From the NCBI GenBank assembly GCA_963920575.1, contig OY986972.1:8630010-8694009 (forward strand): a DNA stretch of 64,000 nt, in the 5' to 3' direction. Source of the stretch: Narthecium ossifragum. Lineage: Eukaryota > Streptophyta > Magnoliopsida > Dioscoreales > Nartheciaceae. The translations under genes were made by a program, and so were the position numbers. The notes below the pieces were generated by a model. It saw nothing but the letters and a program-made list of their open reading frames with translations, did no database searches and was not told the origin of the DNA. Below are positions 1-64,000 of the stretch, in pieces; within the stretch, counting starts at the first letter, position 1; the number at the start of each line of letters is the position of its first letter.

Positions 1-746
1 ATTATATTGTTTTGAGGTTTAGAGGTCGTGTGGTCTTTACAAGGCTAAGTGCTAAGGATGCAACCGAGGAGTTCCCGACGTGGTCCCCAGGCAGTGGTAT
101 CCCTGCTGGGTAAGGGTTAGAGCCTGCATGTTACTGTTTCCGTGGTCCTCCTGGTAACATGTTCAGGAGAGAGGTTTCATGACAGGAACCCTTGGGGCAT
201 CGGTGGGTTATGGGACCCGTGGCATCCTTTAGACTTAGGCTGGAGGACAACACTGTTGTTGTTTCCCTTCCTTTGTGAGTAACGTAGAGTAGAACCCTAC
301 TGAGCAAGCTTTGTTGCTCACTCCTACCTGGGCTGCATCGGCGATGCAGGTCGATGCAGTCCCTTCTTTTTCAGGTGGTTGCGGTGTTGGAGGCGGTACT
401 CCCCTTGGTGGTGCGTGAGATCGAGGATATCATCAGTTTATTATATTCATTTGATGTACAGCTTTAAATGTATAAATTGTAATTTGAAAGAGATATATAT
501 TTGTATTTCAATTTGGTGTAAATTGATCAGAGATTGCTGTACTAGATGACTTGAATCATTATTATATCTTTTAAAGTTAAATTGTATTATGATTTGATGA
601 TAGGATAGTTTAAATTAATTGTGAATATTGTAATCATGCACCAGGTTTAAAATTGATGTTTAAAAGGGGAGGCTTTCCCCATTTGATTTAGAGTTGAGGA
701 CCCTCACGTCCCGGCCTGGATGGATTTTCTGGGTCGGGGCGTGACA
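1..746 (+). repeat. 3' part of the 5' LTR of the chromovirus
   Basis: Same length as 6428-7173 and about 98.7 percent identical by eye (roughly ten mismatches, no gap seen). It ends GGGTCGGGGCGTGACA, directly followed by the primer-binding site. The remaining 2.06 kb of this LTR lies left of the window. The low divergence means a recent insertion. Confidence 0.95.
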
Positions 747-749
747 ACT

Positions 750-761
750 TGGTATCAGAGC
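750..761 (+). other. Primer-binding site, tRNA-Met type
   Basis: TGGTATCAGAGC lies three bases after the LTR end at 746. It is the usual plant retrotransposon site complementary to the 3' end of initiator tRNA-Met, and fixes the element's orientation as plus. Confidence 0.9.
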
Positions 762-3700
762 AGGCTGTAGGTCCCAGGGATAGGATTAGGCTTGCGGTTA
801 AGGTTTTGAGTGTGGAATGGGATAGTTCTAGGTCTAGAACATCCTTGCATGGCTGTTTGCGATTGTGTGTGATGTGTTTATTTTTCTTGATTGCTGCTGT
901 GTTTTGATTTTCGGCAGTGTCGTGACGCCTCATGGGGAGGTGTGCACGCACGCCGGTGTCGTCTGTTCCCTCGCCTGACAGTGTCTCCCCCCGTGCTGGA
1001 GATGAGCGAGTAGGGAATAGGACGTGTGTCGCCTTTATACTCTTGGAATCCTGAGAGGTGGACCCGTTGTGGTCCAGGGGCGATGTTGGAGATCCTTCGA
1101 CAGTAGAGGACTGATTGAAGGAGGTGACCCGGATCCCGGATGTTTTGGACATCCTGGAGTATCGCTTGCTTGGGAGGTTGTTGTTTTCTTGCCTTCCAAA
1201 GAAGCGATTCGTAGTGGCGCTTGTCGGGGCCACTAGGGACACTGTTGGCTGTGTGTTGAGAACAGTTCGCGTACTGTTCTTTGGCACCTACCCTTGGAGG
1301 GTGGTGTAGTTAGGAGCACCTTCATCTGTTCTTGGTACTCGCACCGCGTGGCAGGTTGGTTGGATCACCTGGCTCGGTATGCTGGAGCGACAGCGGGGGA
1401 CGCCCTAGACTGTACTCCGGATACTGAGACAGATGACTTGAGGGTTGACACCGTACTGTTGGTCGGTGGTCGTGGTGAGTTTCGGGGTTGTCGTTTCTGC
1501 TTCTGAGGAACGACATGGTAGCCGTTGGCAGAGTTCAGTGGTTTCAGCATCAGCAACAACCGTGGCAGCAGCAGCGTCGTGCCGGTCTTTTGAGAGGTAG
1601 CCTGGACCGCCATACTGAGAGGTGTTCCACCGGGTGCTCGAGTGCTAGCCGTTGTGGGTCTTTTCCGCCGACGGTGCTGGTTGCGAGGGACGCTGGGCGT
1701 TTACCGCAGAGCAGTCGGGCGTGACACACGGCGTGGGCCAGAGCGGTGGACTAGTGCCTCAGTTGGGGCAGGTACCTTGGGCAGACGCGGGAATTCAGAT
1801 TCCCGATGGTAGCTTCAGCAGCAGCCAGTTTCAGAGCCGCCAGCTTCGACTTTCAGCTTTCAGCTTTCAGCTTTCAGCTTCAGCTTTCAGCGTTCGGAGC
1901 TTCTCGTAGCTCGAGATTTTCCTTGTGGCTCTGGGTGTTTCCCCCTTGTGACTCGTCCCCGTGTAGCCGTGTTGGCTTGGGACTGGAGTCAGGTGTGGCT
2001 TTGGGAGTAGCCACTGATTGGGACAAGAGCTTGGGTTGGTTGCTCTTGTCGGGGCGTTTGCTAGAGGTTGGAGACCTCTAGGTGTCCGTCGCCCACGTGT
2101 GGTACACGTTGGGGTTCGACGGCTTTCTCGGTTGCATCGGTTGGTTGTGTGCCGAGTTGTGCTTCTTTGGCCGTGGGAAGGTGTCGAGGGTACACCTGAC
2201 GGCGTTGTTTCGCTCTCGTTGAAGGTTGCTGGTTGGCGCGCCTTCTGGTTGTCGAGAGCTGGGGTTTGTTCACCGGCTTGTAGTGAACTCCTTCCCCGTT
2301 GTTTTTGAGGATGCTCTGGAGAGCAGCTTTCCCCTCGTGTTGTTGTTGTTGTTTGTGCAGCTGTCCTTCTTGAAGAGCTTTCTGATTGTCGCCTTCGCGA
2401 GACGCCGAGTTCGAGGTTGAGATTCCCTTGGGCGGTGTTGAGCATTGCAAGCTTGCATGTGGATGCCAGCAGCATTTGAAGAGTCGAGGACTCAGTCGGC
2501 CGAGTTGGTAGCTCGGGACTTCTTTCGCCCGGGTGTATTGCCTCAGAGCGTGTTCCGGTTCTCAGAGCGGATGGCTCCCTCCACAGATGCATAGACTTCA
2601 GGAAGCTGGACAGTGTTGCAGCACAGAGTATACGCCCGCTGCAGTGTAATGATGATGGATTAGCAGTTGAGAGACTTGTCGACTCCTTCAGAGTTTGACA
2701 TTCGCATCGACTACACCAGCTGAGGATTCGGGATTGCGACATCCCGGGGACAGCCTTCCGTACGAGGTACGAGCTGTGCGAGTTCACAGCGATGCCGTTC
2801 AGTCTGACGGACGCACCAGCAATCCTCACAGATGTGATGTAGAGGATCTTCAGGCCGTATCCTGATCAGTTGCAGTGGCGTCGTCGATAGCATCACACCT
2901 ACTGGCGCGTTGCGGAGGAGCACGAGCGATGTTTGGTGTTTGCATCGGAGCTGCCGAGGGTGTATCGGAATTATTTGGCTCCCAGCTCGAGGTGTTGGCC
3001 TTCAGAGGCAGGTTTCGACCGACAGGCAGTCTCAGCGGCTGGCAGATCGATTGATTCAGCAGGGCTTGACACAGATGTGTGACGGCAGAGGTCGAAGATG
3101 GTGTTCGAGATTCAGTAGGAGCATCTCCAAGATTGCGGGACCGTTGACCAGAGTGGCCAGGAGACCGGAGCTTTTGCCTTAAAGTCACTGCGTCAGTGCC
3201 TTTAAGGGTAATAGCCACCAGCAGTTGTTAGAGAGACTAGAGCAGACTTGGTGGATTGTCAGCTCAGGGGGAAACAGGCAGTCAGTTGGATCAGGTTTTG
3301 AGGATCAGATCCCAGACGACTTTCCTTTGGTGGTTGCAGCATCCCAGCTCTCCCGGGCAGAGTGATATAGACCCAGGGTGTGTATCCAGAGCTCGTGGAG
3401 ATCCAGGTCGCGGTTGGTACCGGGCACGTGACTGAGAGCTGGACAGCATCAGCAGACCGCGGATTGTGCTTCGTTAGCAGTGTTGCAGATCCGGCGGATC
3501 CATAGCAGCCCCTTCCAGTATCAGAGTGGGAGCGGAAGCACACCGTGGCGGACGTCATCACCAGATTGCAGGAGGCAGCTGAGAGGAGTGTCTTCCTTTG
3601 TTGGAGTTTGCCTTCTTCAGCAGCCATCAGTCCAGACGGATGCAGTACCATTCGAGGCATAGTACGGCAGTTCGGGCTGTTCTTTTGATTACTCAACAGA

Positions 3701-4339
3701 GGTTGTTGAGTCACCATCCCCCATTCCAGACGTCATCAGACAACCCTCAGAGAGATTAGCACAGAGCAGACGAGAGAGCTACTCAGGTCAGAGGTGATGA
3801 TCTTTGGAGTTCTCAGTTCCTAGCAGAGTGTTTCTGAAGATTCCTTCGCACAGAGGATCAGTCGGAGTTGGCAGAGAGCAGAGCCCATATGAGGTGGAGG
3901 CCGAGGCAGCCCTACTCCGAGAGTCTGTACCAGGACCATGACAGCGTGGAGCGATGACAACATCGAGCCTATAGAGATTCCTGACGGCATTAGCAGACAG
4001 TTGATTGTACTCCAGAGGTGGAGTAGTAGGTCCAGAGTTGCACGAGGACATCCTACGTGAGGTTCACTCCTCTCCTGTTGCTGTTCATCTAGGAGGCATG
4101 GAGGTGTATCATGAGTTTCGTCATCAGCTCGGTTGACACCAGATGCAGATCGGTACTGTTGGTGATGATCAGATAGAGGCATGATGGTGCAGAGGGCTTG
4201 ACGTGGGGGCAGGAGGATCGCGTGCGTCGGGAGTTTCCCCGACTGTTCACCCCAGCAGGTAGTTTCCCTTGTGTGGGCGTTTGTGCCACTAGGACTAGTT
4301 GATTCTTCTTTTCCGGCCCTACCCTTGAATTTCGGGACA

Positions 4340-4362
4340 AAATTTCTTTAAGGGTAATAGGT
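4340..4362 (+). other. Polypurine tract region before the 3' LTR
   Basis: AAATTTCTTTAAGGGTAATA lies immediately before the LTR start TGTGAGGACCCG. Its position and the preceding ATTTCGGGACAAA match the end of chromovirus pol and the plus-strand primer. It is less purine-pure than usual. Confidence 0.6.
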
Positions 4363-7173
4363 TGTGAGGACCCGTACCTCCAACCCGGTCCGACCGCGTT
4401 AGGTCGAGGGCCTGGCTTTGTGGTTTGGCTCGGTTGGCCCTGGGATGCGATCGGTTGATCGCATCGCTGTTTTTGACCCCATGGGCATTTTGGTAAATAT
4501 GCTCCCTGGTGGTCAGTTTCACACCCGCGTGTGCACACACTGACCTTGTTTGTGTTAGTGTTTGATTAGAATGGCTAGGTGGACCCGGGATCGGAAGATC
4601 CCAGCTCGGGCGCGCTGAAGCTTGCTTTTGGGCAGCTTACGGCCCTTGAGCGATCGGTCGCTCCAAGGAGCGATCGATCGGACTCATGCGCAGGGCAGTT
4701 GAACTGCGCAGAGCAGTTCAACTCCCGTCGTCCTCCTTTGTCAGGGAAGAGAGGACCTCTCCCACCTTCCCTCACCTTCCCTGAGATTCCCTGAGCTTCT
4801 CCTTCTCTTCTCTTCCTCTTCTCCCTTCTCTTCTTCTTCTCCCTGGCTGCTTCTTCTTCCCGCAAGCAGAGCTTGCTCTGTTTCTCTTTCCGGGCAGCCA
4901 GCTTTCTTCTCTCCGTTCTCCCTCCTCCGACCACCATTTTGGGAGCTTGAAAGCTTGTTGGATTCGTGGCAACGAGAGGAAGGCTGCTGGTGTGGTTTGG
5001 AACCTTGTTGGTGATCAACTCGCGGGGAATCAACCGAGGAATGCGCAGTCCGATAGGTGTTCTACCTACATGCGTTAATTAATGGGTTTAGATAAATCTA
5101 GCCATTAGATTGTGATGAAATTATGTTGTTGAATGCATGTTGCTTAATTTAGTCTCTGATTTAAGTTTCATGAACTTTGGTTAAGATTTAAGTAGGATTT
5201 TAGCATGATAAATCTCGGATTTCCGGTTTTCTGATGTTCTTGAAGAACAGCCGGCTTGCGGCGAGTTTTCCGGCTTGTACATGCATGATCTTGGATTTTT
5301 ATGAGAGATAAGAGTTGGAGATCTGTGAGTCTACTTTCAAACCCAATTGATTTCATATTTTTCCGATTTTTCTACGAGGTTTGGTGATTTTTATACGAAA
5401 CTGTGTCGGAGCAGATTTGCTGATGAATAGTGCCACGGATGATCCGTGGATCAACCGTCGCGGTCTCCACGGTCGACCGTGAGGTCTCCAAGGTCGACCG
5501 TGAGGTCTCCAAGGTCGACCGTGAGCCCGAAAATCAGCAAAATAAACTCTCACGGTCGATCCGTTGATCGACCGTCAACCCCAGCTTCTTCACGGTCGAT
5601 CCGTGGATCGACCGTGAGCCCCGAAAATAGCGAAATCACCCCTCACGGTCGATCCGTTGATCGACCGTCAACCTTGGATTTTGCACGGTCGATCCGTTGA
5701 TCGACCGCCAGCCCGGAATAGTGTTTTTAACGGTTTTTTTGATGTTTTATCATGTTTGATTCTTCGGGATTTATGTGATTGGTATTCCTAGGGATATCGA
5801 TGGCTAGCAAGTTCTAATGGATGGTTTTTAGATGATTAATTGTTTGATTTTCGGCATGTCTAATTAGGTATAAATCATCCTTATTTAATTAGCAATTAGT
5901 CACATGTCATGCTTATTTACATGTATATCTAGCTTGTGGTTGAACCAAGGGGGTTGTGCCCCTTGGGATGTTTAGCTAATTAAATGGGCCGATGTGTGCC
6001 GTAGTTGATGTTAATTGCAAGTGTGTTTGATTATCATCTGTGTGGCCGGGGTTGTGCCCCCGTTGTAGAAACTGCTTGTTAACGGTTCCTAGGCGCCGTT
6101 ATAATATTATATTATTGTAGCTTAGACCCATGCTATGTTTATCCTCCGGCAAGCTTGACGCTTCGCCTAGCCCGTGTATGTTGTCTTGGCATACTGTTGC
6201 ATGCTGCTATTCCTGTATCTCTGTGCTTGAGCATTGCATGCATCTGTCTGCATTAGAAGCATCAGGCTAGGTGGTAGACGATGGTTTCGATCGTTGATTC
6301 GGGGTTCTCGGGTAGCCCGGATCTAGCCCTAGGGCCGGGGTTTGGGGTAGTCGAGGATTAGGATGTGATTGTTATCAGTGATTATGTTTGATATCATTCG
6401 AGGGTTATTAGGTAGTCGGACTGGAATATTATATTGTTTTGAGGTTTAGAGGTCGTGTCGTCTTTCCAAGGCTAAGTGCTAAGGATGCAACCGAGGAGTT
6501 CCCGACGTTGTCCCCAGGCAGTGGTATCCCTGCTGGGTAAGGGTTAGAGCCTGCATGTTACTGTTTCCGTGGTCCTCCTGGTAACATGTTCAGGAGAGAG
6601 GTTTCATGACAGGAACCCTTGGGGCATCGGTGGGTTATGGGACCCGTGGCATCCTTTAGACTTAGGCTGGAGGACAACACTGTTGTTGTTTCCCTTCCTT
6701 TGTGAGTGACGTAGAGTAGAACCCTACTGAGCAAGCTTTGTTGCTCACTCCTACCTGGGCTGCATCGGCGATGCAGGTCGATGCAGTCCCTTCTTTTTCA
6801 GGTGGTTGCGGTGTTGGAGGCGGTACTCCCCTTGGTGGTGCGTGAGATCGAGGATATCATCAGTTTATTATATTCATTTGATGTACAGCTTTAAATGTAT
6901 AAATTGTAATTTGAAGGAGATATATATTTGTATTTCAATTTGGTGTAAATTGATCAGAGATTGCTGTACTAGATGACTTGAATCATTATTACATCTTTTA
7001 GAGTTAAATTGTATTATGATTTGATGATAGGATAGTTTAAATTAATTGTGAATATTGTAATCATGCACCAGGTTTAAAATTGATGTTTAAAAGGGGAGGC
7101 TTTCGCCATTTGATTTAGAGTTTAGGACCCTCACGTCCCGGCCTGGATGGGTTTTCTGGGTCGGGGCGTGACA
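4363..7173 (+). repeat. 3' LTR of the chromovirus (2811 bp)
   Basis: Starts TGTGAGGACCCG and ends GGGTCGGGGCGTGACA. Near its start are two GATCGATC-type palindromes (4648-4683), followed by a long CT-rich stretch (about 4730-4930). A palindrome cluster lies at 5446-5708. The same family supplies the solo LTRs at 28289-30633, 38378-40771 and, on the minus strand, 38151-42949, which share both termini and the phrase GGTGGACCCGGGATCG. Confidence 0.95.
5446..5708. repeat. Palindrome cluster, CGGTCGACCG type, in the LTR
   Basis: Three 22-bp direct repeats built on GGTCGACCGTGAGG (about 5467-5530) are followed by four longer palindromes starting at 5551, 5591, 5644 and 5684. The unit at 5591-5616 is perfect: two 12-base arms, CACGGTCGATCC and its reverse complement, around a 2-base centre. 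The spacer GAGCCCGAAAATC and the left-hand phrase TGAATAGTG recur beside the cluster in an unrelated Athila-like LTR near 48621-48908. Confidence 0.9.
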
Positions 7174-7731
7174 TTACGAGTAGACCGCTTGTATCACGTA
7201 TCTACCCACTTTTTCGCATCCTTCAAAATCAACCAAACATGTTCAAAGTGAAATCCTTTTGTCTCCTGTAGATCTTCTTGATACAACATTTTCGCATCAT
7301 CGAGTTAAAAAAAGATGATGTTAAGTGTAATAAGATACAACATAATATACAAGAACATTGAAAATATAAGTTAAATACTTACAATATCGTGGTCAGAAGC
7401 ACCGCTCGGGTTACGACGCTCTATCTGTCGAATATATTCTCAAAATTTGTTGATCTTATTCTTAATCAATTGCATACAACATGACAGAGATTTCGAAGTT
7501 TTACCTCCTTCGCAAGAACTAGGCCTTGTATTGTGAAACACGGTTGAAATTCTTTCCCACAACTTGTCTTTTTTTTTTATTGGCACCCATAACTGGGTCT
7601 TGAAAGACCTCAAGCCATGCATAACATAAGACTTGATCTTCTTTCGGTAAGAATGATTTTCCACGACTCGAAGCCATGAAGGAAAATGAAAGAGATGTGA
7701 AGGGAACATTGTTGTGCAATTGAAAGAGCAT
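7174..7731 (-). pseudogene. Harbinger accessory Myb/SANT-like protein remnant
   Basis: Reading the minus strand gives MASSRGKSFLPKEDQVLCYA, then WLEVFQDPVMGANKKK, WERISTVFHN, RPSSCEGGKTSKS and INKFCEYIRQIERRNPSG. This is the trihelix/Myb-like protein that plant databases often label glutathione S-transferase T3-like. It binds subterminal DNA and helps the Harbinger transposase enter the nucleus. The frame shifts near 7600-7640. An intron-like gap lies near 7290-7380, and then QEDLQETKGFHFEHVW appears, so the C-terminal part runs up to the chromovirus insertion. The rest lies beyond the window. Confidence 0.7.
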
Positions 7732-7929
7732 GTAGCAATACTTATAGGATTCGATTTATGATAGAAGAGACATGTGGATAAGATTTAGAAGATAAGAATC
7801 TAATGTTTGTATTGATAGCTATCTCACATTCCTATAAAAGCAACAGTTTGCACTTGAGTGAAATCAAGATATCTCTACCTTTACTTCTCAATATCCAGCT
7901 ACCTAAGTTCTCTTTCCCCCCTCTTCAAA

Positions 7930-9293
7930 ATGAATTATGGAGCTGGGTCATCACATTTACCATCTTCATCTTATTCTTATGATGAATTATTTTCTCAATA
8001 TTTTCAAGAGTTGGAGGAAGAAACAACTGAGTGGGCGAAAGAGGATGAAATCTTGGCTCGTATTTATACCTCCAATAAGGCCAAAATTTCTTATCAACTT
8101 GAAGATGATGAATAACCAAGAAGCAAAGGTTCAATACCTGGTCATGTGGTGATCAACCGTGGGAGGGTCGAAGGTAATACAAGACTATGGAATGACTACT
8201 TCTCTGATAATCCCACATATGGGGATACACTATTTCGTAAAAGGTTTCAAATGTGAAGAAATATATTCCTCTATATTGTCACTGCAGTACAAGAGCACGA
8301 CAACTTCTTCGTTCAAAAGAAAGATGGTATTGGTAAACTTGGATTATCTACTTAACAAAAAATTACAGCAGCGTTTCGTATGTTGGTATATGAAACATCA
8401 GCTGATAGTACTAATGAATATATTTGGATTGGTGAGTCAATTGTAATCCAATGTTTGAAGAGATTTTGTAGAGAAATTATAGAGGTGTACAAAGATGAAT
8501 ATTTGAGGTATCCTAGTGCAAACGATGTTGCAAGATTGTTACAGAAAGGCGAAGAATGAGGGTTTTCAAGAATGTTGGGAAGCCTAGATTGCATGCATTG
8601 GCAATGGAAGAATTGCCCAACGGCATGGGCAGCGCAATATTCATGACGTCATGGAGGGCCAACCATTATTCTTGAGGCAGTAGCATCATATGACTTGTGG
8701 ATATGGCATGCATACTTCGGCTTACCAGGCTCGAACAATGAAATTAATGTACTACAGTCGTCTTATTTGTTAACCAACTTAACACAAGGTATTACCCGTC
8801 ATACTCATTATACAATTCAAGGAAAAAATTATGACATTGGTTATTATTTAGCCGATGGCATATACCCGAAATGGTCAACACTTGTTCAAACCATTTCTCA
8901 GTCACAAGAAAAAAAAAAAAACAATATTTCACAATGATGCAAGAAGCATGCTAGAAAGATGTAGAGTGGGCATTTGGAGTTCTTCAATCAAGATTTGCCA
9001 TTGCTAAGGGCCCAGCACGTTTCTGGGATAAACGTGTGTTACATGATATCGTGATTGCTTGTGTTATAATACATAATATGATTGTCGAAGATGAACGAGA
9101 TGAAGATGAAAGTGCTGTCATTTCTACTCCACCATGTACTCAACATGTTAACGAGATGGAGGCAAGTGAATCCAAACGATTTCGTCAGTTTCTTAATAGA
9201 CATAAAAAGATCAAGGATAAAGAAGTACATTTTACACTTCAAAATGCACTAATTGAACATTTGTGGGAACGACATGGAAATGAAGAGATGTAA
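7930..9293 (+). pseudogene. PIF/Harbinger transposase (DDE_Tnp_4), broken
   Basis: Begins ATGAATTATGGAGC and ends at the stop at 9291-9293 after LIEHLWERHGNEEM. Typical motifs are readable in order: NDYFSDNPTYGDTLFRKRFQ, QEHDNFFVQKKDG, the first catalytic D in GSLDCMHWQWKNCPTAW, the second in GYYLADGIYPKW, and E in VEWAFGVLQSRFA. Several stops (for example just after 8115 and after KRFQM near 8252) and a poly-A slip near 8910 break the frame. No intact transposase could be made. The order and spacing match a full-length plant Harbinger transposase of about 430 residues. Confidence 0.85.
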
Positions 9294-9906
9294 CGTTTTT
9301 ATTGATTCTCAATGTTTTTCACATCTTAATGCATATTAAATTGAAATTCTCAATGTTTAGTGTGTAAGATTTGTTTTCATTTTAGTATTTTGCACAAATA
9401 CTTTTAGATAATTTAATTACAATTAGAATTAATTTAATAAAAAACCCACTTATGTATAATTTAAAACCCCACTATAAAAATAATTTAATTACAATTAGAT
9501 AAATAATAATTAAAAATATTAAATATTAGTTTTGGTTTGTAGGGTTGGACAAGAGTTTTCCATTGAAGTATTAATTATTCTAAATAAATTAGTAATTTTA
9601 AAGTAACGTTAATTATTATAGTTAATGTACTTTATCTAAAGGATATATTAGTGTAATTTGGAATAAGAATACGAAGGGTGATATGGAAATTACAAAAATA
9701 GCTGAGTGAAATACAACAAGTGGGGGCTGCAAAGCTCTATTGGAGCTGTCTAGCTCAAAGTCGGTTCGAGCCGAGGATTTATAGCTCGAACGGATATCGA
9801 GCCGAGATCGACTGAGCCCCAGCTCGCTCGATTTAACCCGCCCAAACCCCAGCACCGAGGGGGCAAGCGAGCACCAGAGGCGGAGGAGGAGAAGACGACT
9901 TAAACC
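9294..9906. other. AT-rich intergenic stretch and RPB11 promoter/5' leader
   Basis: 9294-9700 is AT-rich with no gene and probably includes the Harbinger tail. 9720-9906 becomes GC-richer, with repeated GAGCT/AGCTCG words and a GAGG-rich leader just before the RPB11 start codon. No clear TATA box is placed. Confidence 0.5.
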
Positions 9907-12900
9907 ATGAACGCTCCCGACCGATACGAGCGCTTCGTCGTCCCCGAGGGCACCAAGAAGTACTCCTCCTCCTCCTCTCACTCTCTCTGTTAATCTCTCT
10001 GATCGTCCGGAGTGGTGTATGTATTTCTGATCGTTATCGATGTCGACTCGAGCAGGGTTTCCTATGAGAGGGACACCAAGATCGTCAACGCCGCCTCCTT
10101 CACGATCGAGAGGGAGGATCACACCGTCGGAAACATCCTCCGCATGTACTCTCCCCTTTGGTCCTCAATTTGTTCTGGATTCATTCGTAGTTTAGTTTGT
10201 TTAGCTTCTACATTTTGGCGTCGGGGTTTGATTTTGGCAGGCAGCTGCATAGGGATCCTAATGTGCTCTTTGCGGGATACAAGCTTCCCCACCCATTGCA
10301 GTACAAGATTATTGTTAGAGTATGCTCTATTTCCATCTTTATTTGGTTTTAGGGGTCTGTGGCTTTTCGGATTGTTTTGATGTGATAGTTGGGTTTTGTA
10401 GATCCATACCACGACACAGTCGTCGCCGAGCCAGGCGTACAACCAGGCCATCAGTGACCTTGACAAGGAGCTCAAGTATCTAAAAGAGGCTTTCGAGGTT
10501 TGATGTCCTATTTTTTTATGTTCTATTATTTCTTCATGTGCTTTGTTCCAATTAATTAGCTATTAGAATAATGTTCATCACTGCAAACTCATATTGTCTC
10601 GATGGGGGATTTTGACCTTTGTTGTTAATTTTGTATCTGGATTTTGTAAGTAAGCTACATGATGAGTTTTAAGTAGAAAACTGTACTTTGGCTTTGTCTT
10701 TGTTGAAGTAAAGCTGAGAATTGAAATCTGATGGGTCTAATATGCTTTTTATGTAGCCCTAAGGTGTTCTGACATGTAGTCCATTTTATGTTCTGAAATA
10801 TGATGATTTTGTATATGAATTTCTAACGTATGGATGCGAAATGCAAATTTTTCTTACCCCTTTTGATTTGGATGCTTCTAATGTTAAGGTTACCTAAGTA
10901 CATGCTATATCTTAGGCTATTTGCTATGATGATATGTGACACATTTGTATTCTTGAGTGGCACATTGATGCAGAAAGTGCATTAGGAAGGTTAACTGTGA
11001 AAGCAAAAGTGAGAAAAATGTTTGAAGAATACCAAGAGTTTTCTTGGTTTTAGCATTGAGTTTGTGTAATTTTATTGCGCGCTATATGGACATATTGAGT
11101 GAGAAAAAGAGCAGGGAATGGTGGTGAGTGGTTTAATCCAATCATATTTAGTTGAGTATCCTGACTGTCTAAAATCAAAATTATAACAGAAGAACAGGTA
11201 GCCTAGGTGCATTGATGATATTTTATGGTGCATTTCAAAGTTCTATGACTAAAGTGTTTCTTTGGGATATTGATACTTAAAAATCGATAGTTGAATTTTG
11301 CTGCTTGATTATATAAAAGTGTAACTCAATTGCAAAAATTGGACTATGGAAGGCTCCAAGACATTTGGCCTTTTCATTTTGAGGAAAGTGAGCCCAATCC
11401 TAGACTAAATTCCTTCTTTCTTCTACGTTATTATAGAAGGTCGTGTTTTTCCTGAGAACCTCGATGTTGCATTGCCTTGGAATGTAAGCTTACATTTTTC
11501 TATTGGGATGCATCTGATTCTTTAGTCGGTCTGGGTTTTATAACATCATGTATGAATATTCATTCTATTTCAAATCAGGGCTGAAGTAGGATGACATGAG
11601 ATGACTTGAGATGACATGTACAAAGTACAATGTAGGCATGGTTATTCAAGTTCTATAAGGTTCTTTACATTAGTTATACTTATGTTGCAGCAATAACTGT
11701 TTTTGGCGGTGATATGATTTGATGAGCTCTATAGTTAAAGTGCATATTGGTGTGATATGCATATCTTTTAGTTGCATTCTGTAAATTTTTCCCCTCTAAT
11801 TTCACTCGATATTCTCTACACTTGCTAAGGGAATGTTGTTCTTCGTTGACAGAGAGCATACAAATTAGATGAGCTATTAATAACACAGATGGAGGGAAAG
11901 CAACATATGGTTGCTAATATGTTTTTGTTATTCCGAAAAAACATTTTGGCATGATTGGAATTGAAGAGTGATTTTAAAATTATGTCAATAGGAAAGTACA
12001 AGACTGTCCTGACTTAACTGTTGTTCATTTCTGTTTGGGTTGATAATAACTCTATTTGTGAAAATTTCTATATATCAGTTTTTGTTTTCTTTTCTTTTAG
12101 GTGGTCTAAAGTTGAGTTTGGATCACAATGTAACATTGGACTTTTGTACAAGGCTAGTTATTAAGGTTTGACACAAACCTGCTGCAAAATGTCTAAGCAC
12201 TTCTATGGTTGACCTTGAGGATTCGCTGGTCCTAGAAGTCTACTAATAGTTGTTATTGGAGATGATTTTGCTTTTTTTCCCCTGGCTTTCACCAATTACC
12301 TAGTTTAAAAATAGGGTATTGGAGGTTGAAGGTTTGGATACTGTCCACGGAATGGCTTCAATATCTTTCTAGACGTTGATAACTTAACAAACATGAATTT
12401 GGCGGCCTTGTGATTGTAGTTAGCTAAAATCATAAGGCATAAGATTTAGATTCCGTGTCGTTTGACCTGAACCTTTCAACTGCTAGAGATATCTGCATGA
12501 GACTCGCATAGCACTTGCCATTAAACTTATGATCTCAGCCATCCCGTCTATCATATTATCCGTGCCACCCTCATTATTGACCTGTGACCCGTGAATCTCA
12601 CTCATCCATATTGCTAGCAAGCGCTTAACAAGCAAAATATGGATAAGGAAGAGAGAGTAGTTCACATATATGCCTTGATGTCTATCTTATTGGACGGGAG
12701 TTCAGAATTTTTAGGTTTAAATCTAATTTTTAGGCTGACAATATAAAGTTGCGAGAGTTAGAAAAGTTGCCGATTGTGTGAAGAAGATTCCAATCTGAAC
12801 AGACAACACCAATCAAAATTATGGACACCTAGATCAACTGAAAGAGACCGTTTGCCATACAGGATTTTGCAGAATCTCTTACTGCCAAGCTCGATTGGTC

Positions 12901-13783
12901 TGCGATGGTAATTTCTGTTATCATCCAGATGTCTGTGGATGTGTTTTGCAATGATGTATTGTACCGTGGTGCATTTGATACCTGAAATATGGACGTTTTG
13001 ACATATCAGCATTGTGATTATATAAACGGATTGCTGTTTCTCTATATTAAAACATTGCTTTCTGATGTCTTGCTGGCTTTAACATCCATGTTTTATGTGT
13101 TATCTTTACCCTGTCAAATTGGGTTGATTTCTTTTGTTTTATGCCCTTGTTTTTCAGCGTTTATAGTACTGTCAGTTTTGTACATGTGAAAGCGACCTTT
13201 CTTTTCATACTTCTCGACATGATATTCTTTGAGGGGGCATTTTTTCTTCTATTTGGTCGCCATTTAGTGCGTGACTGGGCTGCAACTTTTCTTGGACTGT
13301 TAAGGTTGTATATCCATATAACTCCGTACAAACTGCTTTTATATCCTTCCTGATACCATCAGATACAAATCCTTCCTTACTTATTAGATAATCCTTACCT
13401 CTAAAATTCAATGAATATTGCTAGATGGCATTATATACTAAGAAAAAAAAGGTTGATCCACCATTTTACCCTAAATACATGGCAAAAGTATTTGTCCTTA
13501 GTAGATACCTTTAAGGAAAACTATGCCTTTTATCCATGGGTGGACCCTTCATCCGACCCCGGGAGGCATATGCAGCAAGGAAGGGATTTGTTGGGAGTTA
13601 TATGCCATTATGATGCATGGGGAGGTTTATATGTGATTAGGCCAGTATGTAGGGAGCTATATCAAGCCCTTTATGCTACATGTTTTATGGTTAGGATCAC
13701 TTGGAGCACTTACCATACTGTGTTATTTGTTTCAGGCTGAGAAGAACAGGTACGAAGGGAAGTCGAGGGATATATTCCATTGA
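9907..13783 (+). CDS. RPB11: RPB11, DNA-directed RNA polymerase II subunit 11 (five exons)
   Basis: Small RNA polymerase II subunit that pairs with RPB3, the eukaryotic counterpart of the bacterial alpha dimer, in polymerase assembly in the nucleus. Exons: 9907-9959, 10056-10145, 10241-10319, 10402-10497 and 13736-13783, totalling 121 codons plus stop. All junctions follow GT-AG and keep frame. The protein starts [18 protein letters not shown] and contains [16 protein letters not shown], the conserved dimerisation motif, and [18 protein letters not shown]. Its tail is a charged helix ending DIFH. The length is close to the Arabidopsis protein (about 116 residues). Intron 4 is 3.2 kb, long against the first three introns (81-96 bases), and I recognise no element in it. 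The start was chosen because it gives the invariant N-terminus. Confidence 0.95.
10498..13735 (+). other. RPB11 intron 4, 3.2 kb
   Basis: Bounded by a GTTTGA donor and a TTTGTTTCAG acceptor. AT-rich with scattered short open frames. None resembles a known protein, including the longest at 13411-13740 on the plus strand. I see no LTR, inverted repeat or transposase remnant. Confidence 0.7.
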
Positions 13784-14427
13784 GGAATATGGGATTCAAA
13801 GTTTGATCCTAGGACCGTAACCATCTTGAAGTTGTGTAGCTGGAGCTGGAGCTCTCTCTAACTATATTGAGATTTATGGATGTCGAAGACTAGCATTCAA
13901 TATCAAGATACCCATTTTACCTTGTGGAATCTGTGAATATCAATCATCTACCCTTATTTTTCATGTTTAATCCAAGTTATCTTTTCTTGTGGATCAGAAG
14001 AGATGATGAAGAGGTAGGCAACACTGATCAACTGTGCTACTTATTAGGAGCTTCTTTTCAGGGATAATATTCTATACTCTTATGGAAAGTCTTGATATAT
14101 TTTCTTTGGTAAAAGTTTAAATTTTCACCTTAGCTCCAAAATGTTCAAAAGAACTTATTTCCTCTTGTATTTTAGTGGTTCTATTATAACCATATACACC
14201 TTTTCGTCTAAACTAGATAATGACCTACAGTAAAATCTAAATAATCAGGATTAGATGGTCTCCCTGGCTATTTGGGTGCATGAAAATGGGGAGGGAAACT
14301 GGCCAATTTTCCTCTTGTATTTGACTGAGACACTTTCATCTACCACAGCTATTTTTCTTTTTTTTGACTTCGCTCTTCAAAATGTTGAAAAGTAGGGAGT
14401 TATCTTTCTAATCTTCATTTTTGTATT
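13784..14427. other. RPB11 3' UTR and downstream intergenic DNA
   Basis: AT-rich, no gene seen. The first few hundred bases are presumably the RPB11 3' UTR; no polyadenylation site can be assigned with confidence. Confidence 0.5.
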
Positions 14428-15084
14428 TGTTGATGAGGAAATCTCGTCGTAGATCAGCAATGGTCAACTCAGTCAAAATGTCAAAATCATGGATGTGATA
14501 AAGTTCAACTCCTTCAAACATTCAGTTCGAATGGAGGTGTTAAATTAAATGGAAAACGTGATCAAACTTGATTTAACTATATTTTATGTGAATAGTGGTG
14601 AAGAAAATCAAAGATAGATCTAAATTACTCCTAAATAAAACCTAATTTAATCTGAGACTATTTAAATCAACTAATTAAACCAAAAAAACGAAAAACAGTA
14701 ACTAGAAAAATAAAGAACAGTATTTAAACCTAATTAAATCTAGATTATTTCTATGTTAATCTTACAATCGAAAAGAACAGAAATCATAAATTAAACTAGT
14801 TTAACTGAATATAAAGATTAATCTAAACTAATTAAACCTAGAATAAATATAGATTAACCCTACAGTAATCCTAAGTTAATCTAAATGAACAGAAATCATT
14901 AAGCCATATTACCTAAATTAATTTAAGAAAGCAGTAAAGAAGAACATTAATTAAAGTGAAAGATCTTCATTAATAAAAATAACTTACAAGTAAACCAGGA
15001 ACGTAGAAATCCATGCTCATAGGATGATTACAAGGGTGTCAGAGAGTACAGTAGTGAAAGGAATGTTATTTATATCTTATGAAC
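14428..15084 (-). repeat. Candidate 3' LTR of the Tat element (limits uncertain)
   Basis: On the plus strand it starts TGTTGATGAGG and could end CTTATGAACA at 15084, next to ATTCCTCCCGTCTTTAG, which on the minus strand is purine-rich. The interior is very AT-rich with repeated TTAATCTAGATT-like words, and a TATAAATA lies near 15070 in minus orientation. That TATA is too close to the proposed LTR start for a normal U3, so the true LTR may extend further right. No second copy exists in the window for comparison. Confidence 0.3.
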
Positions 15085-15788
15085 AAATAATTCCTCCCGT
15101 CTTTAGTGGTTATGGCATAAGTGTAGGAGATTGTGTTGTAACTGCGCCGCAATTGATCCTTCCACGTTCAGTTCTGTGTTGGTGATCACATGTGGCCGAT
15201 GATCATTCATGGCACACGTCATGATTACGTTGGATTACATATCGTTCCTTATCCACATCATACTTGCTTGTGTTTTATGACTTTAATTGGCACATATTTT
15301 AATTGCTTCTGGACGATAGCTTTAATTATCCTGATTCGTCATGACCTTTGGTCGATCATCTTCCTTTGCTTGTTTCATACTTATCTTTGGCCGATGATTT
15401 GGCTTCATGCCTTATGAACGATGCTCCATCCCTGCATATCTACATATGATCACCCATTTGGCCGATGGTTTGCATCTGGACGATGAAGCCATGTACTTAT
15501 CGGTCATCGGTCATTGCTATTTTGCTTACGTGTCTATCATTAATTGTCTAGCCATTATTTTGTCGCCGTTTCCTCTCTCTATCCAAATCTTTTTGGATCT
15601 GGCATTTAATGTGACGACAAAAAGTCTTTTATTCTTTATTTTAAGCCGCTTACCTCGGCTGAGAAAGAACTTTCTCAGTCTGTCGTCTTCTTCCGGTCTC
15701 CTAGGGTTTTATTTCCCTTTTACCTACCACCACGGCGGCGCCTTGTTTTCTTCTTCTTAACTACGGTGCTTACTTCTCATTCATCATC
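15085..15788 (+). promoter_or_regulatory. Upstream region of the antisense PMD gene
   Basis: Seven hundred bases without a gene. It has repeated phrases containing TGGCCGATGAT (near 15190, 15390 and 15460) and a pyrimidine-rich stretch before the start codon at 15789. It lies where the promoter of the plus-strand plant-mobile-domain gene should be; promoter identity is inferred from position alone. Confidence 0.35.
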
Positions 15789-18700
15789 ATGGGTCGCGAG
15801 ATCAAAGCTGATGACGACGTGCAAAAAGAAGTGAATGTTGCCGTTGGGGAGTTTAATGAGAGCATGGAGGCGGATGAGATAAGGAGCGCCTATTTAGTCC
15901 GGAAAGGTGATCATAACTCCAAACTATTTATATTTGGTCCTTGCTTTGTCCTTGAAAGCATTCCTTCTCTTGATCCGCTATGCCTTTTGTGCATTCGTTC
16001 CCCCTTTCTGATGATTTGCCTCTTTCTCAAGACCTTAATTTGTCTTCCCTTTCTTAAAAGAATCACATCACCTCTTGGCCTTTGACCGATGACAAATTTA
16101 TCGAATGGCATAATAGGATGATTAACCATCCTGAGTCTAAGAAATTTTTTTCTGATGTTGCCATTTTAGACTTCCTGGACTTAAGCACTAGAATCCCTCA
16201 CCAAGAGCCCAACTTACTCATCTCATTGCTCCTTTTTTGGTCGACAGAATACAATAATTTTGTTTTCCCTTTTGGTACACTTAACATCACCTTGTTAGAC
16301 ATATCTCTTTTAACCGGTCTCTCTCCTCTTGGATCTCTTATATTGGCCAATATGGAATTACCTGGCCGTGAAACAACCTTTGAGGCCGATAAGAATTATG
16401 GTATTTTTATTAATTCTTATGCCAAGTTATCCGAGAACGATAATATCTTAGCGTTCATTTACTATTGGCTTTGTAAATTCGTCCTTTGCCTCCCTGCTAA
16501 GAAACCTGTCAAGGACTACATTCAACTCGCCCAAAAACTCATCGCTGGAAAACAAGTTCTCTCTTTTTCTTGTTTCATTTTGTCGGCCATTTACCAAGGC
16601 ATGTATCTGGCCCTTGATCAATTGAAAGAATGTAGTAACTTAACAGGTTTTGGCCCTCTGTGGCTCGTCCAACTGTGGTTTAGAGGCTACTTTCTTCAGC
16701 TTCATATGCCGCCTTCATCGTCATCACCCAGAACTCAAGGCCATTTGTATCTTACTTCGTCATTCATTCCCAAGTCCTTCTGGCAAGTTTTTAATCATTT
16801 TTATACCCTGTCTACTTATTCTTCTTATCTCCCTTTCAATCCTTATTCTCATCCATCGTCCATCGGTCCCCTACTTGATCTTTCCTCAAACCTGAATTCT
16901 AAGGATAAGATATTGGCCTGGGCTCGCTTCCTCATCGGCTGTGACCTTCATTTTGATATGGCTTGGGGCAAGGCCAGCAATAAATGTGGGGTAGAAGTTT
17001 ATGCTCCCAATTTTGTTGCTCGTCAATTTGGCCTTAAGCAAGCTTGGCCAGTACTACCATATTTCAGCTTCAACATTATCGCCCAAGGGCGATGTATTTT
17101 CCCCAACATCGATAGGGTGCTTCGTGTGGAGAAAAGAGTATTGCTCCTTGTTAAGATATTTAGGCTTAGATTTTTTGAACCAACCAGCGATATTGTCGAT
17201 AGATGGGAATCAATGGTCAAAGAGCGCCTTTTCTTCCTTGACAAGAATCTTGTTTTTGAAAAGTTCACCCCTCCAAAGGAGAAGAAAGGGCGAAAGAAAG
17301 AAGTCACTGGCCCTCGGCTAGACAAAAGAAAGACAAAATGTAGACATTTAATTTTCTCTTTAATTATATGGCATCGTTTCACATTCTGATCAAAATATGA
17401 TCAATAGGTTCTAATGATGAAGGCCATGCATCACCCAAGAAGAGGCATGACAAAAGAAAGACCACGGCTTAGCCTCAACCATCTTTATCTCCTGTTGCAA
17501 AAGAAAAGACTGGCTCTCACAGCAGTCAATCTGCTCATGCCAAGTGAGTATTGTTAATTTATTTCTTTTGTCTTCTTCGCTTCTCTTTTTGACACTTAGG
17601 CATTTATGTCCTCAGAGCTGCCATAGAGGTGGAATTAAGTACACCTAGTTCTTTGTATGTAGCCTCTTCTCCTCGCCATGAAGCTATCAATCCTTCAGGC
17701 GTGGCTGATGTATCCACGTCTAATATGGCCGAGGAAAATCCTCCGATTGCTGCTGGCCATGTTGAAAAGAGTTTGTCAACAAACCTCTCGACCAAATCTC
17801 CTCCTCCAATCGAGCCACAAGTATGTTCTAGACGTAGATTCAAACGTCTCACCCAAAAGAATAAAAAAGTATAAATAATTACATTTTTCTTTATGACCGA
17901 TCTATCGACCAATTTCTTATCTCTACCTTTGCAGGGGTCAAAGAACGATAAGACTAGCGATCAAGATTCTGATCGAGATGAGGAGGACGAGGAAAATGAA
18001 AACATTTTTGATGTTTTGAACGCAGCCCCCAACCAAACCAGGTTTTTGTCACTTACTGGTGAAGTACTTGTTCATGGTCCGTATAATCTTATACGAGACC
18101 TTGATAATGCGAGTTTATCATCTGTATCAGCTTCCCGTGGCTCTCCGACCTCTCAAATTATGGCCGAGGACTCATTGGCCAGGATTATTGTGCCAAGTGT
18201 CACTATTCCTCCTATTGTGTTGACAACAGGAGAACCCGCATCAACATCTGCACCCACCTCCACTGCACCAGAAAAACCAATGGCCGATACCACCTTGCCG
18301 GCCTTACCGATATTAACATCAACTACTGATGTTCCAGAAAGGACGATGGTTGAGGATTCTCTGATGGTTCTACCTACTATCACGACACCGGCCTCATCCT
18401 TTGTTACTCCATCAACACGTGCATCCAGCTCTGCTCCATCCCAGGTATGAATCATTCAAGTTGTCCTAATTAATCACTTCATCAACAACGCTTACTAAGT
18501 ATTTCTTTCTTTTTTAGAGCGATGTCACCCAGCTGATAAATAACATTCAAGCGCTTTCTGATTCGTGGCATGCCCTGCTATCTAGCAAGAAGACCGCAGT
18601 TGATCCTAAAGCGACTCAAGGGGGTCAACATCACGAATTCAAATGGGCTCTGGCTCAGTGCATGGTGGTTTTAGATAAACTATCTCAAGAAGATTTCACC

Positions 18701-18890
18701 AAATCGATAGTGAAACTCTAGACAAAGCGACATCTCTCTAACTTACTATTGACCCAGTAGCCTTGGGTCTTTCGTCAAATGAGATGGATGATATCCATAG
18801 TGTAAGGATAAAGATTGAGAGCCTGAACGTCGAGAGGAAAAACTTGCTGAATGAAATCATCCTCATAGGAGTGAAGGTCTAAGAGGGGGG

Positions 18891-20511
18891 TGATATCGCT
18901 CAAATGTGTCGCGCACAGCGGTTGCGGTGCAGTACAACATAAGAGAGGTCGAACCCACAGAGAGACAAGCATGAAAGATCCAGAAACACAGATAACAATA
19001 TATCGAAAACAATCAAGAGCGATAAAAGTTAAGAAAATAGATCGAAGATGTAATGATAAGATAAAGTTAACGAAAGAAATCAAGATTTGAATGAGGCTAG
19101 GCTTCAGGAATCACTTCACTCGGATTTATGTTCTTCTCTTCTCAATGGTTCATATAACACTCAGTTAAGGGATTCACATCCCAATCACCTTAACCGAAAG
19201 ATATGGAACTATAAACCTAACAAAATATAAAAATGTCTCTTCCTACGATTGATTCTTCCTTATTATAGTTCTAACTTCATCCAACCCAAACCTAAGAATA
19301 CACGATACCAGCTGTCACTACAGGCAACGCGTAGCAAAAGTTCATCGGGACAAAGCCCTAACTCTATCTAACCGGATCTCTAAGAATACACAATACCAAC
19401 TCTCACAATCGGCAATGCATAGCAAAGATTCCTCGGGATAGAGCCCCAACCTTGTCTTACCAGATCCCTAAGAATACACAATACCAGCTGTCACTACGGG
19501 CAATGCATAGCAAAGGTCTCCCGAGACTCGGTAGGAGAATCAAAAGAGATAACTATGGGATCACAATATCATAAAAGAAGCATGACTGGGTTTATAATAT
19601 TAATCATCCATATAGAAATCTATAATCTGAAAATAATCTTTGAAGATCCAATACATAGAAAAGAGTTTAACAATAAAGATTAAAACTATGAACTATTGTT
19701 GGAGAAGAAGCCCTAGTCCTCGCTAGATCATCCGTCAGCCATGTCCGCGGATTACTCGGCCATGGATGGAGATTCGTTCATCTTCTTCCTTTGGAAAACG
19801 TCCAGAAAAGAGCCTCTAAAAACGTCCAAGAACCCCCCTTTGATTAACCCTAAGTTTCCTATTTATAGCCCCAAAGTCTCTCCATCCTCGGATTAGATCT
19901 AAACCGTTGATTTTCTTCACTGGAAAAGTAGGATCGATCCCTCTCTAGGTTTAGGATCGATCCGTTGCATCAAAATCATCAATTTCTGGCTACGCCCGAC
20001 TCGGATCGATCGGACTATGGGTGTCGGATCGATCGGACTCAGTAGGATGGATGGAGGGATTGATCTAACTGTGTACAGCTGAAAAATATGCGCTCTATTA
20101 GGTTTCTGCATAGTCGGATCGATCCTACTCTAGGTGTCGGATCGATCGGACTTTCCAGAGTATTTACTATTCTGCCATTCAGACTGCGCCATCGGTACTA
20201 AAATTACCGTAACTTTCTCTAGGAAACTCAGAATCATGAACCGTAAAATTATTCAGAAACTAGACTTCAAGAGCTTTCCAACCATATATGACACATCATT
20301 TGGTTCTTCATGAGCAGGTACAGTTTAATCTTTAAATTTGATCCATATACTCTTTTCAGCTTCTTTTAGCTCCAATTTCCTGCATTTTCCAAACAACTAT
20401 GTGAAGCATATAAAAGTATAAAAATAGTGCTAAAGAAGTTGATTAAGGGTGAAGATATAGCAATTGAGATGGTTATAAGGTTGTTCAGAGTGCAATTTCA
20501 TGCACTCATCA
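18891..20511 (-). repeat. 3' LTR of the Athila-like element (1621 bp)
   Basis: On the minus strand it starts TGATGAGTGCATGAAATTGC and ends GCGATATCA. It carries a TATA box (GGGGCTATAAATAGG on the minus strand, about 19858-19872) and a cluster of GGATCGATCC-type palindromes at 19925-20155, just upstream of that TATA box. It is about 227 bp longer than the partner LTR because the partner lost part of this cluster. Confidence 0.93.
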
Positions 20512-21932
20512 CACCCCCCAACCAGCTTATTGCTAGTCTCTAGCAATTCAAAACACATAAAATATAATTAAGCACACTAACGGTTTAAGGATGTAGACAT
20601 GCATGATAAAAATTCTGCCGTATCAAGTCAATAGTGTTTTATACAGTACAGAGCACGAAAACTTCTTATACTCATACACATACTACCAACATATGAAATC
20701 AACTTCTACACATCAAACATGCTAATCACCATTCAGAAGAACACATGTGACGTGACAAATAAATGTTACGTACAGAAGCAACTTCTACCCACCATTAGTC
20801 CAAGCACACTACTATCTTCCGAACCAATCATCCAACCATCGCATTTAAACAACAGCATGCTCCTTTTTTTTCCCTTCAACTATCAGACATTTTGCCTTTT
20901 TACGCGAGCACTCTCCGCTTCTTGAGGCGCAGAGACCCGGTTACTTAGCAAAACACTTCATAGTTTTTTTTAGCTATTAGTGGTTCTACCTTTTTACGCG
21001 AGCTTCCAGCTTCCTGATGCAAGAACACCCGGTTACTCAGTAGATCACTTAATTGTCGTTTAGGCACAGCTTGATCAAGCTCCAGAACTTTTTCTTCTTC
21101 TTTTTTTTCTGCATGCAATACTCAACACTAGCTAATGTTGAAATCATGGTCTAGATTAACAATAGCATGCTCATTCCTCTGGTGAGTATAATCGCCACTG
21201 CACATAAAGTGTTCGTGTGTGAATCACATGATGTTCTATCTTCAGGTTATCACGCAAGCAATCAATGTATAGGCCAATCCATATGAACGCAGCATGTATA
21301 ATAAGCATAAAAATTTCAGCTCTAGTAACATTCTCAATTCAACACGATTAAACTCAATAAGGTAGCAGCATGAGATCATGTATGCCTACACCCCCCAACC
21401 TGAAATTCACATTGTCCTCAATGTGTGTTAATCATGTAAATAAGCATAAGGGTGTTGGCTGAATTTTCATATATAGCATATATAAGAATAGGAAATCGAA
21501 ATAGGAGCGAGGCCACCTAACAGAATATCTGAAATCTTGCCCAAGGCTCCTCATGGTGGCCGAATTTCACAAGTAAGGAAGACGGAAGTCCAAGCATCCT
21601 AAAAACATAAAATAGCAAACAAAAGCAAATGAGAATGAAAGCAAACAAACTAAAACAATCTAACCTAAATAAAATAGAAATGATAGATAGTAGAGAGATC
21701 ATCCCTCGTAGACAGGGTCTACGAGAGAAACGGTGTGCTCCTCAGGGTCCGCTTTCTCTGAAATCTGTTTCAAGCGCTATCCATTAACCGTAAACAGCCT
21801 CCCATCCTTCGGGTCTTCAACTTCCACAGCCCCATTCTCAAATATTCTACTAACGGTGAAGGGGCCTGTCCAGCGTGATCTCAACTTCCCAGGATGGAGG
21901 TGCAGTCGTGCGTCATACAGATAAGCTTGTTG
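20512..21932 (-). other. Athila-like 3' non-coding interior with polypurine tract
   Basis: CACCCCCCAACCAGCT at 20512-20527 is, on the minus strand, a polypurine tract touching the LTR. The rest to 21932 has no supported gene and no env-like ORF. Two related segments near 20895 and 20995 contain TTTTACGCGAGC. A second purine-rich tract, ACACCCCCCAACCTG, lies at about 21388-21402 (rc), a possible extra PPT. Confidence 0.6.
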
Positions 21933-23150
21933 TCATACTTGAAACGTCTTCCGCAAGATCTTCTTGTCATGGTAGGCCTTTGTCTTTGCCTTAAAGATCC
22001 TGGAACTCTCATAAGCATCATTCCTGAGTTCCTCTAGCTCAGACAGCTGGAGTTTCCGTTCCTGACCTGCAGTATCCAAGGTAAAATTTAGTGACTTAAT
22101 AGCCCAATATGCCTTATGTTCTAATTCGACTGAAAGATGACACGGTTTTCCATAAACTAGGCAAAATGGCGACATCCCCAGGGTAGTCTTATAGGTAGTT
22201 CGATATGCCCATAACGCGTCTGATAGCCTCAAGGACCAGTCTTTTCTGTTAGGGCTCACGGTCTTTTCCAGGATTTGCTTTATCTCCCTATTGGCTAATT
22301 CAGCTTGGCCATTCGTCTGTGGATGATAAGCAGTCGAAATCTTATGTGTGACACCATACCTACGCATCAGAGCCTCAAAGGAGCGATTACAAAAGTGTGA
22401 TCCCTGGTCACTAATAATAACTCGAGGAGTACCAAACCGGGATAAAATATGCTCTTTAAGAAACTTGATGACAGTGAAATGATCATTATTCCTACATGCA
22501 ATAGCCTCCACCCACTTGGACACGTATTCCACAGCCAACAATATATATAAATAGACAAAAGAAGAAGGAAAGGGTCCCATAAAATCTATACCCCAACAAT
22601 CAAAAATCTCTACAGCTTGAATGGGATTCAAAGGCATCATATGTCTCCTATATAGAGTTCCTAACGTTAGACATCTATAACATGATTTGCAGAAAATGTT
22701 AACATCACGAAACATAGTAGGCCAGTAAAAACCACATTAAAGAATTTTAGCATCAGTCTTTTTCATCGAAAAATGGCCTCCACATGCATTAGAGTGACAA
22801 AATGTAATGATGCTTTCTATGTCATAATCAGGAATACAACGACGCATGATCTGGTCCGGACAATACTTAAACAGACAAGGATTATCCCAATAAAATTTCG
22901 TTACCTCAACAAAAAATTTACGCTTATCTTGAGCATTCCAAAAGGAAGAGATCTCACATGTCGCCAAATAATTGACAATATGCGCATACCAGGGCAGTCG
23001 TGCAACTGAAAAGAGTTGCTCATCAGGGAAGTCATACATGATCGATGGCTCATTTTCCGCTACTTCCACCATCAACCTTGATAGGTGATCAGCGACAATG
23101 TTCTCCACGGGAAAGCGGGGACTGATCGAGCACCTAAGAACAAAAGCAAA
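21933..23150 (-). pseudogene. Athila-type integrase with end of RNase H
   Basis: From high to low: tail of RNase H (NIVADHLSRLMVEVAENEPS) and the spacer FPDEQLFSVARLPWYAHIVN. The integrase zinc region follows: HSNACGGHFSMKKT gives the histidines and [11 protein letters not shown] the cysteines. The core is then [13 protein letters not shown] (first D), [11 protein letters not shown] (second D) and [20 protein letters not shown] (catalytic E). [20 protein letters not shown] is diagnostic of the Athila clade. A stop at about 22735 and loss of everything upstream of the RNase H tail show it is dead. The integrase core itself is uninterrupted from 22715 to 21933. Confidence 0.88.
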
Positions 23151-23950
23151 ACAAACCAAAAATAAAAGCAAGCACACAACATAAAAATAACTCAAGCATT
23201 CTCAAGCATACAAGAAAGCACATCGAGCAAACTAAACTACTATATATAATACATGGATTTTTAACCACGCCCTTGGCGGTCGTGCCCTAGCACGATGATA
23301 TGCAAAATCAGTAAGTGCCATGATCTGAAGGGTTAACCTTAGTTGTATCACCAAGGGTAATTCATCATGTGAATCCAAGTGGCACATTACAAGTGGGAGA
23401 ACTAGCTTTTGCATTCTAACACCAATAAACAAGGTAGCTGGATCTCTCAAATAGAAGTATGTATCAACATTATGCTCAAGTTTCAGTGACTCACCCAATG
23501 ACCTATCAATAATGTCATCATTGTGCTCAAGTATCAGTGACTCATCCAATGACCTATCAATAATGTCATCATGCTCGTGGTCAAGGATGGTAAGATCACA
23601 AAATCTGAAATAAATCCGTCGAAGTTTAAAAATATCTATCAAGATCATGTTCTTTCTAGCTATCCAAGGAGATGAAATAAACACTGGAAATATACCTCGC
23701 GGCTTAGAAGCAATGACTTGAAGTTCAGCCAATGGAGGTTAAACGAATACATGGTCGTGGTGGTCTTGGAAGTCGTCTAGATCTTCCTCGTTGCTGACCG
23801 GCCCATACTGGAGTACTTCGTCTTCTTCCATATGATGTGTCCATCCGACTTCGTGCACGCTAAAAGACGTGATTACCTCGCATAGTTGGCATGCCTTCTC
23901 CTCGTCCTTCATAAGTAACTGCAGAATGAAAGAGTCAAAATTAGGCTTGG
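23151..23950 (-). other. Athila-like deleted region
   Basis: PR-RT should lie here but about 800 bases remain with no recognisable domain. A 55-60 bp duplicated segment at about 23465-23575, built on CTCAAGTATCAGTGACTCA and CCAATGACCTATCAATAATG, is translated as repeats such as IIDRSLDESLILEHNDD on the minus strand. Confidence 0.55.
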
Positions 23951-24930
23951 TTATAACCTCCTTAAGTCCAAAATCTCTACCATAGAAAGTTGAGGAGAAA
24001 CATGTGCATCGGCAGCATCAGAGACATGAATATGTGCATTACTAACATTGAAATCATGAGCATATGCATAATGAATGTTAGTACCATGAACATGCGTATG
24101 AGCGCTAAAATCATGTGCATATGCATCACACACATTAGAATCAATAGCTTGTGTATCAATAGGACTAGAATTTTGAACATGCACGCTAGCACTACAGTCA
24201 TGAGCATATGCATCATCAACATGAACATTTTGAGCATGTGCACCATAAGCATTAAAATCATGGATGTAAGCATCACAAGCACTAAAGTCATCGACACATG
24301 CATCATACGTGTTAGGCCCATCAACATCCACATCATGGGAAGTAGCAACAAAAGTATCATGCACATAATCATCATAAGCATTAGGATAAGAGTAGAAAGG
24401 CTCAATGTGTTGCAGATAGCTGTTGGAGGTTGAGGCGACATTAGGATGCTTGTAGAATTTGGCATTGATATGACCATGATAATCATCCCTGGTCCCCGGA
24501 ACTGTCTGTGTACGAGTCGTCTCAACAAGCTCATCCAAATGCTTCATAGCTTCATTAGGATCAATCTCCAAAAACTCACCCTTGCATCTTGTTTCAAGAA
24601 TTTGGCGTTCATGCTCAGTTAATCCATAATAAGAATAGCTAACTAAACGCCAAATAGCATAACCATGGGAGGGCATGAAACTATTAAACTTTTAAATCGT
24701 TGCCATGCATCACATAATGTCTCATCATTCTTTTGTGCAAAGGATGAAATCTTTCTTTTCAATGCGTCAATCATATAAGTAGGAAGATACTCATTGATAG
24801 AAACATAACTCATTCTATTCTCCAAGCTCAATTCGTATATACTTTTCTTACGAACTGTTGTTTGAAACATTCCATCTCTCGACTTCATAGAACATGATCT
24901 CAAATAGTCTTGATATAATTCATTTTCCAT
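23951..24930 (-). pseudogene. Athila-like gag fragment with Asp/His/Ala repeat tail
   Basis: The first part (24930 to about 24660) reads MENELYQDYLRSCSMKSRDG, then ALKRKISSFAQKNDETLCDA and WQRFKSLIVSCPP, the Athila gag core. The second (24676-23951) continues GLTEHERQILETRCKGEFLE and MKHLDELVETTRTQ. It then turns into a long repeat tail of units like DAYAHDFSA, HVDDAYAHDCSA and DAYIHDFNAYGAHAQN, with no zinc knuckle. One frame change lies between the two parts. The repeat tail is unusual for gag and may be an expanded low-complexity segment. Confidence 0.75.
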
Positions 24931-25126
24931 CTTTTTTCCAGTTTTTTTTTTGTCAGTCTTTTTTTCAGTAAGTAAAAATAAAATGAAAATTCAAAACAAA
25001 ACTAAAAAGAAAATATAGAAAACTAAGGAAAAAGAAATTAAAATCCAAAGAAAAGGGAACAAAGTTACCGCCTTCGATGTCTTCAATGATCGTGATCTGA
25101 TGATTATGGCGCTTTTCTGAACCGTC

Positions 25127-25144
25127 TCCCCGGCAACAGCGCCA
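25127..25144 (-). other. Primer-binding site, tRNA-Asp type (Athila-like element)
   Basis: On the minus strand TGGCGCTGTTGCCGGGGA, one mismatch from the sequence complementary to the 3' end of plant tRNA-Asp(GUC). It lies five bases inside the LTR. The same site, with no mismatch, follows the related LTR at 49942. Confidence 0.9.
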
Positions 25145-25149
25145 ATTTT

Positions 25150-26544
25150 TGATCTCGCTCAAATGTGTCCTGCACAGCGGTCGAGGTGCAGTACAGCATA
25201 AGAGAGGTCGAACCCACAGAGAGACAAGCAGGAAAGATCCAGAAATACAGATAACAATATATCGAAAACAATCAAGAGCGAAAAAGTTAAGAAAATAGAT
25301 CGAAGATGTAATGATAAGATAAAGTTAAAGAAAGAAATCAAGATTTGAATGAGGCTAGGCTTCAGGAATCACTTCACTCGGATTTAGGTTCTTCTCTTCT
25401 CAATGGTTCATATAACACTCAGTTAAGGGATTCACATCCCAATCACCTTAACCGAAAGATATGGAACTATAAACCTAACAAAATATAAAAATGTCTCTTC
25501 CTACGATTGATTCTTCCTTATTATAGTTCTAACTTCATCCAACCGAAACCTAAGAATACACGATACCGGCTGTCACTACAGGCAACGCGCAGCAAAAGTT
25601 CATCGGGACAAAGCCCTAACTCTATCTAACCGGATCTCTAAGAATACATAATACCAACTCTCACAATCGGCAATGCATAGCAAAGATTCCTCGGGATAGA
25701 GCCCCAACCTTGTCTTACCAGATCCCTAAGAATACACAATACCAGCTGTCACTACGGGCAATGCATAGCAAAGGTCTCCCGAGACTCGGTAGGAGAATCA
25801 AAAGAGATAACTATGGGATCACAATATCATAAAAGAAGCATGACTGGGTTTATAATATTAATCATCCATATAGAAATCTATAATCTGAAAATAATCTTTG
25901 AAGATCCAATACATAGAAAAGAGTTTAACAATAAAGATTAAAACTATGAACTATTGTTGGAGAAGAAGCCCTAGTCCTCGCTAGATCATCCGTCAGCCAT
26001 GTCCGCGGATTACTCGGCCATGGATAGAGATTCCTTCATCTTCTTCCTTTGGAAAACGTCCAGAAAAGAGCCTCCAAAAACGTCCAAGAACCCCCCTTTG
26101 ATTAACCCTAAGTTTCCTATTTATAGCCCCAAAGTCTCTCCATCCTCGGATCGATCCTACTCTAGGTGTCGGATCGATCGGACTTTCCAGAGTATTTACT
26201 GTTCTGCCATTCAGACTGCGTCATTGGTACTAAAATTACCGTAACTTCTTCTATGAAACTCGGAATCACGAACCGTAAAATTCTTCAGAAACTAGACTTC
26301 AGGAGCTTTCCATCCATATATGGCACATCATCTAGTTCTTCATGAGCAGGTACAGTTTAATCTTTAAAGTTGATCCATATACTCTTTTCAGCTTCTTTTA
26401 GCTCTAATTTCCTGCATTTTCCAAACAACTATGTGTCGCATATAAAAGTATAAAAATAGTGCTAAAAAAGTTGATTAAGGGTGAAGATATAGCAATTGAG
26501 ATGGTTATAAGGTTGTTCAGAGTGCATTTTCATGCACTCATTAT
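25150..26544 (-). repeat. 5' LTR of the Athila-like element (about 1395 bp)
   Basis: Nearly identical to 18891-20511 apart from scattered substitutions and one block of about 227 bp missing near 26150. The missing block is bounded in the partner by the direct repeat TCGGAT, so it was probably lost by slippage between short repeats. It takes most of the GATCGATC palindromes with it. Confidence 0.92.
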
Positions 26545-27089
26545 GGGGGTTGAACTTAGGCCTTGCACAATAAAATCAATTAAGGAAATCTAAATAGGAG
26601 GAGTCCAATTAAATCATATGCTTGCAAATGATAAAAGCAGAAAATATATATTAAAGCAATGATATGAGATCAGAGTTAGAGAGATTGCACCAGAAAGTTT
26701 ATAGTGGTTCGGCCAACGTTGACTACGTCTACTTCACTCAAGGGCCTCATTGAGGTTCCACTACTTGTAAAAACTCTTAGAAGCTTTTCCACCAAGCTTC
26801 TGAGTACTTGGCAACCTATCCACCAAGTTTATGGGTGCTTGGCAACCTTACAATCCCTCCAAACTCTCTTTTGGATATTTCTCTCAATGTCTACTTCACA
26901 CTTGAAGTAGTTTTACAAAGGTTTAGCTCACTGATAAAGAGATAGAAACTTGCTAGAATATTATTACAATAATCCCTTAGCTCCTCCTAAGTGCTAGCCA
27001 AGTTTGCTGCAACTTTTATAGCTGAGCTCCAAAGCCCTCCAAATAGCCTCCCAACGGCTATTTTTTGCTCCTGCAACGACTCTTTTCCT

Positions 27090-27400
27090 GGCTGACGGTC
27101 GATCGTCGCATCGTCCGTGACATCGTCCACCAGGTTCTTCTTGAGCCACTGTCGATCCACGCATCGTCCGTCAAGCTTCACGGTCAACCGTCGCATCGAC
27201 CGTGATATCGTTTGTCAGGCTCTGTTGTAAAAACCGCTTCTCAGGGTCGATACTTTAATCGACCATCGCACCTCCAAGACATGGTCACATAGCCCACAGT
27301 CGATCGGTCCATCGACCATCGCCTATTTTCTCATGAACTGCTTCCGCGGTCGATCCTTGCATCAACCGCCATACCTCACGGTGGATCCATGCATTGTCCG
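27090..27400. repeat. Palindrome cluster (GGTCGATCC / CGTCGCATCG type)
   Basis: A run of imperfect units built on ACGGTCGATCGTCGCATCG, CGGTCAACCGTCGCATCGAC, GGTCGATACTTTAATCGACC and CAGTCGATCGGTCCATCG, each an inverted repeat around a short centre. It is closely related in design to the clusters at 5446-5708, 41783-42130 and 48629-48908 but lies in a different insertion. Confidence 0.75.
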
Positions 27401-27811
27401 TTAGAATAAAAACACATTAAATATGATTTTAATGCTTTCCAAATTAAGGGATATTATTATTAAGGTGAACTCGTGAAGAACACCATCGATAATAATATCA
27501 AGCAACTCTATAAGGGTGTTGGTGCCATTGGTGAGAAGGAATCAAACATCCTCAACTATCAAAATCAAATTAAAGACTTGGAAGCAAAAATTGCCCAATT
27601 CACCACTCAAAGAAATTACCTACTTCGCAACAACACTCAACTGACTGAGAAAAGCGACCAAATGGTACAAGATTATACTGCTTTAGAAGCTAACTCCTCA
27701 AAAGATCGTCAGATTGAGTTAAAAGGTGAACTCGTGAAGAACAAACATCGCTTTACAGAAATTAGAGAAAACTTTGCTTGTATATCTCAAAGTCTCTCTT
27801 TGAAGAGATAA

Positions 27812-28020
27812 ATTTATAAATGTCTAAAATGGTCGATGATATTCTTTAACTTTCTTACTTCACTTTGTAATTGCAATCGTTCATTTCATGAACCCTTCTT
27901 TTCATGTTATCTTTGTTTTTATATTGTTGGGAAGTACTTTTTTAAGTACTTACCATTTATCATAGCTCGGTGTAAGTCATCGTTAATATTTCTCAATTGA
28001 TATGACCCATTTGACAATAC
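27812..28020. other. Short gap between PMD gene and integrase
   Basis: Two hundred bases, AT-rich, between the converging ends of the plus-strand PMD gene and the minus-strand integrase. Probably 3' untranslated sequence of both. Confidence 0.5.
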
Positions 28021-31000
28021 TTAGTCGACAAAAAATGGTTCTTCCCAATTGGGCGACCACTTCCCGTATTTAGGGTCATTACAATCCACATGTAAGATCA
28101 TTTTCCATACTAAGTCATCCTTTATAAATTTTCTTGATACGAACTTGTTATATATATCGGCCATTTTAAATTTTTGTCTCAATGTTCTCCAAAGAAATAG
28201 CTCGTTGCTCATCGAGCTCTAACAAATTATAGATCAAGGATTCTTGATATTCTTCGTTGGTTAGATCATCCTGTCCTAATACTCTTGGTGTGAGGACCTG
28301 TCCCTCTACTCCTGGGTCGACCAGCTGGGTCGGACCCATGGCTCGTTTGATTGTTTCGCGTCGAGCGCGCGATCCGGTGGATCGCATTGTTTCTTGGACT
28401 GCAAGGGAAATTTGGTAAATTACGCCTTGTTGGTTTGTTCCACACCCACGTGTGCATACACTGACCTTATTTTGTGTTAGTGTTTGATTAAAATGATTTA
28501 GGTGGACCCGGGATCGAAAGATCCGAGCTTGGGCTTGTGTTTTAGCCCAAGTTTGGCCCTATGGGCAAAGGGAATCAATCTTCCTTGCTAGGAGATCGAT
28601 CTTTCTTGCTAAGGAGATCGATCTTTCTTACTAAGAAGATCGGTCTTCTTTGAGAAGAAGATCGATCCTTCTGTGCCAGAAAGTCCTGGCGGTTAAGCTT
28701 GAGAGGACGGCCGTCGTGGCCGTCGCCCTCCACTGTCAGAGGAAGAGAGGACTTCCTCTCCTCCCCCTTTTCCCCTCCTTCCTCAGCTTTCCCCCTCCCT
28801 CTTCTTCCTCTTCTCTTTCCCCTCCTTCCTTCCTACTTCTTCTCGCGGGCTCTGTTTCCCCTGTTCTGGCAGCCCCTTCTTCTCCTCCTTTCTCCCTCCT
28901 CCGGCCACCGTTTTGGGAGCTTGAAGGCTCGTTGGATCCGTGGCGGCAGGAGGAAGATCCCTGGCGTGGTTTGGAGCTTTGTTAGCTGCTGTTTGGCGGG
29001 GAATCAGTTGAGGATTAGCGTTTTCGGTAGGTTTCTACCTACCTGAGTTAGTTTAGTGGGTTTCTCTTAATCTAGCCGTTAGATCTTGTTGTTCTTTGTG
29101 TTGTTGGATGACTTTTGCTTAGTATAATTTCTGATTTAAGTTTCGTAAACTTTGGTAGAGGTTTTAGTAGAATTTATGCATGTTTAATCTCGGATTTTCC
29201 AGTTTCTGCTGTTATAGCCGGTTTGCGGCGAGTTTTCTGATCGATACGTGTATGGTCTTGGGTCGTCATGAGCATAAGAGTTGTAGATCGTTGAATCTAC
29301 TCTCAGACCGAACTGATTTCATAATTTACTTATTTTCCTACGATTTGTTATGGATTTCGCACTGGTGGGCTGTGTTGCAACAAGCAATGGTAAGTTAGTT
29401 TTGATTAGCAGTTTTGATTAGTGTTTTCCCGTTAATCCAGCCGTTGGATATTTCTAAATTTTGGATATGTTGATTCCAGCATGTTGCTCTACTGAAATCT
29501 AAGTTGGATCTCGAATCCGACGTCGTTTGGACGTCGGATTGACGGGGTGAACTAGCTGCTATGTAGAGAATTTTTGGTGTTTTATATAATATTATATGAT
29601 CGAAACATATAATATTATATTCCCGTTGCAGGAGTTCGTAGTTGACGGCTGTGGTACCGTCGTATTGCCGGGACCCGCTGCGGATCGACTGGCAACGGTT
29701 GGTAATACCGTTATAGTGATCCAGTTGAACTTGTATGTTGCCTGATCATACTGTTGCATGCCTATTTCTCTTACTTGTGTATGTTCATAGCATGTATTCT
29801 TTGTTGTGCATTAGTCGCATGGTTAGGGCGTGGGTGATTTGTGGGTCGCCGTCCCGAGCTGGAAGCTCGGATTTAGCCCTAGGACCGGGGTTGGGTAGCT
29901 TGGTCAGGTTCGAATTGTGGTGTCCAGTCAAACTTGATGATAGGCTTAAATGACTGGTACACTTGTTGCTTGATCATTATAGAGGTCGTGTCGGCCTCGA
30001 GTCGAATGCTGAGTTGTAGCCGGTGTCCCACTTTGTTGACCCTTGAGTAGAGAGGTTGACTACTTAGCGGTGCTATTTCTTGCCTGCAGTGTCGTTCCCT
30101 GCTTGTGGGCCTCAGGGACACACGGTGGAGTTATGGGACCCCTGCATACATCCAGGTCTTACTTGAGGGTGACACTGTTGCATTGCCCTCTTCCTTCTGT
30201 GTGACGTAGAGTAGAACCCTACTGAGCTTTATGCTCACTCCTACCCGGACTGCGTTTTGCAAGTGCAGGCGTTAGCTTCTTTTTGGTGGCCCCTACCGGG
30301 CAGTTGGTCGGCGGTGCGGCGACGCTAGGCGGAGTCTGAGAGGTGGTGATCTTTTACTGCTTTTAAACTCTTGGTTAGTCTCATACGGGAGTATAAATGT
30401 TGTATTTGAATCTTTCTCTCTCCGAGGATATGTATATTAAATTCGCTTGGGTTTGTAATCTGAGCCTCGAGGTTTGTAATTTAATTATGTCTTTTTAAAT
30501 TGAGGGTGTTTGTGATGAATTGTTAGGGAGACCAATGGGTTAGAGGGAACCCTCGTCAATATTTTTCGCGGTTTGTTTGGTTTCGGTTCTCGTCGCCCAG
30601 CCCGGTTGGGCTTTCGCGGGTCGGGGCGTGACACTTGGCGATAAGACATTTATCTCAGCAGGTAAAACTGCTTCTTAGTTATATACGAACTGATAAGGTG
30701 CGACTTTAGTACTGGACTTAAATGTAGTCCAATGTGCCCACATATCTCTTAATAACCCCTCATGCCACTGCCTTGGGTTATCGGCCATCATTTTCCTTAT
30801 GATTGACTTAATTTTTTTATTAGACGTCTCAGCATGTCCATTTGATTGGGCATAATATGGTGTAGAATTAACTATATTGATTTTGTACTCGGCCAGAAAA
30901 ATTTTTACTCTAGTACTAACAAACATTGTCCCTTGATCCGACACTATTGTTTGTGGAAAGCCAAACCTACATATAATATTTTCCCAGATAAAATTTATGA

Positions 31001-32050
31001 CCTGATCATCGGATACTGTCTTTAATGGAATGGCCTCTACCCATTTGATAAAATAATCTGTCACAACAATAACAAACTTGTACAACATGGACGATGGTGG
31101 ATGTCTTTTACCAATAATGTCCATCGCCCAACATCTGAATGGCCAAGATTTTATACTGAGAGATAACTCATTGGCCGGTCCTTGTTGTAATAGGCCATGT
31201 CTTTGACATGCCTCACATCCTCTTGCATATCTGGCACATTCCTCCCCCATGCGCGGCCAATAATAGCGACTACGCATTATTAGCCAGCGCATCTTTACAC
31301 CAGATTGATGTGCACCATAAACTCCATTATGTATCTCGGTCATTATAATTTTTGATTCATCAGACCCTAAACATCTCAATAAGACTCCATCTAGCTGACT
31401 CTTATATAGAATATCATTGCGTAATAAATAGTGAATTTCTTTAAGGTGAAGTTTTCTATCAACTTTGGGCGATATGTCTTGTAAGTAATTAATGATAGGA
31501 ATACGCCAATCAAGTTAGTCGTCCACTTGGTGCATTTCAAGTGAATTATATGTTCGTACCAAGGCAAAACAAATTATACCATATGTAAAATCAGCCTCAC
31601 CCCCCAAGTTTTTTAGTATTTTATAACCATAGGCTATTTGGGCTAAATTATTGGCTTCATTATTTTGTAATCTTGGCACAAACTGAATCTCAAAATCATT
31701 GAAATGATTTAATAGTTGTAAAGCGATTTGGTGAAAAGGTATTAAAGTATCGCTTTGACACTTGTAAGAATCAAGTATATGATTTATCACTAATTGAGAA
31801 TTTCCCTTGATTCTCAAATTACGCACACTTAAATCCAAGAATATTTTTAGGCCGATAATCAACGCCTCATACTTGGCCTGATTGTTTGTGCATAACTGCT
31901 CTAATGTATAAGCAAACTTATAATGACGGCCAATGGGAGATATAATTGAAATGCCTAGGCCGGCACCATCTACCATTTTAGAACCATCGAAATACATCAT
32001 CCAATGTGTTATCGTCACTAGATTAATCTCTTTCTCTAATTCTTTTGGTA
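28021..32050 (-). pseudogene. Tat integrase and second RNase H, split by a solo LTR
   Basis: The second RNase H is at 32050-31515: MMYFDGSKMVDGAGLG gives the first D and NNQAKYEALIIGLK the E. The third acidic position reads KGNSQLV instead of the usual GDSQLV, and the last reads EANNLAQIA instead of AD, so two catalytic Asp have become Asn. Integrase follows at 31379-30675: GAHQSG and CARGCEACQ form the zinc finger, AMDIIG, VVSDQGTMFV and HAETSNKKIK the DDE triad. A stop replaces the residue after QFVYN. The C-terminal part resumes beyond the solo LTR at 28288-28021 (VLGQDDLTNEEYQES, WKMILHVDCN). Confidence 0.85.
28289..30633 (+). mobile_element. Solo LTR, chromovirus family (2345 bp)
   Basis: Starts TGTGAGGACCTG, ends GGTCGGGGCGTGACA and is flanked by the 5-bp duplication CTTGG (28284-28288 and 30634-30638). 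It interrupts the Tat integrase, which reads through when the solo LTR is removed. Four GATCGATC-type palindromes lie at 28585-28675, before a CT-rich stretch. A duplicated AT palindrome (ATATAATATTATAT) sits at 29584-29597 and 29607-29620. No internal sequence remains, as expected after LTR-LTR recombination. Confidence 0.95.
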
Positions 32051-32219
32051 TCTATTACATAAGAAAGAGCGGTTTTTGAAATGTCTCAACTATAAGACAT
32101 AAAGAGCGGTCCAAATTCATCTCCAAACACATCCAATGGTACAGATTCCATCTAAAACCTCAAGATTCCATCTAAAATTTGATCCCGCTCAAAATTCCCG
32201 CCCACCCAATTCAGCTGAG

Positions 32220-33290
32220 AGAGAGAGAGAGGGGATGGGACTCACGTTCCACTCACGTCCCATCCCTCTCCCCCGTCCCCTCTCCCTCTACCCTTCACCC
32301 ATCCCCTCTCTACGCCATGTTCCCCATCCCCATCCCCCTCTCTCCCTCTATGTTCCCCTCACCCATCCCCTCTCCTCTCCCCACGCCGACCTCGCCCGAC
32401 CTCGCCCAACCTGTCGTCAGCCGCGCTATCGCCGACCTCGCCCAACCCGAACGGCGTGACCATCGCCCCACGCTGTCACCGACCAAGCCACGCCGGACGC
32501 CGTCCGCCACGCCCGACGCCCGGCGCCATCAGCCACGCCGACCTCGCCCAGGCGGTGCTCTGCGACCAGCTGAGAAGCCGGCGACTCCCGAGGTAGTGTT
32601 CCTCTCACACATCCCCTCTCCTCTCTCCTTCTCGGTTCCCCTCACCCGTCCCCTCTCCTCTCCCCACGCCGACGTCGCCCGACCTCGCCCAACCCGCCAT
32701 CAACCACAAGATCCACGAACATCGCCAACCTCGCCCAACTCGTTGTCGACAAGATCCACGAATGGAAATCCGCGCCGTCGCTGACCTCGCCCAACCCGAA
32801 CGGCGTGACCATCGCCCCACGCCATCGCCGACCAAGCCACGCCCGACGCCCGAAGCCATCGGCCACGCCCGACGCCATCGGCCATGCCGACCTCGCCCAG
32901 ACGGTGCTCTGCGACCAGCTGAGAAGCCGGTGACGCCCGATGTAGTGTTCCTCTCACCCATCCCGTCTCCTCTCTCCCTCTCTGTTCCCCTCACCCATCC
33001 CCTCTCCTCTCCCTACGCCGACATCGCCCAACCTCGCCCAACCCACCGTCAGCCACAAGATCCACAAACGTCGCCGACCTCGCCCAACCCGCCGTCGACA
33101 AGTTCCACGAACGGACACCCAATCAGGCGGTCCTCGAGCTCCGTGCGGCGTCGCGTCGCACGCTCCACCTCGGCCTTTTTCTCCCTTCGGCGGCGAGTGG
33201 CCGCTGCCTCTCATTCCTCTCTCACCAACTCCATCGGCCACGCCCGACGCCATCGACTAGCTGAGAAGCCGGCAACTAGTTTCAATGAGG
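32220..33290. repeat. GC-rich tandem repeat region in the Helitron
   Basis: About 350-bp units, containing CGACCTCGCCCAACCCGAAC and CCATCCCCTCTCCTCT. One unit starts near 32431, a second near 32785 and a partial third near 33075. The proline-rich open frames on both strands here follow from the repeat composition and are not supported as genes. Confidence 0.7.
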
Positions 33291-33451
33291 TAGTGTTTGT
33301 CTGGGTCTTTGGTCCATTTTGTTTTGGGTTTCTTGAGATTTTTTGGTGGAGGGTTGGATTGCCATATGCTAGGTTTAGTGTTCATTGATTGTATATGCTA
33401 GGTTTAGTGTTCATTGATTGTATCTTTTTTCTTTTGTAGATCTACCCAGAT

Positions 33452-34800
33452 GGCTGATGATAATAATGATCAACTTATCATTGGCATAGTAAGTCATTTG
33501 CATGTGAATGTTGGTTTTTTGTCTTTTACTACAATATTCATTTAGTTTGATCTATTTTATGTCACATTTTACTCAATTTTATTTTGGCTTACGGAGCGTG
33601 TTAAATTTATTATGAATGTTTGTATTGTTAATAATGTTTGTATTGTTAATAATAATAAGCCATCAAAAGCTGCGTTAGCTCAGCGTGCACGGTGAGAACG
33701 GGAAAAAAATCAACAAAATGAAGCTGGATGTTTAAATAAGCAACAGGCACAACTTGCATGGCGAGAACGTGAGAAATTAGCAGGATTTGTTGGATTTTCT
33801 GAACCTGCGCCAAAGCGAGCAATGGTTGTACAGGCCTCGGGGACTTCGTCCACTGGTATCTCGAATAGGCATTTGGCACAACGTGCACGGCGAGAACGTG
33901 AGAAATTAGGAGGATGTGTTGAATCTTCTGAACCTGCACTCAAGTAAGTAATCGATGTCCGTGTCTCTGGGATATCGTCTAATGGCATTCCACAAACACC
34001 TAATCAGGTGGATTATTCTATGAGTGGAATAACTCCGGTGACGATGAATCCTTCAAATCTAAACGAATGCATAACGGTGCAAGTCGAATCTTTATCTGCA
34101 GAAAATAATCTGCAGTTTATTATTAATTTATGATAAATAAATAAAAAATTTCATATAGTCTTTTATTGATGAAAATAAGTTTTATATTTGTAGGCCAACT
34201 AAAACAGAACAAGTGATTGAATCAGATGATGGTGAATTAGATGTTGTAGCTCTGAATGCAGAGGTTCATCATCGGACACACATAGATCTTAGACGACATT
34301 TTCTTGGGCGGATGGATGTTGTATGTCTGTATTGTTTAGCTTTACATTGGATGGATGAAAAACTCACAAGGTCATCTTTAGTGAGTCGTCTTTTTGGAAC
34401 TTACTGCTCTCGAGGAAAGATTCAGTTAGCGTTGCTTATTACACTGCCTCCAGTGCTTAAGGTTTTATACGATGGAAACGATGATCGGTCAAAATCCTTT
34501 CGGCGTTACACTCGAGAGTACAATGCGTCTAATGCTTTTACGAGTCTTGGTGATACTTTGGATTCAAGAGTATTTATTGGAAGAGGTCCTACAACATTCA
34601 TTATCTATGGTGAATTGTACCATCAAACAGGATCATTGATACCAGAACCAGGGCGTGAAGCAATGTACTCTCAACTTTACATTTATGACCCTGATTCTGC
34701 GTTAGATTTTCGTAATCGTTTATGATCTCATGATTCTGTTGCAGGTTGTATTTTGGGTGCCACGGACGCGATTCTCCATCAAGATAGAGACATACACTCT
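33452..34800 (+). pseudogene. Helitron transposase N-terminal remnant
   Basis: Starts MADDNNDQLIIGI at 33452. After an intron-like gap come basic repeats such as LAQRARREREKLGG (33660-33940), typical of plant Helitron proteins. From 34213 to 34725 the Helitron helicase-like N-terminal region is clear: GRGPTTFIIYGELYHQTGSL and PEPGREAMYSQLYIYDPD. No HUH nuclease and no helicase motifs follow, so it ends long before the normal length of over 1000 residues. A stop within the basic repeats (33693) confirms decay. Confidence 0.8.
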
Positions 34801-35192
34801 CAGATGTATTATCGGTAGATTAGAGAAGCCATGGTGGTTATGTGTGAGGTGGATGTTAGAGAAGCCATGTTGATGCTTTTCTGTTTAAGCTTCTTATATC
34901 CACATCTTTTTAATTGTCTTTCTCAAGACCATAATTCTATCCATATATTTCAAGTGGTTATCAGGTTTACCTCGGGGGTTTTTATTGCTAGCTATGCTAT
35001 AACTTAGTGTGGATTGTGGGGACAAGGTTTGCCCTGGGGACAATGTTTGCCCCTTTTATAATGTGATTTAATTTTTATATTTGAAGAATGTTGTAGAATT
35101 GTCTCATTTAACTCTCGGTACAGGGTAGGTTTTGCCGAAATTTTCTGAAAGAAACCCTAAATATCTGTGTCGTAGGCACGGGCATTCACTAG

Positions 35193-37840
35193 TATCTAAA
35201 CAAGGGATGAGCAGCCAAAAAATCGGCCAACACCTAGCCTTTGACAGCCTTTTGAGAATCAAACTGAATATCAAATTCAGCTAAAGTTAACACCCAATAC
35301 CCAATGCGTTGATGCAAGATGGGTCGAGAGAACAAAATTTTCATTACATTAAACTTTGATACAAGATAGGCAGTCACAGGCTTTAAATAAGCCCTAAGTT
35401 TAGTACACATAAAATATAAGGCCAAACATAATTTCTCTATGGCTGAATATTTTTGCTCGTAAGGCAACAACTGTCTACTTAGATAATACACTGCTCTCTC
35501 CATGCTATCTCTGCCATCTTGCGCCAAGAGACCACCTATTGATCGGTCTTCTGCAGCGATGTATAGCTTCATAGGCTGGCCCATTCTTGGTTGCACCATC
35601 ACTGGTGGCGTTGCAAGATATTACTTCAAGCATTCAAATGCTCGATGATGTTGATCTTCCTAGGCGAAATCGTTCTCATTCTTCAACCGCAACAGCGAAG
35701 AAAACAATTTTGTTTTGCCTGCACAATTGGAAATAAACCTTCTTAAGAAATTTATTTGGCCAAGAAACTTTTGTAGTTCCCTCTTTGTGGCTGGAGGTTT
35801 CGCGTCAATAATTGACTTAGCTTTGTTGCTATCTAACTCAATGCCACGCTGATGGACGAGGAAACCTAAGAAGTTTCCTGCTTGCACTCCAAATGCACAT
35901 TTTAAGCGATTGAGTTTCAAGTTATATTCTCTCATTCTTTCAAAAACCTTCACTAGTTGGCTAAAATTATCAGTCACTACAGGTGATTTAATAACAATAT
36001 CATCAACATAAAACTCAATAAATTGACCGATCATATCATGGAAAATCATGTTCATTGCCCTTTGATAAGTAGCTCCAGCATTTTTTAATGCAAACGGCAT
36101 CACTATCCATTCATAGCACCCTAATGCCCCCGGACATCGAAATGTCGTTTTATGAACATCTTTCTTGGCGATAAAAATTTGGTTATAGCTGGAGTAGCCA
36201 TCCATGAAAGAATAAATCTCATGGCCAACAATAGAATCGACCAAGTTGTCAACTGATGGCATAGGATATTCGTCCTCTGGTGTTGCTAAGTTTAAGTTTC
36301 TAAAATCAATACCTACCCTAAGTTTGCTATTTTTCTTTAATACTGGCATAATATTTGAAAGTCATTCAACATATCTGGTTGTCCTAATAAACTGAGCATT
36401 TAGCAATCGTTCAATTTCTTTTTTTATTTCCGGGAGGACGTTTGGAGCAAAACACCTTGGCGCTTGTTTATAAGGCTTAAAATTTGACCGAGTAGGAAGT
36501 TTATGTTCTACAACATTCCTATCAAGACCATGCATTTCCTCATAATCCCAAGCAAAACAATCTTTATATGAACGAAAAATAGAAAGGAGTTCATACCTCA
36601 TATCTTGGCCAAAAAGTTTGCTTATGAAAGTTGGCCGAGAATCACCATCATCGCCAATGTCCACTTCTTCCAATGGGTCTTGGGCATGCATGTTTCCACG
36701 TTTGCCATAAGGAACTTCTTCTTCTTCCTCTTGGGGGAATTCTTTCAAGCAATCGATATCGTTCATATTTTGAATCATGAACGTTTCCACATGATAATCC
36801 ATTAACTTGGCTTTCAAAGCCGTAACTGCGGCTTGATCTCTCTCAAGTTTAGTATGCATTACCTAAAGTTTGTGGCCGCTGATCGGCCAGCTTTTGGGGC
36901 AAAGACCACAGAGGTTGGTCTTACAGGGTCGAAGAGTTCGGCAACACAATCTTTCATCACAGCTCTATTTGCTGACACAACCTTTAAAGCATCGTTCACT
37001 TCCATGAACTGCAAGGGTCCATAATTGCAATCATAAAACGATGCCTCCACTGCATGCATCTCAACACTGTATAGCATGTTATCGGCCATAACTGATTCCA
37101 CGTTCTCTTGCTCATTCTAAAAAAACAAACACTGGTGTAACGATGACGACACACACTTACTACTGCGAATCCAATCTTGACCAAGCAACACATTGTAACT
37201 GGTCGACGATTCCATAACGAAGAACATTGTCGTTCTCGTCACACTTCCCACTTTGATATCTAAAGGGAGAATTCCCTTGACATGAGATGGTACCCCACTA
37301 AACCCTGACAAAGTTATGTCTGTAGGAATCAAGTCACTCTCTATCTTACCAAGCTGCTTCAACATCTTCGCCGGGATGACGTTAACTGCAGCCCCTGTGT
37401 CGATCAAGACTTTGCTTACGGGTATACCATTGACCTCGGCATGAATGTGCAAAGGTCTAAGAAGGGGCGTCATAGCTTTTGTCGGCATGTCAAACACAAC
37501 CTTACTCTCTAGCCGTTGATCATCATCTTGGGACTTGGTCGATGACCCGGCGAACCCTTGAACTACCTTGCCTTTAGACTTAGCTTCGACCTGTATGACC
37601 TCCGCATCCTCTTGCCCAAACCAAGATGAGCAAACTTGTTGATCTGCCTCGTTAAGATCATATGCTTCCCCTTCGCCCCAACCCATTGGGGTAATTGGTG
37701 GCTCTTCTGCCTGTTGAACATACTTGGCCACATCGCCTTTCGGAACCCACCAGGTCTCCATAGCAGACTAAATAATCAAACCTCCCACTAGGCTCACCTT
37801 GAGTGCTCACAGCGGGGTTGTCTGCCTTGTACAACTCCAT
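35193..37840 (-). pseudogene. Tat protease, reverse transcriptase and RNase H
   Basis: Protease (37761-37117): KVLIDTGAAVNVIPAKML carries the catalytic DTG, followed by NVLLGQDWI. RT (36859-35660): EMHGLDRNVVEHKLPTRSN, then ELLRxxFIRTTRY-like entry, FRNLNLATPEDEYPMPSVDN, FRCPGALGCYEWIVMPFALK and the active-site FYVDDIVIKS. One TGA stop at about 36360 separates the fingers from the palm. RNase H (35602-35234): YIAAEDRSIGGLLAQ and RAVYYLSRQLLPYEQKYSAI, ending QKAVKG just before the Helitron. Apart from isolated stops the order and spacing are complete, so this was a full Tat pol. Confidence 0.9.
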
Positions 37841-38150
37841 AATGAGCTTCTTTTGTGAAATATTCCTCCTTGGCGCTTCTTCTTTGACCTTAATGGGGAC
37901 TTCTATCTCTACTCACACAGTGTCTTCTACCACTGGCTCTTCCGCATCGTCCCAACCAGTTGGGACAATTGGATATGGTACAGCTGGTGTTAGTTGGGCG
38001 ACAACTTGAGTCTTCTTCACCCAATGCTTGACTGTCACATCACCGTAGGTTCTCAGGTAATCATACTTACCATTGGGACAGCCATCTGGTGCCACATTAG
38101 GGTTGCCAGCTTCATATAACTCTTTTAGTCATCGCTCAGTAGACATGCCC
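37770..38150 (-). pseudogene. Tat gag-protease linker with duplicated module
   Basis: Two successive copies of a module of about 65 residues are visible. The first is ELYEAGNPNVAPDGCPNGKY...WVKKTQVVAQ...PYPIVPTGWDDAEEP; the second, ELYKADNPAVSTQGEPSGRF...WVPKGDVAKY...PPITPMGWGEGEAY, runs on into the protease ORF. The function is unknown. The frame changes once between them. The segment is adjacent to the TGCCC duplication where the minus-strand solo LTR entered. Confidence 0.7.
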
Positions 38151-38377
38151 TGTCACACCCCGACCCAGAAAACCCATCCAGGACGGGGCGTGAGGGTTCT
38201 AACACTAATCATCATCAACCGGCGCGATACAAAGCGGAAAAGATAATTAAATTACACAATTGTATTCCAGAGGCGAACGGATTCAATTATATTATATATC
38301 ATTAATTTATACAAAGTCTAAGCTCCAATATACATATTTATACAAAATCCCAAAAGTTCTCAAAAATAGTTACAACA

Positions 38378-40771
38378 TGTGAGGACCTGCCCCTCTACCC
38401 CTGTGGCTCGTTGTAGACCGCAAGGGCAATTTGGTAAATTGCGCCTTGTTGGTTTGTTTCACACCCGCGTGTGCACACACTGGCCTTGTATGTGTTAGTG
38501 TTTGTTTAGAATGGCTAGGTGGACCCGGGATCGAAAGATCCGGACTTGGGCTTGAGTTCTTGCCCAAGTTTAGCTTTCAGCACACAAAGGATCGATCCTC
38601 TATGGCTAAGGGATCGATCCTCTGCGTGCCAGAAAGCCTTGTGAATCGTCATGAAGGATCGATCCTCCCTTGAGGAAGGATCGATCATTCATAAGTCGGT
38701 TGGTTTTTCTGCTTCGCGAGGACGGCCGCCGTTGGCCGTCGCTCTCTCCTGTCAGAGGGGGAAGACTTCCCCTCCCCTTCTTTCACTTTTTCCCCTCTTT
38801 CCCGGCTGTCCCCTCCCCCCTTTCCCCTCCTTTTCTTCTTCCCTTCCTTCCTTCTTCTTCTTCTCTTTTCTTCTCTCCCGACGTTGCTCTTCCCCTGTTT
38901 TTCCGGCAGCCACCTTCTCCTCTTCCGTTCTCCCTCCTCCGACCACCAAATTGGGTGTTCTTTGGCTCGTTGGATTCGTGACAACGAGAGGAAGATCCCT
39001 GAAGTGGTTTAGAGGCTTGTTGGTGATCAACTCGTGGAGAATCAGCTGAGGAAAGCGCAGCTAGGTAGGGTTATACCTACTGTGTTCATTTCGGGTTTTC
39101 TTGAGATCTAGCCGTTGGATATTATTGATCCTTACTTTGTTGGATTTCTTATACCTGTTAAAATAACTAATTTAAGTTTCATATTAATCAGTTGAGATTT
39201 GAGTAGGTCTTATGCAAGATTAGTCTCGGATTTCTGGTTTTCTGCTGTTCTTGAGAAACAGCCGGCTTGCGGCGAGTTTTTCGGCCGGGAAGTACATAAT
39301 CTTGGCTTTTCATAAACATCATAGTTGTAGCTCTACTCGTTAGCTTTCCATTCCATCTTGTTTCATATTTTTCAGATTTATGTACGATTTCTTATGAATT
39401 GTTTTCTGAAGGGCTGCGTTGCAGCAATTAATGGGTAAGTTAGTTTGATTAACCATTTTGATTAGCGTTTTTCTGTTAATCCAACCGTTGGATGATTATG
39501 ATTTTTGGATATGATGATCCTAGTTTATATATCTACTGGTGGCTAAGTTGGATCTTGAATCCGACGTCGTTTGGATGTCGGATCGACGGGATCAATTAGC
39601 CCTAAGTAGAGGGTTTTGGGTTTTGAATATAATATTATATTTCGGAATATAATATTATATTGTTTACTTTTCATCAACGGTTTTCGGGGTTGCTTCCCTT
39701 TGCAGGAGTTCACGGTTGACGGTCATTGTACCGTCGTAATGCCGGGACCCGCTGCGGATCGGCTGGCAGCGGTCGGTGGTACCGCTGCAGCGATTCAGTA
39801 GACTTATATGATGCCTGACATACTGTTGCATGCTTTACTTCTTATCTGTGTATGTCATAGCATGCATTCCTCTGTTGTGCATTAGTTGCATTGGTTAGGG
39901 CGTGGGTGATCTTTGGGTCGCCGTCCCGAGGCTGGAAGCTCGGACTTAGCCCTAGGACCGGGGTTGGGTTGTTTGGACCCGGTTTGAATTGTAGTGTCCA
40001 GTCGATTCAGTGATAGGCTTAGATGACTGGTACACTGTTGTGTTTGATGTTTAGAGGTCGTGTCGGCCTTGAGCCAAGTCGAGGTGTAGCCGGTACCCAG
40101 TCCTTCTAAACTCTTGGGTGGCAGGTGTGACTACCCAGCGGTGCTATCCGCCAACAGTGCTCAGGATCCTGTTGTGAGTGGCAGTGCCGTTTCCTGCCTT
40201 ACTGAGTGTGACCCAGTGTGTGACCAGTTCGCTGGAAGACCATGACTGGGGCTCTCAGGGGTATCCGGTGGGGTTATGGGGCCCCTGTGATACACCTAGG
40301 CTTTGCTTGGGGGCGACACTGTTGCGTTTCCCTCTTCCTTCTGTGTGACGTAGTGTAGATCCCTACTGAGCTTAGTGCTCACACCTACCCGGGCTGCGTT
40401 TTGCAGGTGCAGGTGTCAGTTCTTCTTCCTTGGCCCCTACCGGGCAATTGGTCGGCGGTGTGGCGGCGCCTGGTGGACTTTGAGAGGTGGTGATCGTTTA
40501 CTGCTTTTATCCTATGTTAGATAGTCTCCTACGGGAGTGATGTTGTATTTTGAATCTTCCCCTCTCCGAGGTTTTGTATATTTAACACTTTAAGTTTTTA
40601 ATCTGTGGTTCGAGGTTTCATTATTATATTGTTTTACTTGAGGGTGCTTTTGGTGATTTGTTAGGGAGACCAATAGGTTAGAGGGAACCCTCGTCGTTCT
40701 TTTTCCGCGTTGGTTAGGTTCCGGTTCGCGTCGTCCGGCCCAGTTGGGCTTTCGCGGGTCGGGGCGCGACA
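38378..40771 (+). mobile_element. Solo LTR, chromovirus family, nested in the previous one
   Basis: Starts TGTGAGGACCTGCCCC, ends GGTCGGGGCGCGACA; flanked by CAACA (38373-38377 and 40772-40776). Opposite in orientation to its host LTR although both belong to one superfamily. GGATCGATCC palindromes lie at 38585-38695 and the duplicated AT palindrome at 39628-39641 and 39648-39661. Confidence 0.95.
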
Positions 40772-41782
40772 CAACATGTGAACATATACCAAAAAGGTAC
40801 GACCAAAAATCTTCCAAGCAACCTCAAGCGCCCCTGGATGTACTCGCGCCGCCGAAAGCCGATCCTGCCGGCTCCACCGAAGAAGAACTGCCGCCTGCAC
40901 CCGCAAACACAGCCCGGGTAGGAATGAGCAAAAAGCCCAGTAGGGTTCTACTCTATGGCACACTGAAAGGAGGAAAACACCAACGGTGTTGTCTCCCAGC
41001 CTAAGTCTAACGGATGCCGCGGGTCCCACAACCCAATTGATGTCCCAAGGGCTCTTGTCATGAAACCTCTCTCCTGAACAGGTTACCAGGAGGCCAAGGA
41101 ACAGTAACATGCAAGATCACCCTTCCCAAGCTGGAATACCAAGCCTTGGGGAACCACGTCGGGAACGCATCAACATCCATCCTTAGCACTTGGTTTTGGA
41201 AGACAACACGACCTCTAAACCTCAAACACTGATCAGAGTCAACTAGCGTGAATCCTCAAAAGACATGAGACTTGATCAACAATCACACCCTACTCCTGAC
41301 TACCCATCCACGGTCCTAAGGCTAGATCCGAGCTACCCGAGAGCCTCGGATCGGCGACCTAAACCATCGCCCGCCTATCCTCAAATGCCTCTAATGCATA
41401 CAATGCATGAGCCTAGGCAAACATCTATCCTAGATGTCTCTATATGTCACGTCAACAGTTATAAGTTCCACAGATATACAATAGCCCTCGGCACTCGTCG
41501 GCAAGAGGCTAAGGTTCCACAATTCCTCATTAGCTAGCACTCATAGCTAGCTAATGGCTAAGTGAATAACTAAGCACTTAACTACAATCAAACATGTATT
41601 AAAGGCAAGTAGAACCATAGGCTTTTTAAAAGGAAAGAACATTTGAATCAATCACAAACCAAATGAAAATCCTTTGAAAACCTCATCAAATCCCCCTACA
41701 TGTTTCCCAACATGTTTAGATATAAATCCCCTACCAAAACCACCCAAGAAACACCCAAAAACCAAGTCCAAAGGGCCACGGA

Positions 41783-42130
41783 CGATGTCACGGTCGATCC
41801 GGGGATTGACCGTGAGGCCACGGACGATACCCCGGTCGATCCGGCGGTCGACCGTGAGAGCCATGCAAAGAAAACCAAGGGCGACGGTCGATCCATCCAT
41901 CGACCCTGAGAAGCCCAAAACCAAACAGCGCCTGACGGTCGATGCGACGGTCGATCCGGCGGTCGACCGTCAGGTAAATGGCGAAAAGGGAGAGATCCCA
42001 CGGTCGATCCATGTATCGACCATGGGAGGCTAAAATCGCGACAGAGCCTGACGGTCGATGCGACGGTCGACCGTCAGGCCCAGGAAGGGTAAGACCACAC
42101 TTGACGGTCGATGCACCGATCGACCGTCGA
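41783..42130. repeat. Palindrome cluster in the minus-strand solo LTR
   Basis: At least seven units such as CGGTCGATCCGGCGGTCGAC (near 41831) and TGACGGTCGATGCGACGGTC (near 41934 and again near 42049), each an inverted repeat. Type and position within the LTR match the cluster at 5446-5708 of the related 3' LTR, but the spacers have diverged. Confidence 0.85.
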
Positions 42131-42954
42131 GCCTTGGCACAGTTCATAAGAACAGTGCCGGAAATCCATTTCTTTGGATTTTAAGTATCAAACCATGTTG
42201 GAATTGAATGAAATTTTGCAAGCAAGTGTATTTAACGATGGCAAAGCTAATGGAATGAAGAAATCCAGTTTTTGACGGTTAAATCTCTTATCTAGGTCCA
42301 AATAGACAAAAACCGACAAAACGGCGATAATACGGAAACCAACCGTTAGAATACAGAAATCTCAACGTAGGAATACCGGAATTGAACAACATCACATATA
42401 CAAGGAGCTACGATGCATTCTAACACATATACATATAGCGAAAATGCATAAAACCTATCCTAGGAGAACCCGATCCAAGGATCGAGGTAGAAACACCTAC
42501 TTGAGCAAGTAGGGTAGCTCCTCCACGCGTGGCACCAGCCGAGCCGCCAAAATCCAAGCTTCGAAAGCCGAAGTCTCCAACCCTAGCTCAGCCGAAGGAG
42601 AGAGAGAGGAGAGAACGACAGGAGAAGAAGAGAAGAGAAAGAGAAAGAGACAGGCCTTATATAGAAATTCCAAATCTATCTCGGCCGTCCAAATCGATCT
42701 TTCCCGATCGAGCTCCGATCCTCCGATCGGACGCACCCTAGGGATTCTAATCAAATACATACATCAATCAAAGTCAGTGTGTGGAACACGGGTGTGAAAC
42801 CGACCACTAGAGGGCATATTTACCAAAATGCCCCCGGGGTCCAAAACCGCCACACGATCGCCCGATCGTGCCCGACGCGGAACCAAACCAACAGGGAACC
42901 GGCTCTCGACCCACGTGGTCGAGTCAGGTCTGAGGAACGGGCCCTCACATGCCC

Positions 42955-45440
42955 CTTCTTCTTGCCTCTGCTGTGACACCAATCTTCTCCTCAATCTCAA
43001 CATATTTGTCCTCATCATCAGGTATCAAATTAACTGTCGCATGTCCCATATTTTCCTCTACCAACGCAGCTGACCCTTCCCCATCGTCGGCCATGTCAGA
43101 GATATCAGAATCGCTCTCCAGTGAATGATAAGACTTGAAAAGTGCACAAATCACCCTTATAATTTGGCTTTGTTAGTTTCCGAGCAATGCTTCACTGACT
43201 ATTTTTATCCTATTTCAGGTACAACCGACCCTAGTACGAGTTAGATCAAGTTTAGAGTTTAAACGAGCTCACTTGGCAATTCTGACATGAATGATCGATC
43301 ATCACATCAGGAAAGGATCGATCATTCAAGTGCATTAACCTGACAGAGAGCACCATTTCAAAACATCAATCATCACTTCAGCAAAGGATCGATCCGTTAT
43401 GCACGACAACACTGACAGAGAGCAAGGTTTAAAAGGATTGATCTTCCTACATGGAATGATCGATCATCCACGGGGCGTGATCAATAACACAAGGAAAGGA
43501 TCGATCATCTCCTATATGAATGATCGATCCTTTACGGGCACGGGTAGCAAGTGAAGACAAAGGATCGATCTTCCTATATGGAAGGATCGATCATTTGATT
43601 GCTAGTGGAGAAAATCAACGGCTCAGATCTAATCCGTGAGAGGGATGTTCCTAGGATACAAATAGGTAGTTTCTAGGGTTTTGGGGGCGCTTCTTTCTAA
43701 GAACCTTTTTTGAACTTTCTGGTCCTCTTCTTAGTTTTTCTTAGGAGATTCTTTTAGAGGAGATCTATGGCGGAAGAGCTTCATCAACCTTCGGTTGTGG
43801 ATCAAACCCTAAAGATGAGTAACTAAACCACTCACCAAGGGATTCTTATGATGTAACTAGGATTTTGACTAGGGATTTCTAAGATCTAGGGCTTGTATAC
43901 CTTTTTACATGGCTTATATGGATTAATCCTAATTCTTTTTATAATCTTGGTGTTGATTTACTGTTGGATGGTTGGATTGTTCTAATGCGTGATAGATCTA
44001 GAGCTATTGCATGTTAGGGCTTGGATTGAACTCATCAAATAGGAGGATCATGCTAGAACTATGGTATCTCAGATGAACTCTTCTTCGTGATTAGGGATTG
44101 TATAGTGCTAGAACCACTATATTCTATTCTTAATCCTCCATTTATTCTATCTTTCTAGATTTGGCCCATCAAGGTGGTAGAACCATCTTGATCTTACATC
44201 TAAATCCATATGATAACTCTTTTCTCGCGATGAATTTATCCTAATCATGGGATTCATTAGTGGTGATCATAACTAATCATTAAATCACTGATTTTTAGAT
44301 AATTGCTCTCACCGACAAGGGATCCTAATCAGAACTTGTTGAGTGATAGGGAGAACTAGCCATTCACCTATCAACCATTAGAAAAGCCATTCAATGTGAT
44401 TAGTGTGCCCTAATCTTAGGAAAACCTGGTAGAACCCGTGTTACGGGTTAAGAATTCATTGGTCTCTTTTCTTGCATCTATAAATCCTTTAGTAAGCTAG
44501 TTTAATTCAAATTCCAAACCTTTCCTTAACTCATTAGTAGGAGACTATACATAGCATCTCAACTCAATCCTATTTCCCTGTGGATCGACTCGGACTCACT
44601 GTTAGCTACCCCTAAAGTAGTTAGTTAGTAGTTTGATTATAAATTTGTAATTTTGAGTAGACTTGTTAAGCCATGACACTTTTCAAGCTCTATCAGTGAA
44701 CACTATTGTCCGAGGTGACTAGGAAGTATGTAATGATTGGCGATGACTGGAGACATGGTTCCAAACTGGATCATCTGGTTTTCCTCAACATCATCCTCCT
44801 CGTCCTTCTTGGGACGATAAAACTTGCTGGTTCCTTTACCTCTTGCCTTGGAACCGGCAGTGTTCTCTTCCTCCCCAATAATGTCCTCAGTCTGTTCTTG
44901 GCTACTTTCTTGAGCCTGCCTGGCCTTCATCATCTGGCCATACATCTTCTGGTACCACTGGTATTGAGTTCTGGTCATGTCTTCTACCGGAACTGATCGA
45001 CGAGTGTAACTATTATAATTGTACCACATGTCTGGTATATATGACTGAGGCAAGAAATTCCTGGTGTAAATATGCGGCTGACCTCGATTCCATTGCCAGG
45101 ATTGTGGCCAATGAAACTTCATTCCGACCACTGGAGTAATTGGGAGACTGAGGTTCCAATGACACCTTGGGCACAAGCTCTGGGGCATTTGGGTTTTGCC
45201 CTTGTCCTGGCTAAGTCTCGTGAACACACCTGGACGACTGTCGTCCTGAGTCTCATCAATCACAATCTTGAACTTTTGCAACTTCAAGTTTGCCACATCG
45301 GTGATAACCATTGCCACTTGAGAAGACTTGGGAAATGGGTTAGTATCAACTCCCATAGCCTTAGCTGGAAAACCAATTCTACCTGAATCAATAGCATCCT
45401 GCAAAACATTGCGAAAGACCAAACATTGATTAATAGGCAT
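42955..45440 (-). pseudogene. Tat gag, split by a solo LTR
   Basis: Part one, about 45440 to 44701, reads CLVFRNVLQDAIDSGRIGFP, MGVDTNPFPKSSQVAM, PGVFTRLSQDKGKTQM, then MKFHWPQSWQWNRGQPHIYT and RSVPVEDMTRTQYQWYQKMY. These are motifs of Tat gag C-terminal regions upstream of protease. Part two, 43125-42955, reads SLESDSDISDMADDGEGSA and NMGHATVNLIPDDEDKY. A stop separates the two once the LTR is removed. The N-terminal half of gag is absent because LINE sequence begins at about 45445 in the same open frame. Confidence 0.75.
43126..44695 (+). mobile_element. Solo LTR, 1570 bp, probable Ty3/gypsy
   Basis: Starts TGATAAGACTTGAAAAGTG and ends TTTCAAGCTCTATCA; GTGAA flanks it (43121-43125 and 44696-44700). 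A GGATCGATC-type palindrome cluster fills 43290-43605, just upstream of a TACAAATAG box near 43655. The phrase TGACAGAGAGCA occurs twice in the cluster (43341 and 43413) and recurs in the copia LTR at 56193. Near its end CCCTGTGGATCGACTCGG resembles the R-U5 part of Athila-like LTRs. Confidence 0.9.
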
Positions 45441-45444
45441 ACAA

Positions 45445-46470
45445 ATCATATTATTGTATATCATATCTCTTGCCATTCTTGAATCGGTTTCAATGATCAC
45501 ATCTTGAACTCCATTTTCCTTGCCCCAAGTCATACCATTTAGGATTGCTACTAGCTCTGCTTCAAGAACTGAACTAGCTCCAATCGGCATCCCCATTGCC
45601 TAGATGGCAAGATCTTCCTCACGTGGCCTCCCCTTTTGTACAGCAATAGCAGCAACAATAGCAGATTGGCAAGAAGCATAGGAATCATCTACTTGAATGA
45701 CTATACCTACAGAATCCCTTTCATCTCTTATCTTACTTTGATTTCTTTCCAGGAACTCCACAACTAGCCTCATCACCTTGTTTACCAGAGCACGAGAAGT
45801 ATCTCGATGGCCATAAAAAACCAGTCGATTCCTATCTTTCCAAATTAGCCACATCGCATACGCCACTGCAGCTTTCCTTCTCTCAGAATCACCTTGATTG
45901 GAGGATCGAATTAGCAAATCCAAGTAATCCTCGGCCTCCCAATTTATGCTATCATAATTAAGAGATTCAATACCATGTGTAAGACCTGCTTGGCAAACAC
46001 ACACTCAAGAAGTGCATGTGTAATGCATTTAGTTCCACAACCACATCTAGGGCAGCGCTTATCTGAGACAAGCTTTGCTTTCCAAAGCATTTATTTGATA
46101 GCTAACTTCCCATGCAAGGTCATCCCAATGAACTATTTAATCCGGGGACCAGCTTGAATTCTCCAAATATTCCTCCAGACCCTTACCTCATCCCACCTCC
46201 TGCTCTTAATCTTCTCTTAGATAACAAAATTATAAGCAGATGTTGTAGTACAAATACCAGATCGATGTGAAGACCATCTACAACTATCTAAAGTACTAAT
46301 CGGCAGTTTCAGTATCTCCTTTACCAAACAGGGGTGCCCAAAGGAATTAAGTTTATCCATGTCCCAATGCATACCATCTTGCAGGTCCTCAACCCTAGCA
46401 CAGTTGTAGTCATCCCCACCATTAAACATCACTAGAGACATTGCAAGAGGCATCTCTTGAACCCATGCAC
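45445..46470 (-). pseudogene. LINE ORF2 C-terminus: zf-RVT and RNase H-like domain
   Basis: From 46453: CLVKEILKLPISTLDSCRWS, SHRSGICTTTSAYNFVI, the reverse-transcriptase zinc-binding region. Then 46004-45600: AYAMWLIWKDRNRLVFYGHR. Then 45596-45450: SSVLEAELVAILNGMTWGKE and VQDVIIETDSRMARDMI, the RVT_3 RNase H-like domain. Stops split these into three frames. Confidence 0.8.
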
Positions 46471-47919
46471 TGATGAGTCACTAAATATTCATAATTAAAC
46501 CCCTTAAATTACCTTTGTTAGGCCTAGAGTACTTGTATTTAATAGTTTGTTAGTTTATTTCAGGTTTAATCATGATTTGAGAAGAAATATAAGAAATTCG
46601 ACTAAAAATATGGATTTATGTGATAAAGTCTGCTTCGTCGCCCATCAGGAGAATAATCGCCAAAAATTCTGTATAAGTCTAAATATTCTGAACATTTATC
46701 ATGTGATAGAAGACGTCAAGAGCTAAAACTTCCATATTTGACACTTTACGAGATTCCTAATGGATTGATTCCCGTTTTGAAGAAGATCAAGATACACAGC
46801 TGCTAGAAAACTGCTCCGTCGAAGCTGAGAAGAATATTCTCCAAATATTCTATATTAATTAGAATATTATAAAATAAGTCATATATGACAGAAGACTTGA
46901 AGATCTAGAACTTTCCTGTTTAAGACGTTCTCAGATTCCAAGCCAATTAGTGCCAATATTGAGTTAAAGTTGGAATCCAGAATAGGAGTTGAAATACGAA
47001 AAGAGGAAAGTCACAGTTTAAGTCTAGATAGGACTCTTAAGTCCAAGTTTAGGGTTTCCCTCTTTAAAGGCCTTTTTCAGCCGATTTTTGTATCTTTTTG
47101 ACAATCTTTGGAGAAGGAAAAAGAAGACGGCGAGGATGCGGATGGTGACAACTTCTTATTCCAACTCGATGGCTTTCATCCAAAAGATAAGTTGCTAATT
47201 CTTGTATTTAGGAATATCATGAAACCCTAGTGTAGTTTTGATCTTTCTTTAGTTGGATTCTTGTGAACTTTTCGATGCATGATATCATGAATATGGTTTT
47301 ATTGTTAATGGAGTTGAAGGAACAGAGTTCCCTTGACGTACTTTCAGTCCTACATGATTTCTGTGATTGATTATAGAGATTTATGAAATGGCTTTCATGA
47401 AGTTATTGGTTTGCCTTTGAGATAAGCTATGCTACGCGAAGATAGATTGTACCAAGGTCATTAGGAGTAGTATAATTTAAAGTAATCGTAGGACCAAAGA
47501 CAATCTATGTCAAGTAAAGATAGGTTATGCCGTTGGGACATTAACTTTCTTTTAGGGATTCATGTGAGCTTGTAGCCATATGATCCATAATGTTGAGAGA
47601 AGGGAATAAGATGATAACTAGAGAAGACTAATAACGAAACTAGGGCGGATTGAGTAATTCCTAAGTAACTACTCCATTGATTCGAATTGATCAACCTTTT
47701 ATTTCTTTTCTTTATTCATTTATATAACTCTATTCTATCTTTGATTACTTTCCTTTGTTTTAGGATTTCGAGAATTGATTTTGATTTCCAATGTTTTCCC
47801 TATGGATCGACTTCTGACTTCACCGTTATTCTACCTAGTAGTGTAGTGATTGAATAGGGATTATAAATTTATATTTGATTGAGGTTGCAACGTTTTAATG
47901 ACACGTTCGCGAGCGATCA
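46471..47919 (+). mobile_element. Solo LTR, 1449 bp, in the LINE
   Basis: Starts TGATGAGTCACTAAATATTC and ends CGCGAGCGATCA. Flanks TGCAC (46466-46470) and TGCAT (47920-47924) are a target duplication with one later change. Removing it rejoins LINE coding (SSLSILHDA to WVQEMPLAMS). Near the 3' end CCTATGGATCGACTTC resembles R-U5 of the 43126-44695 LTR. It has no GATC palindrome cluster. Confidence 0.85.
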
Positions 47920-47924
47920 TGCAT

Positions 47925-48098
47925 CATGTAATATACTAAGGGAGCTAGTCCGACCAGGTTTACATATCAACCCTCCACATACCACATCAGCTGCTGCACA
48001 CAAATCTTTCTAGTGTGTAGATCCAGACTTGGAACCTCTCTTGGACGGTAGGATCTCCTTCCATTTGTATTTTGCTTTACTAAACTACTTTCATATTG
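47925..48098 (-). pseudogene. LINE ORF2 segment between nested insertions
   Basis: Reads KYKWKEILPSKRGSKSGSTH, then CAADVVCGGLICKPGRTSSL on the minus strand, matching the LINE region between RT and zf-RVT. It continues into 53886 onward after removal of the hAT element. Confidence 0.75.
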
Positions 48099-48288
48099 TT
48101 TCTTCCAAGGATTCCCCAGCCGACCGGCACCAATGGTGCCGGCCGACAAATGTCGAGCCGGTGGGCCAATGGCACCGACATTGCCCCCGGCTCTGGCACC
48201 ACCCTTTTTGTCCTCTTGCCGACCGGCACTCGATGGTGCCGGTCGATACTTTATATTGCCGGTCGGCAACATTAGTGATGCCGGACAC

Positions 48289-49942
48289 TGATAAGTGCAT
48301 AAAAATGCACTCTGAACAACCTTATAACCATCTCAATTGCTATATCTTCACTCTTAATCAACTTCTTTAGCACTATTTTTATACTTTTATGTACTTCACA
48401 TAGTTGTTTGGAAAATGCAGGAAATTGGAGTTAAAGAAGCTGAATAGATTATATGGATCAACTTGAAAGATTAAATTGTACCTGCTCATGAAGAACCAGA
48501 TGATGTGCCATATATGGTTGGAAAGCTCTTGAAGTCTAGTTTCTGGGAAATTTTACGGTTGGTGATTCTAAGTTTTCTAGAGGAAGTTACAACATTTTTC
48601 GTACCAGTGTGCAATGCTGAGTGAATAGTGACGGTCGACCGTCAGATCTCAAGGTCGACCGTCGCGCCCAAAAATCATCACGGTCGACCGTCAAATCCTC
48701 ACGGTCGACCGTCAAATCCTCAGGGTCGACCGTGGAGCCCGAAAATCCTCACGATCGACCGTCAGATGCTCACGGTCGACCGTGGCATCGACCGTCAGCC
48801 TCAGTCAAGAAAAATACTTCGCAGGGTCGATGCGAAGATCGACCGCCGCTTGTCAAAATAAATTATGCATCTCACGGTCGACCGTCAGGGTCTCACGGTC
48901 GACCGCCAGATCAGCCAGGGCGTATAACGGGTTTAAACTTAACCCGAGTTTGCTAATTCTTGGACACTATAAATAGGAAACTTAGGGTTACTCAAGGGGG
49001 ACTTCTTGGACGTTTTTGGAGGCTTTTTCTGGACGTTTCCCAAAGGAAGAAGATGAAGACATCTCCATCCATGGCCGAGTAATCCGCGGGCATGGCGGAC
49101 GGATGATCTAGCGAGGATTAGGGTTTCTTCTCCAACAATGGTTCATAGTTTTTAATCTTCATTGTTAAACTCTTTTCTATGTATTGGATCTTCAAATATT
49201 ATTTTCAGATTATAGATTTCTATGTGGATGATTAATATTATGAATCCAGTCATGCTTCTTTCATGATCTTAGAATCCCATAGTCTTCTCTTTTGATTCTC
49301 CTACCGAGTCTTGCGAGACCTTTGCTATGCATTGCCCGTAGTGACAGCTGGTATTGTATATTCTTAGGGATCTGGTAAGACAAGTTTGGGGCTCTATCCC
49401 GAGGAATCTTTGTTATGCATTGCCGATTGTGAGAGTTGGTATTGTGTATTCTTAGAGATCCAGTTAGATAGAGTTAGGGCTTTGTCTCGATGAACTTTTG
49501 CTGCGCGTTGCCTGTAGTGACAGCCGGTATCGTGTATTCTTAGGTTTGGTTGGATGAAGTTAGAACTATAAAAATGAAGAACTAATCGTAGGAGGAGACA
49601 TTTATATATTTTGTTAGGTTTATAGTTCCATATCTTCCAGTTAAGGTGATTGGGATGTGAATCCCTTAACTGAGTATCATATGAACCGTTGGGAAGAGAA
49701 GAACCTAAATCCGAGTGAAGTGATTCCTGAAGCCTAGCCTTATAAAAAGCCTGATATCCTTAGTTAATCCTACATTATCATTAATCCTTTGATCTAATTT
49801 AGTTTAGTTAGCTTTCTTGATTGTCTTCAATATATTATTATCTGTATTTCTGGATCCTTTCTGCTTGTCTCTCTGTGGGTTCGACCTCTCTTATGCTGTA
49901 CTGCACCGCGACCGCTGTGCGTGACACATTTGAGCGACATCA
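48289..49942 (+). repeat. Athila-like 5' LTR (1654 bp) inside the hAT element
   Basis: Starts TGATAAGTGCATAAAAATGC, ends GAGCGACATCA. Closely similar to the LTRs at 18891-20511 and 25150-26544 on both sides of the palindrome cluster, including the TATA box CTATAAATAGG at about 48967. Its cluster (48629-48908) is of a different type from that of its relatives. Confidence 0.93.
48629..48908. repeat. Palindrome cluster, ACGGTCGACCGT type, in an Athila-like LTR
   Basis: About ten units of ACGGTCGACCGT or near variants spaced 20-35 bases. It begins just after TGAATAGTG (48622-48630) and contains GAGCCCGAAAATC (48735-48747), both also found beside the chromovirus cluster at 5424-5708. It lies about 60 bases upstream of the TATA box. 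Confidence 0.9.
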
Positions 49943-49947
49943 AAAAT

Positions 49948-49965
49948 TGGCGCCGTTGCCGGGGA
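49948..49965 (+). other. Primer-binding site, tRNA-Asp type
   Basis: TGGCGCCGTTGCCGGGGA, exact complement of the 3' end of plant tRNA-Asp(GUC), five bases after the LTR end. Confidence 0.93.
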
Positions 49966-50192
49966 GACGGTTCAGAAAAGCGCCAGAATCAGATTACAGT
50001 GATTGTAGACATCGAAAGCGGTAACTTCGTTCATTTTCTTTAGTTTTTTTTTTAATTTCGGCTTTGATTTTTCTTCTCTATTAGGATTGTTTTCTTTTAT
50101 TCGGTTTTAGTTAGTAAGTTTAATTTCAATTATTGTATTTGCTTATTTTCTTTAGTTGGTTTGCATCTTTTGGATTGCGTGTTTGTTGGTGT

Positions 50193-50580
50193 ATGCCTCG
50201 GTATAGAGACGAACTAGGCAGATTTGCTAAACGTCCCGAGGGTGATTCTGAAACTTCTGATAGTGAGACATATATTGTTGATCTCTTTGACGCACAGTCA
50301 CAAACTTCACATCATACTTTCATTATGGCTGAGCACGAGGAAGAACAACCTCCTAGGAGTTTGCAAGAATACTTGCATCCTACTCGCACTGCTACACCTT
50401 CATGCATCATGTTTCCACCTAATGCAGCACATGTTGATTTTAAACCTGGCATGATTCAGTTGCTTCCTACCTTTCATGGGTTGGAAAATGAAAATCCATA
50501 TGTGCATATTAGGAAGTTTGATGAAGTAGTAGCGACCTTCCATAGCCAACCAGGTGCACTAGATATGATCCGACTTAAGG
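50193..50580 (+). pseudogene. Athila-like gag start, truncated
   Basis: MPRYRDELGRFAKRPEGDSE, then SLQEYLHPTRTATPSCIMFP, FKPGMIQLLPTFHGLENENP and FHSQPGALDMIRLKA, the N-terminal Athila gag. It stops abruptly at about 50580, where hAT transposase sequence begins. The open frame runs a further 20 residues into hAT DNA out of its frame. No 3' LTR is found, so the rest of this element was lost or the join arose by recombination. Confidence 0.85.
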
Positions 50581-50581
50581 C

Positions 50582-53500
50582 GACTAAAGGAGGCGAAAAA
50601 ATCTATGAAAAACATGAAGGCGAACATAGACAGACAAGCAGCTGAATACCTGGTTCGGGATCCGTACGAGGATGATCCACTGTTGCACGCTGGCATCGAG
50701 GCATCCCTCCAGCATAGCTCGGTGGTTTCATTTCTCTCACATTCCTCCTTTTTCTGCAGCTAACACATTCTTTTGGTCCATGATAAGCACTATACAAAAG
50801 CATGGGCCTGGGATTGAGCCTCATACACATAAAGAAATAGCCGGCAAGTATCTAGATGAGGAGGTCGCCGAAATGCGAGAATATATTAGTGGCTTCAAGA
50901 AACAATGGGACAGATATGGAGTTACACTAATGTACGACAGCTGGACAGGACCAACGAGAATGTCCATAATCAATTTTCTCGTCTACTGCAATAGAAAGGT
51001 GGTGTTCCACAAGTCTATCAATGCCTCCGGCGAATTCCATGATGCAAACTACATTTGTCGTCTCATGGAGCAGGTTGTAAACGAAATAGGGGAGAGATAT
51101 GTCGTGCAGGTAAACTCAAAATCACATATTAATCTAATGCTAAATTTCATTGCGTAGGGGTTGGGAAATTAATAATGTTTGATTATATGTATGATGTAGA
51201 TTGTCACCGATAATGGCGCAAATTTTAAGAAAGCTGGAGAGATGCTCGTCGAGAGGAGGGGGCATTTATATTGGACCCCTTGCGCCGCACATTGTATTGA
51301 TCTGATGCTGCACGACATAGGCCAACTGAAGAAGATAAAGAAGACAGTGGCACAAGCCCAGCAAATCTCTCGGTTCATATACAACCATCTTCCTGTGCAT
51401 GCCATGATGCAAAAATACACCGAGGGAGAGCTCATCCGGCCTGGTGCTACAAGATTTGGCACACATTTCTTTGCATTGAAATCTATGCAACAGAAGATGG
51501 CTGGACTAAAAACTATGTTTGCATCCGAGGAGTGGAGTAACTTTGGTGGATATCCTAACTCCACGGATGGAAAGGAGACATACAAGACAATATTGTCGAA
51601 TAGATTTTGGGAGGCTGTGAATGAAACAGTCAAGGCCATAGAACCTCTTGACGCTGTTCTTCGTATGGCTGATATTGAGAGGAAAGCTCAGATGGGTTAC
51701 CTATATGGAAGGATCGAGCAAGCGAAAGCGGAGATACGGGGAGCTGCTCCAACAGCTTGTGAGAGTATCATCAACATTATTGAGCGCCGCTGGAAGGCAC
51801 AAATGGGCCGCGATTTGCATCTCGCAGGATATTATTTAAATCCAGCATACCAGTACCGCTACAATCTTGCTACCGAGGATCACCTTTTGCGAGCTTTGCG
51901 GAACAGTGTTATCAGGTTAGAGCAAGATGCAACGGCATGCAATTTGGCTATAAATGAGGTATTCTTTTTTGTATATTACAATTTCTCTTCAAGAATTATC
52001 GAAATAATGCTTGAAGACTTACCGTTAAATATGCAAAAATGGAAATCAGGGAATGATGTTCAGAGATGGGATTGGATCTTTCGAGAAGGCCTCGGCTGTA
52101 AATGGGAGATATTCTACTGATCCCGGTGAGTGGTGATTTTGTAACTTATGATTTAATATCATACACAAATAACTCCAAAGTGAGGTTCTAATGAAATATA
52201 TCGTATTACAGCTGAATGGTGGATTCAGTACGTAGAGTCAACACCAAATTTGAGGAGGATTGCGATTCGCATCCTATCACAGACTGTATCATCTAGTGGG
52301 TGCGAACACAATTGGTCTACATTCGCACTAATTCATTCAAAAGTGCGGAATAGGCTGTCATACACTCGGTTGGAGAAGCTGGTATATGTACATTACAATA
52401 TGAGACTCCGACTGAGGTACATCACCGAGGATACAGTGAAAGACATGGGGGATCCTGATTTGATCGACACTGACGTCTTCGGGGAAGAAGATGATATTAT
52501 AGTTGATTGGGTGCGAGCTACAAAAACATGGGTGATCCCGTCTTAGACGAGCCAGGCTATCCACCTCGACCAAATAGGTACATCATCGAGGAGGCAGGGT
52601 TGCAGAACATGGATGTTGATGCTTAGACAACACGGAACGTCAGATCTCCATCAGAGCAACAAGGGGCTCCTAATCCTTCTAGGGTTCCTGCATCTTCTGC
52701 TCGAGGAGGGACTCAAGGTGATACCGACTCTGATGCAGAGTTTGATCGTCTTATGCATGAGAGAGGGGCACGTGTAGGCGGAAAATCCCAGCAAAGCCAG
52801 TCATCCAGACAAAACATAGGTGTACGGGATACCAATGACAGGGAAGTCACCACTTCAGCCAGCACGCATCAGTCGAAGGACAATGACAGCACCGATAGTG
52901 ATGGTGGATGACACGTGCAAACCTGATACACAATCTCAGAGAAGGGACGGTGGCTTGATTTTCACAGAGGAGCAAGGATTCACACACGCTACACAAGACG
53001 AACACCATGGAGCGAGAGATTCGCGCTTGGTGTACGGGAGGCGTAAATGCGGCCAACAGCGAGATGCTCAGTATGATTACTCCGACATGAGACAGAGTCT
53101 CGCTGATGCCAGTTCATCATCCACTCTTTCATCCTATCAGCACCCCTTCCACTCTGAGGAGAGATCCGGTTCTGATTGCTATTCTTCATCACATATCTTT
53201 GGAGATTACCAGTACCCAGTGTCAATTCCTGCACGTCATAGCGTCGATCCCCAGGGCTATGGTTTTTATGGCTATCCTCACTATGGTTCATCTGATTCTC
53301 AAAGCCAGCAGCCATACTTTTCTGAGCAGTTAGAGCCTCACCGATATAGTAGTTATGGAGAGTTTTCATCAAATCCTCCTCTGCGTGTAGATTTCGGGTA
53401 CAACATGCTCGAGGAGGTAACTTTTGAGGATCAGCCTATCCGTTTCATGGACCTCATCAGAGAGTTTGATGAGCAGCATTCATCACATTCCACATTCCCA

Positions 53501-53590
53501 CAGTTTTTATCGTTTATGCAATCTATTAGGGGGGTCACACTCCATCGACTTTCAAACCTGGAGGATCAATATAGTTGGTGGAGAGCATGA
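50582..53590 (+). pseudogene. hAT-family transposase (DUF659 type), two frameshifts
   Basis: N-terminal piece EYLVRDPYEDDPLLHAGIEA, then a 1-base shift at about 50713, then ARWFHFSHIPPFSAANTFFW and RYGVTLMYDSWTGPTRMSII of DUF659. An intron with GT-AG borders (about 51109-51199) leads to IVTDNGANFKKAGE and WTPCAAHCIDLMLHDI (RNase H-fold core). Further exons give ERRWKAQMGRDLHLAGYYLN and, after introns at about 51960-52045 and 52128-52211, CEHNWSTFALIHSKVRNRLS, the hAT dimerisation domain. A second shift near 52530 precedes a Ser/Gln/Tyr-rich tail ending SWWRA. The core is otherwise open, suggesting fairly recent loss. Confidence 0.82.
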
Positions 53591-53885
53591 GAATATACAA
53601 GTCATAGTATGTTGATGTATGTTGCAATGATGTAATGAATGATATAATAAATAGTTCATTATATCTATTATTTATCATTTTGAGTGCCGAAAGATCCAAA
53701 AGATCTCTAAATCAATATAGAACATCAAATATATGATCAAAACTCCGTGCCAAACCATAAATGTGGCGTGCCAAACATTTAAAGGCCCGTGCCGGACCGT
53801 GTCGGACCGTGCCGGCGACAAGTGCCGAGCCGGCCAGGGATCGGCTCGGCGCGTGCCTACGGCACGGCAATCCTTGGTTTCTTCC

Positions 53886-55672
53886 TTATCAAGAAACTTT
53901 GCCATACAACACATCTTTAAAACTAGCTGCCAAGTGCTTAAATCACGCATGCCAAGTCCCTCTACCTCCAATGGCAAGCACACATCACTCCAAGCTACTA
54001 TACTCAGGCCAGATCTCGTTCCTTTCCATAAGAAATCTCTGCATATCCGATTTATACGTTTAATCATAGCCACAGGTACCTTGACAGAAGATATCACGAA
54101 GCTAGGAATGGATTGTAGGACAGACTTGATTAAGACCACCCGATCAGGTTCGGAGATCATGCGGTCTTGCCAACCCAGCACTCTATTAGTCATCTTATCA
54201 ATTAGGCTGGAAAAATCTGCTATCTTCAATCTTCTCTCACTAACTAGCACACCCAAGTAAGTCCAAGACCCTTTTTCTATAGTGATGCCCAGTATATGGC
54301 AGATTGCATGCCTTCTATCTTCATCCACCACCTTTGAAAATCGAATACTAGATTTCAAAGGATTCACCTCCATCCTAGACAGCTCTTTGAAAAGGAGGAG
54401 CTTCTGTTTTAATTTCCTTGCTTCCATACATGTAGCTCGGGTCACGAACATGCAATCATCGGCATATAACAAGTGGGACAAAGCTAAATCTGATCTTGGC
54501 ATCTTCATACCTTCCAGTGGTTAGCCATGACTGCTCAGTATTCTAGATAGCAATTCTTGAACCACCAACATAAATATGGTGAGAGAGGGTCTCCTTGGCG
54601 CAACCCACATTTGGATGTAATTCTACCAAACAATTGACCATTGACAATCAAAGAGAAGCACAGTTTAGTAACATAGGTCATTACCCAACAAACCCATCTA
54701 TCCAGAAATCTCATCTTCCTCAATACCTTGTCTAGAAAAGTCCACTTGACCTTGTCATACGCTAATTTCTAGTCCACCTTTGCAACCATCAAGCTTTCAG
54801 AGCAAGGGGCATGCCTCATTGAGTGAAGCACTTTAATTGTTGTATCAATGTTGTCATGAATGCTTTAGCCAGTTAAAAAAGCTGATTGCTCTAAACCAAC
54901 TACCCCACTCATTGGTGATATCATCATCAGAGCCAATATAGTAGTAATCACCTTATAGCCTACGTTACAGAGGCTAATCAGTCTATAATCCTTGACTCTC
55001 TTTGCTATTTGCCACTTAGGAATGAAGGAAAGAAAGGTCTCATTCCAGTTGTGGGGAAATTTTCCTGAATTGAAAAAACTTAGAACCAAATCAGTGAACT
55101 CAGGACCTACAATGTCCCAGTGCTGAGTGTAGAATTCAATTGGTATGCCATCGGGCCCATGTACCTTTGTTTCTTCCCATACTAAAGACAACTGCTTTGA
55201 CTTCATCCACTGTTACATCACAATCCAGTAGGCCAACCAAGGTAACATCAATCTATGGTAAATCTGGGAGGTCTAGACTATTGCAGTCCCTTGGAGCAGC
55301 CCACATATTGGATTAATATTTAAAAAACTCCTGCCCAATGAGATCCTCATCAAGGACCATACTACCATCTTCACCAATAACATCCAGGACCTTCGACTTG
55401 TAGCCATTGCTGGAAACAACAACATGAAAGAACCCTGAATTTCTATCCCCAGCATGAAGCGACACCACTCTCGCTCGTTGAGCCGCCCGAGATTCTTGCT
55501 GTGTCATAACTAGAGCCCATTGCTTCTCAGTTTCTTTCATCTGCCTCTCATCATCCTCTAGCAATTCTCTATCAGCTTCTAAAGCATACCAAGCATGTAA
55601 ACATTGCTCCATCTGTTTACCAACGCCAAACAAATCCCTGCTATTAGACCTCCTATCCCATCCTTTGACCAT
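53886..55672 (-). pseudogene. LINE reverse transcriptase region
   Basis: In order from 55672: RVVSLHAGDRNSGFFHVVV (pre-RT linker), 55206-54865 EETKVHGPDGIPIEFY and SFIPKWQIAKRVKDYRLISL, 54723 onward NGQLFGRITSKCGLRQGDPL, and 54508 onward SHLLYADDCMFVTRATC with the catalytic YADD box, then GILxxRIxxRICRDFLWKG-like thumb motifs. Frames change between blocks and stops separate them. No endonuclease is present. The thumb continues to KFLDKEET at the hAT insertion point. Confidence 0.85.
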
Positions 55673-55800
55673 GGCTTTAATAGATCTGGAGGAATGATAG
55701 ATCTCGAATTAGCCTGTGATATAATAGCTCTGTAAGGTGTTGCTGCCAGCATCCAATTTGTTTTAGATGGTCTTTCCTGGACTCTGCTATTTGCTAGAGC

Positions 55801-55994
55801 TTAACCATGATGTTTGGATGATGTGGAGCTCTTGATTGTATTGAATGACCATTTAATGTTAATTATCATTATTGTTTCCATAATGTTATTGATCAATACC
55901 CAAAAAATTATTGTGAATATCTTCACTAATGAATCTTCTGCCGTTTAATTGATTTTAAATAACATACCTTGAAATCACTCTTGATGTTCAAATT
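55801..55994. other. Short unassigned stretch before the copia element
   Basis: AT-rich; no feature recognised. It is continuous with 59679 onward once the copia element is removed. Confidence 0.5.
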
Positions 55995-56688
55995 TGTTAG
56001 GAAATCCCTCCCCATGAGAGACGTCGATGAGAGACGTCGACGAGAAGCGACGAGGACGCGCGGTGTTGGACAAACAAACCTGCAGGAAGACAAAGGATCG
56101 ATCCTTTGCTTGGAAAGGATCGATCCTCTCAGTCCAGATCTCTTGACAGAGAATTGTGTTGGAAAGGATCGATCCCTTCAGTCCGGATCTCATGACAGAG
56201 AGCATGTTTGTGGATGATCGATCCTCATCCTCAAGAGGATCGATCATCGTCGGGGCAGTCAATTCTACGGAATGAAAGGATCGATCCTTTCATTCAAGAA
56301 GATCGATCATTTACGGCATCCGGGCTAAAATCAAGGGTCCAGATTAATCCGAGTATGGGTTAGTTAGTGGATATAAATAAGGTTGGGGTGTAACCCTAAT
56401 CAGTATGCTTGATATCAGAAACCCTAAAGAGAGAGGTCTGGGGGGCTTGATAGAAAGTTGGGTATTCTAGAGTGAATGTATATGGGAGGGTTGAGAGAGA
56501 TTTATATGTGGGAGTTGAGAGATCAAGTCTTGTAAATCTCCTACATATTGAAGTTTTTCTCTCTTCCCGTGGTTTTTCCTTTGCGGTAATTTGCCGAAAG
56601 GTTTTTCACGTTAAATTATGGTGTCTCCTTTTATTGGTCTATTTTGTTGCTTTCCCATCTTGATTGCATCCCCTCCGAATTCCTAACA
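55995..56688 (+). repeat. 5' LTR of the copia element (694 bp)
   Basis: Starts TGTTAGGAAATCC and ends GAATTCCTAACA, a perfect terminal inverted pair (TGTTAGGAA/TTCCTAACA). GGATCGATCC-type palindromes cluster at 56090-56320, about 40-50 bases before the box ATATAAATAAGG at about 56375. Confidence 0.93.
56090..56320. repeat. GGATCGATCC palindrome cluster in the copia LTR
   Basis: Eight units including AGGATCGATCCT, TGATCGATCC and GGATCGATCATC, with spacers CAGTCCAGATCTCTTGACAG and TGACAGAGAGCA (56193-56204). It is repeated in the 3' LTR at 57940-58185 with one extra unit. The spacer TGACAGAGAGCA also occurs twice in the unrelated LTR at 43126-44695. Confidence 0.9.
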
Positions 56689-56690
56689 AG

Positions 56691-56704
56691 TGGTATCAGG
56701 AGCC
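56691..56704 (+). other. Primer-binding site, tRNA-Met type (copia)
   Basis: TGGTATCAGGAGCC two bases after the LTR end, the usual tRNA-Met site of plant copia elements with one extra G. Confidence 0.85.
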
Positions 56705-56729
56705 AGGTTCATTGGTTCAACAGTTCGTG

Positions 56730-57543
56730 ATGGCGGGGAAGGCCTCAGCTTCTCGTTTCGAGGTTGCTCAATTCGATGGGAAAAGCAACTTCGGCTTGTG
56801 GCAGCAGCGGGTGAAGGATATCCTGGTGTAGCAGGGTCTCTACAAGGCCCTGAAGGGAAAGAAGCCTGAGTCTAAGCCGGTCGAAGACTAGGAGGAGATC
56901 GAGATGAAGGCGGTGAGCACCATCAGGCTCTGCCTAGCTGATGAGGTCATGTACAACGTCATCAATGAGGACACGGCTACAGGGCTGTGGTCAAGGTTAG
57001 AGAGTTTGTTCATAACCAAATCTCTGACGAACAAGTTGTTCCTGAAACAACAGCTGTACACCTTGAGGATGAAGGAAGATTCAAATCTGATAGAGCACCT
57101 GGACACCTTTAATTGATCATCACCCAGTTGCTGAGCATGGAAGTGATAGTGGATGATGAAGACAAGGCCCTCCTCCTTTTGGCGTCTCTTCCACCTTTCC
57201 ACGAGCACCTGGTGACTACATTACTCTATGGGAAGGAGTCCCTAGAGACAGAGGAAGTCACGGCGGCCCTGCTCTCCAATGCCTTGAGAAAGAGGTCAAC
57301 AGATGAGCCTGTCTTAGAGGCACATTTGGTAGAGAGGAAGCGCTCGTATGGGAAGGATGACAAGATCAAAGGAAAGAGAGTTACTTGCTACTACTGTGGG
57401 AAGGAAGGCCAGATCAAGCGGCGATGCAGGAAGTACAAGGATGATCTTGCTAATGGGAAGGTCAAGGAGGATGATGAGAAAAGCAACAACGTAGTGACAC
57501 TCGACAGTGACGTGTGTGTCATTACGGGGGAGCTTCCATACTA
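56730..57543 (+). pseudogene. Copia gag (Tnt1-94-like) with zinc knuckle
   Basis: Starts MAGKASASRFEVAQFDGKSN, then FGLWQQRVKDILV, two in-frame stops (56827 and 56889), KAVSTIRLCLADEVMYNVIN, LFLKQQLYTLRMKEDSNLIE, a one-base shift at about 57113, ALLLLASLPPFHEHLVTTLL and the CCHC knuckle CYYCGKEGQIKRRC. It ends at 57543. UBN2-type gag plus knuckle is the normal N-terminal third of a copia polyprotein; the rest is missing. Only three lesions in about 270 codons means it was functional not long ago. Confidence 0.88.
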
Positions 57544-57855
57544 GAGGAACGATGGGGGTTCCGATCGATCGAAGTGATCGAAAAGGCTGAGTCATGCGGT
57601 ATGATGGCTCGAATGGTGGCATGACAGAGTGTATGAAGGCCGAGTCATGCGGTATGATGGCTCGAATGGTGGCACGACATAGTGTATGAAGGTCCAAGTC
57701 TTGATTGCGACATCGAGAGTTCGATGGGGTTGATGGAGTCTTCAAGAGTCATGAGGCGCAATGACTTGAAGAAGTGCAACACAAGGAGAGTGCAATGTCA
57801 GAACTAGTAAGAGCTCGACAGGGTTCTGGTCTCTCATGAGTCGGGAGGGGGAGCT
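57544..57855 (+). other. Copia residual interior and polypurine tract
   Basis: No domain. A 60-base direct duplication built on GCCGAGTCATGCGGTATGAT-like sequence occurs at about 57585-57680. GGGAGGGGGAGCT lies just before the 3' LTR. Confidence 0.7.
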
Positions 57856-59673
57856 TGTAGGGAAATCCCTCCCCATGAGAGACGTCGACGAGAAGCGACG
57901 AGGACGCGCGGTGTTGGACAAACAAAGCTGCAGGAAGACAAAGGATCGATTCTTTGCTTGGAAAGGATCGATCCTCTCAGTCTAGATCTCTTCACAGAGA
58001 GTTGTGTTGAAAGGATCGATCCTATAACCTATAAGGATCGATCCCTTCAGTCCGGATCTCATGACAGAGAGCATGTTTGTGGATGATCGATCCTCATCCT
58101 CAAGAGGATCAATCATCGTCGGGGTGGTCAATTCTACGGAATGAAAGGATCGATCCTTTCATTTAAGAAGATCGATCCTTTGCGGCATCCGGGCTAAAAT
58201 CAAGGGTCTAGATTAATTCGAGTGTGAGTTAATTAGTGGATATAAATAGGGTTGGGGTGTAACCCTAATCAGTATGCTTGATATCAGAAACCCTAGAGAA
58301 AGAGGTCTGGGGGCTTGATAAGAAGTTGGGCATTCTAGAGTGAATGTATATGAGAGGTCTTGGATTTGTAGCCCAATTAAGTATGTTGGGCTAAGCATGA
58401 GTTGAATCAAATGGGCCTTGGAAGAGACCATTAACTAATAGCCAAATGGAGGTGGGCTCAAGTGTGTAGAGTAGTTTAGTCCCGCATTGGAAGTGAAAGA
58501 AATCTTTCACTAGTTTATATATTGTTTTGAACCTCTAGGCTTTGAACACATGTGAGGACTAGAGGTAGAACACCCACACACGCGCGCGCCGCCGCCGCCT
58601 GCCCGGGCGGCCGTGCTCGTGCACCGTGTGGGGTGTGTGTCTTTTTTGCTACACACAGGAGCTGGTCGAGACAGCTTGAATTCACTGAACCTTTTCAGCT
58701 TCCAAGACGGTTATAGATGAATTGATTGGGTCTGACTCTTGGGATGCCCATGATTAATGGGCTGAGTCAGTTATCTCTTGGGAATTGATCTAGTCCGACT
58801 CTTGGACTTCAGATGAATTGATTGAGTCAGTTACAACTCTTGGCTTCAGATGAATTGATTGAGTCAGTAGTAGAATTGATTGAGTCAGTTTCGATTCCAG
58901 AGGAATTGATTGGAATCTGACTCTTGACTACCCTTGACTGGTCAACTTCTGGATGACGTGGCAGTCTATAATTGGCTGTTGTTGCTGACGAGGCGTGCCT
59001 TTTCATCTCCCTTAATGGCTGATCAGCTTCCTCCCTTCGCCTATAAATAGGACCTATTCCAGCCCTTTAGAAGCTAAGCTGCATGCATCCATTTTTCGCA
59101 CACCACTCACTTGTAGAGGGTCCTGAAGTCTGAGGGTACCGTACCAGCGAAGGCTTGACGGGCGATCGGAGGCCGGATTCCTTCCGTTCACGCAGGAGAT
59201 CATTGTACCCTGAGAGTTCCTTGCTTGAAGAACCAGAAGCACCGGTGGTGGGCAATACGAACTTAAGGGCACAGTGTGATACACTGGCCTCGATCAAGCT
59301 GTAGTTCTATATCGGTTTTTCTTCCTCCTTTTCGACGTTTTCCTCTCTTTTGGAGCTCTATCACCTTATCTGGTAAGTGTTTAGAATTTAGTTTTCTTCT
59401 TGTCATTGTAAAGGATTCTTGCTACCTTAGTAAAAGCAAGATCTTAATCTCTTCTTCTTATTTCCAACAGGAGGATTGAGAGAGATTTATATGTGAGAGT
59501 TGAGAGATCAAGTCTTGTAAATCTCCTACATATTGAAGTTTTTCTCTTTTCTCGTGGTTTTTCCTTTACGGTAATTTACCGGAAGGTTTTTCACGTTAAA
59601 TTATGATGTCTATTTTTATTGTTCTATTTTGTTGCTTTCCCATCTTGATTGCATCCCGGTCAAATTCTTAACA
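57856..59673 (+). repeat. 3' LTR of the copia element, split by a solo LTR
   Basis: 57856-58357 and 59475-59673 align with 55995-56688. It starts TGTAGGGAAATCC and ends AAATTCTTAACA. The palindrome cluster spans 57940-58185. It is visibly more diverged than the chromovirus LTR pair. Confidence 0.92.
58358..59469 (+). mobile_element. Solo LTR, 1112 bp, in the copia 3' LTR
   Basis: Starts TCTTGGATTTGTAGCCC (expected TG has become TC) and ends TTTCCAACA. Flanks AGAGG (58353-58357) and GGAGG (59470-59474) differ by one base; the undisturbed 5' LTR has GGAGG there, so the left copy mutated. It has a TATA box CCTATAAATAGGACC at about 59040-59054 and degenerate repeats of GATGAATTGATTGAGTCAGT at 58710-58920. 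TTGGAT...CCAACA termini suit a plant copia family. Confidence 0.85.
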
Positions 59674-59678
59674 AAATT

Positions 59679-60490
59679 GACTAACTTGCAGACTTCCAAT
59701 TGATTTCTTAAAGTCTCGTGAAACTATTTCACTCGCATTCATCTCCAAATGGCTCCATGAAATCAGGGAAAGCACACCCATCGAAATTTTATTATCTCAA
59801 GATAATGTTAGGCTATATAATGGGTTGTTCTTTTTCTAATAACAAAGTTATGAGAAAGTAGAGGAGTGGGATATCACTGGGATGATCATGCACCTTAGTT
59901 CTTGGTGAATGATCAAATTAAGAGAGATAACATAGAAATTTGGGACACCAAATTAAGTTCAAAATAAAACAAATTCAGAAAGGAAGCAAATTAAGTTCAA
60001 AATAAAGAGAGATAACATAGAAATTTGGGACACCAAATTAAGTTCAAAATAAAACAAATTCAGAAAGGAAGCAAATTAAGTTCAAAATAAAGAGAGATAA
60101 CATAGAAATTTGGGACACCAAATTAAGTTCAAAATAAAAAAAATTCAGAAAGGAAGCATGCAAACTCCAGAATTAAGAGAGAGAGAGAAGAAAAGAATCT
60201 TTGTACCATGATGGTAAGATGCCTCCTCCATCGAGTTGATTTCCAGACCTTGCTCTCTATCTTCACATACGAAGGTCATTATTTTCAAATAATCGTATTC
60301 ATGTGATGGGGTTGATTATAGACCGTCCGATAGAAACTCGGCCGGGCCGTCCGATAAATCTAACCTAGAGATGAGATGGAGATGGAGATGGAGATGGAGA
60401 TAGAGATAGAGATAGAGGAATAGAAGATAGAAGATGGAAGATTAGATTAGATTAGATTACCTACGGAAATAGGGATTGCCCCCATCTTCG
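59679..60490. other. Intergenic DNA upstream of PRP18
   Basis: No gene seen. It contains an 85-bp tandem repeat (59915-60170), a GATGGA-rich microsatellite (60368-60418) and AGATTAGATTAG repeats near 60438-60458. Promoter elements are not distinguishable by eye. Confidence 0.6.
59915..60170. repeat. 85-bp tandem repeat, three copies
   Basis: AGAGAGATAACATAGAAATT starts at 59921, 60006 and 60091, so the period is exactly 85 bases. Copies are near-identical, with a C-to-A change and a truncated end in the third. Each unit also contains the internal duplicate AAATTAAGTTCAAAATAAA. Confidence 0.95.
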
Positions 60491-60491
60491 A

Positions 60492-60518
60492 TCTCTCTCT
60501 CTCTCTCTCTCTCTCTCT
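60492..60518 (+). repeat. (CT)n tract in the PRP18 5' leader
   Basis: Thirteen CT dinucleotides about 60 bases before the start codon, followed by a GAGAGGGAGAGAGAG run at 60550-60569. Such paired CT/GA tracts are common in plant 5' UTRs and could fold onto each other. Confidence 0.8.
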
Positions 60519-60576
60519 TGACGTCGTGACCCTAGGCAAGAGTAGAAGAGGAGAGGGAGAGAGAGAGAGGATCTCC

Positions 60577-61455
60577 ATGGATCTCCTCAAGCGAGAGCTC
60601 CAGAAGAAGCGGCAGAGCCTGGAGGCCGACTTCGGCGGCAAGAAGCTCCTCAAGCGATCGGAAATCGAGCAGAAGCAGATCCAAAAGCTCCGCCAGCAAG
60701 AACACCTTGCCCGCCTCTCCAAATCCCAGCACCCTTCCAGCTCCAATCCCTCCACCCCCTCCCAATCCTCCTCCTCCTCCGCGACCCAAACCCCTTCTCA
60801 AACCTCCACCCCGTCCTCAACCCCTTCTCTCCCTCCAGCTCTCAACTCCTCCTCCTCCTCCAAGAAGCCTTCGGATGGCTTGTCGGATGAGCGCAGCATC
60901 GACGACCTTGTGCTCCCACGGCAGGAGGTGATTCGGCGCCTCCGCTTCCTGAAACAGCCCATCACCCTCTTCGGCGAGGACGACGACGCTCGCCTCGACC
61001 GGCTCAAGCTCACCATGAAGTCCGGCATCCTCGAGATCGACAGCGATATGACGGAGGGCCAGACTAACGATTTCCTCCGAGACATCTACGAGCTCCGCAA
61101 GCGCCAGAAGTCCGGCTCCTCCTCCGGCTTCCTCAAGCACAAGCGCGACGACGGCGACGGGGCTGATCCCGATGGGGTCGAAGGGATGGATGGGGATAAG
61201 GATGCGAGCGGGGATGAGTGCTCGTCTGGAGTGGACGCGGATAAAGACTTGAAGAGGATGAAGGCTAATTTTGAGGAGCTGTGCGACGAGGATAAGATTC
61301 TCGTGTTCTTTAAGAAGTTGCTGAATGAATGGAAACAGGAGCTGGATGAGATGCAAGAGGTGGGGAAGAGGACGGCAAAGGGGAAGCAGATGGTCGCCAC
61401 ATTCAAGCAGTGTGCGAGATATCTCCATCCCCTCTTCAAGTTCTGCAGGAAAAAG
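60577..61455 (+). CDS. PRP18: PRP18, pre-mRNA-splicing factor 18, exon 1 (gene continues past window)
   Basis: Nuclear splicing factor of the second catalytic step, acting with SLU7 and the U5 snRNP. Exon 1 gives 293 codons ending at a GTATGG donor after KFCRKK, phase 0. It begins MDLLKRELQKKRQSLEADFG, with a charged helix, then a Ser/Thr/Pro-rich linker (about residues 53-95). The PRP4/PRP18 splicing factor motif LPRQEVIRRLRFLKQPITLF lies at about 113-135. An Asp/Gly-rich acidic stretch follows (about 190-222), then the start of the Prp18 helical domain (about 232 on, LCDEDKILVFFKKLLNEWKQ). The C-terminal third, including the conserved loop, must lie in later exons. No exon is recognisable in 61456-64000. 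The ATG at 60577 is the first in frame and gives the conserved N-terminus. Confidence 0.93.
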
Positions 61456-62301
61456 GTATGGCCTTTTGCAATCATTGGTTAACTTTTTTTTTACCTGAAT
61501 TCGATCTCTGGATTTTTATACATGGAAGTTCCTACTATTAATTTCTTTTATCTTTTTGATGGTTATATTTCAGTTGTGCTTGTCCTTTTACATTCCTTCT
61601 CTGCCTTCCTAGATTCATGTTTTATGAACGAGCAACTGCATGATTGATGCTAATGTCTTGAATTTTCTGCTAGCAACATTACCATTATTACCTGGATCCA
61701 ACCACCTTGTTTGATGACAGTGATGGATGCGATTTAAAATAGAATGACTCAAATTGAGCTTAGGGGTAAAGAATGATGTTAGAGATTAAAAAGATCCTAG
61801 TATTGTCTTGTTTTTAGTTGTTGTTAAATTTTAAATGTGCAGGAGGAAGTGTCATCAAGTAAAATCTTTATATTTTGTCAAGTTTTAGAAGTGGCTAGGT
61901 CCTTTTAGCATGAAGTTTCAACTAACTTGAATGAGATTTTAAACCAAATTAGCTTCATTGCATTTGAACCAGCAAGGGAAGTAACCTAAATAGTGTGGTC
62001 TGCATGCACCAAGTTTGGTTGATTCACATGGAATTAGTTATCAGACTGAAATGGTAAGTACTATAAATGAAGTGACCATTGCTTGAAGGGAAATAAGCAA
62101 ACCAAACATCTTTTGGCAAGAGCTTCTTTGGCTAGATTAACCAATCACTAACTGATTAGGTCTATTCTTTCTGGCAGTGGCAATAACTTCATCTTGTCAT
62201 CTTAGCTAAAGAGGAGAATGCGAGTCAGTCTTTTGGATGGCCTAGTTTCAGGTGGAGCATGTGATAGTCATGTTTGTAAATTCAACTTTTCCATAGATAA
62301 T
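61456..62301 (+). other. PRP18 intron 1, part without recognised features
   Basis: AT-rich intronic sequence starting with GTATGG. No coding match seen. Confidence 0.7.
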
Positions 62302-62783
62302 TGATAGGAACCCGGTATTGGGTCGAACCAGAAGGTCGAGCCATTAGTATGTTTGAGTCAAGTTGGTCATTCGGGTCATTTTTTGTACTAGTCAATTAGG
62401 AGTTATGATTGAGTCAAGTGTAGTTAGAATGGAGTTAGGTTGGGCCTGAGCCTGTGTCAGTTCGAGCTGGATATGAGCCATCCATTAGATGACTATATAT
62501 CCAACGGCTATAATGTTATTTAGGTATTTGGGAGTCTTAGGGTTTTAGTATGCCTCTCTATAAATAGAAGGCAGGAGTATGTAATCTGATTATCCAGAAG
62601 TAAAGAGTTGAGAGAGGTCTTTCCAGCCATTTATTGGGACAAGGGTTATTCCAGCCATTAATTGAAAGATAGGGGCGTCCTCAGCCATTAATCGAGGAGC
62701 ATCCACCCTCTCTCTTCTTCGCCTTCCTTCTTCCGTCCTCGACCTATGACCTAGTGAGGTTCCTCCATATCAGGATCTCATCA
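62302..62783 (+). repeat. 5' LTR of the small element (482 bp)
   Basis: Matches the visible part of the 3' LTR (63740-64000) in segments such as CGGTATTGGGTCGA and GTCAATTAGGAGTTATG, but with many substitutions and at least one deletion (the GGTCGAGCC after 62332 is shortened). The copies are clearly older than the chromovirus pair. It contains CTCTCTATAAATAGAAGGC at about 62551-62569 as a TATA box. Confidence 0.88.
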
Positions 62784-62785
62784 AT

Positions 62786-62797
62786 TGGCATCAGAGC
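62786..62797 (+). other. Primer-binding site, tRNA-Met type with one change
   Basis: TGGCATCAGAGC, one base different from TGGTATCAGAGC, two bases after the LTR end. Confidence 0.75.
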
Positions 62798-63128
62798 GAG
62801 ATTGATTCGGTTATGATAGGTTGGGAGCGAGAAGTACAAGTGCGTCTATAAAATATCTTCGAAGACATCATAGATTTGCAGAAGATCAACAGAGATATAT
62901 TCGAGGACATTAGATGATAGTTGAACTCTTTGAGTTCGGCTATCCCAGCCGTCAAGCCCGCCAATGCCGCCACATCCGCTTTCTCAAACCCTAAAGGCCA
63001 GTCACTTAATCCTAACCCTCCATCATTATTTTCTATCAAATCTGACCCTCCACTTTACACGACTATCTCCCAACTGTTGGACCCTGCTTCTCTCTATCCT
63101 TCCAGAACCACCGCGACTCACCTATACC

Positions 63129-63545
63129 TTCGTCAACACAAGGCGTTGGGTTGATAATTTCTTCAATGAAGTTAGTCTCCTCAGTCAAGTTCATCATCTT
63201 GTGAAGCTTCTAGGCCGCAGTGTCCAAAGCCTGGAGAGCCTCCTTGTCGATGCGTACCTTTGCAATACTAGCTTGGATGACTTCTTGTTTGATTCGTTCA
63301 ATAAGAGTGCGGTGGATTCAGAGTGGAGATTTGAGATTATCATCGTCGGCATCGCAGAAGGCATTTACGAGTTTCAGTGCTTCTGAATTTAGGATCTTAC
63401 ATTGAGATATCGAAGCTAATAATGTACTGTTAGATGAAACATTGAAGCTGAAGTTATCAGATTTCAGGCCAGCAAGGAACTTCGCCGACAATCAAAGTCA
63501 TTTCAGCACCGGCCAAATCGGAGCCTTTGGGTACATAACTCTAGG
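63129..63545 (+). pseudogene. Captured cysteine-rich receptor-like kinase (CRK) fragment
   Basis: In order: VNTRRWVDNFFNEVSLLSQV, LVKLLGRSVQSLESLLVDAY, LCNTSLDDFLFDSFNKSAVD and WRFEIIIVGIAEGI in one frame. After a shift near 63363 come ASEFRILH, a stop where the HRD arginine should be, DIEANNVLLDETLK and SDFRPARNFADNQSHFSTG (DFG changed to DFR), ending GAFGYI. These are kinase subdomains III to VIII of the plant CRK/DUF26 receptor-kinase family. No intron is visible within it. The ATP-binding lobe start, the receptor part and the kinase C-lobe are absent. Its position between LTR-type termini identifies it as captured host sequence. Probably non-functional. Confidence 0.85.
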
Positions 63546-63739
63546 TGACATTATTCATGGACGCCTCTGTCTCAGTTTGACCGACCATCATCGTTGTCTC
63601 AAATACAAGCACCGGACCATTTTCGATCTTGGAGGACCCAAAGATTTCTCCAATGAACCAGTCTAGCTGAGCCAACGAGCACAACCCTGCGAAACCGAGC
63701 TCGGCCTTGAGGACAAGGTCGATTTCAAGGCGTGGAGAA

Positions 63740-64000
63740 TGATAGAAATCCGGTATTGGGTCGAGCCAAGTTATTAGTACGTTGGAGTCAAGTCAAACAT
63801 TCGGGTCATATTTGTATTAGTCAATTAGGAGTTATGGTTGAGTCAAGTGTAGCTTGAATGGAGTTAGGTTGGGTGTGAGGGAGAGGAGAGGTTCGATCGA
63901 GTGGGAGGAGAGAGAATAATTGTGGGGATTGGTTTGGGTGGCTGAGATCTAAAGATGGGTTTGTTAGATAGCTCAGATCGGGTGGAGTTAATAAAGGATG
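63740..64000 (+). repeat. 3' LTR of the small element, partial
   Basis: Starts TGATAGAAATCCGG and continues to the window edge. After about 63880 it no longer matches the first LTR closely (GAGAGGAGAGGTTCGATC), so the copies differ by an indel or the sequence has been rearranged. Confidence 0.75.

Follow-up and report, generated by a model that had tools for sequence, protein, structure and literature searches.

Palindrome arrays at a near-constant distance from the TATA-like box in gypsy and copia LTRs: a candidate shared promoter module

LTRs of different retrotransposon types within one 64-kb window (the whole stretch of DNA analysed) carry dense palindrome clusters, which the initial annotation attributed to a promoter-proximal module spreading between at least five unrelated families. 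This raises the question of whether the clusters are confined to LTRs, whether they are placed in relation to the promoter, and whether their likeness reflects exchange between elements or separate origins.

Full TCGA-centred dyads, i.e., those of the GG[A]TCGA[T]CC type (GGATCGATCC, CGGTCGACCG and mixed forms), are restricted, within this window, to LTR or LTR-like DNA. The LTR and LTR-like intervals (19,258 bp) hold all 42 of them and the remaining 44,742 bp of the window none; one dyad (28317) belongs to an LTR without being part of its array, and another (27350) lies in segment X, whose LTR status is putative. Dinucleotide shuffles (n = 100) gave a mean of 0.8 full dyads and a maximum of 3. 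The two palindrome classes originally distinguished merge into a single continuum that includes mixed forms. Ten of the eleven places first listed contain or border on a perfect TCGA-type palindrome of at least 10 bp (for 26150–26185, this palindrome spans 26148–26157), the exception being the AAGGT-flanked insertion (27090–27400), which has none of this length and only eight imperfect units. Relaxed units per LTR (Table 1) range from 15 in C4 to 3 in C2, the Sirevirus RM criterion being at least eight per element. Arms at positions 3–10 of the TCGA cores are complementary in 0.37–0.81 of cases within arrays, against 0.20–0.30 for 216 cores elsewhere, and arm covariation within arrays was seen at only one of ten positions.

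Table 1. Positions of LTRs, palindrome arrays (with relaxed units), pre-TATA boxes and TATA-like boxes in the window.
Feature	Position	Strand	Remark
C1, 3′ LTR of chromovirus-like (Del/Tekay-like) element	4363..7173	+	TGTGAGGACC...GGGGCGTGACA
C1 proximal palindrome pair, GAGCGATCG type	4652..4691	+	approximately where C2 and C3 have arrays
C1 main array, 12 units, CGGTCGA(T)CCG type	5446..5708	+	
Athila-like A, 3′ LTR	18891..20511	-	LTR alignment; internal integrase and gag matches
Athila A TATA-like box, CTATAAATAG	19859..19868	-	
Athila A pre-TATA box, AAAATCAACGGTTTAGATCTAATCCG	19889..19914	-	box comparison
Athila A array, 7 units, GGATCGATCC type	19931..20150	-	palindrome scan
Athila A, 5′ LTR	25150..26544	-	alignment offsets against 3′ LTR
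X, degenerate array, 8 imperfect units	27088..27410	-	putative LTR; upstream of TATAAAAG at 27020 (-)
C2, chromovirus-like solo LTR	28289..30633	+	TSD CTTGG
C2 array, 3 units, AGATCGATCT type	28593..28670	+	palindrome scan
C4, chromovirus-like solo LTR	38151..42949	-	TSD TGCCC; interrupted by C3
C3, chromovirus-like solo LTR	38378..40771	+	TSD CAACA; nested in C4
C3 array, 4 units, AGGATCGATCCT type	38588..38690	+	palindrome scan
C4 array, 15 units, CGGTCGA(T)CC and CGGTCGACCG type	41783..42135	-	
G, 1570-bp solo LTR	43126..44695	+	TSD GTGAA; termini TGATAAG...TATCA; lineage putative
G array, 9 units, ATGATCGATCAT and GGATCGATCC type	43291..43597	+	collinear with copia array
G pre-TATA box, AAAATCAACGGCTCAGATCTAATCCG	43611..43636	+	box comparison
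G TATA-like box, TACAAATA	43657..43664	+	
Athila-like LTR B	48289..49942	+	PBS TGGCGCCGTTG at 49948
Athila B array, 12 units, ACGGTCGACCGT type	48629..48905	+	occupies site of the GGATCGATCC array of A
Athila B pre-TATA box, diverged form	48924..48952	+	box comparison
Athila B TATA-like box, CTATAAATAG	48967..48976	+	
copia 5′ LTR	55995..56688	+	PBS from 56690; gag matches PF14223
copia 5′ array, 7 units, AGGATCGATCCT type	56091..56311	+	palindrome scan
copia 5′ pre-TATA box, AAAATCAAGGGTCCAGATTAATCCG	56327..56351	+	box comparison
copia 5′ TATA-like box, TATAAATA	56372..56379	+	
copia 3′ LTR, first part	57856..58357	+	resumes at 59470-59674 past an insertion
copia 3′ array, 8 units	57939..58180	+	one unit more than 5′ LTR
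copia 3′ copy of pre-TATA box	58196..58220	+	TATAAATA next at 58241

Several distinct LTR types carry these arrays, although the count of at least five families rests mainly on LTR sequence, and coding evidence of superfamily comes only from the integrase and gag of Athila-like element A and from the gag of the copia element. In A, Pfam matches comprise rve above the cut-off, Integrase_H2C2 below it (22.7 vs. 25.5 bits) and Retrotrans_gag, and the integrase is retroviral/Ty3-like by its matches in the PDB, which are PFV integrase and Ty3 Gag-Pol; with this integrase and Retrotrans_gag, A is not a Sirevirus, which is a genus of copia elements. LTR B belongs to the same family, 19 of 22 flank bins being 0.87–0.98 identical to A. 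The features of the Athila lineage are drawn from both copies, the gypsy gag and integrase from A and the TGGCGCC-type PBS, which we take to be typical of Athila/Tat, from B. The copia element keeps only part of gag and is assigned no further than to copia. Among the cases of sharing, coding evidence of superfamily exists on both sides only for A with copia; the lineage of G is putative.

C1 to C4 resemble Del/Tekay chromoviruses, as checked by eye, in their long LTRs (2.3–2.8 kb) and in a U5 att of type A, which PMC4029996 defines by GGG at positions −8 to −10 counted from the LTR end. Their LTR ends are GGGGCGTGACA (C1, C2), GGGGCGCGACA (C3) and GGGGTGTGACA (C4). The end of the C1 5′ LTR occupies 1–746 (98.7% match to 6428–7173) and is followed by a PBS, TGGTATCAGAGC, at 750; no Pfam match over the curated cut-off was found among four minus-strand ORFs and 12 of the 20 listed plus-strand pieces of its interior.

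Clusters had been described as ending roughly 40–70 bases upstream of the TATA-like box in the Athila-like, 1.57-kb and copia LTRs, and measurement agrees. Counted from the centre of the proximal palindrome to the last base ahead of the TATA-like box, the distance is 67 bp in the Athila A 3′ LTR and in G, and 66 bp in Athila B and both copia LTRs (values for Athila A and copia 3′ were hand-adjusted by 1 bp, for strand and TATA phase, respectively); X, likewise adjusted for strand, is an exception at 79 bp. All five LTRs therefore have the cluster shortly upstream of TATA that characterises Sirevirus RMs, and a promoter-proximal position is well supported for A, B, G and copia. The same kind of cluster in several unrelated elements, three of them with it at a near-equal distance from the transcription start, suggests a single host control protein and swapping of this control unit between the elements. 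The 5′ LTR of Athila A, compared with the 3′ LTR, has lost most of the array and the box through a deletion of about 226 bp; two units are left (26141–26181), the remaining palindrome lying about 26 bp from TATA. Promoter proximity is not confirmed for the large arrays of C1 and C4, which lie 1084 and 815 bp into the LTR. No TATA-like word occurs in the 150–160 bp searched past the proximal palindromes of C1–C3, and the best such word of C4 (42663, minus) is upstream of its main array; weaker words follow the main arrays at about 70 bp in C4 (41725, minus) and about 165 bp in C1 (5869).

Units within arrays are also regularly spaced. Centre-to-centre gaps (n = 75) are grouped around 12, 22, 30, 41 and 50 bp: 15 are of 12 bp, 25 of 20–23 bp, 7 of 28–32 bp, 12 of 39–41 bp and 11 of 48–53 bp. 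The best period is 9.5 bp, not 10.5 bp, and gaps of one array are not independent; counting each gap value once per group, the strength of this period was equalled by one uniform and three jittered controls out of 3000 each, and under stricter collapses by 5–9 of 3000. Between the two copia LTRs, raw counts of changes are 3/84 in units, 8/154 in spacers and 15/242 in flanks, so the units are not clearly more conserved.

The two Athila-like LTRs are about 91% identical on both sides of the array and do not align across it. One family thus holds two different arrays between closely similar flanks, and the module was therefore replaced.

Similarity between families is limited to the module. Eight selected pairs of arrays were compared with spacer-shuffled controls, and G/copia, C1/Athila B and C4/X aligned better than these (0–4 of 3000 shuffles at least equal; 0 for G/copia 5′, 1 for C1/Athila B and 0 for C4/X). 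Over about 250 bp the array of G runs collinearly with that of the copia 5′ LTR, 46 of 67 spacer columns being identical. A pre-TATA box is common to Athila A, G and copia (0 of 2000 shuffles equal for A/G, A/copia 5′ and G/copia 5′, with or without TATA), and the DNA up- and downstream of the module in G/copia and A/copia is similar only at chance level. The B box does not match that of G (387/2000 shuffles equal; 1527/2000 without TATA) and is weakly similar to those of A or copia without TATA (4–21/2000), and the X box segment without TATA matches no other (323–2000/2000). Shared non-palindromic spacers, as first claimed, are supported in three pairings and not confirmed in most. Evidence that the module spread from family to family covers certain pairs only; exchange probably took place.

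Convergence without exchange is the strongest rival, though an unlikely one: unrelated LTRs would each have amplified the site of one host factor by local duplication, having only palindromes and TATA distance in common. It would account for the spacers, which, once the palindromes are masked, exceed background in just one of 58 cross-family comparisons and not in the other 57, and for the Athila A and copia 5′ arrays, which share only dyads (1781 of 3000 spacer shuffles at least equal). It also has a precedent in the Sirevirus RMs of distant species, with near-identical cores despite low homology otherwise (PMC2829016). Convergence does not predict the collinear spacers of G and copia 5′, nor a pre-TATA box common to A, G and copia, with dissimilar DNA around the A/copia and G/copia modules.

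A role mainly as RNA, where arrays in read-through or 3′ LTR transcripts fold into hairpins feeding small RNAs, and are either targeted by silencing or arise from it, as has been suggested for maize Sireviruses, appears improbable. Relative to shuffled sequence, the 11 array segments all fold better (z from −4.7 to −10.8), the values for 15 other LTR segments being −3.7 to +1.3, but this is expected because any palindrome array folds well, and folding predicts neither the fixed TATA distance nor the quantised spacing. PMC10760457 reports excess small RNAs on Sirevirus palindrome clusters and a maize Sirevirus palindrome that is also frequent in structured Helitron regions. RNA and regulatory roles could coexist.

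Anti-silencing, with arrays as targets of a retrotransposon- or host-encoded factor like the VANC arrays of Arabidopsis VANDAL elements, is very improbable. VANC targets are likewise short protein-binding motifs, tandemly multiplied and turning over rapidly between related copies (PMC5735166), and the dense, non-coding arrays seen here also vary between related copies; the CpG observed/expected ratio is raised to 1.30–1.60 in the arrays of A, B, C1, C4 and X, compared with 0.81–1.01 in those of C2, C3, G and copia and 0.74 for the whole window. However, VANC arrays belong to DNA transposons, are bound by an element-encoded protein and are family-specific with one motif orientation (PMC5735166), whereas the present units are symmetric TCGA dyads, unlike the directional YAGTATTAY of VANC21, and cross families. 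A Pfam scan of ORFs, not aimed at VANC, gave no VANC-like gene among its matches. That a separate small mobile element or satellite was inserted into each LTR is scarcely credible: it would fit arrays lying between unrelated flanks and differing among copies of one family, but not the lack of full dyads elsewhere, the fixed TATA distance, or an Athila A/B difference that extends up to the TATA box.

We therefore favour, as reasonably probable, modular cis-regulatory LTR units resembling Sirevirus RMs and exchanged between elements, sometimes between gypsy and copia; the host is probably a monocot other than a grass. A dimeric host DNA-binding factor would occupy the dyads, several of them in helical register, and may drive or license transcription from the TATA box 66–67 bp downstream. 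Repeat slippage or unequal exchange could lengthen or shorten the arrays, and template switching or gene conversion between elements could replace entire modules, at times across the gypsy/copia divide. A more specific version is offered tentatively: the array and pre-TATA box may form a transferable promoter cassette that passes from gypsy to copia LTRs, or the reverse, inside a single genome, its TATA distance fixed because a single host factor docks there, with the TCGA-dyad site in use by LTR retrotransposons from grapevine to monocots.

If the module is exchanged across superfamilies, then the evolution of retrotransposon promoters is not confined to single lineages but also involves shared parts, and many families may be gated by one host factor simultaneously. 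The open question of what binds Sirevirus palindromes would become directly testable, because different LTRs with the same dyads and distance are natural replicates.

Parallels are found in several known systems. Plastic 5′ CpG islands of Del (Tekay) elements form a variable CpG-rich segment in the otherwise more conserved LTRs of monocot chromoviruses, which fits C1–C4, but the text of Cruz et al. 2014 (PMC4029996), as far as available, describes neither palindrome units nor sharing with other lineages. In wheat Quinta/Gisela, a gypsy LTR is proposed to have acquired a segment that is rich in inverted repeats and has its homologue within a copia LTR; this QuinCent segment is similarly on the U3 side, has cryptic inverted-repeat structure and is proposed to have replaced an older one, but it is a single 162-bp nucleosome-positioning sequence lacking a short-dyad array, and involves two families only (PMC11302176).

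The closest likeness is to the Sirevirus RMs, for which the following is taken from the portion of Bousios et al. 2010 (PMC2829016) consulted. These are CpG-rich clusters of palindromic units that precede the TATA box and lie within the first half of the LTR; the grape RM, CGGTCGACCG, is a core found here, and the ATCGAT core of tobacco Tnd-1 (ACAATCGATTGT) resembles the other type. The CGG...CCG core of RMs is present in units of Athila B, C1 and C4 (CGGTCGACCG or CGGTCGATCC forms), while the GGATCGATCC-type arrays of A, C2, C3, G and copia are without it and resemble only the Tnd-1 exception. That account gives a mean of 37 bp from CpG island to TATA and does not describe a common 66–67 bp across families. 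It reports RMs to be specific to Sireviruses, the classic copia elements in its comparison having none, whereas the carriers here are an Athila-like gypsy family, chromovirus-like and solo LTRs, and a copia element with partial gag. On the best reading, the unit is of the Sirevirus RM type and occurs here in gypsy elements as well.

The window is plant DNA with many nested LTR retrotransposons, which were mapped by self-comparison and by their termini, target-site duplications (TSDs) and primer-binding sites.

Mapped elements and host gene in the window
Feature	Position	Strand	Remarks
C1, chromovirus-like 3′ LTR	4363-7173		5′ LTR end at 1-746
C2, chromovirus-like solo LTR	28289-30633		TSD CTTGG
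C3, chromovirus-like solo LTR	38378-40771		TSD CAACA; nested in C4
C4, chromovirus-like solo LTR	38151-42949	minus	TSD TGCCC
A, LTRs of Athila-like element	25150-26544 and 18891-20511	minus	
B, Athila-like LTR	48289-49942		second of its kind
G, solo LTR	43126-44695		1570 bp; TSD GTGAA
Copia element LTRs	55995-56688; 57856-58357 + 59470-59674		
X, LTR-like segment	near 26.5-27.5 kb		unassigned
Prp18-like host gene	60451-61479		

Among the mapped elements, coding evidence is limited to Athila-like element A (matches to rve and Retrotrans_gag, with Integrase_H2C2 below the cut-off) and the copia element (Retrotran_gag_2). The LTR ends of C1-C4 (GGG at -8 to -10) and their LTR length fit the Del/Tekay lineage, and passages of PMC4029996 describe GGG at these positions as the type A U5 att. 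A search of 16 pieces of C1 gave no chromovirus coding domain. The C1 internal region (747-4362) has a primer-binding site, no recognisable gag/pol in the pieces searched, and longer ORFs on the opposite strand (332 aa, 1870-2865). C3 and C4 are solo LTRs of the same family in opposite orientation, each with 5-bp duplications. A snoR71 match (Rfam, 47.7 bits) at 24657-24765 lies within the internal region of element A. The named best matches of the Prp18-like gene are mostly from non-grass monocots (oil palm, 72% identity; Typha, 73%).

Palindrome clusters had been noted in the LTRs of at least five families by the initial annotation, and the palindromes are real and confined, within the window, to LTR or LTR-like DNA. 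When every TCGA was scored for half-sites (CC or TCC) on each side, all 42 full dyads (TCGA-centred palindromes of the GG[A]TCGA[T]CC type) fell in LTR or LTR-like intervals (19,258 bp, a few end coordinates being refined by 1-5 bp after the count) and none in the remaining 44,742 bp, against a mean of 0.8 and a maximum of 3 in 100 dinucleotide-shuffled versions of the window. Among them, the dyad at 27350 belongs to X, whose array was part of the reason for drawing that interval, and the dyad at 28317 lies in the C2 LTR, outside the C2 array. The two palindrome classes described earlier both exist as spellings, with half-sites TCGATCC in one and TCGACCG in the other, but form one continuum on TCGA. 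Unit spellings include GGATCGATCC and CGGTCGACCG. C1 and C4 have many mixed units (CGGTCGATCC), and in these LTRs a larger dyad is formed by two TCGA cores at a distance of 12 bp. The cluster in X, described as perfect palindromes, contains no perfect palindrome of at least 10 bp. The 81 TCGA cores in arrays (clusters of palindrome units) show complementary arms far above the 216 cores elsewhere, and arm covariation inside arrays beyond the shared consensus was found at position 7 only, of 10 tested (p 0.03).

Perfect AT palindromes (ATATAATATTATAT) occur in pairs downstream of the proximal arrays of C2 (29584-29620) and C3 (39626-39661), and C1 has a single related one (6100-6111), also downstream of its proximal array. 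The copia 3′ LTR is interrupted by an LTR-like insertion (58358-59469) in which no full TCGA dyad was found; it is a built-in contrast, the palindromes not being used by every LTR here. It carries CTATAAATAG at 59041 and, upstream of this at about 58700-58940, several copies (by eye) of a different motif, GAATTGATTGAGTCAGT.

Spacing between units falls into groups: of the 75 centre-to-centre gaps between neighbouring units, 15 measure 12 bp, 25 measure 20-23 bp, 7 measure 28-32 bp, 12 measure 39-41 bp and 11 measure 48-53 bp, and five fall elsewhere (7, 44, 45, 59 and 71 bp). A period of 9.5 bp is the strongest. When a gap value was allowed only once in each group (C, A, B, G with copia, X; n = 31), the observed value was reached by 1/3000 uniform and 3/3000 jittered controls, by 7/3000 and 5/3000 when gaps below 18 were left out, and by 9/3000 when near-equal gaps were merged (n = 21). 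Because repeats within an array depend on one another and the period departs from 10.5, the spacing is suggestive of same-face binding and does not prove it. GATA, GARP, WRKY and LBD proteins were considered as candidates for a putative dyad-binding factor, and none was retained.

The clusters had been thought promoter-proximal, and for four array types this placement is supported: the nearest unit centre is 67 bp (A 3′ LTR), 66 bp (B), 67 bp (G) and 66 and 66 bp (copia pair) upstream of the base preceding the TATA-like box, the values for A and copia 3′ including 1-bp hand corrections (strand, phase). For X this distance is 79 bp. In the A 5′ LTR, a deletion of ~226 bp, as judged by alignment offsets, took most of the array and the pre-TATA box (a motif between array and TATA-like box), leaving ~26 bp to the TATA. 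The deletion (26134-26544 compared with 20102-20511) is apparently between short TCGGAT repeats, and the 3′ LTR keeps both array and box. The large arrays of C1 and C4, however, begin 1084 and 815 bp after the start of the LTR, so promoter-proximal placement is not supported for every cluster. The best TATA-like box of C4 (42663, minus) is upstream of its large array. Downstream of the large arrays stand weaker TATA-like words, ~70 bp away in C4 (41725 minus) and ~165 bp away in C1 (5869; both distances by hand), and a second start site downstream of these arrays would be possible. Extra small palindrome groups of another spelling lie near the inferred start region of C1-C4; no TATA-like word was found in the 150-160 bp searched after those of C1-C3.

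The Athila-like LTRs A and B are 90.9% and 91.2% identical on the two sides of the array. In 60-column bins, 19 of the 22 flanking bins have identities of 0.87-0.98 and three of 0.71-0.84, while seven bins across the array are at 0.59-0.81 with many gaps. The units themselves differ, with GGATCGATCC in one and ACGGTCGACCGT in the other.

Non-palindromic spacers had also been considered shared between families. With units masked, this was negative in 57/58 cross-family comparisons, but held for G and copia 5′ (TGACAGAGAGCA), where 0/200 background pieces and 1/200 shuffles were at or above the observed value. With units kept and spacers shuffled, 5/74 cross-family tests had 0/300 shuffles at or above observed, as did 4/74 against background pieces. 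Eight pairs picked from this 74-test screen were each rerun with 3000 spacer shuffles. Few reached the observed value for G/copia 5′ (0), G/copia 3′ (4), C1/B (1), C4/X inverted (0) and B/X inverted (5); A/G (27/3000) and C1/X (120/3000) were weak. As C1 and B would each belong to gypsy, only the pairs that include copia are clear cases across superfamilies.

The pre-TATA box, AAAATCAA[C/G]GG..(C/T)AGATC.AATCCGAG, is common to A, G and copia, and has diverged in B. For A/G, A/copia 5′ and G/copia 5′, 0/2000 shuffles reached the observed score, whether or not the TATA was included; among real pieces of the window, with the TATA left out, 0/1856, 1/1842 and 0/1848 did so. Matches of B to A and copia without the TATA were weak (19, 21 and 4 of 2000), and none was found for B/G or any X pair. 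The flanks of the G/copia and A/copia modules are at chance (89-200 bp upstream, 250 bp downstream). Those of A/G are weakly raised upstream (32/2000), which would fit both being gypsy, and not downstream (235/2000). Similarity in the module with chance-level flanks is the pattern expected from exchange of a promoter-side cassette. The proposed spread between LTR families gains support from the G/copia, C1/B and C4/X arrays and the A/G/copia box, but not from the A/copia arrays, which are at chance (1781/3000 spacer shuffles); on these comparisons, the module has probably been exchanged among LTR families of one genome. The array pattern was not found in viral contigs, the short box pattern had nine matches there, and translated arrays gave nothing among proteins.

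Folded as RNA, each of the 11 array segments is more stable than shuffles (z -4.7 to -10.8; 15 other LTR stretches, -3.7 to +1.3), as expected of any palindrome array. The CpG observed/expected ratio of five array segments is 1.30-1.60 and that of the remaining six 0.81-1.13, compared with 0.74 for the window as a whole. The copia 5′ and 3′ LTRs differ by one in unit number, with no clear sparing of units from change (units 3/84, spacer 8/154, flank 15/242).

A known system of this kind is that of Sirevirus LTRs, with palindromic repeated motifs forming CpG islands and a TATA box downstream (Bousios et al. 2010, PMC2829016); sections of that paper place 117/127 LTR copies in the upper half of the LTR. 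It was the one paper relevant to plant LTR palindromes among the matches listed in a search with the dyad letters; GGTCGACC is present once in the matching text of a soybean copia paper (PMC6712407). The pre-TATA box letters matched two papers, neither of them about LTRs by title, and no report of TCGA dyads shared across gypsy and copia was found among the matches listed from open-licence literature. Excerpts of PMC5311732 and PMC10760457 describe small-RNA hotspots on Sirevirus-type palindromes in maize, and report that Helitrons also contain the maize palindrome. Monocot Del chromovirus LTRs have 5′ CpG islands of variable length (PMC4029996), a wheat gypsy LTR is reported to have a segment with inverted-repeat structure, homologous to a portion of a copia LTR, for which acquisition has been proposed (PMC11302176), and Arabidopsis anti-silencing VANC proteins bind motif arrays that evolve rapidly (PMC5735166). 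With these precedents, the kind of element is already known. We think that the arrays are probably a cis-regulatory module of the Sirevirus repeated-motif (RM) kind, in use in several LTR families of the same genome. What extends the known systems is that the same dyads occur together in gypsy and in copia families, that their distance to the TATA is a common one, and that there is evidence for module replacement and cross-family sharing.
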